A DNA stretch of 64,000 nt. Source: Chondrosia reniformis (lineage: Eukaryota > Porifera > Demospongiae > Chondrillida > Chondrillidae). The notes under the pieces are model-generated. The model was not told the DNA's origin, made no database searches, and was given only the letters and a program-made list of their open reading frames with translations. The DNA is taken from positions 806,001 to 870,000 of the forward strand of contig OX359201.1 in assembly GCA_947172415.1 (NCBI GenBank), written 5' to 3'. The position numbers and the translations under genes are program-made. Numbering within the stretch: position 1 is the first letter of the stretch; every line of letters starts with the position of its first letter. Shown here piece after piece: positions 1 through 64,000 of the stretch.

Positions 1-1440
1 ACGAAAGGGAATTAGCACCGCATAGCCAGCCCTATGAAGTGGCCATGTCGTGGCCATTTAGGCCACGTACGGGGGCCTAAGACGGACGGGGGCCCTCGTT
101 TGACTCGCTAGTGTGGGGCTCGCTCAGGCTCGCCCCAGCTAATTGCTCATTAAGCCACTGGTTTACATTAGAAGATCCGTTATAAAACTTTAGTCATACG
201 CATACATACACAGCAGATACATAGCTTACTTTAATCGAACATGTTACAATTATTTTCCTAAAGATGAGGAAATGGTTGATATAGACTTAGAGCACTGTAA
301 TTTCTATGGTTAAAGGTTACTGTATTAAATCTTACTAAACTTAAAAGCATTGTAACTCCCACAAACCTATTCAATTAGTGTACACTAAGACACAAATCCT
401 TCCAAAACATGCTATTGCATCAACCACTGTCATGTGCTGTAACAGTGAAGCAGTTGGACAGAAAAGTTTAAAAGGTGATTTAGTAATTTACAAGTAATAA
501 CATCAGATAGGTAATATAAAAGAACATGCCTATGTAGTACATTACATCAGCTTTACATACGTACAAAGAAATAATGTTTCTTTCTTCATGTGCATCCATC
601 AATAATGACTTTGAAGAGATTGCCTGATATCAATTGACTATAGGTGAAGATACCACTTCACTTACTGTGTGCAGTTTATTCTACAAATGAGAGCCACATG
701 CATGAACAATTGATTTCCACAACTGAATGGTTACCAGGTAACTGCACCTGGTTGCTATAGATACTTTTCCAAATTGAAAATAATTTAGGTAGGCTATACC
801 AACAAGATGTACAATGTCAGCACATTGAGAGAAGTTAAATTGCTTTATTTACAATCTCACATGGGTCAACACTGTAACTACTCCTCCAAATAAGTGTAGT
901 CATAGCTACTAGGAGCTGGAATGGACCTTAATCAGGTATACAAGTTGGATAAATTTAATCAACATCATTTGTAGTATTTATCCTAGGAAAAAGCACAGTT
1001 GAAAAACGTTCATGTGCCTGGGGTGATATAGACAGTTCCAAGAACAATCAGGTATCCTGGTTGGACAAATTTAATCAATGTCAATTGAAGTATTTATCTA
1101 TCTACTTACCATGGATACTCAAGAAAAGTAAAAACAAATTGATTATTTACAGAAACAAGAGGATTTTGAAATTTTTCACTATTAAGAAACACTAAACTAA
1201 ATAACAAATGTCAAAGCAATTGTTGTGCATTCCAATTAGGAATTAATATTTTTGAATGTTATCTTAAATATAGACACACTCAACTGTAATATAAACATAT
1301 AGCTTATAAGATTGATAGACAGACACACAGCAAAAAAGTACATCTTTACGAAATATAAAGGTTACTGTTTATTAAATGTAAATGTAATAAGGATTATTCA
1401 TATAAATGTTAGAATTTATAAATTTTAAGGAAATCTCTAT
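1..1440. other. Intergenic, no gene seen
   Basis: No convincing exon is visible on either strand. Bases 40-140 are strikingly GC-rich for this window, with a short self-complementary core around 43-72, and are followed by ordinary AT-rich DNA. Two related stretches near 905-990 and 1035-1105 share a motif (a pyrimidine-poor run ending in 'aaatttaatcaa' and then 'agtatttat'), suggesting an old local duplication. The right part is the 3' flank of receptor gene A; the bases just before its stop are nearly the same as those beyond gene B (6130-6216). Confidence 0.6.
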
Positions 1441-1757
1441 CTATATGACTTTATAGACTAAGTATTCATCAATCTTTTTAGCCACTTTGTTCAAGTTGTT
1501 TTTTCTAAGTGCTTCCAAGAGGTTCTCCCAAGAAACATCTTTGTCTTTGTCAATCCATTCTCTCAACAACTTAGTACACTTCACACTGACATCACCATTT
1601 CCTTGTTCTATGTTTCTCGCTTCTGTGGACATTCCCAAAAAGGTAGCTATCTCAAGCCATTTATATGCCATTTGTGGAACAAAATTAGCCAGGGCCTCAG
1701 GAGTTATCTTTGAGGTATAGATATTTGGATGTGGGGAACCATTCACGTCTGACATGG
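1441..1757 (-). other. Death domain exon of gene A
   Basis: This single terminal exon carries the whole Death domain of gene A. It opens after a TTTAG acceptor at phase 1 and ends in TAG. The order of hydrophobic residues fits the family: a Trp-containing helix (YKWLEIATFLG), a Cys/Leu helix (KCTKLLREWID), the SW motif (VSWENLLEAL) and a final helix ending KKIDEYL. Gene B has almost the same exon at 6217-6527, with few amino-acid changes, so the duplication is recent. Confidence 0.85.
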
Positions 1758-4700
1758 CTAAATATAAATAGAAAATATGATCATTAAGCATCCATCAAAA
1801 ACACATACGTATGTATATGTGTGTAAATGTGTATGTGTGTACACATATGTATAAATATACCTGCCAAAGCAGCTGGTCTTTGAGGCTGATTAACATTCTT
1901 TGGGTCACTGGCCCCATCGCTATCACCTGTAAGAAGGAGGTTAGTATAAAAATCAAGAGTTTGTAATAAACCATTCGATTACGTGCAGACTTTTAAATTG
2001 TACTGGTTTTGTGTAAAAACCTACCACTCATACATATGTAATAGGGAGGGAGATATCTAGATAACTATATATACTGTATATCTCATTGCTGGGACAACTG
2101 TGCCAAAATATATCCATTACTAAGTCAGCCGAGATATAACAGCATTTAAGATTTCTTATTTATACATCATAAAACAGTATATATAGGTATATCAATTTTA
2201 TAATTACAATATATATGTATCAATTTTAAAGTGTGTATACATGTACATACATACATATTGTTTCAGAGATTAAATTAGAAAAAAGGTATCACTCACTGTG
2301 CCTGAATTCTCTCACACTCCCTGGTACTGTAGAGGATGGAGGAGAAAAAGGTAACAAGATTAACTACCATACAGTATAAATTACGTAAATATAGGATACA
2401 AGTATAATAGCTACATGTGACTCATGAAAACAATGTAGATAAGCCAAACTGTATATATTCTCATCCAATACCTCTACATGCAGTCACAATCTATATAAGT
2501 CATAGGAAGGACTATGTAGGAAAATTAAACTGTTACACATTTCCATAAGCTCATAATTCATATTAGTCAAGTGTTAAATGTTATTTTCGAATATTCATGA
2601 GCAGGCTCACTTCTCTCATAATCTTTCTTATAATTACGTCTTCTCTTTTTCAAAATAACTACTATTACTACAAGAGCAACTAGTAGTAGCAGTACCACTG
2701 CTAAAGCAGAAGATCCAATGAAAAGATCAAAGTAGAGAGAAGTCTCATCATGTGAGACAGTAGGATGCATGGAGACCACTCTAATAGGATCTCCAAGTGG
2801 CTGATAATCATTGATGGCATGATTGAAGACTTGACATTGATAGTTTCCAGTATTGTTGGTCAATACGGTACAAGTTCTGTAAGCCGTCACAGTTGACCTC
2901 TCCCTCACATCCCAGGGACAGGAGGCATTGTAAAACCTACAGCTGCAACACCTCTCCAGTTCAACTGGGTCATCCAAGCACTGTGGGGCTCTTGTGTAAT
3001 CTACCTGACAGACCCTCATTTCCTGACTATAAGGGAGACCCTCCGTTGCACAAGTGAAGTTAGCAAAACCAGTGGAATTCAGTTCTACCTCATCAGAGGG
3101 CTGGGATTGGAGGGGGTTGTAGAATTCAATCTCATCTGGGTGATTGGCTACATAAAAATGACCAAACCTGTATACTGTATTCACAGTTAGAGATGCATAA
3201 TATACCCTACAGCTAGAGATCATGCACGGCATGCATGTACTGTAGGGTGACTTAAAAAAACATTCATCAGTCAATATATATATATATATATGCATTCATA
3301 TTCATGATTCATGCATGTAGTGACAGATATACTAACAAAAATACATATATATTATCAAAAATTTCATATATTGTATTTTAACTTTCCTGTTGTAATTATA
3401 AATTACACATGTTCTATATATGGATGTGGACACTTAGCTGCAATTAAATATATACATATATATACAATTCAAATTATTATATGAATACTGCTTGTACTGT
3501 ATATTTATCAACTACATGATGATGTCATAGATCAAAGGTAAATCATTTACCATCCAGTGGTTAGCTATAGGACACAGGAAAGGCCCCTATGGTCATACAA
3601 TAAACAAGTTACACCATATAGAATTTGGAATTGTGTACATGCATGGAGCTATAGAAGACATGTATAGCTCTGTATATCTATTCATATAACATTGATTTCA
3701 TCACTAATTTTTAATGTAACAGTAAATTTTATGCACATTTACTTGGAAAAACTATGAATTTCTCTCCACATATAGTATCAATTTCGTTTGTGGCCGTGCA
3801 GCTGAGAAAAAAATCATTTATTTCAAGCAGCTGTCTGGAAAATCCAAATGTTACACACTGTAAAATATTAAATAAACATCAATATTTAGGAGTAATTTAT
3901 ATAAAAGAGTATAAAATTACGATCAATAGAAAAAATCCACTCAAATGTATAACATAGGTATATGTATATATATAAGTAATAATCCTCATAATACTATATA
4001 TTAAATACGCATGTTTAATTTCCTTCTGCACAGCTTATACCCAACTGAAACTAGGAAAATTACATGTGCAGCCATTTTGGTGAATTTTTGATAAAGACCA
4101 AAAATATGTGTGAGACATTTTTGTGGTTTGAGCCAACCACAAAAATATTTAAAAAATATATTTATGCATTAATATATACCATTCTACATACGTATATATA
4201 AACGTAAGTACACATACATTTGTATACGTATATAATATTAATATACTCACATATGAAGTTTTTGTATACATGCATACGTAGCTTACCCAACTATTATAGC
4301 TTGAGAAATTGGTCTTACAGATGTAATCATCAAGGCCAGAAAAGTGCCACAGCACATTTCTTACAGGTGGATATCCCGTGAAGTTGAAACAAATGAAGAA
4401 ACGAGGATTTTCTTTAAACAATATCTTAACTGTTGGTAGGTCATATTCACAATCTACATCAGAGGAGTTTTTAGGTTCCGTGAAGTTTAGTGGTTCTACA
4501 AAAGAATATAAAAGGATGCACTCATATCTGTCTTTACATCACCCTCACACCTAGTTACAGATAAAAAAACATAATGTTAGCCAGCTCTGGTAATAATAAT
4601 CATTTGATTAATTAAAGCCATTTTTAATGTCTTCTATAAAATAATAGACCTAAACCTAATAAGACCTTTGGATGAGGATACAAGAGGTTTCTCCTAAGGC

Positions 4701-5799
4701 TTTTACTTTTCTTCACCAATGGGCCATGCAGTTAGCTGTTTCTGGGAATTTCATCTCTCATCAGTGACCCTGCATGGGATATTTTGTCTTCTTAATTCTT
4801 AACCTTTTGTGAGCTCTTCAAAAACTTCAGAGGCATCCTCATGACACACCCTGTTAAACTAATGGAACTGGAACAACCACCTAATAACCTAGAGATGGCT
4901 CATCTTTATAGTGTTTTGAGCATCTAGAGATGCAGTTTGACCTTTTGAAATTGGATGTCTCGATTCTGCATGTGCATGGGGTCTTCTTGGCAATTGAATA
5001 AGATTTATTTACCAAATAAAACTTACATATATGGTAACTATCATATATATGCATTAAATTTGTATAAAGATACTCCGCAGAAGTATAACAATGGATAATT
5101 AAATGTTATAAAAATGTGTACTATGTAAATTTTTACAAATTCTACTAAACTCTTACTATAACTATCTGCTGTAACTTTGTAGATGTAATAGCTGGTCAAT
5201 GCTGTTTGGTCTTGACAGACAATGCATGATCCATTGTCTGCAGTTTTAATCTCAGAGATGACAACCTCAGAGGTGTTCTCAGTGTGATGGCTTGTCACTC
5301 TCGTGAGTATCCAGTGGCACTCTACTCCAGTTACTCCATGAAACACTATTTTATATCCCTCCACCGCATAGGCTTGGGTAATATATTCAGCTGGGTCTTC
5401 ATTACAAGTGGGAGGATCTGTGTATTGAAAATGCACCAGTATCAATTTTTCTCGTACTTTTAAGTCAAAATTAATAATATATACAATTCATTTAATATAA
5501 GACGTCTTTGAGTTAATTAGATGTAACCGATATATCACGTGCGTTACCACTTTTTGTGGGTCTCCTTTTTGTGCCTAACTCTCACGGCCTTTACCGATAT
5601 ATCATTTAATTAAAAGCATGTAAATGTAAGCTACATTTTGAATTTTTGTCCGATGCTCAGCTGGTAGCGTGCAGTAATTATAATACTTACCATCCGCGTG
5701 GTACACTTTAGAGGTTATATGGAAATCCTGTTCCTTCTGGTTAAGGGCGGTAGGCAGCGCCAAAACTAGTATCACAAGACTCAGACGACAGACTGACAT
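1441..5799 (-). CDS. Gene A: Ig-like transmembrane receptor with cytoplasmic Death domain
   Basis: Exons (5' to 3' on minus): 5799-5691, 5417-5157, 4495-4287, 3857-3743, 3147-2611, 2326-2297, 1926-1861, 1757-1441. They sum to 1644 nt (547 aa) with GT-AG introns and matching phases. Exon 1 encodes a signal peptide (MSVCRLSLVILVLALPTALN). Exon 2 is an atypical Ig-like module (CHW, then ADNGSCIVC). Exons 3-4 form a second Ig module (CFNFTGYPPV...W, then SCTATNEIDTIC). Exon 5 holds a Cys-rich third Ig module ending in TGNYQCQVF, a TM helix near residues 372-396 and a basic stop-transfer KKRRR. Two short linker exons follow. The last exon is a six-helix Death domain (KWLEIATFLG, then VSWENLLEALRKNNL). 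It is probably a cell-surface receptor that recruits death-fold partners. The ligand is unknown. Tandem twin of gene B. Confidence 0.85.
4640..4785 (-). repeat. Hammerhead-like short repeat (copy in intron 2 of gene A)
   Basis: On the minus strand the unit starts with a degenerate hammerhead-like core: CTGATGA at 4772-4766, followed by 'GAAAC'. It ends with the family tail that reads 'cttgtatcctcatccaaagg' on this strand. The cleavage triplet is not kept here, so this copy is probably inactive. See the better copies at 52276-52430 and 60593-60730. Confidence 0.6.
4860..4975 (-). repeat. Fragment of the palindrome-type repeat
   Basis: The plus-strand text 'ttgagcatctagagatgcag' matches the arm of the large palindrome (30349-31080) and the copy at 57790-57955. 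It preserves the local dyad 'gcatctagagatgc'. It lies directly beside the hammerhead-like repeat in the same intron of gene A. Confidence 0.5.
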
Positions 5800-6216
5800 A
5801 ATGATATGGTGGCTACTGCTATATCTAGCTGATAAACAGACAGATCTAGACCTATAGGCAGTACGACTTTACTCCCTAGAAACGTATAGGTCTACGTATA
5901 TATATTATATCGTCCTTTTAATCTGAGATATATGACTCAGCAGTATAATATAAACAAAGCTAAGCAAAAGTTAAAACAACATTTACCATTTATGTTTATA
6001 CTGTGTATACGCTCACGCTCTCCCGCTGAGAATGCAGGACTTAATACCTATTCCACGCTTGATGGAATAATAACAGTACAGTTAAAATTAAAAGAGAGTA
6101 ACCAGATATACATGAAAGATTACTGTTTATTAAATGTAAGTCAGAATAAATGTAATAAGGATTATTCATGTAAATGTTAGAATTTATAAATTTTAAGGAA
6201 ATCTCTATCTATGACT
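5800..6216. other. Intergenic between gene A start and gene B end
   Basis: About 400 bases hold the presumed promoter of gene A on the minus strand and the 3' end of gene B. No clear TATA box or other gene was found. Bases 6110-6216 match 1365-1440 beyond gene A, which marks the edge of the A/B tandem duplication. Confidence 0.5.
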
Positions 6217-6527
6217 TTAAAGACTAAGTAAGTATTCATCAATCTTTTTAGCCACTTTGTTCAAGTTGTATTTTTTTAGTGCTTCCAAGAGGTTCTTCCA
6301 AGAAACATTTTCGTCTTTGTCAATCCATTCTCCCAACAACTTAGTACACTTCACACTGACATCACCAGTTCCTTGTTCTATGTTTCTCGCTTCTGTGGAC
6401 ATTCCCAAAAAGGTAGCTATCTCAAGCCATTTATATGCCATTTGTGGAACAAAATTAGCCAGGGCCTCAGGAGTTACCTTTGAGGTATAGATATTTGGAT
6501 GTGGGGAACCATTCACGTCTGACATGG
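6217..6527 (-). other. Death domain exon of gene B
   Basis: This exon is nearly identical to the Death domain exon of gene A (YKWLEIATFLG, VSWKNLLEALKKYNL). It is fully open although a TGA in exon 5 lies upstream, which argues for a recent mutation or for continued use through some other transcript. Confidence 0.8.
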
Positions 6528-8534
6528 CTAAATATAAATAGAAAATATGATCATTAAGCATCCATTAAATACACATACGTATGTATATGTGTGTAAATGT
6601 GTATGTGTGTATACATATGTATATTATATGTGTGTATACATATGTATAAATATACCTGCCAAAGCAGCTGGTCTTTGAGGCTGATTAACATTCTTTGGAC
6701 CACTGGCCCCATCGCTATCACCTGTAAGAAGGAGGTTTGTATAAAAATCAGCAGTTTGTAATAAACCATTAGATTACCTCCCAATCATCCAAAACATGTA
6801 GACTTTTAAATTGTACTAATTTTGTGTAAAAAACTACCACTCATACATATGTAATAGGGAGGGAGATATCTAGATAACTATATATACTGTATATCTCATT
6901 GCTGGGGCAACTGTGCCAAGATATATCCATTACTAAGTCAGCCGAGATATAACAGCATTTAAGATTTCTTATTTATACATCATAATACAGTATATATATG
7001 TATCAATTTTATAATTACAATATATATGTATCAATTTTAAAGTGTGTATACATGTACATACATACATATTTGTTTCAGAGATTAAATTAGAAAAAAGGTA
7101 TCACTCACTGTGCCTGAATTCTCTCACACTCCCTGGTACTGTAGAGGATGGAGGAGAAAAAGGTAACAAGATTAACTACTATACAGTATAAATTATATAT
7201 ATATAGGATACAAGTAATAGCTACATGTGACTCATGAAAACAATGTAGATAAACCTAACTGTATACATTGTCATCCAATACCTCTACATGCAGCCACAAT
7301 CTATATAAAGTCATAGGAAGGACTGTATATGAATATTGTATTTACATGTATAAACTGTTACACATTTCCATAAGCTCATAATTCATATTAGTCAAGTGTT
7401 AAATGTTATTTTCGAATATTCATGAGCAGGCTCACTTCTCTCATAATCTTTCTTATAATTACGTCTCTTCTTATTCACAATAATTACTATTACTACAAGA
7501 GCAACTAGTAGTAGCAGTAGCACTGCTAAAACAGAAGATCCAATGAAAAGATCAAAGTAGAGAGAAGTCGTATCATGTGAGACAGTAGGATGCATGGAGA
7601 CCACTCTAATAGGATCTCCGAGTGGCTGATAATCATTGATGGCATGATTGAAGACTTGACACTGATAGTTTCCTGTATTGTTGGTCAATACGGTTCAAGT
7701 TCTGTAAGCCGTCACAGTTGACCTCTCCCTCACATCCCAGGGACAGGAGGCATTGTAAAACCTACAGTCGCAACACCTCTCCAGTTCAACTGGGTCATCC
7801 AAACACAGCGGGGCTCTTGTGTAATCTACCTCACAGACCCTCATTTCCTGGTTATAAGGGAGACCATCCGTTGCACAAGTGAAGCTAGCAAAGCCAGTGG
7901 AGTTCAGTTCTACCTCACCAAAGGGCTGGGATTGGAGGGGGTTGTAGAATTCAATTTCACCTGGGTGATTGGCTACAGTGACATATATACAGAAAATTTA
8001 CAATTTTTTAAATTGGTTCCCAGAAACAAATAATTCACTTGTGATGTTATCATAATTATTGCCTTAATTAAACACAAAGGAGCTATTTACAGTAAGCATA
8101 CTTTTACATCCAAAGTTCAAAAGTAGTCATCAAAATTTTGCATTTATAGCTTTTTTTTCTTTTTCTATCGTAAGTACACAAAGGCTATATACAAGATGGA
8201 CACTTCTATGTCAAGTGTGTACATAACGGATATACTAGTCACTTACGAGGGAAATAGACCTGTCTTTCTCCACATATGGAATCAATTCCATTTGTGGCTT
8301 TGCAGCCAATGACAACAGAACCAGAGCCTTGAAGCAGTTGTCGAGAATATCCAATATTCATGGACTATATGTGATAAATGATTGAGACAGTCCATAAGAC
8401 AGTCGGTAAAGATAACATAAATATATATATATAGTTATGTATATTAGAGAAGTATAGCTATTAGTTGTTCTGTACTTAATGTTTAAGGATAAGTTGATAT
8501 TCTTACACATATGAACTTGTTGCCAGCTCTTGTT

Positions 8535-8690
8535 AACGTATAGTGTACATAAAGATGAAAGAAGGGAAAAGAAGGAAGAAAAGACTCCTGTATCTTCATC
8601 CAAAGCTCTCTTCAGGTTTAGTTCCCCTATAGGCTCTTTTACAGAATAGGCATATAGCATGTAGGAAAATGGTATCTTAGATTTTTCATA
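8535..8690 (+). repeat. Tail half of the hammerhead-like repeat (intron 3 of gene B)
   Basis: Contains the family tail ('cctgtatcttcatccaaagc', then 'ggtttagttcccctataggc') and the AT-rich end 'aggaaaatggtatcttagat'. The ribozyme-like head is missing, so this is a truncated copy. Confidence 0.65.
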
Positions 8691-9169
8691 CGTATAAGGG
8701 AAGTAGTATTAAGGTATTCTGACACATATGTACTTGTTTGTATCAGCTAATATAATTGGTAATATAGTGTATAAATTATAGATGTAAGGATAGTACGCAC
8801 CATTCTACATCACTCATACAGTTATACTCTTTGTATGCACACATTATAGCTTACCCAACTGTTGTAACTTGTGGAATAGTTTTTACACATGTAGTCAGCA
8901 AAGTAGATATCAGAAAAGGATAATGTCACATTCATTAAAGGTGGATATCCAGTAAAGTTGAAATAAGTGGTAAAATGGGCGCTCCCATTGAACTGTATCT
9001 CATTTGAAGGTAGTTCATATTCACAAGCAGTCTTGGAAGGTGTGAAAAAGCCTGTGAAGTTCAATGGTCCTGCAAGAGAACATGAAAAGATACTCAAGCC
9101 TGATTACACTAGACGAGTAATCTAAAACACATATTTTTCCTATTACATATACGTATAGACTATACATCC

Positions 9170-9312
9170 ATTCTACAGTGTAAGGCCTATAGGGAACTAA
9201 ACCCATAACTTTGGATGAGGATACAAGAGCTAGTCTTCTCTTTATTCTACTGCTCCACTGGCCCAACAGCTGTTTCTGGAATAACCACCCTTCATCAGTG
9301 ACCCTGGAAGTC
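9170..9312 (-). repeat. Hammerhead-like short repeat (intron 2 of gene B)
   Basis: The minus strand has CTGATGA at 9298-9292 and GAAAC at 9276-9272. The cleavage triplet is GTT where better copies have GTC. The tail to about 9170 matches the family. It is the reverse-orientation counterpart of the copies at 52276 and 60593. Confidence 0.6.
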
Positions 9313-10250
9313 GTACTGAAAGTTCTTCTTTGATTGAATCCTTGTACACTTACATCTAGTTATGTACATGCTTTATATGTATACATTAAGTGCAGCTAAT
9401 TAAGCAGATATTGCGTATAATTCATATTTCTTTCTAATAATCTAAATCTAAATAATCAGTTTGTATGTTTCACTTAAGGACTTCTCTGTCAAGGCAGTGG
9501 AAATGAACCTCCAACTTACTAACTGTGCTAAACATAGATACCCTACTGATCAAAGTTAATGGTCATGAGTACATTGTTCGCAGTATTTTTGAACTTAATG
9601 TAATTTCTGTTGGAAACTCTTACTATAACTATCTACTGTAACTTTGTAGATGTAATAGCTGGTCATTGCTGTTTGGTCTTTACAGACAATGCATGATCCA
9701 TTGTCTGCAGTTTTAATCTCAGAGATGATAACCACAGAGGTGTTCTCAGTGTGATGGCTTGTCACTCCCTTGAGTATCCAGTGGCATTGGACTCCAGTTA
9801 CTCCATGAAACACTATTTTATATCCCTCCACCGCATAGGCTTGGGTAATGTATTCAGGGTCTTCCTCACAATTGGGTCCTTACCATTGAAAAGCAACAGC
9901 AGAGTATTATTACATATTTAATGATATGGTATCATGGGTAATGCAGCAGTGAATTCAAAGACAAACACTCATGTAGATATTATGACTTGAAAATGTATCT
10001 ATATTATGTAGAAATGGTGTCAGGTAGAGTCGTATGTAGCCAGCTTATAATTGAAGCTGAAACACATAAAACACGTTATTATCTATATATGCAAAGTATG
10101 AGCGCATATATCTATATAGTATGAATGGAATGACCTACCATCCGCGTGGTACACTTTAGAGGTTATATGGAAGTCCTGTTCCTTCTGGCCAAGGGCGGCA
10201 GACAGCGCCAAAACTAGTATCACGAGACTACCGTTCGCTAAATGTAACAT

Positions 10251-10720
10251 GATCACGACTAGCTAGTAAAGACACAGGGGACAGAACGACGTACGTACGT
10301 GTTCAAGATCTAAACGTATATCCTTTATATAAGTGATCTTTCATATCCAGGGAATTTCCTTTCGGGTTCGTGGTTCGTCCATATAAGAGCAAAGGGGAAA
10401 TTTGTTAGCTCACATGATCATGATGTGACATGCATGTGCAGCCCATAATTTATGCTTAATCAGAAGTGGTCCCAGGATCAAGCAGTTCCTTTCTACAGCC
10501 AGTAGTAGACATTGCACAGGAATGATAATGTCAACTACAATCCATGTATCATAATATATGTCATATACGTACGTACTTATAACTTATAGGTCATGAGTTA
10601 ATCAGAGCATATACGATTCATTAATTTCTGGTGTCTGTTCAGGCACTCTTCAGTTATATTCTAAAGCAATATACATTCCAAATTAGGATCTACCTAAAAT
10701 GAAAACGACTGTTAGATTGA
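10251..10720. other. Intergenic upstream of gene B
   Basis: Presumed promoter side of gene B on the minus strand. Nothing beyond AT-rich unique sequence and short alternating purine-pyrimidine runs ('acgtacgtacgt' near 10290) was recognised. Confidence 0.5.
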
Positions 10721-11060
10721 TTTTAAAATTTTGTCATTTCTCCTTGCCAAATCTCTTTGAGGATTGTGTTCCTTGTCTCTGGTAAGTGATTCTGACAGTT
10801 ACTGATACTTGGCTCACTGTCCAACAAGATGAATAGTTCAGTGTTGGCTTATAGGCAAACTGGGAGCCATCTTGCTCTTTGGGACCTACGTATAATTCGA
10901 TTTGGAGAAGTGAAGTGGAGATCCTCCAAACATCACATTTGAATGAAAGTAATAATGGAAAAGACTGCTGCATAGGAATGTCCTAATCTTCTCATTGACA
11001 ACATCACCTGCAGCAAGCCCATGTACACAATAAAGCCTAGAGTCAATATAAGTAGTTGTA
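10720..11060 (-). pseudogene. Degenerate copy of the C-terminal half of the two-CARD gene
   Basis: The minus-strand sequence matches the gene at 13274-14071 in its 3' half. It has 'DSRLYCVHGLAAGDVVNEK' where the intact gene has 'DSRPYCVHGLVVGDVLNER', and the final CARD can be followed to about 10730. A deletion of roughly 13 bases near 10798 and other indels break the frame. It is a tandem relic, not a working gene. Confidence 0.7.
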
Positions 11061-11479
11061 TATATGTATATCTGTTTTGTTATTATACAGTACTTGTAAG
11101 CAGATACACAACTCATGCAACGGCATATGACTAACTTGACTGCTTGACCAGGCCTGCCAATGACACTACTTTGACCACATAGTTTTCTTGGCTTGTAGAA
11201 AAGGATTTTAAACCAAGCTATATAAAGAGAAGACCAGCATTTAAATCGCTAAACTCAATTTAAAAGGGAGATAAGTCAAGCCTATACAAACTAAATTCAA
11301 ACATAAAAGTTAACAGTAAACACTACATCATAAAACAGTTTGCATATGTAGCAATACAAAGTGTAATTGCCTAACTCACAATTGCAGCATCCGTAGTAGG
11401 TGAAGTAGCTGTATAGTGTGTGTAGTACTTGTAGTATTTGTAGTAGCTGTAGCATATGTCATAGCTGTAGCATGTGTTG

Positions 11480-11640
11480 TAGGCTGAGGCTTCGACCGGA
11501 TTGCCTGAGAATTGGCAGCTTTAGTGGTATTGTTTATTCGAAACGTTGACACCCATTTCCTTGAGTCATTGTAGTTAATGGATCAGCCAGATACTCCCTC
11601 ACTTGTTCCATAGTCAGCTACACAAACTCCTGAGCAATAT
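11480..11640 (-). pseudogene. Relic of a CARD exon
   Basis: The minus strand encodes 'YNDSRKWVSTFRINN' and then 'NSQAIRSKPQP', clearly related to the N-terminal CARD exons of genes E and F ('NDSRKWVSTLQ', 'DSQAIQSKP'). After that it turns into a threonine/alanine-rich run from a triplet-like repeat (about 11395-11480). The CARD's second half is gone. Confidence 0.6.
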
Positions 11641-13273
11641 CTGTGCATACGTGAAAGAGAGGGATGTGCATTATAAGGATAGAAAGAAGTACCACATATA
11701 AGCTTCTTATTCAATGACTAATACAAAGTCACAAACCACTATCCCTCACCAAGCAACTCACAGCACAATAACCTTAACACACACGTTTGTACCTTTTATG
11801 GCCATTGTATCATGTGTCTGGTTTGGGTTTAGTGATGGTACCACCAGTTCACTTCTTTGACCCACATCTACATATATATATATAAGGAAACATAACTTTC
11901 AAGGCACAGTACACATGCACACAAGAATTCTTTATTAATTAACTATTAAAAAAGAGTAGACTAAAGGAAATGGGTTAAAATTAAATATTTTGTGATTGGA
12001 TTTGGGGACAAACAGTCAGATTAATTAAAACTAGTAACAAAATTAACTAAACTTTAATATAAACATATTTAACTTGTATGTATGTATACAGTCCAGGACC
12101 TGCACATGTGTCTTCTATATACACAGATTACAATTTTTCATCCTCTATTACATGAATTTCATCCTTCTTGATTAAGTCAGAGAGCTGGAGGCCCTCTTGA
12201 GTATGGCTTGTTTCTCTTTCCTTTATACCAAAGAAAATATAAACATTAAAAGTGACATTCCTTCCTCATTATATCAAGTATATAATTCTCAAGTGAGATG
12301 TTATATCTGTATTGCTATATCAATCAGCTACATGTACAGAGACTACCATAACCTAAAAATTGGAGTAGTTAGCCTAGAATACCAATGTCCTCTTAGGAGG
12401 GCAATGAGCTAATGGGTGCAACTGAAGTTTGCTTAATGGCACCAGAGTCTCCCTCTAGTTGGGCGCACCAAGTTAGGAATGGTGGTCCCAAACACAGAAG
12501 TGTATGGTTAAATTTCAGTATATACGTATGCAATTGCAACTTCTGTATGATTATAATAATTATCATATAATCAAGGAGGTATGTATATACTATATAAAAG
12601 AAGTTTCACTGTAAATGTCTTGTTTCGATACTTTTTGCAGATGTACTAGTGAACACTGCCATTCCTACTTCTAACATCATTTTTGTAAATGTTTTTTATT
12701 TACTTGCAATTGTATTCCCCTTGTTAAAGTTACTTATTTTACATTGATTTGAAAGTTTTATTGACGAAAATCTCAAAATAACGTCTCAGACACGAGAAAT
12801 GTGCCAAAAACCATGATCTCTTATCTAAAAATGGTGGCGAGAAGACCACAATTTTTGCTTTTCAGAATTAGTTAGCAGTTAGCTAATAGCATTGCAGTCC
12901 ATGCATGCATACGAGATGCTCAGTATAGGATACTGGGAGGCACCATAAGAAGAAGTATATACAAGAGGAAGACACTGGAAGCCATCCACATATCAGAGAA
13001 CATGGATAATCGCAATAGCCTCATCAATTTGGTCCCAGTAGGCCTTCATTGCTCCAACTTATATCCCTAACTATTATACTACATATATACTTCACTAACC
13101 ATATATACTGCATAAAATTATAATACAGGTGACTTATAAAAATATTTAAATTGTTGACAAACACTCAATGCAATCTTTACTGTACTTATTACAAAATATT
13201 CTGTAGTTAGCTAACAAAAGAGACTTGTGTTGTGTTTGAGTTAAAACATGCTATAAAAATAACTGTAACCAAT
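11641..13273. other. Intergenic with dispersed repeats
   Basis: Holds a repeat at 12393-12465 related to the sequences flanking the LINE remnant at 44130-45262, and repeat family R1 at about 12460-12720. At 12940-13010 the plus strand reads 'RKTLEAIHI', which looks like a worn end of a retroelement protein, with low confidence. The minus strand at 12125-12190 could encode a short acidic end ('DEIHVIEDEKL' then stop), but no gene could be built around it. Confidence 0.45.
12460..12720 (+). repeat. Dispersed repeat family R1, copy 1
   Basis: Shares with 17125-17310 (plus) and 29635-29800 (minus) the blocks 'cacttctgt/caacttctgtatg', 'tttcagtatat' and 'actgccat(t/c)cctacttct'. The order and spacing of the blocks are the same in all three. 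No coding capacity or terminal structure was recognised; it may be a MITE or SINE-like element. Confidence 0.55.
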
Positions 13274-14071
13274 TTAGATTGATCTTAAAAATTTTTCAAT
13301 TCTCTTTGCCAATTCTCTGTGAGGTGCATGTTCCTCGTCTATGGTAAGTGATTCTGACAGTGCCTTCAGCTTACTGATACTTGGCTCATTAACTAGCAAG
13401 ATGAACAGTTCAGTGTTGGCAGCACTTTGAGGTGAACTGGGAGCCATCTTGCATAGGTCTTTGGGACCTATAACTCCATTTTGGAGAAGTGAAGTGGAGA
13501 TTCTCCGAACATCACATTTTGAATGAAAGTAATCATGGAAAGGGATGCTGCACAGAAATGACCTTGTCCTCTCATTGAGGACATCACCTACAACAAGACC
13601 ATGTACACAGTAAGGCCTAGAGTCATTGGAAGTACAATAGCATGTTTGATTTGTTACAAATGTCTTACCAGTGTCAGGTGACTGACTGACATCTTTAAGG
13701 TGACTCTGTTCTGACAGCGTGCTCTGTATTGAACTGGTAGTACTGGGGTCTGCAGTACTGATTTGATCCAGCAAGGCTCTGCCTATCTCTCTGTGCACTT
13801 CATTACAGAGCTCCTCTGAAGTGTCCACTAGCAGTTGGGCAAACCGCTTCAATGTTGAGATTGTGCCATTGGAAATCAAATAGTCTATATACAATTTGTT
13901 TGAATCTACACAGGTTGTGGCATTCTCTATTTTCTCTTTCAAAGCCTTGTCAATCATGTTCCTCTCATACAAATGATCACACAACTGTGGCAGGCTTAAT
14001 TCTTTAAAGAGGTGTGTGTACTTTAGTTTGATAATGCTCCCAACTGAAGTTGCAGATCTTTTGGTTGACAT
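13274..14071 (-). CDS. Two-CARD (death-fold) protein
   Basis: Single open exon, about 265 aa from ATG at 14071-14069 (MSTKRSATSVGS). An N-terminal CARD-like six-helix domain spans residues 10-110 (LFKELSLPQLCDHLYERN ... STLKRFAQLLVDTS). A linker rich in Ser/Thr follows, with a segment DSRPYCVHGLVVGDVLNER. A second CARD-like half is at the C-terminus (LFILLVNEPSISKLKALSES ... LAKRIEKFL). A good splice acceptor (ccagcag) lies just upstream at about 14086, so an earlier exon is possible. The gene follows the Roc-COR GTPase at 14144-16522 by under 100 bases in the same direction, so co-regulation or a missed fusion is possible; the junction phases do not fit a simple fusion. Probably a cytosolic adaptor. 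No TM helix seen. Confidence 0.7.
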   Translation of the reverse strand: MSTKRSATSVGSIIKLKYTHLFKELSLPQLCDHLYERNMIDKALKEKIENATTCVDSNKLYIDYLISNGTISTLKRFAQLLVDTSEELCNEVHREIGRALLDQISTADPSTTSSIQSTLSEQSHLKDVSQSPDTGKTFVTNQTCYCTSNDSRPYCVHGLVVGDVLNERTRSFLCSIPFHDYFHSKCDVRRISTSLLQNGVIGPKDLCKMAPSSPQSAANTELFILLVNEPSISKLKALSESLTIDEEHAPHRELAKRIEKFLRSI

Positions 14072-14143
14072 GCTATAGCCACCTGCTGGTATAGCACAAT
14101 CAGATATCTTATGATGGTACATATAAAAATGCAATCATTTTAG

Positions 14144-16522
14144 CTAACTTTTGACTTTGATTGGGTAAGTTGAGTCAGTTAAGCTTTCTTTGCTTTGTTT
14201 TGGAACTTCCTTCTCTTTCAGAACCCAATATTTCTCCTTGCTTGAGGAACATGACTTGAGTGAGAGCTAAAAATGATTTATAAAAGGTAATAGATTACAT
14301 ATAACATGTGACCATGTGTGACTCACCATAGCAGTATCACTTTCAGTAGGCTGACACCACATTTTCCTTCTGGTATCAAATTTACATGGTAGACCTTTTG
14401 GTCTGGAACATCTGAGAGAGACACCATCACTGGCTTCAGACAGGGTTGCCAAGTGTGGGATCCCCTTGCCACAGTTGCAACGAAAACCAATGCGGAGGTT
14501 GACCCTTTTCAGGAATTCCTTACCTAGAAATTTGCGACTCGCTTTGTGTATGCCTACTTCCAGATCACTCTTGATTGCTTTGCAACTAACATGTAGTTGC
14601 TTCAAGTGGTCTGCATGGCTACCTTTGGTAAGGGCATATTCGCTGCAGAAGAGAGCCACCTCAATGCTTCCAGGCTTTTCCATTAGGTACACTCCCAGAT
14701 TACCATGCACGTAATGGATACTTGATCTATCTGATTCCTCAGGATTCAATTTCCACTCATCCTTCTCTGCTAAATCAACTGCCAATTTACAGAAAACACC
14801 TCTAGGGAGATCTAGCAGATTTTTGGCAAACTTTTTCTGCTTAAAATTGAAGGCAAAACAGATATTTTCCACTATAGGGTAATCTGGAACTGGAGTGGTA
14901 CCATAGGGCAGGACTATGGGGAGGAAGTACACTCCTGGTTGTACTTTAGCTGAGAGATTCACAAAATGGAGAACTTCCAAAAGCCATTCACTTGGGATAT
15001 CTGGTCTGATTCCTACTTCTACAAACAGGTCTTCATGATCTTCCATCCTGATGATCCCTGTCTGCTTATATCGCCTTGTAGCTTTAGCTACTGGAAACTC
15101 CGGATGATACTGGATTGCAAGGAGCTTTGAAATCTCCTTGTAGAGAATGTTAGCATTGGTACACACCCAATTGGACTCGGGGGAACCCTTTAGCTCAAAA
15201 TAAGCAAAGAAGCCATAGAAATGAAACAAGCGAAGCATGGCTGGGAACTGCCGATCTGCCAAGTCCCTGTCAATATATTTGCTGTCAAGACAAAATTCCA
15301 GTAAAACATCATATCTCAGAAGGATTTGAGGGATTTTCTTCATAATAAGTTCCAAGAGAAACCACATTACTGGCATTTTCAGCTGTATACATCCTTTTTT
15401 TGAGGAAATAAGGGAGCGGAGCTTGTTGAGGTAATCCTGATCCTTTTTGAAGTCTGACTCATTCGTGATATTCAGGTACATCAGGTTGTTGACAAGGAAG
15501 GCTACATTCTCTGGATCACACACGAGGTGCTCATGGTATGGCTTATCTTCAAGACCTTTCAACTGAGCCTTAATCTTCTCTAGAGCTTCTCTGTGATTCG
15601 GCATAGCCAACAAAGCATCCTTAAATGTGGCCACAAGAAATATCTGAAGATTTGGCAACTTTACTTCAGACGGTAGCTCTGGTTGCCTTAGCGACGTGAG
15701 ATAGATACTAGATAGTGAGTGTTGCATCATATCCCAAACACTCTCGGAACATGGAAGTGACTCGCAGGTCTGGCTGCCTGGTCGGTAGGTGAGCTCCACT
15801 GGTTGGCTGAGCTCTTTAGCAGAATTGAACACTTGAATGTAAGTAGCTGGCAATGTGAGCAGAAATGGAAGGGAATCTTGAAATGTTGGCTGTCCTCCAG
15901 TGTCCAAGAGGTGAACAAATGTCTTTTCCTTCAACTTCAATTCTTCCAGATTTGTATTCTCCAATACTTCTTCGCGAGCTTTGATCAGACTAGCCTTTGC
16001 CTTGCTAGCTTCATCAAGGGGGCTACACATAGGTGTGGCCACTGGAGGGTGTGTGTCCTCTTTGGTAGGTGTGACACTAGGTGTGTCAGTTGGAATTGAG
16101 GACTTCAAGTGAGGAGGTACTTCCACTTCAACAGGGGGCAAAACTAGCTTTTCAATGATTTCATTTTCTTCTGCTAGACTTCCATGATCTCCTGGATTGC
16201 TAATGACAGGGTATGCCTCCTTCTTGTCATATTCCTTGTCCTTGACTATTCGACGAATTGAGCCCTCCATTTTGGAATCTGTGACTAAGGTCCACACAGA
16301 GGACCCTTCTTCCATCAGGAACTGTTCTGAAGTGATGGCTACCACTTCAGGTCTCTCAAGCACTCCAATACTTGTTTCGATCTCTTTTGACTGGTTGTAC
16401 ACCAGAAGGTACTTCAAGCAGGTCTTCCCCACAGCAGAGGAGCCTATGATGACACATCTGGCCATATTCACTAAAACAGATCCATGTTTAGCAACGGCTT
16501 CTAGGTAGGGCTCGAGCCAGGA
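14144..16522 (-). CDS. Roc-COR (ROCO-like) GTPase, N-terminus incomplete
   Basis: The main exon 16522-14327 opens after acceptor 'ttttttgtag' and reads SWLEPYLEAV just before the G domain; the first in-frame ATG is at 16465. A terminal exon 14266-14144 adds a basic tail ending in TAG. The P-loop is GSSAVGKT. Switch II is DTGGQPTFQ about 190 residues later, so an acidic, Pro-rich insert splits the G domain. A G4-like motif may be VATFKD. After that comes a COR-like region (QFPAMLRLFHFYGFFAYFEL) and a Cys-containing C-terminal region (FRCNCGKG, CSRPKGLPC). ROCO proteins are GTP-regulated dimers. No kinase or LRR is visible. Upstream exons are probably missing, because the exon starts with an acceptor and no ATG. 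The ORF has a GTG, not ATG, at its far 5' end. Confidence 0.75.
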
Positions 16523-16834
16523 CTACAAAAAAGGTTTAAAATGATGACTACCAACTACACATGCACAAGTGTGTAGTTGGAAAACAAATCAGTATACAGA
16601 CATCAAGTGGCACACAATAACCTGAAAACTTCAATTTATCATTCATTTTCAGATTATTCTTATTGTATATAACATTTGGATTGTTTTAACTGTCATAGTC
16701 TTAAGAGACCAATCAAAATTAGCTTCATATGTTGTCCATCAAGGCAATTGTTGTCTATCTAATAATGTATAAATTCACCTCCATTGCCCTTTGACAGTGA
16801 AAGTAGATTTAACAATTTATTTTATACTAACTAC

Positions 16835-16990
16835 ATGCATGGTGGTCATAACCAGCTGTCCTGGGTTCAATTCCCAGCAATTGCTTCTTTCGTGTTTTTC
16901 CCTCTTTATGATGTTTGATTGATTATTACTTGTGGTTTGATTATCACATCGATTATTACCCAGCTCTCCTGTGGTTGATGGTGGCCAGCT
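16835..16990 (+). repeat. tRNA-derived SINE-like element, copy 1
   Basis: The B-box-like block 'gggttcaattccc' sits at about 16863-16875 and is followed by a tail 'gtgtttttccctctttatga' and 'gtggtttgattatcac'. The same order is seen on the minus strand at 42130-42250 and, more worn, at 38170-38310. The A-box half is degraded here. Confidence 0.6.
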
Positions 16991-17124
16991 ACCCATTTGT
17001 TAAGATGGCCCCTCTGGAAATGGGCTGGGTCTTAATTATCAACTTGTACTGATGAAGAGAATCACCACTGATTAAGAATGTAAACAATATTTTTACTGTA
17101 TTATCTCTACCCTCTCTTGACACA

Positions 17125-17310
17125 TCGGGATAAAGTAGGGATGGTGCACCCAAACATGGAAGTGATGTGTATGATTTAGTCATTCAAATTTCAGTATATA
17201 TGCCACTTCTGTATGGCTATCCTTGTCACATGATCTCTTTCTTGTTTTGTTACTTTTCCAGATTTGCTAGTGACTGTTGGAAGCACTGCCATCCCTACTT
17301 CTTTATTTAT
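17125..17310 (+). repeat. Dispersed repeat family R1, copy 2
   Basis: Same block order as the copy at 12460-12720: 'gcacccaaacatggaagtg', 'tttcagtatat', 'cacttctgtatggctat', 'gcactgccatccctacttct'. Confidence 0.55.
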
Positions 17311-17837
17311 TTTGTATTTCTTTTTTAGTTTTCTTTGCGACAAGTTGAAATAAAGTCAGAAGTCAAAGAGAAAAGAACAGATAACCAAGAGCTCTTAATT
17401 AAAAATGGCAACAAAAAGCTTCTTTTAATCTGACGTGCCATAAGTAATCGTCTCTGCTCAAATTGTTTTAAAACAGAAGCGTGCCTATTAATTCCCTAGT
17501 TCCTAAAATTTTTAAACGATATGCCCTTAATATGTAGTTATCTATATGCGCGTTTATGCACTAGCGTGAAATAAAAGGAAGAAGAATAAGAAGAAGAGGT
17601 AGAAAATTAGGAAAACCGGAAGTAGACCTGCAACTGTTTTACCAACTTTGAGCCTTTATGCACTCTTCAAAACAACTTTCCTACAATTGACATCGTACAA
17701 AAAGAAACATTAGAAGTTAAAAGAACTAAAGACACATTCACTGCCGATTTATATTGTGTTAATCCGTAATACATTGAATACGGTTGCCATGTTTTTCTAA
17801 CTTAGAGAGTACTACCGTACTCTAATCATTTTGCATG

Positions 17838-17912
17838 CAACCTGTATATAAAAACCACCTGTATATTAAGACCACTTAGTTCGGTCCCACAGATGGTCTT
17901 TATATACAGGTT
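17838..17912. repeat. Small element with terminal inverted repeats
   Basis: Starts 'cctgtatataaaaacca' and ends with its near reverse complement 'tggtctttatatacagg', with a short centre. It resembles a MITE of about 75 bases. It lies in or just past the 3' part of gene E. Confidence 0.5.
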
Positions 17913-17975
17913 CCACTGTATATAGCTGCAGCTCAGTGAAAGTATACCTTCTATTATACATATACGTATACTCAC

Positions 17976-20900
17976 ATAATGGTCAATCCGACTTTTGAGT
18001 TTATCATTCTCCTTTTCTAGCAGCTTATATTCTTTGACTAAACTGTCCACCTCAGCTTTACTGTTTTTGAGCTGTAACTCAAGAGATGTCACTTTCTCCA
18101 ATAAATCTTGGCCACTTAGCTACGTATGCACAAGATATATACGTAAATATCTATTTATATGATAAGATGTGCTTGTCTTAATTGCATGGTAATTTAATGA
18201 ATAATCATGAAATTGATTCCTTTCATGTTACATGACCAAGCAAGAATAGAATACTGTTTAGTGTTTTTTACTCATTCATATGTACACTGTATATGTACTT
18301 TTTACTATAGTGCAAACGCAGATCAAAGATTAAGGATATTAATTTGTAGATGAATCTTGTATAGTTTATTAAAATATTATACTTTTTGACACACTGTACA
18401 TTAAAGCTAGCTCTTTTAATTGCATTTATCTTACTTTTGCTGTCTCTAGTTCATTCTTAGTTTCTTCAATATCTTTTTCTTTTGATGTTATCTGTCTCTC
18501 CAAAGAACACTTTTCCTTCAACTGCAATATAAATAGTAATAGAATAACTCTTGCTATACTTGTGTGTGGTACATGGAATATGTTTCCAAATATATGGCTG
18601 CAGCTAAGTGAAAGTATACTGTAGTGTTTGTGATTAACTAATGTTGTGTGTTAGACTTATTCACTTTGTACAGGAAGTCCATGTATTAATATAGAATTGG
18701 GTTTTGTACTCTCTCAGTTTTGATAATTGATGTTAAGACGTTGGTGAATCGAACTAGCTAGTTACGAGCGAAGTCATGACATATACTGGCGATGGGGGTG
18801 GGATCAAGAACTCAGATTGATGGCTACGGGATTACTAGGCCACATCGAACCTTTCAACTGGGCTGCAGAAGAATGGCCGCAGTACGTGGAGAGACTGGAA
18901 CAGTTCTTTGTTGCAAACGATATAACAGGAGAGGATAATGCTGTGAAAAGAAGAGCAACTTTCCTGACGGTAGTGGGGCGAAGCGCCTACAATTTACTTC
19001 GAAGTCTGATCACGCCTGAAAAGCCGACTGCCAAGACCTACGGCCAGCTGGTGGAAGTGTTAACAGAACACTACAGTCCGAAACCCACTGAGGTCATGCA
19101 ACGCTTCAGGTTTAACTCGCGAAGCCGAAAAGAAGGCGAGTCAGTCGCTGACTATGTTGCTGAGTTGCGCAAGCTTGCTGAATTTTGCAATTTCGGAGCT
19201 TCCCTAAACAAGATGCCCAGGGATAGACTGGTTTGGGGTATAAAGGACCCTCACACCCAGAAGAAATTACTGGCAGAGCACAATCTGACTTTGGCTTCCA
19301 CTATTCAGATAGCACAAGGTGCAGAGACTGCAGAGAAAAACCTCCGTGAAATGAGTGCTGGAGAAAATCTCAAAGACAAGGAGGGAGTCAAAGTTGTCAA
19401 GAAGACAGCAAGTGGGCCATCAGAGGGACAGTGTCATAGATGTGACAAAACAGGTCACAGTGGCACCGATTGTCCATATAAGGACTATGTTTGTCGAAGT
19501 TGTCGACGTGTGGGACACCTGCAGAAGGTCTGTCGCTCAGCAGGTGGTCGTGCTAATCCCAGGGAGTTCCAGCTGAGTGCCAAGCCAAGGAAGCACCGTG
19601 ACAAGATTGGAGTAAGCCAGATTCAAGACTCACAAGAGTCTGACTCAGAAGAGGAGGCCAATCTCTGGCTGGTGGAAGAAGTGGGTGAAGTGAACAGAGT
19701 GTATCAACCTCCAATCACGGTTCTGGTGAGAATTGATGGTATTAGTGTTGCCATGGAATTAGATACAGGTGCCTCTGTGTCTCTGATTTCAGAAAGCCAA
19801 TACAGACAATTGTGGGGTGGGAGGAGACTTAGCACCTCATATATTCAATTACAGACCTACTCAAAGGAACCTCTGATAGTGCTAGGTACAATTGAGGTTA
19901 CAGTTGAGTATGAAAGCCAAAAGGTGACCTTGCCACTTGTTGTTGTTAAGGGAGGTGGCCCTATTCTATTTGGTAGGAACTGGCTGAGGGCAATTAAACT
20001 TAATTGGTCTAACATTCATTATACTCAAAGTACAGGGCTGCAAGATGTTCTGAGAAAGTACCTTGATGTATTTCAAAAGGGGCTGGGGACTTTCAAGGGA
20101 CCTGAAGTTTCGCTGGTGGTCGATCCTGATGCCACACCCCGATTCAACAAGGCAAGGCCCCTTCCTTATGCCATGTGAGAGGCAGTCAGCTCCGAACTGG
20201 ACAGGCTGGTTGAAGAAGGTACGCTGGAAACAGTGGACTATTCAGACTGGGCAGCTCCAATTGTGGCAGTCTTGAAAAGTGACCAGAAGAGCGTAAGGAT
20301 ATGTGGGGATTTCCGTATGACTGTGAATCCTGTGTCTAAACTCAATAGATACCCCTTGCCAAAAGTAAAAGATTTGTTAGCCTCCTTGGCTGAGGGAAAG
20401 GTGTTTTCTAAACTAGACCTTACTCAAGCATACCAACAATTGAAGCTGGACGCTACCTCCCAGAAATACCTTGTGATTAAAACTCATAGGGGATTGTTTC
20501 GCTATACTAGACTCCCCTTTGGTGTATCATCAGCCCCTGGTATTTTCCAGAGGGTTATGGAGGACCTACTACAAGACATACCTGGAGTTGTAGTCTATTT
20601 GGATGATACTCTAATCTCTAGTCCTACCGAAGATGCCCAGCTCAGATCTCTTGAGGCAGTGCTGCAACGGCTTTCAGAGGCAGGACTTCGAGCAAAGAAA
20701 AACAAATGTAAGTTTATGGCCTCCACAGTTAAATTTCTGGGATACCTTGTCAATGCCAAGGGCATTAGTCCACTACCAGAGAAGGTTTGTGCCATACGTG
20801 ATGCACCTCCACCAACTAACACCACTGAACTCAAATCTTACCTTCCTATTATGCTAAGTTTTTGCCAAATTTATCAACTCACCTGGCACCACTGTATAAG

Positions 20901-23900
20901 CTACTGAACAGTGATGTGGTATGACAGTGGTCCTCTGATCAAGAAAAGGCCTTCCAACAGTCCAAACGAATGTTGATGTCAGCAAAGCTATTAACTCATT
21001 ACAACCCCCAATTGCCAATTGTGCTGGCATGTGACACGTCTGCCTACGACATTGGTGTGGTCCTAGCTCATAAGATGCCCAATGGGACAGAACAGCCTGT
21101 GGCCTATGCGTCCAGGACACTAAACCCGGCAGAAAAAAACTATTCCCAAATTGAGAAGGAGGGCTTGTCATGTGTTTTTGGTGTAAAGAAATTCTACCCC
21201 CTATCTGTTTGGCTGGAGATAAAGTATTTGTTCAAAACTATCATCAGGGTGACCAATGGTTACCTGGTGTTGTGCAAGACCAAACGGGACCAGTTTCCTT
21301 TAGAGTGAGGATGAATAATGGTCAGTTATGTAGATGCCACCTGGACCAAGTTCGAACCAGGACAGTAGATGCACCCTTAGTGCACCCTGAAGAAACTGCG
21401 ATCCGCGGTCCAACGGAAGTTCTACCTCAACTTCCAGAGCCTACCTTGCCACAAGTTGAGAGTACGCCTCAGACTGAGACTGTTGTTGAGTCCACCTGCA
21501 AACGTTCAAGTTCCTGAACCTATGGTTGTCAATGCTCCCACAACTGAGGTTCACACTTATCCTAAGAGAAACCGTAAACCAGTTGTTCGTTATGATCCAT
21601 CTCTTATGTAATGGGACCGTGGATGACATTGACTTTCTTTTTGTTGTGTTTTCATTTTTTTAGAGTTCCTCACTTAAGGGAAGAGGAATGTAGTGTTTGT
21701 GATTAACTAATGTTGTGTGTTAGACTTATTCACTTTGTACAGGAAGTCCATGTATTAATATAGAATTGGGTTTTGTACTCTCAGGTTTGATAATTGATGT
21801 TAAGACGTTGGTGAATCGAACTAGCTAGTTACGAGCGAAGTCATGACATATACCTTCTACAAACACATATACGTACGTACGTATGTACATATACTCACAT
21901 AATGGTCAATCCGACTTTTGAGTTCATCATTCTCCTTTTCTAGCAGCTTATCTTTTTTGACTAAACTTTCCACCTCTCCTTTAGCCTTTTCACTGTCTTT
22001 GAGTTGTGACTCAAGTGATGTCACCTTCTCCAACAAATCTTGGTTCATTAGCTAAATATGCACAAGATATATATACATGTATTTACAGTAACTATATTTA
22101 AACTAAGACACTTATATATGCTATAGTTATATGGCTGATTTACCTCTTTTATTCTCTCAATTTCATTTCTCTCTCTGAGAAGGGTCTTCTCAGTTTTAGT
22201 CAGCTGTGATTGGAGATTCCCTACTTGTGCTCTTTCATTTGAAAGTTTAACTTTAAACGAATGAAGCTCTACCATTGTATGGTGATGTAGATCCTCCATA
22301 CTCTTTATCTTTACTTTCAGCTCTGTAGCTTCCATCTATATAATATATTGCAGTACAATTACATAGTACATTGTAACTGTAAATGAGGGAAAACCATCAA
22401 TTCTGACAAGGCTCCTACATATATTAAAGAAAAAATGATAAATTTCGGAATTGGCCCTATTTCTGTTTAATCACTTTGCAATGGTTGTGTAGAGCATACA
22501 GTATGTGTAAATGACTGCAACTAGTTGAATATAATCAAAAATTAATCACAAAATTGCTGGCTATAACAGCTTTATACTCCATTGCCACGGCATGGGTAGC
22601 CTAGGATCAATATGATTAATTAATAAAGAGAAGAAATACGTGAAATTTGCTTCAGTGACTAAAAGGTAATAAAACAACAAATGCCTATTATTTACTGTAT
22701 ATAGCATGAATTGCTGACTAAGGAGGATATAATAATGGATCATGGAGTATAAAACCCAGAGGTGAGGACTATAACTTTTAGGTATAAATGTAAAATATCA
22801 TAGCACTGTTAATATAAATTATTTGAAGTGATAAATCATTCCAATGAATACAAACACACATTTACTTACCTCCAGTTCACTTTTATTCACTGGTAATTTC
22901 TTATCATCCCACCATTTTGGTTTGTCTACTGGTGAGAAACAAAAGAGTTTATTGCATATACGTACATACAGCACACCCACTCTAACTCCTCCCCAATAAG
23001 CTATGTACCTCACTTTTTACTAACTGAAACATGGTAACAATTTGATAACATACAAATAAGTTCAAATCCTTTACAAAGCCATGTTCCCAGTCCCGAGTTG
23101 GTATAATACTGTAAATAGACAATCCCACAACTGCACACCTCACCTTGACTAAACAGGAGTACATCAGAGAAGGAATCTGACAAGAGTTGTGCCTGGTACT
23201 TCTGGAGAGGGAGAGCTTTCTTCCCAGGAAGTGGAGGCTGTAAGGAGTGGGTATATACTTATTATGTGAAAAGGAGCCAGTGCAAAGGTTATGGTGTCAT
23301 AGAAATAATCTCCCAGTGAATATTTCTATGACATAATATGTATGTATACAGGGACAGAAAAGGCAAAACTTGAATGTGCTTTACACAATTATACCTAAAA
23401 TATGGTCAAATGGCAGGAGATAATGAATATTAGGATACAATTTGCATAATTCGTAGCCAGCTAACAGTATTCACAGAAAAGTAATAGTATTCATAACATC
23501 ACACCAACATTGTGTCTCCACACCAAATTACCATATTAGGGTTAAGTCAACAGTCATCATATTTCAGGTATCACAGATTCATGTACTTAGTATTTAATAT
23601 GTTATGGCTATATAAGAGATAGATCCTCATGCCTTTTCTGCACTTGTCATTTATACATTTCTATATTATCTACTACCTACTTTGCTAATAGGAAACTGGA
23701 GATCTGGGTAATTGCAAGCCAAACTAGTGTGGAAGCTTAAGGAATGCAAACCACATATATGTAAAGTTGTCTTACATACTATCAAGTTGAAGCAAATCTC
23801 ACCATTAAGTCTACAATAGCTTGGAAGACCTTTGGTAATATCTAAATAATTTTAAATTGACAATAAATAGTTTGTTAGCATCATAACGAATCACATTATA

Positions 23901-25165
23901 TACATACCTTGGTATTCCTAAAGAGGTCTCCATTAGACAGAAGACTGTCTCTTATAGGTAACACAGCTGTGTTCCAGTTGACATCAAAGTGAAAGTGACC
24001 AAGGACCTCAATCTTTGTGACTCTTAGCTCTAGCATAGCCCAAATGACTGCTCCTTTGTAGAAGGTCTTGCTCACTGATTTAATATACTGCTTTGGTATG
24101 TGGAAGGTGATAATGGAGCTGCCTGGTAGAACTGGACCATATTCAAACTTATCTCGTGAAATACCTGCACCTTCCGCTAGTACTACCAACAACAGCTCGT
24201 TACAGGTACTATATCGAAGCTGAAAAATGCTATTTTGTACTGTAACATGCACCTCTACCTGATCTTGTCCTGGGGTCTTCTCAGGTTTTCGGAGTGCCTT
24301 AGTATTCTTTACCATATCCTGTACCTTCAGATATTGAAAGAGATGTTGTTTGTAGTGATCCAGGTTCCCCATAGCCTCTTTGTAGCAGCTCGGATCACAA
24401 TTCTTGAGTGGAAGAAGAATGGTTACAAACAGCAGGAGGTCATCCCACAAGTCAGGAATACCAAGATAATCTAAAACTTTCTTAACAGACTCAGCTGCCA
24501 TGATAACTGATTTCTCCTTCCCTTCTACCCTAACCATGTGTCCACGATCAATAATCAGGAGCGCCTGCCCCTTGATCTTGTCCAAGTGTCCCTCTGTGAA
24601 CAATGCTACGATGAGGGAATATGTAAAAAAGTAAAGGGACTTCATTACGTCCTCTGCACTTGGTACAGGAGGACGAGGACGGCTCATTAAGGTACACTCT
24701 AAAGTTTGAAGACACGAATCGGCGGTGATGTCGTATTTCTGTAGTCCAGCATCATGTCTCGGTCTCTTCCTTTCAATAGAAACTGTTTGAGGCTCTAATG
24801 AAGTGAGACAAAGTTTCATTCTCAGCTTACATAATAGATTTGACTGTACCTTCGAATTCCGATTTTAAGAAATGGTCAATCTTCTCCGCTAATTCCAGCT
24901 GGTTATAGTGAGTTTTATTTTCCTTCAAAGCCTCAGAAAGTGCTCTCAGCTTTATAGGTGAAGGATCCTGAACAAGAAGAGTGAGTAAATAATTATTAGC
25001 TTCCTTGCTAGTAGGCTTCGACAGGATCGCCTGAGAATCGGTAGGTTCAATGGCATTGTTTATTTGGAGCGTTTGCACCCATTTCCTTGAGTCGCTGTAG
25101 TTAAGAAACTGTTGGTTAAAATCAGGTTCATTCAGGAAGGCGATGATCTTTAGTTTTTTCTCCAT
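17976..25165 (-). CDS. Gene E: CARD, uncharacterised middle region and coiled coil
   Basis: Exons: 25165-24850, 24794-23908, 23841-23803, 23237-23144, 22928-22870, 22335-22144, 22051-21899, 18521-18435, 18119-17976. Phases agree throughout; 657 codons without a stop, so the 3' end is unknown. Exon 1 (from ATG 25165, MEKKLKIIAFLNEPDF) is CARD-like (SDSRKWVQTLQ ... LLTLLVQDPSPIKLRALSEA). Exon 2 is an uncharacterised globular region of about 295 residues (DYLGIPDLWDDLLLFV, later EVHVTVQNSIFQLRYSTCNE) that I do not recognise. Later exons form heptad-rich coiled coils; exons 7 and 9 are internal duplicates (QDLLEKVTSLE ... KSRIDHY). No signal peptide or TM helix. A Ty3 element sits in intron 7. 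Probably a cytosolic scaffold or adaptor. Confidence 0.7.
18620..18781 (+). repeat. 5' LTR
   Basis: Begins tgtagtgtttgtgattaac and ends gaagtcatgaca. Nearly identical to 21689-21848, so insertion was recent. Confidence 0.92.
18820..20178 (+). CDS. Retrotransposon gag-protease region
   Basis: ORF from ATG 18820 (MATGLLGHIEPFNWAAEEW) to TGA 20176-20178. A gag capsid-like region is followed by two zinc knuckles: CHRCDKTGHSGTDC (near residue 205) and CRSCRRVGHLQKVC. The retropepsin active site MELDTGASVSLIS comes next. The TGA interrupts the same frame that carries the reverse transcriptase: the frame continues past it, and the position is normally Arg in related elements, so a CGA-to-TGA change is likely. 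Confidence 0.9.
   Translation: MATGLLGHIEPFNWAAEEWPQYVERLEQFFVANDITGEDNAVKRRATFLTVVGRSAYNLLRSLITPEKPTAKTYGQLVEVLTEHYSPKPTEVMQRFRFNSRSRKEGESVADYVAELRKLAEFCNFGASLNKMPRDRLVWGIKDPHTQKKLLAEHNLTLASTIQIAQGAETAEKNLREMSAGENLKDKEGVKVVKKTASGPSEGQCHRCDKTGHSGTDCPYKDYVCRSCRRVGHLQKVCRSAGGRANPREFQLSAKPRKHRDKIGVSQIQDSQESDSEEEANLWLVEEVGEVNRVYQPPITVLVRIDGISVAMELDTGASVSLISESQYRQLWGGRRLSTSYIQLQTYSKEPLIVLGTIEVTVEYESQKVTLPLVVVKGGGPILFGRNWLRAIKLNWSNIHYTQSTGLQDVLRKYLDVFQKGLGTFKGPEVSLVVDPDATPRFNKARPLPYAM
20179..21184 (+). pseudogene. Retrotransposon reverse transcriptase and partial RNase H, broken
   Basis: In frame with gag after the TGA. RT motifs include KLDLTQAYQQLKLD, RLPFGVSSAPGIFQ and the catalytic YLDDTLIS. 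The frame is lost near 20845 (after ELKSYL) and a further stop occurs at about 20920. RNase H-like sequence resumes near 20935 (ACDTSAYDIGVVLAHKMP, then AYASRTLNPAEKNYSQIEKE) and stops abruptly near 21184. Confidence 0.88.
21185..21610 (+). pseudogene. Retrotransposon integrase C-terminal remnant
   Basis: The RNase H sequence joins directly to the C-terminal end of integrase (AGDKVFVQNYHQGDQWLPGV, then GPVSFRVR and LCRCHLDQVR). The zinc-binding HHCC part and the DDE catalytic core are missing, so a large internal deletion joined the two near 21185-21215. A frameshift near 21495 moves the final part (PKRNRKPVVRYDPSLM, stop at about 21609) to another frame. Confidence 0.85.
21689..21848 (+). 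repeat. 3' LTR
   Basis: 160 bp, nearly identical to the 5' LTR. Preceded by the purine tract at 21676-21688 and followed by TSD TATAC. Confidence 0.92.
23294..23335. repeat. Intronic hairpin shared by genes E and F
   Basis: 'tgtcatagaaata' is followed after about 13 bases by its reverse complement 'tatttctatgaca'. The same hairpin, with a slightly different loop, lies at 34228-34272 in the matching intron of gene F. It may simply be inherited with the duplication. Confidence 0.6.
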
Positions 25166-26050
25166 GACCACGTACTGGTATTCGCCTGCATGTACCCACT
25201 CTTGATGACCTTTTGCCCCCCTATAGGTAATTAAATAAACGAACCCCCGTGGGGAGTGACACTAGGGGGAGTCCGTTTTTGGGGGAGTGCGAATTTGACG
25301 TCAAAAACTTGGACATGGTGGCGCTTCCATTAATTGCAAATTGTACATACAGCCATAGATTGTATTACGATCTTACCTTCTGTATATACGCATATACGTA
25401 CAATGTCTATACGTACTACTATATAGCTGCAGAAAGAAACTGCCATATAGACATATTAATCCTATAGATCATCAGAGCAGGAGTAGACTATATATATAGT
25501 ATAAAGTTCCTATCTGGTTGTCTTTTCATGTGCTCTTCAGTATCGTGCAACAATATACATTCCAAAATGGGATCCAAACTACAATTAAAATGAAACTCAT
25601 GATTGTAGATATCTAGTTAGCTATAGGGTCCAGGAAATATACAGTATAAAAAACATGCAAGAGCCAAGGATTCACAGAAGATCAAGACAAAGACTCCCAG
25701 GATCATTGATGAAGGGTGGAATTCTCAGAAACGGCAGTCTGACCCAGTGGAAGATGATGAATGACCCAGTGAAGGAGATGTAAGAAAGTAAAGACTCGAT
25801 CCTGTATCTTCATCCAAATCTCTCTTCAGGTTTAGTTCCCCTATAGGCTTTTTTACAGAATAGGCATATTGTAGGAAAATGATATATTAGATTTTTCATG
25901 TACACTATAACATGGATATGTGTATACCAAAAGTATACTTTAGATCTAATCAGCAAGTTACAAAATATCTGCAAAATGTTAAAGTATAATTTATTATAAT
26001 ATTTACAATATTGTACACTTTTTGATTTTTCTGTATGTTTACATTTGGGT
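25166..26050. other. Intergenic between genes E and M
   Basis: Promoter side of gene E (minus) and 3' flank of gene M. A hammerhead-like repeat occupies about 25691-25900. Nothing else coding was seen. Confidence 0.55.
25691..25900 (+). repeat. Hammerhead-like short repeat, copy with mutated core
   Basis: The head 'gatcattgatgaagggtgga' has TTGATGA where better copies have CTGATGA. GAAAC is at 25728-25732 and GTC at 25737-25739. The tail carries the family block 'ctgtatcttcatccaaatct' and 'ggtttagttcccctataggc'. Confidence 0.65.
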
Positions 26051-28792
26051 TTAGATTTTATTCATTTCAGATACTAGAAATCTTCTAATTTTGGATTCAA
26101 TTCCTCTCAACTTTAACCTGTTTAGGACAGCTAGAAGTGTCTTCCAGCTTGCTTCTTCCTGATCTGTCCATGTCTGAAGGACAATGAGGGCCTTCCTGAA
26201 GTTTAAGTAGTTAGTTTCACGCAGATCAGGAACGCAGAGAACCTTCAGACTGTAACCCAATAGATCCCAGTATGGACCAAGGTCGTTGGCAAAGTCGGCC
26301 AGTTTGTCCATACCAAGAGGTACTATCTTATCTATATCATCTGGTAGCTCTGGCAACTGTGATGTCTCCTCACCTGAAGCAATAACCAAATAAATAATGT
26401 CACTTTGACAACATCCTCCTGCATGTACACATGCATATGTATGTGTATTTTCTGTTTACAAGAATAACTGATAAATGAAAAAAATTTCTCAAAGACAGAA
26501 ATGAAATGTCTTTAGAATGGTAAAGACATCTTTTGACTTATTGAGTATCTAAAAACCATTTGGTTTAAATCATTTAAAGTTTTGACCAAGAGTCCTCATA
26601 GGGTTGGTATCATTGAAAAATGTACTTATGAAAGATATTCTTATTATATTAGAGAAATGAAAGAGATAAAATATATAAATAAATTTAAAACTCACATTCT
26701 TCTTGAAGGGTTTGGCAAATCCTTGCAGTCACTTCTGATAGCTTCAGCCGATCAAGCACTTGCATTAGTGATTCCCAAGATGGCAATTTTGATTGCTGCA
26801 CCCATGTTCCTAAAACAACAGTCATTCTTAATGAATCAGAAACAAGAACTTGTAAAACTTCCTGTTTTATCAGCTGTAAAACTCCTAAACGCTCTCCTAT
26901 TTCTTTCCAATGAGAAGCTAGATCAGGTGCAAACATTATTACTTTACCAAATGAAACTGGACCACCTGAAAGACAAACAGAAGTAAACAATTACATAACC
27001 ACGCATTGTCCAACAACTTCAACTATTATGTATGTACATATGACAAGTATCACAGATGACATAATACCTCTTTTATCTGTAGCCTTGCATGATGGAGGTC
27101 CAGCATCTCTTTCATCAACATCACCTCTAACTGTATATGTATCTACAGCATATGTATATATGTTCATATGTAAGATATTGAGTAAACTATGTATACATAC
27201 GTACGTATATGTACTGTACATCAGTATACTCAATTAATGTCATTACTAACATTCTAATTGCAAGGTTTTTCTGGTTCTTAGAACAACTTCTCCAAGACCG
27301 AGGCAATCAAGTACAGTGAGTAAGGTGGTCCATTTGGGTGAGGGCTCCTGCTTTAACCAGGCATCAAAAATGATACTCATCTTTACCTCGGGAAGAAGAT
27401 ATGGAAAATCCTTTTCTATTTCAAACACTTTCTCAGAAACATTTAGACAGTGCCCAATACGGTCCCAGTTATTGGCCACTTCAGACACAAACCACAGCAT
27501 TTCCATTTTGAGGGGAACCCTTTCATCAACATATTTAGGTAGGGACACCTCTGGTGAGGGTCTTGAATCTGTTAATAGATGAACATCACATGACAAGAAT
27601 TTCTCAAATGTAAGATGTACTTATAGTCACACTTACGTGCCCTTTGCAGAGTGTTTTGGACTTTTTCAATTACTTTATACAGTTTAAGTTGGTCCAGAAT
27701 TTCAAACAGAGATCTCCAAGTTGGAATTAGATTGGAAGTTTGCACTGTCCAGGCCTTCAACACAGCTGTCACCTTAACCACCTCTGGAACTGGCAACTCT
27801 GTGACATTTCTGACCTTGTCAGATACTTTACAACATTCAGCCAAGTCATTCCAATAGGGACCCAAGTCCTCCATAAAATTAGTCAGCTTGTCGAGAGAAA
27901 GCCTTTCACCTAAGTGAAGGATTGATGCATGTGGCATTTTCCATGTGTAGCCAAACACCTCCAACCTACCAATCTCAATTTGCCTATCAAGACTGGCCAA
28001 GACTCCACTGGTTTCTGTCTTAGAGTCACTACTATGTTGAGCTTTGGAAGCGGCATCAACTCTAGGCACTAAACACATGGGAATACATGCACTTTGACTG
28101 GTGTGTACTATTTATACACATACGTATATATATAATATAACCAAACACAACTGACCTATGTGTAGCTGCTCAGGAGTAGCTGAGTCATCACTGTGGGGTC
28201 CATTAACAGGCTCTTTACCAGTTTTCGACTGTGCATCAGTGTCATCTCTCGTACTTCTTTGAATATCAGATGCGGCAGTAGGAGAAACTTTTAACATAAG
28301 AAAAACAAAAGGTACGTATAGCATTTAGGGGCAGGATATATACATACTTATTTAACTTACTCATTAAAAATTCACGAATCCTTCTTGCTAATTCAACATT
28401 GTTATCATTATCCTGAGAGTGGTTTTGAAGAACTTGAGCAAGATTGTCTAGTTTTCTAGCTGATGGGTCTGCACTTAAAATTTCCCAAAATCTCCTATTG
28501 AATTCTTGATATGACGAAGCTCCATTTAAACAGTCTAGTTTATCTAAATTAATTACGTTGGCTTGAAGAAGGTAAGTACGAAGAGCTCGAATATCACAAT
28601 TAGGGATGAGATGATTATAAAGTTAATAACTTCTGTTGGTGTTCTTCTATAACGTACCCCTTCTACAAAACATTGTTTACATATAATAATGAACATATGT
28701 ATATAGTACTGTATGTAAATGAACAAGCATATGGATATACATGCCTGCTGGGACACGTGGTTGATCACGAGGTCTATCAGGAACTACATCAC
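26051..28792 (-). CDS. Gene M: CARD followed by four Death domains, 5' end unresolved
   Basis: Exons: 28792-28745 (GC donor), 28662-28361, 28287-28156, 28068-27637, 27568-27251, 27130-27068, 26965-26696, 26373-26051. All introns are phase 1. The second exon is CARD-like (CDIRALRTYLLQANVINLDK ... ILSADPSARKLDNLAQVLQ) but is one base short of frame between TPTEVIN and YNHLIP near 28625, a frameshift or assembly error. Four Death domains follow, each on its own exon: LGPYWNDLAECCKVSD, ANNWDRIGHCLNVSE, ASHWKEIGERLGVLQ and LGPYWDLLGYSLKVLC. Stop at 26051. No TM helix or signal peptide is attached, and the first exon begins at an acceptor, so more 5' exons are needed. Its tail order resembles receptor C; it could be a cytosolic adaptor or a receptor gene that lost its ectodomain exons. 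Confidence 0.72.
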
Positions 28793-29389
28793 CTGCAATT
28801 TGAAGATAGTCTCAATGCATGAATAAGCCAGGGTACAAATAATGATATTGAATAATCTAACACACTAACACACTAACACACTAATTTTCTTACATGCTAC
28901 ATCTAATTAGGCCTATAGGGAACTAAACCTAGTGAGAACTTTGAATGAGGATACAAGAGTTTTCTCCTTCTCCTTCTCTTGTATAAGTAAGATCATGAAC
29001 ATATGTACGTACAACTGTATCTTCTCACATTGAATGGTTATACCATGTAATAAATCAACTAACTTGAAAGACTCCCTATTTATAAAGATCTACTGGCTCG
29101 AGCGTAATATCTACATACATATGTATGGACTTTAGTAAATACGGCAGCTATATACGTATGTACATAAAACATTATATATTGTGCTCAGAAAGCAAAGATG
29201 ATTTCATAAAACTTCCAGCTGTGGTAATTCTAATACATTATACGTACATACATACATAATATATATGTTACATGGTCTAATAATTAATGAGGCACTAAAC
29301 TGGTCAGCATTAATATTGAAACAAGCAACTGTGATTAAAATGTCTAAACTTCTCAAGAAACCTAACTGTGTCTAAATTAGATGTTCAAA

Positions 29390-29445
29390 ATTACCAAGAT
29401 GAACCATCTCAAAGATAAGTTTGGCACAGTTAGAAGGAATTCCTA
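29390..29445 (+). repeat. Fragment of the palindrome-type repeat
   Basis: 'ccatctcaaagataagtttg' followed by 'gcacagttagaaggaat' matches the sequence just outside the left palindrome arm (on the minus strand near 30313-30360) and 40270-40325. Confidence 0.55.
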
Positions 29446-29634
29446 TCATGTGCTCGGTTCATCTGAAGAACTGCTACTGGGCAGAGATTGTGTAGTTTCT
29501 GTTGTAGTAACATTTTCTTCCACCCTATATATAGCTAGATTCTGTCTGCATCCCTAGATCTGTAATACAAAGGGTACAATATGTATAGCAATATCTATGT
29601 ATATACAAGTAAATAAAAAACATTTACAAAAAAT

Positions 29635-29800
29635 GATGTTAGAAGTAGGAATGGCAGTGTTCACTAATACATCTGCAAAAAGTATCGAAACAAGACACTG
29701 ATTATATGATAAGGCTAATCATACAGAAGTTGCATATATACTGAAATTAAAGTAACTTAACCATATATACACTTCTGTGTTTGGGCGCACTAACCTGAAG
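29635..29800 (-). repeat. Dispersed repeat family R1, copy 3
   Basis: Reverse complement of the block order seen at 12460-12720, including 'agaagtaggaatggcagtg' and 'cttctgtgtttgggcgcac'. Confidence 0.6.
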
Positions 29801-30348
29801 TAGGAATATACGTAGATGAGCTTTTTCAGATAATTTACTGACCCTTACAAATAGCAAGAATGGATTGATTGAGCCCACTCTGGGGTTGAATTTGTGTGTT
29901 AGTGTATTTCAAACCTTTCACATAGTGGCCAGACTCCTTTCTCTGTCACGCCCCTGTATCACTTAGCCCCCTCCCCTCTTTCAAATTTCAAAATCCGTCC
30001 ATATGTTACAAAATTAATACATGCCCAAAAACTTATTGGTGTGCTACTGTGTGTCTGTAAGTTAATATCCACATATATAGTCAATTGAACTGAACTCGAC
30101 CTACCATTGTTCGTGTAAAGTGGGGTCTTCAAGTGAAAATATTGATTTCCCGAATCTAGCCTTTGTACCGGTATTGTGTGGGTACTGAAATCATTCCACC
30201 ATTCTGCCCGACGCAATGATATAGCAATTGAAAAGTGACTACAAATACAAACATTGTCCTCCGACAACTGGGGCAATGGAAGTGTAGTCCTAGGCTATGT
30301 ATTGTGACTCATAATAGAATAAGGATTCCTTATAACTGCGTCGAACTT

Positions 30349-31080
30349 ATCTTTGGGATGGTACATCCTTCGACTTTTGAGCGTTTAAAAACGCAGTTGG
30401 TTTTTTCAATTCTTGGTCAAACGTTTCGACCCTGGGGGTCTTCCTCAGTGACTGATGGTTGAGTGGAAGAATTGCCTCTATTTATAGAGGATTTTTCCCG
30501 CCATTTCCACTTCCTGTCATGTGACCCTCAGCAGAATGAGAAAAACAGGAAGTATGAATATTAAATCGTCTCCAGGCTTGATGTAACACAATGCCTTGAT
30601 CTAAATTCATTCTCACCTGACTCCTCTGGATCCTGATGGCTTCTTTGACCCTTCTCCTTTGCCAGTGGGTTTCCCTGTCTGTAATCTTGGCCTTGTCCCA
30701 AGCAAACTGAACTGGCCACTCAATTGCTTGGGACAAGGCCAAGATTACAGACAGGGAAACCCACTGGCAAAGGAGAAGGGTCAAAGAAGCCATCAGGATC
30801 CAGAGGAGTCAGGTGAGAATGAATTTAGATCAAGGCATTGTGTTACATCAAGCCTGGAGACGATTTAATATTCATACTTCCTGTTTTTCTCATTCTGCTG
30901 AGGGTCACATGACAGGAAGTGGAAATGGCGGGAAAAATCCTCTATAAATAGAGGCAATTCTTCCACTCAACCATCAGTCACTGAGGAAGACCCCCAGGGT
31001 CGAAACTTTTGACCAAGAATTGAAAAAACCAACTGCGTTTTTAAACGCTCAAAAGTCGAAGGATGTACCATCCCAAAGAT
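30349..31080. repeat. Near-perfect 357-bp-arm palindrome (foldback element)
   Basis: The left arm 30349-30705 is the reverse complement of the right arm 30724-31080 around an 18-base spacer. I found one mismatch (near 30412 versus 31010). Each arm, read outward from the centre, has a TATA-like 'cctctataaataga', then 'cactgaggaagacccccagg' and 'gtcgaaac', and ends 'gatgtaccatcccaaagat'. The element sits inside the duplicated H/C block. Arm-related fragments occur at 4860-4975, 29390-29445, 40200-40330 and 57780-57960. Confidence 0.88.
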
Positions 31081-31205
31081 GGTATTGTGACTCATTAAGT
31101 ACAGAAGATGCAACAGATTCTATACTACAAAGATTGAAAGAACCAGAAGACGATACGGACTTGAACTCTGACCTTGACATAGACGATGAATTTGTTTCAA
31201 ATTAA
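31081..31205 (+). other. Short open frame after the palindrome, origin unknown
   Basis: Continuing outward from the right arm, an open frame reads DATDSILQRLKEPEDDTDLN and ends DIDDEFVSN at the stop (31203-31205). It is very acidic, like the N-termini of some transposases, but no catalytic domain follows. It may be the start of a lost transposon protein. Confidence 0.3.
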
Positions 31206-31506
31206 TCGAAAATTCAAAATTACCTCATGAAATATTTAATATTCGCGTGTATTAAGTATTGCAATTTTGACCTAAATTGCAAGATTCTCAATTAATAGTA
31301 ACCGTTATTAAACCTACCCCTAGGTAGGCTATGTACTGTGTGACTCATTACAGATTTGACGCAATCTAACATCAATAATACAGTAAGAAATGTGGGTATG
31401 CATACATACATATAGCTAGAATTGATCACTAATTCTGAGTTACATTTTCCACAGGTCTACTTTAACATCTGGAAGAAAAATTGAATCCAGAATACCTACA
31501 CCTTAT

Positions 31507-32458
31507 CCTGGTGAAACTGGACCACATTTAATCTGATCTCATGGAATACATGCACCTTCCGCTAGTACTACCAACAACAGCTCGTTACAGGTACTATATC
31601 GAAGCTGAAAAATGCTATTTTGTACTGTAACGTGCACCTCTACCTGATCTTGTCCTGGGGTCTTCTCAGGTCCTTGGAGTGCCTTAGTATTCTTTACAAT
31701 ATCCTGTACCTTCAGATATTGAAAGAGATGTTGTTTGTAGTGATCCAGGTTCCCCATAGCCTCTTTGTAGCAGCTTGGATCACAATTCTTGAGTGGAAGA
31801 AGAATGGTTACAAACAGCAGGAGGTCATCCCACATGTTAGGAACACCAAGATAATCTAAAACTTTCTCAACAGACTCAGCTGCCATGATAACTGATTTCT
31901 CCTTCCCTTCTACCCTAACCATGTGTCTACGATCAATAATCCGGAGAGCTTGCCCCTTGATTTTGTCCAAGTGTCTCTCTGTGAACAATGCTACGATGAG
32001 GGAATATGTAAAAGAGTAAAGGGACTTCATTACGTCCTCTGCACTTGGTACAGGACGGCTCATTAAGGTACACTCCATGGTCTGAAGACACGAATCGGCA
32101 GTGATGTTGTATTTCTGTAGTCCAGCATCATGTCTCGGTCCCTTCCTTTCAATGGAAACTGTTTGAGGCTCTAGTGAAATGCAGTAATATGAGACAAAGT
32201 TTCATTCTCAGCTTACATAATAGATTTGACTGTACCTTGTGATTTTAAGAAATGGTCAATCTTTTTAGCTAATTTTTGCTGGTTATCGTGAGTCTCATCT
32301 TCCTTCAAAGCCTCAGAAAGTGCTCTCAGTTTTCTAAGTGAAGGATCCTGGACGAGAAGAGCAAGTAAACAGTCATTCGCTTCCTCGCTAGTATGCTTTG
32401 ACTGGATCGCTTGTGAATCGGCAGTTCTAATGGCATTCTTTTTATAAATATAACACAT
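31507..32458 (-). pseudogene. Gene G: truncated tandem copy of gene F
   Basis: The minus strand carries the second half of a CARD exon (LRKLRALSEALKEDETHDNQ; about 32440-32236) and the first two thirds of the exon-2 region (to about 31540, LLLVVLAEGA). The CARD's first half is missing and the exon-2 region is cut where it meets the duplicated H-gene end near 31505. The upstream part (32460-32720) matches the region upstream of gene F (36060-36320), so G arose by tandem duplication and then lost its 3' exons. Confidence 0.75.
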
Positions 32459-32829
32459 TGTTTCAAAATAAATTTCCTATAGCTCTTCTATAGTCCTATG
32501 GCCTTTTATAGGCAGATTTTGTGCTCCGTTTTCTATCTAACGGAGACCTAAATAAATAAATAGGCCTAAATAAAAATTCCTTAATTAAAATGAATTTTAT
32601 ACCCGAATTTTATGATGATATGCCCATTCTGTTTCTAGGTCCTTTCTTGGAGCCATATGAATTATTTAATTATATTACATTACCTTAGTAACTTGCACTG
32701 TATATACATGTATTTACAATAAAATAAGACATTTACATATACTATAGTTATATGGCTGATTTAACTCTTTCATTGTCTCACTTTCATTTCTCTCTTTGAG
32801 AAGGATCTTCTCAGTTTTAGTATGTACAT

Positions 32830-35800
32830 AAACTCACATAATGGTCAATCCGACTTGTGAGTTCATCATTCTCCTTTTTTAGCAGCTTATATTCTTTGAC
32901 TAAACTTTCCACCTCTCCTTTAGCCTTTTCACTGTCTTTGAGTTGTGACTCAAGAGATGTCACCTTCTCCAATAAATCTTGGTTCATTAGCTAAATATGT
33001 ACAAGATAAATATACAAGTATTTACAGTAACTATAATTAAACTAAGACAATTACATATGCTATAGTTATATGGCTGATTTACCTCTTTTATTCTCTCATT
33101 TTCATTTCTCTCTCTGAGAAGGGTCTTCTCAGTTTTAGTCAGCTGTGATTGGAGATTCCCTACTTGTTCTCTTTCATTTGAATATTTAACTTTAAACAAA
33201 TGAAGCTCTACTATAGTATCATTATGTTGATCCTCCATACTCTTTATCTCATTTTTCAGCTCTGCAGCTTCCATCTATATAATATATTGCAGTACAATTA
33301 CATAGTACATTGTAACTGTAAATGAGGGAAAACCATCAATTCTGACAAGGCCCCTATATTAAAGAAAAAATGATATATTTCAGAATTGGCCCTATTTCTG
33401 TTTAATGACTTTGTCAATGGTTGTGTAGAGCATACAGTATGTATAAATTACTGCAACTAGTTGAATGTAATCAAAAATTAATCACAAAATTGCTGGCTAT
33501 AACAGCTTTATACTCCATTGCCACGGCATGGGCAGCCTAGGATCAATATGATTAATCAATAAAGAGAAGAAATACGTGAAATTTGCTTCAGTGACTAAAA
33601 GGTAATAAAAAACAAATGCCTATTATTTACTGTATATAGCATGAATTGCTGACTAAGTAGGATATAATAATGGAGTATAAAACTCAGAGGTGAGGACTAT
33701 AACTTTTAGGTATAGATGAAAAATATCATAGCACTGTTAATATAAATTATTTGAAGTGATAAAACATACCAATGAATACAAATACACATTTACTTAGTAC
33801 CTCCAGTTCACTTTTGTCCACTGGTAATTTCTTATCATCCCACCATTTTGGTTTGTCTACTGGTAAGAAACAAAAGAGTTTATTGCATATACAAACAGCA
33901 CACCCACTCTAACTCCTCCGCCTCCCCCAATACCTCACTTTTACTAACTGAAACATTATAACAGATTTGATAACATGTCCGCATAAATCCTTTACAAAGC
34001 CATGCAACATCATTCTTAAAGTTCCCAGTCCCGAGTTGGTATAATACTGTAAATAGAAAATCATACATCTACACACCTCACCTTGAGTAAACAGAATTAC
34101 ATCAGAGAAGGAATCTGACAAGAGTTGTGCCTGGTACCTCTGTAGAGGGAGACCTTTCTTCCCAGGAAGGGGAGGCTGTAAGGAGTGGATATATACTTAT
34201 TATGTGAAAAGGAACCAGTGCAAAAGTTATACTGTCATAGAAATAATCTCCTAGTAAATATTTCTATGACATAATATGTATGCAAATGTGTTTTACAAAA
34301 TTTTACCTAAAATATGGGAGATAATGAATATTAGGATACAATTGCAATATTCATAACCAGCTAACAGTATTCACAGAAAAGTAATAGTATTCATAACATC
34401 ACACCAACATTGTGTCTCCACACCCAATTAACACCCTGGCTAAGAGATAGTACTATTTCTACCCAATGCACTTGACATATAAAGGTGTCATTTATACATT
34501 TCTATGTTATCTATCTAATGTACTTTGCTGATTAAGTAGTGCTTGCTAATAGGAAACTAAAGATCTGGGTAATTGCAAGCCAAACTAGTGTGGAAGCTTT
34601 AAGGAAATTGCAAACTACGTATATATAAAGTTGTCTTACATACTATCAAATTGAAGCAAATCTCACCATTAAGTCTACAATAGCTTGAAAGGCCTTTGGC
34701 AATATCTAAATAATTTTAAATTGACAATAAATAATTTGTTAGCATCATAAATGAATCACATTATATACATACCTTGGTATTCCTAAAGAGGTCTCCATTA
34801 GACAGAAGACTGTCTCTTATAGGTAACACAGCTGTGTTCCAGTTGACATCTAAGTGAAAGTGACCAAGGACCTCAATCTTTGTGACTCTTAGCTCTAGCA
34901 TAGCCCAAATGACTGCTCCTTTGTAGAAGGTCTTGCTCACTGATTTAATATACTGCTTTGGTATGTAGAAGGTGATAATGGAGCTGCCTGGTAGAACTGG
35001 ACCACATTCAATCTTATCTCGTGGAATACCTGCACCTTCTGCTAGTACTACCAACAACAGCTCGCTACAGGTACTATATCGAAGCTGAAAAATGCTATTT
35101 TGTACTGTAACATGCACCTCTACCTGATCTTGTCCTGGGGTCTTCTCAGGTCCTCGGAGTGCCTTAGTATTCTTTACCATATCCTGTACCTTCAGATATT
35201 GAAAGAGATGTTCATTGTAGTGATCCAGGTTCCCCATAGCCTCTTTGTAGCAGCTCGGATCACAATTCTTGAGTGGAACCAAAATGTATAAAAACAGCTG
35301 GAGGTCATCCCACATGTTAGGAATGCCAAGATAATCTAAAACTTTCTCAACAGACTCAGCTGCCATGATAACTGATTTCTCCTTTCCTTCTACCCTAAGC
35401 ATGTGTCCATGATCAATAATCAGGAGAGCCTGCCCCTTGATCTTGTCCAAGTGTCCCTCTGTGAACAATTCTACGATGATGGAATATGTAAAAAAGTAAA
35501 GAGACTTCATTAAGTCCTTTGCACTTTGTACAGGACGGCTCATTAAGGTATACCGCATGGCCCGAAGACACGAATCGGCGGGGATGTCGTATTTCTGTAG
35601 TCCAGCATCATGTCTCGGTCTCTTCCTTTCAATAGAAACTGTTTGAGGCTCTAGTGAAATACAGTAATATGAGACAAAGTTTCATTCTCAGCTTACATGT
35701 ATATTTGACTGTACCTTGCGATTTTAAGAAATGGTCAATCTTCTTCGCTAATGCCAGCTGGTTATCGTGAGTCTCGTCTTCCTTCAAAGCCTCAGAAAGT

Positions 35801-36039
35801 GTTCTCAGTTTTCTAAGTGAAGGATCCTGGTGGAGAAGAGTGAGTAAACAGTCATTCGCTTCCTCGCTAGTAGGCTTTGACTGGATCGCTTGTGAATCAG
35901 CAGTTCTAATAGCATTCTTTCTCTGGAGTGTTGACACCCATTTCCTTGAGTCGTTAAATTTAAGAAACGGTCGGCTAAAATGTGGCTTTGTCAAAAATTC
36001 AAGTATCTTTTCTCTTTCTTCTTCTTCTACTTCTTCCAT
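32830..36039 (-). CDS. Gene F: CARD, uncharacterised middle region and coiled coil (paralog of E)
   Basis: Exons: 36039-35715, 35650-34773, 34705-34667, 34175-34082, 33859-33801, 33274-33083, 32990-32838, all matching gene E in phase and length apart from a 9-nt length difference in exons 1 and 2. It starts MEEVEEEEREKILEFLTKPH. Exon 1 is CARD-like (NDSRKWVSTLQ ... CLLTLLHQDPSLRKLRTLSE). Exon 2 is the unrecognised region also present in E. The last exons are coiled coil (QDLLEKVTSLESQLKDSEKA). Exon 5 has a poorer donor (gtacta) than in E. Past 32838 only a piece of coiled-coil sequence (32761-32822) is left before gene G's upstream region, so the 3' end is truncated. It may still be expressed but probably lacks its normal C-terminus. 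Confidence 0.68.
34228..34272. repeat. Intronic hairpin, gene F copy
   Basis: 'tgtcatagaaata' and 'tatttctatgaca' flank a loop of about 13 bases. Counterpart of 23294-23335 in gene E. Confidence 0.6.
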
Positions 36040-37589
36040 GTCTACGTGTATCTATATACGTATTAACACGTGGTTTGAATATAAATTTCCCATAGGTTTT
36101 CCATAATGGGAAAATGGTTTTCTAACAAACGGAGGCCTAAATTAAAAATCCCTTAATTTGAAACGAGTTTTATACCCTAAACTTTATGATAATATGACCA
36201 TTCTGTTTTTAGGTCCTTTCTTGGAGCCATATATTTAATTTAATTATTTATTTATTTATTTATTTATATATAATTAGATTAATATTATATACCTTAGTAT
36301 ATTGTAACTTGCACTGTATATACCAATAGAAACAACGCCCCAAACCACAAATATATATATAAGGAATTTAAACGCTGAAATACACTTCATGTTCACATAT
36401 GGAATGCGACAGTTACATAGCACAACATGTAATATTATGTATCTTATTATATATAATGTGTTATAGCCGTATATATTTCCTTTTTCAATTGGCAAATTAG
36501 TGATTCTACTCTGTCACACCCCTGTATCATTTAGCCCTCCTCCCCTTCAAATTTCAAATCCGTCCGTAGAGGTTAAATTACATGGCTACATACGTATCCT
36601 CAGCAACAATTCGATGATCGATCATGATCATAGGCCATACACTATAAAATTTGAGTTTTGAGTTTAATGATCATAATGACATTTATAATTAAACAGAGCA
36701 TGCACAGCTGCAAAATTAACGGTACATGTACTGTATTACATACTGTACACGTATATAGTTCTTTCTGGTTGTCACATGCACATGTACATCTTCACATTAA
36801 TGCTTGGTGTCAGCATTTACAGACAACCACATATTATTAATTTTAAGTGCACCATGTGCATTGCACACTAGGGCGAGAACATGCCCCATGCAGCACTATA
36901 CAGGAAAGTAAAATATGTTAAAAGTCATTCAGAAGTACACTATATACGTATATAGCATACAATTAGATATATAAGTTTATCCAATTTATGCATCCATGTA
37001 TTATACAAATAAAAATTAAAATATATATAGAAGACTGTTCATTTACAGACCTACAAAAGTAAAAAAAAACATTTATTGACATGCTTATAAACTACATAAT
37101 ATTGGCAAATACATATATAACCCTCGACTCATGTATAATAGTTAAGATATTGTTTTCTATTCATGCCTCCAATATACCATTCAAACAATTGTAATAAAAC
37201 ACATTCCTAAATGATCATATGATTTATCAATGAAAACAACTGTTTCATCAATACATCATTTTACCACCAGCAGTGAGTGATACTACCCTCAAGCTCTTCT
37301 TTGTATACAATACAAGTTAATTATATACTGGGGCTATTTATCTAGACACTTGAGAACATTTACCTTTTGTATAATAGATTCTGAATGATCATGAATTTAA
37401 CTTGATGGTTGACATCCTACATTACAATGGAATTTTAAATAAATACAACAACATTCACAGTATAGGCATGGCTTGTTCTATACATCATTTAAAAGCACAA
37501 ATACATAAAATGCATGCACATACTAACTGGAAGAATAGCCATGGCCAGGTGTGAAAACTGTACAAAATCACAAGTGCATGCTACATATT
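36040..37589. other. Intergenic between gene C end and gene F start
   Basis: Contains a (tttA)n run at 36240-36265 and a copy at 36508-36562 of a C-rich repeat ('cacacccctgtatca...'). Otherwise it is AT-rich unique sequence without a supported exon. Confidence 0.5.
36508..36562. repeat. C-rich dispersed repeat, three copies in window
   Basis: Block 'gtcacacccctgtatca' then 'ttagcc', C-rich run and 'tttcaaatttcaa'. Other copies: 29944-30002 and 46507-46563. The latter two lie in the duplicated H/C block; this one is separate, so it may be a true dispersed repeat. Confidence 0.55.
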
Positions 37590-40500
37590 TCAAATACAAT
37601 GTATACCTATGTTGTATTGGTTTTGCTTGCAATCTTCACCCGCAATGTTCACATTGTAGACATAATTACATACTTGTGATATTGACTTATTTTCTGTAGT
37701 ATCATTCACTGTAAGAGGGACAAGAAACAATTTAAAGCCAATGAGTAGCAAGGTTGAGAAAGTGATACTTTTCCTGATGTACATACCTTTACACTGCTGC
37801 TGCATACTTCTAGATACTTCAGGAAGTCCAGCTTTTTCAACTGCCATAAATAAGTCATCTTCCCACATTGCATATGTTCCTCTCTGCTTTAGCCAGAACT
37901 CAAGCACCATTATCAGTTTGTTTAATGGTGAAATTAATGGAGATGTTTGCTGTTTTATTGCTACAGTGATTCCTTGGGAAATCCCCAGTTCCTTACCTAG
38001 CTGGTCCAACCTAGGAAGTAGCTGAAAGGCAAAAGGAGCAGTGGTAGTCAGCATCACAGGAGGAATGTCTGGGAATGAAAGATCATCAACTGGAGGACCA
38101 TCATCTAAGAAAATAAGAAAACGCAATTATCTGTATAAAGAAATCGAATTATCAAAATGCTAAATTAATCATTATGAAAAGGGAAAAATATGAACAAAGC
38201 AGTATTTACTGGGAATAAAACCCATGCAGGACAGTTGGCTATGACAATCATTGATCCGACAATGAGCTACAACTACCACAGCAATGCTCACGGCCACATA
38301 AATGGTGGGTGGGATAATTAAAGGTCACTTGCCATCAATACACAAATTAACATTCAAACACAAGTATGTATACTATGTTATGCATAATATAAACATGGAA
38401 AAAAATTTAGAGTACACAGTCAATTAAGGCTCAAAAAGGTGAGATATTACTATTATTATTATTATTATTATTAGTTATTAAGTCACCTAACTAATTGGTC
38501 TGGATCCATACATTAAAAATAGGTAAATGTAACTTACTAAGGAGCTAATGCTGTTCAACATCGATCGCTATTATATCAAAAAACTGCCCCATATAATAAC
38601 CAGTCTTAAGATACAAATACAAGATATAGATACTTCTGATATTCAAAGAAAGATAAATCAACTTTAAGTGAAAGAAATAATCCAAGTTCTACGTATATTA
38701 GGTTGATACATAGAATTCTTTTACCATGAAACACATAACAATGTTTACATGGACATTACACATAACTTGAGCTTTATATATACAATTAGTAAACACACCT
38801 TGTCCCTTATGTGGTAATCTATGCCCAGGGCTTGAGGAACAATCCCTTTCAGCATCATCACCTAACATATATAATGTTACATAGAAATTATGCAGATAGT
38901 AAAATGTATAAACATTGTATGCTATTCTAGCATTTTTTGTTATTAAATTCTATATCCAACTACGTACCTCGCATGAAAAAGTTATTTAAGATGCTAAGAT
39001 AAGGTATGTATAAAATTGGTGAATTTATACTGTACATATATTTATACAGAATGTATATATATACAGAACTGAATAAATGCATAATAAATTATATGTATGT
39101 ACCTCCACTTGCAGGGGCAGTAATTATTCCTTGGACTAAATTAGGTTCCTGATCATCATAAACTGGCAAACCAGGAGGTATTCCTTAAAAGATAGTATAT
39201 TATAGTTAATCACATTTATTGCAAAATCCATGCATGCAGAATATACTTTATTGTGTTACATATAATAGTACATGTACATACGTACAAATATGTTTGTCTG
39301 TATAGTAGATCTGGCTTCTATTTCTTTTGGCATTTTAGACTCTGCATACATACGTATATAATAGTACAGCCTCCTATTGAATTACTTCTCTAAAATACTG
39401 GCTTATGTCCCTAGCTCTTCTATGCATATAAAATGCAGCATGGCTTCAATATAATGCTCCCTTAATAGAATATATATAGCTGCTAAAATTGAATTAAGAT
39501 TAATAACAAGTACTTAATTCGAGTTAAGCTTTCTAATATTGAGGAAACGTTAAGTCTGTTATAAGATTTGGCATCATTAAATTAATTTAGCCTGGCCTGA
39601 GATCTGGCCTCCTTATATACTTCTCTTCTAAATGAAACCCAACTTCTATATATTTGGACAATATAAATTCTATTTATACATACATATATATTATACCTAA
39701 TATAATCATAAATGTTAATCACTAACCTAAAAACTCTGCAATCATATCTGCCAATATATTGTTATTATTATGCCCATGGCTATGACATTTAATGATACAA
39801 TGTAAAATTTTAAGCTTCCTTTCTGATGGATCATTCAGTAACATATCCTGAATCTTTTGACCTGTCTCCACTGGTGTGTGGCATTGCTCAACTTTCTGCC
39901 ACTCATCATGAGAAGAGAAAAAGGCTTGCCCTTCTAAGTCATTTCGAATTGACAATAAGTCAGTGAATTTTATTTGATCACGGAATTTTTCACTCCTTAG
40001 GAACTCAAGAATTTCATCTCTACTTTTTTGCTGAATCACTAAAATGAAACAATTGTAGTAATTTACAGGAGATCAATAAAGTAACTGCCCAGTTTGCTAT
40101 GTAATACATACATATGTAGTAAAGTTAATGATTTGTACAATGACTGTGGTCTTGTAAAATTTGCAAGTACATATAAGAACAAAAATATTTTTATGTTTGA
40201 GTTGACATCAGTCACTGAAGAAGACCCCCCAGGGTCTAAAAATACAATTCCAATAAGAAAAAACTTCAAACTAAAAGTTGAACCACTTTAAAGATAAGTT
40301 TGGCACAGTCAGAAGAATATTATGAATTATGTAGGCATGAAAATATAATGTCTCAAATATTACCACATCTTTACTGTAACAGACTTACAGTATAAAGGTT
40401 AAGTATGAATTGTAAGGTGTAAGTATTTTAGAACAATATATTATGTCTTGGTATAGATGAAGAACACAGCTGCGGTACAAATTTAAGGAGAAGCATGCAT

Positions 40501-43500
40501 GAAAAATTTACCTTGTTGACACATTTATGACAAAGCTTACCTTCCCTCCGGAGCTGAGATGCACAATCTTTACACTCAGGTTGAACAGCTACAGATAACA
40601 AAATGGATAGGAAAGTAACAAGTATTTCGAGTTTAAAAACCTCGTGGGGTGTCAGATGCCCCCATGCAAACTTGGACTACTTGCTGGTTCTTAGATATCC
40701 GGTTAATAACCATTTCCGGTAGTTGCTTGATTGCCGTCAATTTCAAGGCCATATAATGTATTATCTCGTAGAAAACGTTTTTGCACAAGCTTTACGTTAC
40801 ATAGTATTAGTAAAGGTGGTTTTTTGTTTATTCAATGTTTGATGCTAAGGAAGAGAAAGCTAATTTTAAGCTAGAAATGAAAGCCAGCTGCACCATTTTT
40901 TTCTAATCAATGGTTCATTTTTGTGTTTCAAAGTCAACTAGAATTTAGATAATACATTATCACAACCTAAATACTTACTTAGCCCATGACAATATGATGA
41001 ATAAAATTAAAATGTTAAACAAAATAAATTTCCATTTTTTCATTGACAAATTTAAGTTTACATAATAACTAAAATGTAAATATATCAGGATATTGCAAAA
41101 CATCAGCCCATGTTTAGCTTCCTCTCCCCTACAGTATTAAGTTCAATACTTACTGCCACAGGTAAGATTTTGAGCGGTCTCTCGCTGAGATCCATCAGGA
41201 ATGTCATCCTCCGTATGAGCTAAGATAGCATAGGTAGTAAAACAAAATTATGGACCATTCAATACACAAGCTACATACATTGTACTAGAATATTTAGATT
41301 ATGTGGCATACATATAAGCTTCGTTCTATAAGTATTTTATTACTTTTCCTTGCAGTGATCAAAGACAAGGAAACACATCCACTTTATGTTAAAAGTAAGT
41401 TTTAGTATTCATAAAATGTACGATTATAGGTACCTCCAATCAGATTATAAAGCATGTATATATAACAATTAATATCATTTTTAAAAGCATAACACTTTGC
41501 ATTACTTTAATGTATTTATTGATCATTTTATTGTTATCATATACGCATAATTGCAGTAATTTTAACCGCTATCCACGTGCATATCTCAAAGTTAGACCAG
41601 ACCTCATATTCCATGAAGCAATTGCAAAGTCTGGTCTTCAACACATATGGAAGGTATTAGTACATTCTCAACTGGTTATATATATATATATTTATCAACT
41701 AACTTGAAGGGTGTGATGTAACTTCAGTGTGATTAAGGTCATCTTGCTCTGTAATCGGTTGTGTAACCTCTCTGAGGCCTAAGAATTGACCTATATTTAA
41801 TACTTTGAACACATGCAATCAGATAATGTTAGTTGTTAGCTGTTATTAAAGAAGACACATGGATGGCTTTGGTAAGAATAAGTTGTAATTATTGCACTGT
41901 ATAGTTCATAATGAAATGGAAACATACTGCATTATGTATATACATACGTACGTATGCAGTATAGCTAAAATATATCTGAAATATATATACCTTCTAATTC
42001 TGCTACTGATGAGAAACTACCATGTACACTCTGTGGATTCTGACTTTCCTCGGTTCCTACATCATAAAAAGACATTGCTGTGTGCTAACAGCTTCACCTA
42101 ACCTATAGTTTATGAATGACCAAACAAAGTGATAATCAAACCACATAATCAGTCCAGTCATGAAGAGGGAAAAACACAAGACGTAATCACTGGGAATCTA
42201 ACCCAGGACAGTTGGTAATGGCCACCAGTGCTCTGCCACTGCATGTGCTATATACAATTGCCACTATAGCTTTATCAGTTGTGGACAATACATTTACGTA
42301 CATACAGAATATACCAACACATGTACATAGTCATGTGTATTACATACCTGATGAATCCAAAGATATAGTTCTCCTAAGCAATCGAGAGTTGGGATTAGGT
42401 GGCACATTCCCTGGGGAATAGTATACATAAGTTTGGATGTCAGCAAAGATAAAAAATTCAAAATACACGATAAAAAATGGATTCTTTAATATACATATGT
42501 ATGTACATAATTGCAGCTAGAACATCCAGAGTTCCTTCACCCTTTTAGCCATTTTGATCCTCCGCAATGGAGTATAACTATTACATATACATGGAAATTT
42601 GCTTCAGGGACTAAAGAAATGACTGGTAACTAGGAAAAATGCGTAAGATTTACTTTACTTTAGATTGTTTAAACTTGCTAATGCTGTATATCCTATTAAT
42701 CAACAATTCAGGCTGTATATGGTAAATAATGCCCTCATTATCAGCTTGTTGTCATAGTAAAGGATATATATAACTATATATTTGGTGCTACAGATACATA
42801 ATACACTCAGTAATCTATACACACATACTATATATGTACATCATATCATAGCACAAATACTCTAACTTCATTCTCAGCCATTTTTATTACTCTTGCATTA
42901 AGACATTTTTAGTTGGATTAGGCAAAAAATTACTTATGCATGTGTATGGACAAACATTTTCCTCATGTAATGAAATGCTGTTTTAAACTTTTACACAAAA
43001 CATTATATGTAAATCCATAGTTTGCCAAATTATTAAGCATTTAAGTATCAGATTGACACCATGCAATGGATAATACGTCATATATTCTGTATAATTTAAA
43101 CTATTAAACAAGCCTATATATATAGCTAGCTGTAACATGACCATTCACTTAAAATAAGAAATTGTATGGGCATACACTCAGGCTTAACTGTATGACTCTA
43201 AGTTCATAAAGTGAGAAATGTTGCTTACCTGTAGCCTGATTAGAATTTCTTTTGATTACACATGCCAAGATCACAGCAAGAACAACAAAACCAACAAAGA
43301 AGAATACTCCCACACCGCTAGACCCATATAACACTCTTTCTAGTTCTATATTTCTACTACTGGATTGAGAATTAGTTGGTGAAGAAGTTGGAGAGAGAGT
43401 TGGTGAGACTGTTGGTGAGACTGTTGAAGAACATATTGGTGAGGCTGTTGGAGAACATGTTGGTAAGGCTGTTGGAGAACATGTTGGTGAGGCTGTTGGC

Positions 43501-46500
43501 TTTTGATGTTCCACCACTTGTATTGGTTCCCCGAGAGGTTGGTACTCATTTATCACAGGATCATATACTTCACATTGATAGTATCCTCTACTGTCAGTGG
43601 TGACTGTACAATAACTACTGAGAGCTGTGCTGGATCCCTCCTCTACTGTCCATGGACAAGAAGGATCATAGTATAAACAGCTGCAACAGGTGTAGTTCCT
43701 CTCTGGCTGTCTGTTTAGACACTCTTCAGCTTTTGAGTAATCCACCCTACACACTCTCATTGTCTCCTCGTCAGATAACTTGTTTGTAGAACAGTTGAAC
43801 GAGGCAGAACCAGTGGAGTTCATCTCCACCTCACCAGAAGGTTGGGATTGGAGGGGAAGGTAGAACTGTAAGTTGCTTAGGTAACCAACTACAAGACAAA
43901 TATGTACGTATATATACATATAAAATTCCCAGTATGGATATACTGGATATATAAGGCTGCTGTATTAACTTACATGTATAGTAAAGATGTCTCATTCCAC
44001 ATATAGTATCAATACCATTAGTAGCAGTACATGTGACTACAGTATCTAAACTGAAGTACTCCACTAGAGACTCTGACAGACCCAATGTAACGGACTACAA
44101 ATGGATGGATATACAATTGTACATGTGAATCGAATGTCTCCTGAGTAGTTTGATGGGCTAATGGGTAGCACTGAAGTTCACTTAATAGGAACTGTAGTCT
44201 ACCTTAGAAGAGGACAAAACAGCTGTCTATGGCTCGACCATCTTTTTGAGTGCCTCTGGGGGTGCAGCAAGAAGTTAGGACCAGTGGAACAAGTCCAGCT
44301 TAGAGCAGGGAGGATATTTCTAGGAGTGAATAGAAGACATCCTAAAGTATCGGTGCAGATTGAGATGGATATGCTGCCAATTCAATGGGAAGCTAGGAGG
44401 AGATGCATTATGTTCTGGATGAAGGTGCTGAGAATGGCGGACACAGGCTGGCTTCTGAGAATGATAGCAATGAGAGGAAAAGGTGGATGGCTAAAGGACC
44501 TGGAATTCTGTCTAGACCTATTTGGGTGGATGGGAGTTAGACCTGAGGAGCTGGACAGAATAACAATGACAGAAATGGAGGCTATGCTCTCAGAGATCGC
44601 ATGGAGAAATGTGAAGCTGGGTTGGGAGGCTGGAATACAGAAAAGATCAAAGCTATAGATGCTGAGACGACTACTTCAGAATAAGGGTCAGTCAAGATGT
44701 GTCAAAGTAAGAGATAAGATGATAAGAAGAATATTGATGAAACTTGAGGGGGCACGGCAGAACTGAGAGTAGAGACGGGCAGATGGAATGGGTTGCAGAG
44801 AAATGACAGAATTTGTCAACAATGTAGCTTGGGAGAGGTGGAAGAAGAAGATCCCTTTCTGTGGTGATGTGAAGCTCCTAACTGGTGAAAGAGAAGAGAT
44901 GTTCAAGTTATTGGAGGGTCAGGTACTGGATTACCATGACCTAGAAGACAGGGAGAAGAGTGTGTGGCTGCTGGACCTGGCTAATGAGGACTGGAGACTG
45001 GGTAAAGCTCTTCAGAAGTTATGGAGCAGGAGATTTACAGCAAGAACTCCATGATGTTATATACGTATGTTGATTCAGAACTCTTTTCTAATTGTGCATA
45101 TTTTTAATTGGTCATTTTTCATTTCCATGTATAGTGCTACATGGAACTGTGAGGCTCTAGTGTGATCAGCACACAATGCACTTTTGAGTGGCTAAGGGGA
45201 GACTCTGGTTCCTATTTGGTTCCACCCATTGGCTCATCGAACTCCTCAGGAGACATGAGTGAATGGGGTAGATCCTGAGACCACCGATGATATATCTGAG
45301 TTTAAAGTTTAATTTTTATGATTTAAAGTCCCCTACGTATTCCAAGAACTTATATCTTTCATTATTCATATTATTAGCATCAGTAAACCAAAGAAATTTG
45401 ACAGTCAAAGTAGTTCTACAGAAGCTAACAATTAAAATCACAAGCAGTATACTGTATATATTAGTGTATATACATACATGTGTACATATAATAACATGAA
45501 TATTTTTATGGAAACTTTACTCACCTGGTTGTCCTCGGAATAGGTGATACAGTCATAGTCATTAAAGTGTCCAAGATCCCATGTTATACTCTGTACAGGA
45601 GGATATCCAGTAAAGTGACAACTGAAGGTGAAGTTGACAGATCCATTGAATATGATTGGTTGACCATACAGAGTATAACAAGGTGACAGATCTGATGGAG
45701 GAGACTCTGTCTTCTCAGTGAAGTTGAGGGAGGCTAGGTGGATATAAATTAACGTATCATATAACCCGTTTTACAAAAGTCTCAACCTAGGTTTCAATTT
45801 GCAACTGTTATTTTGTTTTACAATTACTGTACTCATTTATAATAAGTGGCTGTCTCTGAGATATTAATTTGCTTATTACTAAGTATTAAGTGACTTTCCA
45901 AATCTCTGCCACCATTTCTAAAGTACTGGCACTAAAGCGCCAAATATTTAAGCTGCATGCTGAAGATATTGATATCTTTCTTGACTTACCAGACTCTTTC
46001 ACAATAACATTGAAATAGTAGCCGCTGCTTATTGAAACCTCACAAAATATACACGTGCCATTATCTGTCAGTCTAAAGTCTTGAAATTCCGCAACAGTCC
46101 CGTTTATTTTGTGAAATCTGTCACGCATAGGAATACTAATCCAGCGGCTGCACGTCTCCTGTCCAACTGAGAAGATACCTGTATAGTTGACGGCTCCGTC
46201 TGCCACTGTTAAATACTTTGAGGGCACAGAACAATCTACAGATGTACCTATATACAGTCACAGAGAAACACAGAAATCATTACGGATAAAGAGATGAACA
46301 ATTTCAGTTAATTGACGTTATTTACTGGCCCTTACAAATAGCAAGAATGGATTGATCGAGTTCTTTTTAAATCTATCAACTTCTACGTGGGAGTTTAGTA
46401 GCTAGCGGATTAGCTTACTGTTAGGGGGTTCTGGCTGATGAAGCGTCCCACTCTGGGTTTGAACTTGTGTGTTAGCCGTATTTCGATTGGCAAATTAGTG

Positions 46501-46848
46501 GCCATGCTTGTCACACCCCTGTATCACTTAGCCCCCCCCCTCCCCTCTTTCAAATTTCAATATCCAAAATCAATAGACTACATACCTACATGTTCAGTAA
46601 CAATTCTATTCCTATAATACGGATATGGTATGCTACTATGTGTCTGTAAGTTAGTATCGCGTCCACCTAGTCCTTTGAACAGAACTCGACCTACCGTTGT
46701 TCGTGTAAAGCGGGGTCTTCAAATGAAAATATTGATTTCCCGAATCTAGCCTTTGTACCGGTATCGTGGGTACTGAAATCATTCCGCCTTGCTGCCCGAC
46801 GCAATGATATAACGAATATTGAAAAATGACTACCATCACTACAAACAT
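37590..46848 (-). CDS. Gene C: Ig-like transmembrane receptor with CARD and Death domain
   Basis: Exons: 46848-46695, 46235-45990, 45733-45525, 44094-43974, 43888-43229, 42410-42348, 42056-41991, 41778-41704, 41219-41154, 40588-40541, 40038-39727, 39183-39103, 38861-38799, 38104-37787, 37708-37590. They sum to 2601 nt (866 aa), phases agree, and all tail introns are phase 1. Signal-peptide exon (weak hydrophobic core), three Ig-like modules, a Pro/Thr/Ser stalk (about residues 372-420), TM helix near 431-455, then five short linker exons. A CARD-like exon follows (residues 570-673; ILEFLRSEKFRDQIKFTDLL ... LNDPSERKLKILHCIIKC), two more linkers, a Death domain exon (722-827; ELGISQGITVAIKQQ ... 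MWEDDLFMAVEKAGL) and a short last exon. Predicted surface receptor with two different death-fold modules in its tail. Confidence 0.8.
37787..38104 (-). other. Death domain exon of gene C
   Basis: The exon has the Death-domain pattern of conserved hydrophobic positions (LDQLGKELGISQ, KLIMVLEFWLKQ, MWEDDLFMAVEKAGLPEV) and is flanked by phase-1 introns, as in genes J and M. It is more divergent than the Death domains of A and B. Confidence 0.7.
38170..38310 (-). repeat. tRNA-derived SINE-like element, worn copy
   Basis: On the minus strand 'caactgtcctgcatgggttt' replaces the B-box area and is followed by a tail like that of the copies at 16835 and 42130. Lies in an intron of gene C. Confidence 0.45.
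39727..40038 (-). other. CARD-like exon of gene C
   Basis: This one exon encodes a complete CARD-like fold. It aligns with the N-terminal exons of genes E and F: the 'DEILEFLRSEKF' start, the 'DPS.RKL' turn, and the 'LADMIAEFL' end. Phase-1 introns on both sides make it a shufflable unit. Confidence 0.65.
40200..40330 (+). repeat. Palindrome-type repeat, single-arm copy
   Basis: 'catcagtcactgaagaagac' is followed by a C-run, 'agggtct' and then 'aaagataagtttggcacagt'. This matches the right arm of the 30349-31080 palindrome and its outer flank. The GAAA of the hammerhead-like core is changed to TAAA. Confidence 0.6.
42130..42250 (-). repeat. tRNA-derived SINE-like element, best copy
   Basis: On the minus strand the A-box-like 'gtggcagagcactgg' (near 42240-42225) precedes the B-box-like 'gggttagattccc', then a SINE tail 'gtgtttttccctcttcatga'. 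It resembles a tRNA gene head with lost folding, so it is a SINE and not a working tRNA. Intron of gene C. Confidence 0.65.
44130..45262 (+). mobile_element. LINE remnant in intron 3 of gene C, flanked by inverted sequence
   Basis: The plus-strand frame 44161-44658 reads 'EQVQLRAGRIFLGVNRRHPK' and 'MLPIQWEARRRCIMFWMKVL', typical of the region after the reverse transcriptase in some non-LTR retrotransposons. A second frame, 44788-45054, continues it (ERWKKKIPFCGDVKLLTGER) after frameshifts. No RT or endonuclease remains. The bases at 44130-44210 are the approximate reverse complement of 45180-45262 ('atgtctcctgag...gatg'), and a third copy is at 12393-12465. Orientation is opposite to gene C. 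Confidence 0.7.
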
Positions 46849-47015
46849 TTTCCTCCGACGACTAGGCTATGGAAGTCTAGTCCTAGGCTATGTGTTGACT
46901 CAGCAAATCGAAAAGATCGACCGTAATATCTACAGGTATGACGCAATCGAGCATCAATTAATACAGTAAGAAATGTGGGTATATATGCATAAAATTATAT
47001 AGCTAGAATTGATCA

Positions 47016-49619
47016 CTAATTCTGAGTTACATTTTCCACAGGTTCTACTTTAACATCTGGAAGAAAATTTGAATCCTGATTTTCTGTAAGATATATACAG
47101 AAAAAAGGAAAATGTAGAGGCCATATGTAGATATATGTAGAGAATATATGGTGCTAACCATGGAATTGGGCATTTTCAGTTCCATAACCATTTCTTATAG
47201 AGTCAGCTGTATAGAACATACATACATATGATGCAAGATAAAACATATTGAAAGGACTTCAAGAAAGTGAATCCTCTATATCCTTACATTGCAGTAAGGG
47301 TTCTGTTTCCGAAGGAATACAATGTTTTGTGTAGTTTTTCCAATCATGCTTAATTTCTAAAAGCAGCAAAAAATATTAAATTTGGGATTAGCATTGTAGC
47401 AGAATTATATCTGATCAAAAAGATAGTCTAATTACTTTAGGGTACCAACAGAAATACATGAACTTGAGAGAATTGATGAATAAGCATTTAACATACTCAC
47501 CTTTCCAGTTGGTTTGATTATTAATCTTCTTTTTCAGTAAAACAACAAAGGCAATTGTAAACACTATCACAGTAACCATAAACACTATTAGGCCAAACAC
47601 AACACTAAATATATATATAACATATTCTGTTTGTATCCCATTAGATTGTTGTACATGTTCCACCACTAGTATTGGTTCCCCGAGAAGTTGGTACTCATTT
47701 ATCACAGGATCATATACTTCACATTGATAGTATCCTCTACTGTCAGTGGTGACTGTACAATAACTACTGAGAGCTGTGCTGGATCCCTCCTCTACTGTCC
47801 ATGGACAAGAAGGATCATAGTATGAACAGCTGCAACAGGTGTAGTTCTTCTCTGGTTGTCTGTTTAGACATTCTTCAGCTTTTGAGTAATCCACCCTACA
47901 CACTCTCATTGTCTCCTCGTAAGATAACTTGTTTGTAGAACAGTTGAATGAGGCAGAACCAGTGGAGTTCATCTCCACCTCACCAGAAGGTTGAGATTGG
48001 AGGGGAAGGTAGAATTGTAAGCTGCTTAGGTAATCAACTACAAGACAAATATGTGCATATATACAGATATTTAATACATTCCATTACACACATAACTATA
48101 ATAATTCAGCTCACATGTATAGTAAAGATGTCTCATTCCACATATAGTATCAATACCATTAGTAGCAGTACATGTGACTACAGTATCTAAACTGAAGTCC
48201 TCCACTAGAGACTCTGAGAGACCCAATGTAACAGACTACAAAATGGTGATAAATATATATTGAGTGAAATATATACTCTATATGGAGTGCATGCTCTGTA
48301 ATATAAATCATTGCTTATATATGACACCTTTTTTGTGTGATGCATAAATCATCACTCTCACCTGGTTGTCCTCGGAATAGGTGATACAGTCATAGTCATT
48401 AAAGTGTCCAAGATCCCATGTTATACTCTGTACTGGAGGATATCCAGTAAAGTGACAACTGAAGGTGAAGTTGGCAGATCCATTGAATATGATTGGTTGA
48501 CCATACAGAGTATAACAAGGTGATAGGTCTGATGGAGGAGACTCTGTCTTCTCAGCGAAGTTGAGGGGAACTGCGAACATAAATTCACATATTAAAGATT
48601 TTTTGGTGTACATATTATCCATATAAAATGGTATATATATATATATATATTATGTACCTGAATTGTCTACAATGACTTTGAAGATGTAGTAAAGATCCTT
48701 CTGGTCATCCAGTTGACAAGTGACACAAGTAGAATTATAGTTTGGTTGAAAGTCATACACTTCCAGAGCTGAGCTATTAACACGATATCCACCATGATCT
48801 GGAGTGACTGTCCACTTGCAGGGCTCTCCGTTGCCAAGGAACACTCCAGTGAAGCCAGTTACTGCGTAAGCAACTGTTACATAGTGTTTTGGAAAGCTGG
48901 GACACAGGGGAATTCCATCTGAAGTGTTGTGTATTAGGGAAGTCATAAAAGTATGTATATATTGCTTCTCAGGATATGGGTACACAACAGAATACAAATA
49001 AGCAGTTATTATAGATGACATTTATATACGTATTTACGCATAAAAAGTATATATACGTAGGTCCTAATCATCAGTCAAGTGTTATATAGGCAGTTTCTAC
49101 AAACTTTTTATAGGCCTAGCTATATATATAGGTGGATCTAGGAATTTGTAATTCGAAGGCAGCTAAATTTTGCAGGAGTATGACAAAGAAAGGGTATATG
49201 ATGGTTTGATTAGTATTAGGTGGTTCAGTTAGTATTTTATCAAAGTTTGAAATATTGCTACTAATTCAAATCAGGGGGCTTTAGCACCCATAGCACTCCC
49301 TTCCCTGAATCTGCCATATTTAGATAGAGTTTCCAAAATTATAGGACATATATATGTAGGATTAAAACATTATAGCTACGTATATAGCTAATACAGAGAA
49401 TACACTTTAATGACAACTTTATTCCTGAACCTGCTTCACTGATCAAAATATTAGTCATGATGGCATACCTTTAGATTGATAGGGTGCTGATAGAGGATAA
49501 AATTCTTGACAACCTCTTGTAGCAAAGGTTAATTCTTTTGAACAGAGTAAAGCAAAGAAGCTAAAAATGATATTAAAATTAAAACTTAAAAACTGGTTCA
49601 GACTCAGGTTAGGAGCCAT
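47016..49619 (-). CDS. Gene H: Ig-like transmembrane receptor with short tail, no Death domain
   Basis: Exons: 49619-49469, 48918-48658, 48570-48362, 48235-48115, 48037-47501, 47356-47288, 47206-47159, 47083-47016. They sum to 1464 nt (487 aa) with agreeing phases. Signal peptide MAPNLSLNQFLSFNFNIIF and onward, Ig1-like module (residues 52-138; PCKWTVTP, NSTCVTCQLDD), Ig2 (FSCHFTGYPPVQSITWDLG, VVTCTATNGIDTIC), Cys-rich Ig3, TM near 385-415, then a tail of about 70 residues ending NQDSNFLPDVKVEPVENVTQ and TAG. Ig2 and Ig3 are almost identical to those of genes C and I, but Ig1, TM and tail differ. The 3' end is only about 170 bases from the start of gene C. Confidence 0.8.
48640..48650. repeat. 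(TA)n microsatellite
   Basis: A pure TA run next to the donor of exon 2 of gene H, centred at about 48632-48650. Short and common in this window. Confidence 0.5.
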
Positions 49620-50310
49620 TTATAATTAAGAGTTAACAAGATTTTAAGACCTTTCACTGGCTGACTCTAGTTTTATAACTTCATGTTGGTGAAACCCCTC
49701 AATAATCATTTCAAAAATCTCCCTAAATAATATAAGCCTATAGATAGTGAAAAAGCTATGTACACATTACATTATATTCATATACATTTACCCTGATAAA
49801 TGGGATTTTCTAGATACCTCCCTTGTATCTATGAATACAATCAAACTAGACATTACTAATGTTATGATAACGAGAGGGACTCACTCTTATGATGCCCCTA
49901 GTATGTACTTGTGTAAATGTTTTGTTTGTTGTTGACATATGTGTAAGGTCATAAAGACCACAAAAATGTACCTAGTAAATGGTGTATATGAAAATGGCTA
50001 TATACCCTCTCCTATACTATGTACAGTAACTATGTATGACATCATTTCAAACCATAAAATTCTCTATACACACATATCATGTTATAATTATATACTACAA
50101 AATTAAAGTTGTTGCATATTCTAATTTATAATCATAGATTATGTATGTACACGTACTAATAAATTATGTACGTATATTGTTATATTAAAAATATTATTTC
50201 ATTTACACATATCAATGTGTGAATGATTAAGAAAATTAAATGATTTAAAATTATTGATCGCTATTATATATATATTATAAAGGATTAATTTTCTTCTAAT
50301 ACTATATATG
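49620..50310. other. Intergenic between gene H start and gene K end
   Basis: Very AT-rich. It includes the presumed promoter of gene H on the minus strand. No additional gene is supported. Confidence 0.55.
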
Positions 50311-52597
50311 TTAGTGAAGAATGTTTAGTTTCTTTCCATTGTTCTGTTGACTAAAATTTTCAATGGAAAAGTCTTGACCGACAGTTGCTTCTCCTTGTGC
50401 TATCAGCATGCCATAGTTATCAGTATCAGAAGTGTCGCGATCGATGGCCAGGTATGCATTATGTCTGGCCTCCCTCAGTGTACCACCAGCCAGCTCGAAA
50501 ATACCAGCCTCCTTGTCCCATTGATCTACGTTACAGGATAAGTCCTATATAGACACACCATTAGAGATCAGTTATAAGCTTGCAACTGAGTTGATAAAAT
50601 CACCAAAGCGTTTGGCTGTTTAAAAAATATTATTTTGACTCGAACTCATACAAGTATATATAAATGTATAACAGTGTACGCATAATAATGTACATGTATA
50701 TGTCTGCAAACCTTGAAGAAAACATCAAAGCTGCCTCGAGCTCCTTTGATGGGTGTTACACACAAGGCAAAGCAGCCTGGCTTGACTGGAGTTAAAATGG
50801 CAAATTGGACTGGTCCGTGGGCATGCTCACTATTCACTTTGATGAATATATTATTCACTTCAAAAAAAAACAATATAATAAATAACATTCTACGATTATG
50901 ATATAGAATGATGGGGTGAATGGGTAAACATGACATGAAGCATTAGGTTGGTCTAAATGTCCTATCTCCATATATATACTGCTACGGTATAATAGCAAAA
51001 AATTAAATTTCCAGATACTTCCATTCATGCTGAAAACTCACATTGCTGCCATAGGACAGTGTTTAACTGAGCATCATTATCACTTTCATCTCTGTATATT
51101 TGGGCTTTGCATGGCACTGCTCCCAAGTTGAAACAGGTTCTAACTGTCTGATGAACGCCTCTCACAACATTCAAGTACACGTGTAGAGTGCCAACACACT
51201 ACATATTATGTAGAGAAGATTGAGTAGAACCATTTTATATATCATTATATAGGAAAAATAAGATCCTACGTAAGTACTTCAAATTATGAATAAGTTATTA
51301 TATTTTTTATGTAGTTAAACAAATTTGTTACTATAATAATAAACTATATAGGCATAGCACAGTACATTTTACAGGCCTATTATATTGCAAATCATGTCTG
51401 AGTTAAGCTAATAATTGTGGTTGCTTACTGCATTGTCAAACAGGGTCTGATTTGACAAAAGAGGCATATTGTTTTTAATCCAACCGGGAGTAAATATCCA
51501 GTCGATTTGGGACAGCTCATTCCAAAGCGGAGAGCTACATGGTTCATACCGGCTAGCCTCTTTCCCAATTACTACACCAGAAGACTCTGGTTGCTCCTTA
51601 CATCTTAGCACAATGGCTAAACAAAAGACTTTACTGGCAGAACAAATTGAACCCAGTTGAATGTTCTAAGTGAGAGAGATTAAATTAAACGTAAGTAGAA
51701 ATAATTCACATATTTATTTCATATTATCTAGATTTAATTGTACTGAGCCTGTATTGGCTGAATGGACCAAAGTGGACCAAAGTGCTATTAATGGTAGCCC
51801 CGGTGATCACCATCCATTGGCAAACTCACCACACAGATGAGCTCAAAGGAGGGCAAAACTGCTGTCTGAGGTTCTCTGATGACTTTTCCATCTTAGCCAT
51901 GGAAATAACCACTGGTTGCCATTAATAGGAGATCTCCCCAATATAAGACCACAAAACTTTGGTTCACTTGGCTGGTTGGCATACTATACACTTTCCAGTG
52001 ATTATACATACAATATAAGTACGTATATATTACGTATATCTGAAGATGTTGTTAACCTTTTTGAGATGTTTATTCATTTCTTCCTCCTTTATGCTGATTG
52101 GCAATTTCTCATCTGAACTAGCAGTTGCTAACTTCTCTCGACTCCCTATCAAAAAGGATGACAAATATCTGGTATTCTTAGGTTCAGAAAAATGGATATA
52201 CTTACAGTTTCAAATCTAGACCCAGTTTATGTGGAATATGCATATATATTATGGTGTACATGTCACATGTCATGTCAGGATCACTGATGAAGGGTGGAAT
52301 TCCCAGAAACGGCTGTCTGACCCAGTGGAGAAGAAGATGACAGAAGGGAAAAGAAGGAAGAAAAGACTCCTGTATCTTCATCCAAAGCTCTCTTCAGGTT
52401 TAGTTCCCCTATAGGCCTTTTACAGAATAGGCATAGCATGTAGGAAAATGGTATCTTAGATTTTTCTTGTACTATTTTATACCGATGTGGAAGAATACGT
52501 ATAATTTGTATATAAACACGAAGTTAAATTTTTGCTTACCATTCTGTATAATGCCATTTGAAGCTATCCCGTTGGAGTGCACTATAGAATCACTCAT
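50311..52597 (-). CDS. Gene K: uncharacterised cytosolic protein, paralog of gene L
   Basis: Exons: 52597-52540, 52145-52057, 51665-51429, 51198-51042, 50857-50712, 50544-50311. They sum to 921 nt (306 aa) with agreeing phases. The start MSDSIVHSNGIASNGIIQNG is polar and there is no signal peptide or TM helix. I do not recognise the family. The body looks beta-rich, with three hydrophobic stretches of similar type (KVFCLAIVLRC, GCFALCVTP, NAYLAIDRD) that might reflect a three-fold beta fold such as a beta-trefoil; this is a guess. The last two exons match gene L (63354-64000) exon for exon (FALCV..., YLAID...). It lies between receptors J and H. Function unknown. Confidence 0.7.
52276..52430 (+). 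repeat. Hammerhead-like short repeat, well-kept copy
   Basis: CTGATGA at 52284-52290, GAAA at 52306-52309, cleavage-type GTC at 52315-52317. Stem I pairs 52278-52283 with 52318-52323 (one mismatch). Stem II is GGG/CCC, and stem III is a two-pair minimal stem with loop ggct. The tail to about 52430 carries 'cctgtatcttcatccaaagc' and 'ggtttagttcccctatagg'. An A-A pair sits where active ribozymes usually have G-C next to the core, so activity is uncertain. Confidence 0.7.
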
Positions 52598-53677
52598 TGC
52601 TACGTTAAAGGAATGTCTGCCTTCTTTACTATATAGCTTTTTGTAATTGCACTAGTCAGATAAGAGATAATTTAGAATTACGACCGCTATATATTGGGTA
52701 TATAGTAGTACGGTTATATAACAACTGAGGTTATGAATCGAGTGCTATATGAGGCAAGAACGGGCGAGCCGTGCTGCGTTTACACAATTAATCTCTATAA
52801 ATACAACACGAACATATAAACGTCCAAACACTATACAGCAAGATAAAATAAACAGAAGCTAAGATCTGTGAAGTTAACTTGCCACAGGGACTTACAAGGA
52901 CGTACGTTACCGTCAATAACAATAGTGCCAAACTTTAGTTATAATAAATATCGATCGATTACAATTACAGTCACAAGTCACACGAGCGTTAGTCAAGTTT
53001 CACAACTGTAAGGACTTACCTAGAACTTACTCTGCAAGTATCTATAGCTCTATTGGCCTTACGCATGTGCACGTGGTTTTATCAATAGGGAAGGTTTTGG
53101 GGAAATCACCAAAAAAGGCATCTTGACACATTGATAAGGGAATTTTTCTTGGGAAGCACCTAGAATCACGTGCATATATACACATTTTATGGGCAATTGC
53201 AAATGACATCATTGATTCTGTATGTATACAATTATACTATTAAAATGATAATACTTCTCTATCCTTACCTATATAGGCTGTTACACATGTAGATCACGTG
53301 TATACAGTATGTGTACAGTATACTATATAGTCACATGACATAACCCCAGCACTACAGATCTAGAATGCATATGCATAGGTATATTTAGATGGGAAAAATA
53401 GCATGAACACACATGATCTATATGTATCAATTTTTATGGTCAACGATTATTATAGTATATATATACATACCAATTTAAAATTTATTGTATCTCTACAGTA
53501 CAAAAATATCAAATTCTAAAGTTTTTAAATTAAAATATAATTTACACAACTGCAATTAATGCGATAAACAAAATCTGTACAGCATATTGCACAATAAAAT
53601 TATAGAAAACTGACTATTATGTATAATAAAAAGCACTGCACTTGTATTTACTCATAAATAGAAGGGAGTCATCTAAT
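52598..53677. other. Intergenic between gene K start and gene J end
   Basis: Includes the presumed promoter of gene K on the minus strand. No exon or clear element was found. Very AT-rich toward 53400-53660. Confidence 0.55.
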
Positions 53678-54363
53678 TCAATGACTTTTAGCAACGTTTT
53701 TTTCGTTTAAGTATTGAACTATTTTTGAACTAATTCCTTTAAGTTCAAGGTTGTTGAGTACATCTATCAAGGTCTGCCAAGTAACAGATTCTTGTTGGAC
53801 CCAATTCTCAAGGAGAATAGTCATTTTCAAAACAAACGATCCCTGTTCATTCCTTAATCCACGGACGGTGTCAGTCATTTTTAATCCATGGCCAATAAGG
53901 TCCCAGTTAGGGGCTAAGGAAGTGATAAACATCACTAGTTCATTCATACCAAGAGGTACCTTCTTGTCAATGTCAATTGGTACTGTTAGATCAACAGATG
54001 GCTTAACGTCTAGGGGAAGAGAATCATAATTATGGGATGGACATATGTGTCGACATAAATATTGATAATCAAACCACAACTGTAATATGACCTCACATTG
54101 TTTCTGCAAAAACAAACGAATCTTTGAAGAAACTGTTGTAAGGTTTAGTTCATCCAAACGTGCAAGCAGTATTTGCCAAGTATGTGATTCTGATTGTGCA
54201 ATCCACGTCTCAAATAAAATGGTTGTCTTGACAAGTGAAGATACTCCACTCTTCTCCAGTTCATTGACCTTCTCAGTAAGTTTCAATTTATTTCCAATTT
54301 GTTCCCAAGAGGAAGAAAGGGACGAGAAAAACTGCACCAATTGATCCATGGAGACATTTTGAC
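53678..54363 (-). other. Tandem Death domain exons of gene J
   Basis: Two exons, each one Death domain. Both have the Trp-containing first helices and the TW motif in helix 5. They are only moderately alike and are closer in style to the Death domains of gene M (VPLGMNELVMF versus VPLGMDKLADF) than to those of A and B. That supports exon sharing between receptors and gene M. Confidence 0.78.
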
Positions 54364-57322
54364 CTTTAATATTATTGGTAGAAGAACATATTTTACTTAC
54401 TTAAGTAAATGTTTGTCATGAGAATGATTGGCTGCATTAGTACACGTGGCATAATTTGTGGTTTGGTTGTCACATTAAACCCACCTGTAATCTTTGGTAC
54501 AGCATCTGGTTCAGCATCAATACCAGCTACATAATATGGATGAACATATACAGTACAAATTAGTATACATTATCTATGTATACATTCGCATATTATAATA
54601 CACTTTAATTCCTGGCACTACTAAAGTGCATGTGGATTCATACAAGGTACCTTTAAATGGTAAATTTTCAGTTTGGCTTCCATCAGGGTCTGTAACAGGG
54701 ACAGATTAGGCAGATATGAGAAAAAACAAAGACTGAAATCACTATAATATATTGCTTGCTTTAATGCATGCTAATGCATATATGAAGCAATACCAACTTA
54801 AAATGGAGGCAACATGCATAGGCTATATAACAAATAGCTTAGATCACCATCCTGCCTCCATTGTAGTATGACTAGTAGGTATCAGTAGGTGGTCTAGGTT
54901 ACATCAGACTCTTATAGTCAACACAAAACTATAGTATTGTAGTCAATCTCAAATAGCAACAGCTTGTAGAATTAAAAAACAGTCTGTCCCAAGATTTTCC
55001 CCTCTCTTGGTCTGAGGACTCCCCACTCCTTCTTCACCTTTAAGAAAGAATTGCCACAAGATTAATACAATTAGTCAAAGCCTCTCTACTGTTCATTCCA
55101 CTTGCAGGCAATTAATTGAGGACATACGTATGCACGCTAATGCATGCATGCATGTACTGTATGTATTATATAAAAACAAAAAATAATAAAGTCATACTCT
55201 AAAGAGCTATTAGTGTCCAAATTAACACACAATATAAATGGATGATTACTGTATGCCAGGAATTATAATACCTCAACCTTACCATTGTCAGAGATAGCAT
55301 CGCTTTTATCTGTAAAATTCAAATATATATATACAAGAGTTATATTATAAAGATATTCCTGGTGGATGAGAGATTAAACATTATATATATATATGTATGT
55401 CAAACTGTACACTGACTCACTTAGTTCAATTTTCTTTGACTTCTTATGTAAAAATGGGATGACAATAATACACACTAGCACTATCACTGCTAGTAGTAGA
55501 AGAGGTCCAACCACTCCGAAACTGATCGACACTGCTAGGAGTTGAGAACCAGTAGGTATCACAGGCTCTATCACTGTAATCAGAGCACCAAATGGCTGAT
55601 AACCACCAATTACGGGATAATATCCTTCCCACTGATAGTTTCCAGTGAGGTTGGTGGTCACACGACAAGCTGACACTTCAATAGTAGATTCATCCTCACT
55701 CAACCAGGGACAAGACAGGTTCCCACAGGAGCAGCAAGAGTATTCTCCTTCTGGAGGGACGTTTAAACAAATCCTTGTGTCACTCACTTTACAAACTCTC
55801 AAGATCGATGACTCTGGAACATCTTCAGTAGCACCTCTGAATGTGGCAACATGGGAAGTGTTCATTTGAATATTCCCAGATGACTGAGATTGCAGAGCCA
55901 AGTATCGCTTTAGCTTCGAGTTCACTAAAGAAAATGGATTTGTTGAGTAATATGTATTCTAAATAATGTAAACCAAAAATAATAGTATTGACTATTCATT
56001 AACCAATGATAATAATTATAATAGAATATTGGTACATAGATCTGATGAATATATGTATGCATTGTATGTATGTAATCCTGTATGTCATTCCTCCATACTT
56101 ACGTGGGTAAAATATATGTCTCATTCCACATATACTCTCTATAGTGTTATTGGCTGTACATGTTACTACTGTATCTGCACTATACTTGCCAGTTGTCAAC
56201 AGAGTGGAAAATCCAAGAGTTACTGACTATATATGTAAGAAATTAAACCAATGCATAAATTAACCTCATATATGTATCTGTAAATGCATGCCTTTGTCAC
56301 CTGGTAACTAATACTCTCACCTGGTTATCCTCGGAATAGGTGATACAGTCATAGTCATTAAAGTATCCAAGATCCCATGTTATACTCTGTACAGGAGGAT
56401 ATCCAGTAAAGTGACAACTGAAGGTGAAGTTGGCAGATCCATTGAATATGATTAGTTGACCATACAGAGTGTAACAACGTGTCACGATTGATGGAGGAAA
56501 CTCTGTCTTCTCAGTGAAGTTGAGGGGAACTGTATCTTCTACTATGAGCAGGAATATATAATAAGTAGTAAAGCTTGCTTCACAGAGAACACATGTTTGA
56601 TTCTGGCTAGTCTTCATATCTGGAATTTCCAGCAAGTGGACAGTTGAGTTCTTGGGCTGCACATCAGGGTCTGTGGTCCACTTGCACACCACCCCTCTAG
56701 GAGAATGGAACATAGCGTTGTATCCAGTGACTCCATAAGCCAGTGTGACATCATCAGCCTCGCCATTACAGGATGGTACAACATCTAAGCAATTAATATG
56801 GATGGATATCAAATGCCTGTGCAAAATTATACATAATTCATTACATTGCAATAAATATATTTATACGTATATACTGATCGACTTTTACTATCTAAATTAT
56901 AAAGTTATACGATTTCGATTCGATGTCAGATCTATATCTATATACTTATATAACCCTTATATAATTATTTACGGATTATATATATACACGACCGTATTAT
57001 ATACGTAAAGCGAAACACTTGAAAGACGTTTTATACAAGTGCGCCCAGGGCGTAATTTACCATCTCGGGATCATCGTCTCTTATAGCACTCTATAGATCG
57101 GGGTATAGATATACATATATAAGCATCTCACACTTTTATAAATTGACTATAATGTATGCTCGTAATATATTATAAGCTACACAGTTTACCGTACAGACCT
57201 GTAGACACAGGCGGTCTCTCCGGATAGAAATTCTGGTTCCTGCTCTGTCCCGCAGAGAGCGCTTCGGACGTTAACATCCAAATAGCCAATAAGACACTCA
57301 ACATATCACTCGTGATCAACAT
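53678..57322 (-). CDS. Gene J: Ig-like transmembrane receptor with two tandem Death domains
   Basis: Exons: 57322-57190, 56784-56321, 56226-56103, 55924-55421, 55309-55283, 54689-54651, 54526-54485, 54363-54097, 54009-53678. They sum to 1932 nt (643 aa) with agreeing phases. The signal peptide runs from ATG 57322 or 57304 (MLSVLLAIWMLTSEALSAG). Ig1 and the first half of Ig2 are fused in one exon, where A, B, C, H and I have an intron. Cys-rich Ig3, TM near residues 368-397, three short linker exons. Death domain 1 is SSSWEQIGNKLKLTEKV ... TWQILLARLDELNL. Death domain 2 is APNWDLIGHGLKMTDTV ... TWQTLIDVLNNLEL. Stop TGA at 53680-53678. The donor between the two Death exons (gtgagg at phase 1) keeps the frame; reading straight through is also open. 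Confidence 0.8.
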
Positions 57323-57903
57323 ATCTGTCGAAAAGGAAGACCCCACTGTGAACTTAAATTCGTACCATATGAATTAGGGGGCGACCCGTTTACATTTATA
57401 TAGTCACGCTGCAGACCATTTCGTCATTCTATATTAAGCATAAAATTTCAAAAAGGGAGTTACACTAAAATATATTGACTATTCGTTGATAGATCCTGAT
57501 ACATTACTTGTTGTGGATGTTTGCACTACATATACAAAGAATATCACAATGAGAAATTGATAAATGATAATGATTGAATAACCAGCTAATACAGTATAAA
57601 TGCAACATGAAGATAATTAACTGATGTATTCTGAATCTTAATCTTCAAATTATACAGCTGCTAATGTGGTGTTACAATAGTAATTATAGATTGTAGAGCT
57701 TTGTTACATTAGCAATTAGCTGTACAGTGAACCATTAATGTTGTAGAGTAAATTTTCTTATAACAGTACTAGTAAACTGTACATTGTGTGGAATTTATCA
57801 ATTTATCCTTTAGATGGGTCATCTTTCAACTCTTTAATGAGCATCTAAGAACACAGTTTGGAAAGTCTTTTATGGTAAGATGTTTCAATCCAGTGGGTCA
57901 TCT
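57323..57903. other. Intergenic between gene J start and gene I end
   Basis: Contains a degraded palindrome-type repeat at 57780-57960. The promoter of gene J should be here on the minus strand. Nothing else was seen. Confidence 0.5.
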
Positions 57904-57960
57904 TTAGTGACTGATATTGGTAAGGAGGTGTCTTCCTTTATAGACACTTGTTCCTGCATG
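57780..57960 (-). repeat. Palindrome-type repeat, degraded copy
   Basis: The plus strand has 'agatgggtcatctttcaact', 'aatgagcatctaagaacaca' and 'ccagtgggtcatctttagtg', the same order as the left arm of the 30349-31080 palindrome. Its edge overlaps the proposed last exon of gene I, so that stop codon may come from the repeat. Confidence 0.55.
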
Positions 57961-60900
57961 ACTTTTTTGAATTGTCTGACCACAAAAGATTTACCAATTG
58001 AAACTGCTTTTCTATATATATAGATGCTCAATGAGTTAAAAGAAGCCTGAAACTGAAAGATAACTATTAGTGTCTCATACTCATGCAGTTACCTACCTCC
58101 TAAGAGTGGATCTGTTTCTGTGGAAGTTTTGGACTTTGTCCTCTTAATTCCAGTTATCCTTGATACAGCTAGAAAACCAACATAACACAACACAGATCAT
58201 AAAGGAGAGACAGGTACATGTATGTACGAGCTCAATTTATCTCTGGAGGATTAATGATGTTGATATAATTAGCTATCAATAACAAGAATTTCAGTAAATG
58301 GATGTTTCAACTAGTAAAACTCTAACAGCAATAATGAGGAGGAAAGAGTTAAATTGATATTTAAATGAATTTCATACTGCTGCAGATTAATGAATGTTAG
58401 TAGAACTATGTACAATAATATAATATTGGATATTATATTTCTCTCTGTGTACATTATACTCCACAATGGAATGACTTAGAAGATTTATGTAAATTCAAAT
58501 TGGTAAAATGTTTGAATCTTGGGATTCAGCAGATAGCATGCACGTGGTCATCACATGGTCATCACATGGTCATCACATGGTTATTATTGATAGCTGATTA
58601 AATTAAGGAGTTTAGAGATTACCAGTTAGCTTTCTAAACAGACCAATTGGCCAAATAAAATTCCCTATATATTGATATTTCCAGCTATATGTAATTTCAA
58701 AAGTGTTTTTAGGAATATAAACCATTTTACTAAGATACTGGTATTAATGAATTCTTGACTATACTTAAGGCTAACCTTGGTCAGTAACATCTTCCACTAT
58801 GTAGTTCCTTCTTGTTCGCAATCTCTTGACCTTGATCATGAGATAGACTGTACCACTTAGAAGTATTAGCAATGGAACACTCAAAATAGCATATCCAGAA
58901 ATAAAGAAAGGAAGACTTGCTAGAAATTTATCAGTTTTTATATTTCCATTCTTCTGTTCCACCACTAGTAATGGTTCCCCGAGAGGTTGATACTCATTTA
59001 TCACAGGATCATACACTTCACATTGATAGTATCCTCTACTGTCAGTGGTGACTGTACAATAACTACTGAGAGCTGTGCTGGATCCCTCCTCTACTGTCCA
59101 TGGACAAGAAGGATCATAGTATGAACAGCTGCAACAGGTGTAGTTCTTCTCTGGCTGTCTGTTTAGACACTCTTCAGCTTTTGAGTAATCCACCCTACAC
59201 ACTCTCAATGTCTCCTCGTTAGATAACTTGTTTGTAGAACAGTTGAATGAGGCAGAACCAGTGGAGTTCATCTCCACCTCACCAGAAGGTTGAGATTGGA
59301 GGGGAAGGTAGAACTGTAAGCTGCTTAGGTAACCAACTGCAAGACAAATATGTACGTATATACAGATATTTAATACATTCCATTGCACACACATAGCTAT
59401 AATAATTCAGCTCACATGTATAGTAAAGATGTCTCATTCCACATATAGTATCAATACCATTAGTAGCAGTACATGTGACTACAGTATCTAAACTGAAGTC
59501 CTCCACTAGAGACTCTGACAGACCCAATGTGACAGACTACAAATACATGAAAACATCAATTACTGCATAGTACATATAAACAGTATATATGTACAGTTCT
59601 GAATATAAACACACTTGTAACCATACAAGTAATGAACATAGTAGCCATGCTTTATAGAGTGAAATCTGGGAATTAAATAGGTTATATTGCTACTCAAATG
59701 AATGTGTGTTGTTATAGCTATAGCTATTCTCACACTAAAGGGTAACATTCAGGCTATTGAATGATCTAAAACAATATAATGCTCAAGGGTTAAATATCCT
59801 CAGAAGCCATCTTCCACTATACATATACAATCTCTGCACTGATTCTTAATCGGTAACTCGTGACTACAAACTTTCCACTAGAATGATGTCACCATGCATC
59901 ATGCAGCTATAATTTCTTTACTGATTACCGATTGCAATGTCCAATCTGGACAACTGACCCAAAAGTACTGTATATATACTACAATCTGATTCTTATAGAC
60001 TATACTCCAATCTGATTATTATAGACTATACTACAATCTGATTCTTATAGACTATACTACAATCACTAATCATGTGTAAATTATGACTACTACACCAGAT
60101 GGCACTATTGCATCAATCCATAGATCTGTCCACCCACACATACTATAAAGGTGCTCCTTGTGATAAGATTTATCTACTAATTTGAAATGGTGAATTTATA
60201 TCTTGATAACATTTGTCACAAAGTTATTATGTATTATCAGAAGAATTTGTAAGTATATATGTAAACTATATATGATAATATGTACATTAGTCTAGCATAA
60301 TTAGGCAATGTAGAGGATATGGGTTGGTTTTTATATGTACATTGAATTAATAAGGCAGATGCAAACTGCTATTTAGCTTACCATGAACAATTATTACAGT
60401 AGTATTAGTAGTAGTATATTATAATATATTTTAATACATACCGTACAAACATGATTGATGTTTTAACAGATTGTATAATAACTAGAAAATCAGTGACAAA
60501 TCCATCATAATACATATTAAAAGTATTGAACATGTAAAACATTAATTGTGTTTACCCTACTGTAAGTGTTAAAGGACTAAGAATGACAAAGACTCCTAGG
60601 GTCACTGATGAAGGATGGAATTCCCAGAAACAGCTGTCTGGCCCAGTGGAGAAGAAGGAAAGGCAAGAAAGGAAAAAGATAAGTGTAACTGTATCATTAT
60701 CTCAAGTTCTACAGGCTTGACCTAGGTCATACAGTGCATCTAGGAATCTTATATGCATTAGTCTGTTCATATGTTTCCTTTGCATGCCTCACTTGCCTCA
60801 CTTACATATGTATCTATCACCTATAAGTAGTAAAATTGTATTATATATTATTTATTTGCAAAATGTCACATGTAAATGCCTTGCTTACAACTCACCTGGT

Positions 60901-62718
60901 TGTCCTCAGAATAGGTGATACAGTCATAGTCATTAAAGTGTCCAAGATCCCATGTTACACTCTGTACTGGAGGATATCCAGTAAAGTGACAACTGAAGGT
61001 GAAGTTGGCAGATCCATTGAATATGATTGGTTGACCATACAGAGTATAACAAGGTGACAGATCTGTTGGAGGAGACTCTGTCTTCTCAGTGAAGTTGAGG
61101 GGAACTGTTTAGACAACAAAATCAATATATAACCCAATTATGAACCAGTTTCAAACAGATATACACATATATGAAGTGAAACTCTAATTGAATGACACAG
61201 TAATTCAGTAGAGCATATACCATGGTGCATTAAACCTATATAAAACAGGATACAGTTGACAAAACCATTCACGATCCTTATAAGGTATATAAAATGGCTA
61301 CTTTATGAATGGAAATTGAGAGTAAAACTTCCTGATTCATACTATAGGTATCTGTATATACGTATATTAAATGTATCTTCCAGTCGCACATATACACATA
61401 ATTCATACATGTAACTATACGTATGTATATGTTGACATACCTACATCTTTCACAATGATGTAAAAGAGATAAAATGATTCTTCATAATCAACTAGTTGAC
61501 ATATAATGCATGTAGAGTCGTCTGAGAACTGAAAGTTGTAAAATGTTAATGTAGTGTCTGTTGTATTGAAATATCCTATATCTGGTTGAACTGTCCAGTT
61601 GCAGCGCATTCCTCTGCTATGAAATACTCCATTATAACCCACCACTGCATGAGCAACTGTTACATTGTCCAATGGTGTATTGATGCAGGTGGGAGCTGTG
61701 AGTGGTACATATATAAAGACACATGACAGTAAATATTCCTACATATATAGTAACTATATTAACAATAGTTTACACTTATATATATGTACCTATATGTAGT
61801 AACAAAGTATTTCAAGCTGCAAGATGACTCAACAATGGACATTCATCTGTCGTTATATCAGCAAGTATATTATAATTATTTGAGGAAGGAATAGCCCATT
61901 TATGTGGTAATATATGCACACATAGCTATATAAAATCTAGGATACATTCTGAAGGGGCTTCTATTGTTTGTGTATAGATATGATTTTTACAAGGGAAGGC
62001 AATTGAATATGTCATTGTACTGTACGTATATAGCTGTGTATATGACCACAAGTTTGAAATCATACTCATAGAGATACCGACATGATTGGTACATCAAGGT
62101 ATTACAAGTCCTATTTTATAGCTATGTCTATCCATATCTGTGAAGTCTTCTGCAAAGGTTGAGATGTCGACAAAGAGACAGAATAACAAGATACATATTG
62201 ATACACATTGGTATAGTTCGATTTCTGATAAATTAATGGGCACACTCGTACATTGGATTCACAAAATATCAAAAAGACAAAGATTCCTGGGGTCACTAAT
62301 GAAGGGTGGAATTCCCAGAAATAACGTTGTCTCGCCCAGTAGAGCAGATAAGGAAAGAAAAGACTCCTGTATCTTAAATCCAAAGCTGCAGGTTTAGTCC
62401 TTTTTTAGGAATAAAAAAATGGTGTAGCTATTAATTTCTCATTGGTATTTTGGTATTGGCGTTTAGCTAATATAATATATAAACTAGTTTTTAATGTCAG
62501 TCCTGGTATTCTCAAGTCTAGTTTATAGCCTTCTAATTATAATGGACACGTGTAGCTATAGCCGTACCTTGCTTTAGCGCTGTATGATACGGTTGGCGGG
62601 AAGCCCAGAAGTCTTGTCGTCGTGAAGTGTCTAAGTTGAAGCCTTCGGGGATTAGAAGTAATAAAAGCATACAGGAATACGTTAAAAACTGGTTATTTGA
62701 CTTAAAAATATCTACCAT
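57904..62718 (-). CDS. Gene I: Ig-like transmembrane receptor, short tail
   Basis: Exons: 62718-62568, 61695-61441, 61104-60896, 59536-59416, 59336-58776, 58168-58097 and, tentatively, 57953-57904. They sum to 1419 nt (472 aa) with agreeing phases. Signal-peptide exon contains SCMLLLLLIPEGFNLD. Ig1 is divergent (MRCNWTVQP ... DDSTCIICQLVD). Ig2 and Ig3 are almost identical to C and H (GHFNDYDCITYSEDNQ; NYTCCSCSYYDPSCPWTVEE). TM near residues 381-412, then RRNYIVEDVTDQ and a basic exon (SRITGIKRTKSKTSTETDPL). No Death domain was found before gene J starts. The last exon is weak and overlaps a repeat, so the true tail may differ. Intron 3 is long (59537-60895) and holds repeats. Confidence 0.72.
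59976..60062. repeat. 26-bp tandem repeat, about three copies
   Basis: Unit 'caatctgattcttataga' plus 'ctatacta', repeated three times with a few changes, inside intron 3 of gene I. Confidence 0.75.
60593..60730 (+). repeat. Hammerhead-like short repeat, best stem I
   Basis: CTGATGA at 60605-60611, GAAA at 60627-60630, GTC at 60636-60638. Stem I is six pairs, GGGTCA (60599-60604) with TGGCCC (60639-60644), all paired if the U-G is counted. Stem III is AC/GU with loop agct. Tail partly kept ('ctgtatcattatctcaag...'). In intron 3 of gene I. Confidence 0.7.
62280..62410 (+). repeat. Hammerhead-like short repeat, worn copy
   Basis: CTAATGA replaces CTGATGA and GAAAT replaces GAAAC. The tail 'actcctgtatcttaaatcca' and 'aggtttagt' is shortened. 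In intron 1 of gene I. Confidence 0.6.
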
Positions 62719-63353
62719 GTTAACTATAAAGTTCTAACCACAAAAATGGATATATATAATTAGCTATAGGCTACATGAAATTATTGATATAGGCTACATG
62801 AAATTATTGATATAGGCCTATATATGAATTATATATATATTATATATATATGTACTTCGAGTTCTCTGTCCAATAAAGTAACTAAATATACATAATTAGC
62901 ACATGCAGTCTACTGATCATGGTGAGCCCATGCAACGTATTTGATGGAAGTCATTGCTCAATTGTGCAGTATATATATAGCCCAATGGTGTTAGTGTATG
63001 GGCACATTCATATACTATATATATAGCCCAATGGTGTTAGTGTATGGGCACATTCATATACTATATATATAGCCCAATGGTGTTAGTGTATGGGCACATT
63101 CATATACTATATATATAGCCCAATGGTGTTAGTGTATGGGCACATTCATATACTATATATATAGCCCAATGGTGTTAGTGTATGGGCACATTCATATACT
63201 ATATATATAGCGCTTCACTGGCCACAATGATCCACTTACTTCAAATTTAGTCCAATGTCCAAGTTACAAAAAATAGAATACATACATGACCTATTTAACA
63301 GTTATAATTACAACTAATATAATTGGAAAGCATACAAAATGAAAATGTTTGCA
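62719..63353. other. Intergenic with a 46-bp minisatellite
   Basis: Between gene I start and gene L end. 62979-63208 is the minisatellite. Another short duplication lies at 62765-62815 ('ataggctacatgaaattatt' twice). No gene seen. Confidence 0.6.
62979..63208. repeat. 46-bp minisatellite, five perfect copies
   Basis: Unit starts 'agcccaatggtgttagtgta' and ends in a TA run. Starts at 62979, 63025, 63071, 63117 and 63163 with no differences seen between copies, and breaks at 63209. Confidence 0.95.
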
Positions 63354-64000
63354 CTATTTCTTTGAGTTGTCTGCTGGCTGTCTAACAGAGCTGACTACAA
63401 ACTTTTGATTGGCTATTCTTCCCCTTTGAGCCATCATAATTCCACTAGTGGTGTCAATAGCTAGGTAGACCTCAAGTTTTGTCTCTTTCAACATTGTACA
63501 TGTTTTACTAGCATCGTAAACAAATGAACTTGCTTCCTTTACATCACTTATATTCTGTATAGAATGCATAATAACATACAAGAAATATACAAGAAATATA
63601 CAAGAAATATACAAGAAATATACAAGAAATGTACAAGAAATGTACAAGAAATGTACAAGAAATATACAAGAAATGTACAAGAAATGTACAAGAAATATAC
63701 AAGAAATATACAAGAAATATACAAGAAATGTACAAGTCTCAACCACAAGACACACACACAAATAATGTCCATTTCAAAATCAATTCAATTGAAAAAATGC
63801 AATTATTATATATATATGGCAGGAAAAGTCGGTCTGAAAACTGTTTAGCAGATGTGTATATACAGTACCTTGAAGTGCACATTGTAGCTCTTGCTTTCCT
63901 TATTTGGAGGATCCACACAGAGGGCAAAATTTCCTTTGGCAATTGCAGGAGTTAGAATAATAAATGGAGTCGTTGGGTTAGATGACTGATTACTAGTCGA
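63354..64000 (-). CDS. Gene L (3' part): paralog of gene K
   Basis: Two exons are visible: one running in from beyond the window to 63888 (TPFIILTPAIAKGNFALCVD ... NVHFK, donor gtactg) and the last exon 63557-63354 (NISDVKEASSF ... EVYLAIDTTSGIMMAQRG, stop TAG). They match the last two exons of gene K in place and sequence pattern. No TM helix in this part. The 5' end is outside. The intron between them carries a 12-bp minisatellite. Confidence 0.72.
63577..63737. repeat. 12-bp minisatellite in intron of gene L
   Basis: About 13 copies of 'acaagaaatata' with a/g variants (atata or atgta). All six frames are open through it because 12 is a multiple of three and the unit has no stop in several frames, which makes false ORFs. 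Confidence 0.92.

Follow-up and report, generated by a model that had tools for sequence, protein, structure and literature searches.

The question raised by this locus is whether a sponge carries a family of surface receptors in which Ig-type ectodomains are joined directly to death-fold domains. The window, a stretch of 64,000 nucleotides of Chondrosia reniformis DNA on chromosome 13 (contig OX359201.1, positions 806,001 to 870,000), holds six minus-strand units (A, B, H, I, J and K; Table 1), in agreement with a preliminary description of six receptor genes with a common plan. This plan consists of a signal exon, Ig1, a split Ig2 and Ig3 with the transmembrane helix (TM), in phases 1,1,0,1,1; in J, where Ig1 and Ig2a share one exon, the phases are 1,0,1,1. 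The six units belong to a longer array at C13:0.80-0.90 Mb, where 11 receptor units, the other five being A0, L, M, N and O, follow one another head to tail. Across the genome, strong copies of the Ig3+TM exon number 11, and every one lies on the same strand within C13:801,049-893,403, which excludes a chance arrangement. A second locus at 1.37-1.41 Mb, 0.5 Mb from the array, contains four diverged units (P, Q, R and S) and keeps the main-array order, with three Ig-like modules and TM, then a Death (P) or CARD-like (Q and R) domain. Eight of the 11 main-array models (A, H, I, J, L, M, N and O) are open from ATG to natural stop. K lacks its last exon, A0, beyond the window, has an incomplete tail chain and a stop inside an enlarged Ig2a exon, and the Ig3 exon of B is interrupted by an in-frame TGA, so that B is possibly a pseudogene or null allele. 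The phase pattern, common to the window units, bears out the earlier appeal to exon sums and phases; the TGA of B, the missing exon of K and a 3.2-kb gap in H are weaker points. Judged from the genome, the clustered family of Ig-like receptors with death-fold tails stands and is larger than first described.

Table 1. Receptor units and related features of the window (positions counted from its first nucleotide).
Feature	Position	Strand	Evidence or remark
Receptor A, whole unit	1444..5799	-	
A, terminal exon, Death domain	1444..1757	-	Pfam Death 38.9 bits, E 9.4e-10; best acceptor phase 1
A, linker exon 2, phase 1-1	1861..1926	-	Kept in B, splice sites intact
A, linker exon 1, phase 1-1	2297..2326	-	Kept in B
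A, Ig3-like + TM	2611..3147	-	11-copy exon family; best 19-residue hydropathy 3.71; Ig fold by motif only
A, Ig2b, second half of Ig2	3743..3857	-	Exon plan
A, Ig2a, first half of Ig2	4287..4495	-	Ig2 profile versus own I-set, 92%
A, Ig1-like exon	5157..5417	-	Exon plan
A, start codon + signal-peptide exon	5691..5799	-	Signal peptide by hydrophobicity, by eye
Receptor B, eight-exon plan as in A, one Death	6220..10250	-	Pfam Death 35.6 bits
Neighbour gene, apparently without ectodomain: CARD-like exon + four Death-type exons	26054..28622	-	Pfam below cut-off, tblastn, by eye
Receptor H, whole unit	37593..46848	-	
H, putative terminal exon, Death-like	37593..38104	-	No Pfam match; hhalign 44%; presumed link to H
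H, putative tail exon, CARD-like	39727..40038	-	No Pfam CARD match; hhalign 25.4%; presumed link to H
H, ectodomain + TM	43229..46848	-	Exon model
H, signal; Ig1; Ig2a; Ig2b	46848-46695; 46247-45990; 45733-45525; 44094-43974	-	
H, Ig3 + Ser/Thr/Pro stalk + TM	43888-43229	-	
Receptor I	47016..49619	-	Complete open model of 478 aa; ETEPLL in the short tail
Receptor J, whole unit	53681..57322	-	
J, tail, two Death exons (54363-54097, 54009-53681)	53681..54363	-	Pfam Death 40.5 bits, two stretches
J, ectodomain, TM, linkers	54485..57322	-	Exon model
J, signal; Ig1+Ig2a fused; Ig2b	57322-57199; 56784-56321; 56226-56103	-	
J, Ig3+TM; two linkers	55924-55421; 55309-55283, 54526-54485	-	
Receptor K	58097..62718	-	Exon model, last exon missing
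K, signal; Ig1; Ig2a; Ig2b	62718-62568; 61695-61441; 61104-60896; 59536-59416	-	
K, Ig3+TM; tail exon with end ETDPLLG	59336-58776; 58168-58097	-	

Ig2 is supported as an Ig domain by profile-profile comparison with 20 Pfam-positive Ig exons of the same genome (hhalign 92.0%; CARD and Death controls 0.1 and 0.4%), which was relied upon because the PDB profile search gave two weak matches, both to Ig proteins (E 0.17 and 0.64). The spliced Ig2 of K reached E 0.0036 with Pfam Ig_3, under the cut-off. The diverged units suggest that Ig1 may also be an Ig domain: hhalign gave 72.5% for the Ig1 of P, Q, R and S and 35.7% for the Ig1 of both loci pooled, and S exceeds the Pfam Ig_5 cut-off, with the main and diverged Ig1 sets giving only 1.0% against each other. 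Ig3 is assigned as Ig-like by its motifs; profile support was found for it at neither locus, and the Pfam scan of K Ig3 gave no match. The three Ig modules described earlier thus hold for Ig2, whereas main-cluster Ig1 and Ig3 gave 1.3% each against the own-genome Ig set and none of the three A exons scanned singly for Ig matched a Pfam Ig family. In PDB, the Ig1, Ig3 and CARD-like profiles produced only matches taken as unrelated, and the full-length profile matched a sodium-channel beta chain on Ig3+TM (7.9e-5), perhaps through the TM. AlphaFold2 models of Ig3+TM (5 rows) and of the J Ig1+Ig2a exon (11 rows) were discarded save for a helix at the TM, with mean pLDDT of 42.9 and 43.7, respectively.

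New in this analysis is that the ectodomain, compared at the DNA level, is a mosaic. Among H, I, K and M the Ig2/Ig3 tracts share 92-99% DNA identity (dS 0.01-0.11) and Ig1 is near synonymous saturation; the tracts are sharp and end near exon edges, pointing to exon-scale gene conversion that would homogenize the Ig2/Ig3 scaffold under a variable Ig1 tip. The pairs H-I (100% over 1,633) and L-M (100% over 1,642) were left out of this comparison as the same DNA in overlapping stretches. Conversion mediated by cDNA, an idea arising from the tracts stopping near exon edges, was rejected since the short Ig2b-Ig3 intron is homogenized too. Positive selection on Ig1 is not claimed, dN/dS being ~0.5-1.0 in three close pairs and dS high or saturated elsewhere.

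A diverse Ig1 over a homogenized scaffold would also be expected of an allorecognition complex, a counterpart of Hydractinia Alr and Botryllus fuhc in which a polymorphic Ig1 would tell self from non-self and the death-fold tails would kill cells where incompatible partners touch. In the portions of the literature cited, Alr is described as clustered single-pass Ig-like genes of low identity with pseudogene-like members (PMC11067881), and fuhc as including a three-Ig TM protein (PMC12065747). This reading is nevertheless unlikely: when the Ig3+TM exon proteins are compared with those of a second assembly, A0 and N show just 1 residue difference each, M shows 2 and K shows 3, and regular-expression searches of the 11 models (the A0 and K tails being incomplete) gave no ITAM and one ITIM-like match, which lies where the Death exon of A ends.

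Downstream of the TM exons lie one Death domain in A0, A, B and P, two in J and O, a CARD-like domain in L, N, Q and R and, across a presumed junction, a CARD-like and a Death-like domain in H; a death fold was not found in the tails of I, K and M (K being modelled without its last exon). For the window units this reproduces the earlier tail tally. The position of the Death domains on the cytoplasmic side is assumed from their order after the TM. A, B and J passed the HMM check of their Death assignments at the Pfam cut-off of 22.6 bits (Table 1), as did A0; O fell just under it (22.1 and 20.8 bits), and P, at 16.9 bits, gave 97.9% in hhalign against the receptor Death set. With the full-length profile, the Fas Death domain (E 0.13-0.21) ranked in PDB behind THO complex subunit 1 (2.8e-5, Death region). 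The CARD + Death tail proposed for H fared less well, as neither exon had a Pfam match; in hhalign the Death-like exon gave 44% against the receptor Death set (Ig and CARD controls 0.2 and 0.3%), and the CARD-like exon 25.4% against the CARD set (controls 0.1-0.2%).

The label CARD-like is drawn from profile similarity, the Pfam scan having given no CARD match for L, N, H, Q or R. Against the CARD set, hhalign gave 26.8% for L+N, 4.9% for Q and 0.6% for R singly and 50.2% for L, N, Q and R pooled (group controls 0.1-0.2%); the five tails including H, pooled, gave 74.0% against 20 Pfam-positive CARD exons of the same genome (controls 0.1-0.2%), and the L/N tail domain gave 95.9% with Q and 96.8% with R. 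The short tails of I, K and M carry an acidic dileucine motif, with the sequence ETEPLL, ETDPLL and ETDSLL, respectively, and N combines ESDPLL with a CARD-like exon.

The junctions between TM and tail, like all exon junctions here, are predictions from sequence. When sites are scored with splice matrices built solely from ectodomain junctions, the best donor after the TM is in phase 1 in 12 of the 14 units scored (R not located; exceptions A0 and S), and the best acceptor is in phase 1 in nine of 14 tail domains (exceptions A0, J first, J second, P and Q). Some features would accord with two neighbouring kinds of gene, short-tailed Ig receptors each followed by separate soluble Death/CARD adaptors. 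The same window does contain Death and CARD-like exons that are unaccompanied by Ig exons, the CARD-like exon of H begins 3.2 kb beyond the TM exon with no intermediate exon identified, the first Death exon of J is without any good acceptor, and an in-frame ATG near the start of the Death exons of A and P makes a separate gene possible. Such a division is nonetheless decidedly improbable. Ig and CARD domains are listed together on a Dysidea transcript in a table of PMC6208332. Within the present genome, a receptor followed on the same strand by a death fold is seen repeatedly, in seven of 11 main-array units (eight with H) and three of four diverged units, and in A and B the tails are connected to the TM by phase-1 linker exons that the two units have in common. 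Very improbable are UNC5-like adhesion or guidance dependence receptors, which would serve cell sorting or tissue remodelling and kill when unliganded: an Ig ectodomain and a Death tail on one chain would follow UNC5 logic, but no ZU5 match was found in the tail exons scanned with Pfam (linker exons aside), and rapid tandem expansion and tail exchange would be unusual for guidance receptors.

Possible partners occur nearby and elsewhere in the genome. The neighbouring gene at 26054..28622 gave Pfam Death E values of 2.5e-4, 0.0025 and 0.079 in three exons, below the cut-off, and none in the fourth; it shows tblastn similarity to the J Death and H CARD-like exons, its own CARD-like label being based on inspection and on the similarity to H. 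The second Death exon of J is 47% identical to exon 26075-26347. Such tail-domain relatives in adjacent CARD/Death genes fit the earlier proposal of a whole signalling module but do not prove it. At a FADD-like locus (C3:926,881-928,739) a Death match and a DED match share a strand and are separated by 1.5 kb, a caspase-8-like locus (C13:5.347-5.349 Mb) has two DED and a caspase, and CARD adjoins caspase at C3:7.302 Mb and C2:1.729 Mb.

The array probably encodes clustered single-pass recognition receptors that signal by death-fold assembly. The membrane-distal Ig1 would be the diversified, ligand-facing module and Ig2 and Ig3 a common scaffold kept similar among neighbours by exon-scale gene conversion, and the tail exons, in phase 1 in the models, would be exchangeable. 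Death and tandem Death tails might nucleate Death assemblies leading through a FADD-like adaptor to a DED-caspase, or into an NF-kB branch; CARD-like tails might recruit CARD partners, and the short acidic-dileucine tails of I, K and M might be decoys or trafficking forms. More tentatively, the family could form a germline-encoded repertoire for self/non-self or microbe recognition, with a variable Ig tip, a converted scaffold and interchangeable death-fold tails in place of ITAM/ITIM or TIR; that it is directed at microbes, and does not serve some other end, is something that we infer.

No match at 1e-5 was obtained with the full-length profile in the protein database (7,996 candidates sharing most words scored). 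The Ig3+TM exon profile (7,995 candidates scored) found nine proteins, all 98-100% identical to array units over the aligned part; these look like unspliced exon ORFs, so the spliced full-length query may have missed them. A ROC-type neighbour ORF, used as a yardstick, found 17 proteins (93%, 83% and fifteen at 30-54%), so the database does contain relatives of sponge genes. The two profile searches, with ~8,000 candidates scored in each, gave no ectodomain homologue clearly outside the species, which is weak evidence for lineage restriction. The view that this is an unrecognized receptor system goes too far, given Dysidea avara TR154561_c0_g1, entered in a 2018 table as 'Ig domains and a CARD domain' and up 1 h after MAMPs (PMC6208332); within the open-licence literature searched, no paper was recognized as describing such a cluster.

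A three-Ig ectodomain with Death or CARD-like tails would let surface recognition lead straight to death-fold assembly in an early-branching animal, the variable module being wired directly to cell-death or inflammation machinery. If a germline repertoire is indeed encoded, it would supply the cell-surface arm that sponge recognition has been missing, and animals would have a third way for Ig receptors to signal. The receptors of sponge immunity and allorecognition are unsettled, and the array would be a candidate locus for them that is mapped and can be tested; its contrast of scaffold and tip would clearly illustrate how concerted evolution can act on the modules of a receptor separately.

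Among known systems, UNC5 combines Ig and Death domains in a single receptor, as predicted for the array, and also has thrombospondin repeats, ZU5 and UPA; the array tail exons scanned are without ZU5, and UNC5 forms no tandem mosaic family. TNFR-type death receptors such as Fas share one TM and a cytoplasmic Death domain, but their ectodomain is built of TNFR cysteine-rich repeats and that of the array is Ig-like. Sponge Ig receptors described so far, in the part of PMC6208332 cited, have TIR tails. These IgTIR receptors resemble the array in an Ig-type ectodomain, one TM and an innate-immunity-type signalling domain (PMC6208332, PMC12909245, as excerpted) and differ in the TIR tail, their Ig sequences having been set beside the array by eye from ORFs only. 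One IgTIR receptor is present in this genome (C10:7,518,911), where TIR exon matches number only two, on C10 and C2, with none in the receptor tails. The Dysidea transcript, likened by description, shares Ig and CARD on one demosponge transcript and is a single table row without cluster, Death tail or gene structure (PMC6208332). Hydractinia Alr (clustered, single-pass, Ig-like) and Botryllus fuhc-tm (three Ig) resemble the array in their ectodomains; in the section of PMC12065747 cited, ITAM/ITIM motifs are reported for candidate allorecognition receptors in cnidarians and tunicates, those of Alr and the fuhc locus, so that these systems have such motifs or short tails where the array has Death and CARD-like domains.

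The genome searched comprised 117,379,552 bases in 15 contigs, with the window at C13:806001–870000 (C13 being chromosome 13), which was extended by 30 kb towards lower coordinates and by 40 kb towards higher ones. The Ig3+TM exon (third Ig-like module and transmembrane helix) of the gene at 58–62 kb gave 11 matches genome-wide at E <= 0.001, all on the C13 minus strand between 801,049 and 893,403. A second Ig3+TM query against the whole genome at E <= 10 returned the same 11 together with C13:1,369,697 (E = 6.1e-4) and a C8 match (E = 4.8) that is at chance level. The main-array units are named A0, A, B, H, I, J, K, L, M, N and O; six (A, B, H, I, J and K) lie inside the window, in agreement with the six receptor genes of the preliminary description, whose C, H, I and J appear from tail type to correspond to H, I, K and J here. 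A signal-like stretch (see table) encodes the same peptide as the receptor H signal exon, PVQRLDSGNQYFHLKTPLYTNNG; tblastn found no Ig exon after it, and it is perhaps the remnant of a further unit, ahead of a gene with CARD-like and four Death domains.

Exons were placed by tblastn and ORF reading, with splice sites chosen by eye, aided by a simple matrix, and then joined. All 11 units contain a signal exon, Ig1, Ig2a, Ig2b and Ig3+TM with intron phases 1, 1, 0, 1, 1, J and L being without the intron between Ig1 and Ig2a. An uninterrupted reading frame runs from ATG to a natural stop in eight models (A, H, I, J, L, M, N and O; 447 to 742 amino acids). Of the other three, B has an in-frame TGA, A0 has a stop within an enlarged Ig2a exon and an incomplete chain between TM and Death exon, and the model of K stops short of its last exon. 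Because the sites had first been picked with the phase known, a mechanical retest was run in which the matrices were trained solely on 42 ectodomain junctions. The top donor after the TM was in phase 1 in 12 of the 14 units scored (exceptions A0 and, at the second locus described below, S; R was not found), and the top acceptor was in phase 1 for nine tail domains out of 14, the others being those of A0, P and Q and both domains of J. Hand-worked binomial values for this excess, at a chance of 1/3 per site, are ~8e-5 for donors and ~0.02 for acceptors, which overstate independence because the units are related.

Profiles were compared by hhalign with reference sets from the same genome (I-set, 20 among the 150 exon matches listed; CARD, 20 of 25). 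Main-cluster Ig2 matched the Ig set at 92.0% (CARD control 0.1, Death control 0.4), but Ig1 and Ig3 reached 1.3% each. For the diverged units the corresponding values were 72.5% for Ig1 (P, Q, R and S), 93.7% for Ig2 (P, Q and R) and 1.2% for Ig3 (all four). As single domains against Pfam Ig families, Ig1 of S was over the cut-off and Ig2 of K, P and R below it, and Ig2 of Q matched no Ig family. On direct reading, main-cluster Ig3 retains F-x-C and G-x-Y-x-C motifs; in J both motif cysteines are gone together, a loss that fits a paired disulphide.

Death domains proposed for the tails were confirmed by Pfam in A, B and J, all over the cut-off, with A0 at 51.7 bits; the two of O scored 22.1 and 20.8 bits (cut-off 22.6). 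The CARD-like tails of L and N are 46–47% identical to one another, with no Pfam CARD match in either. The frame of H is carried on in phase 1 by one CARD-like and one Death-like exon, starting 3.2 kb downstream; because of this gap, and because these exons have relatives among neighbouring CARD-like exons, no junction is less certain than that between ectodomain and tail in H. Against the CARD set, hhalign gave 26.8% for L and N, 25.4% for H, 50.2% for L, N, Q and R and 74.0% with H added (controls 0.1–0.2%), and 4.9% and 0.6% for Q and R singly. These signals are moderate and specific, short of proof. Short tails occur in I (ETEPLL), K (ETDPLL) and M (ETDSLL), and N has ESDPLL upstream of its CARD-like exon; these are acidic dileucine motifs.

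Four further units, P, Q, R and S, at C13:1.3695–1.407 Mb, were reached via the distant Ig3+TM match and read as ORFs with partial splice models. After P comes a Death exon that scores 16.9 bits in Pfam, under the cut-off, and matches the receptor Death set at 97.9% by hhalign. Behind Q and R lie CARD-like exons that are homologues of the L and N ones (95.9% and 96.8%); S is an ectodomain unit whose tail was not assigned among the ORFs read. Since the P Ig3+TM exon at E <= 1 matches only itself in the genome, the two loci are far diverged. No match was obtained by hhalign between diverged and main-cluster sets (Ig1 1.0%, Ig2 0.2%, Ig3 2.0%), and the tie between loci therefore consists of gene order, tail domains and one distant Ig3+TM match, in S. 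Receptor and death-fold exons might merely lie side by side by chance; the strongest argument against this is that the order three-Ig, TM, death-fold is repeated at both loci.

Distances per module (Nei–Gojobori) show a mosaic. Across the six pairwise comparisons among H, I, K and M, Ig1 has dN 0.46–0.78 and dS at least 1.38 (infinite in two), against dS 0.01–0.09 in Ig2 and 0.05–0.11 in Ig3. A and B show the opposite pattern for Ig2 (dS: Ig1 0.10, Ig2 1.10, Ig3 0.12, Death 0.07), and J and L are close in Ig2 only (dS 0.25; Ig3 2.25; Ig1 infinite). In each of the six pairs blastn found two sharp-edged tracts. One takes in the 209-base Ig2a exon with up to ~30 flanking bases at 94–99% (in pairs with H, 206 of the 209 bases, aligned at its start); the other takes in Ig2b, its short intron and 380–383 bases of the Ig3+TM exon at 92–97%, ending before the TM. 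The low dS disfavours protein selection as the cause of the Ig2 and Ig3 similarity, and gene conversion over islands of homology is the simplest reading, the outcome being a common scaffold between a variable tip on one side and a variable TM and tail on the other. For A–A0, A–B and A0–B, which are close pairs, dN/dS is ~0.5–1.0 in Ig1 and 0.1–0.3 in Ig3, suggesting from few changes a freer tip, short of proof of positive selection.

An Ig3+TM profile search of the protein database returned nine proteins, none clearly from another species. Four correspond at 100% to H, A, I and J of the window itself, and another four to N, A0, K and M, at 98.2–99.5% (1, 1, 3 and 2 differences, respectively). 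Eight of the nine list a 7,076,433-base contig, which is longer than C13, and the array thus appears in a second assembly. The ninth, P0009, is fragmentary and comes from a 952-base contig, with 101 of 156 residues identical to I; by eye, it joins an Ig2b like that of H to an Ig3 like that of I, and its end resembles translated sequencing adapter.

Neighbouring features and other loci, with candidate signalling partners
Feature	Position	Strand	Remarks
Large ORF, Roc-like	within window 13277–16522	-	E 2e-4, below cut-off; 17 database relatives, 30–93% identity
Adjoining ORF, CARD-like	within window 13277–16522	-	E 0.004, below cut-off
Retroelement gag-pol-like ORFs	window 18748–21517	+	between receptor genes; by eye, motifs of zinc knuckle, protease and reverse transcriptase
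CARD-like exon then ORF, three tandem copies	window 23899–25261, 31542–32476, 34764–36051	-	label by eye; Pfam: nothing in the one exon scanned, nothing above chance in the one following ORF scanned
Coiled-coil-like exons after two of the copies	window 22048–22335, 32987–33274	-	by eye
Signal-like stretch	window 29959–30294	-	
Two I-set exon matches, then caspase-family matches	C13:342,908–345,507	-	same strand; stop within matched frame in each caspase-family match
L020, IgTIR-type receptor	C10:7,518,911		genome has just two TIR exon matches, this being one
Death and DED matches, FADD-like	C3:926,881–928,739		1.5 kb apart, one strand
Two DEDs and caspase	C13:5.347–5.349 Mb		
CARD adjoining caspase	C3:7.302 Mb, C2:1.729 Mb		

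The order of I-set exons and caspase on C13 is that of a MALT1-type paracaspase. Candidate partners of the kinds required by the proposed model exist in the genome. In the scheme best supported, ligand would engage Ig1, receptors would cluster via the common scaffold, and the clustered tails may nucleate a Death or CARD-like assembly with caspase or NF-kB output, short-tailed members tuning the response; every step beyond the tail domain is inferred.

The two TIR exon matches here compare with six Ig+TIR genes reported for Dysidea avara. In Table 5 of PMC6208332 an Ig+CARD transcript of that sponge is up at 1 h following MAMP exposure, and a microbial role is for this reason slightly more likely than allorecognition. 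Searches of an open-licence library turned up no account of a clustered Ig–Death/CARD receptor family; the Dysidea transcript, a single row of that table, is the nearest published likeness. Clustered Ig recognition receptors are known; what is new in the C13 family is a different intracellular half.
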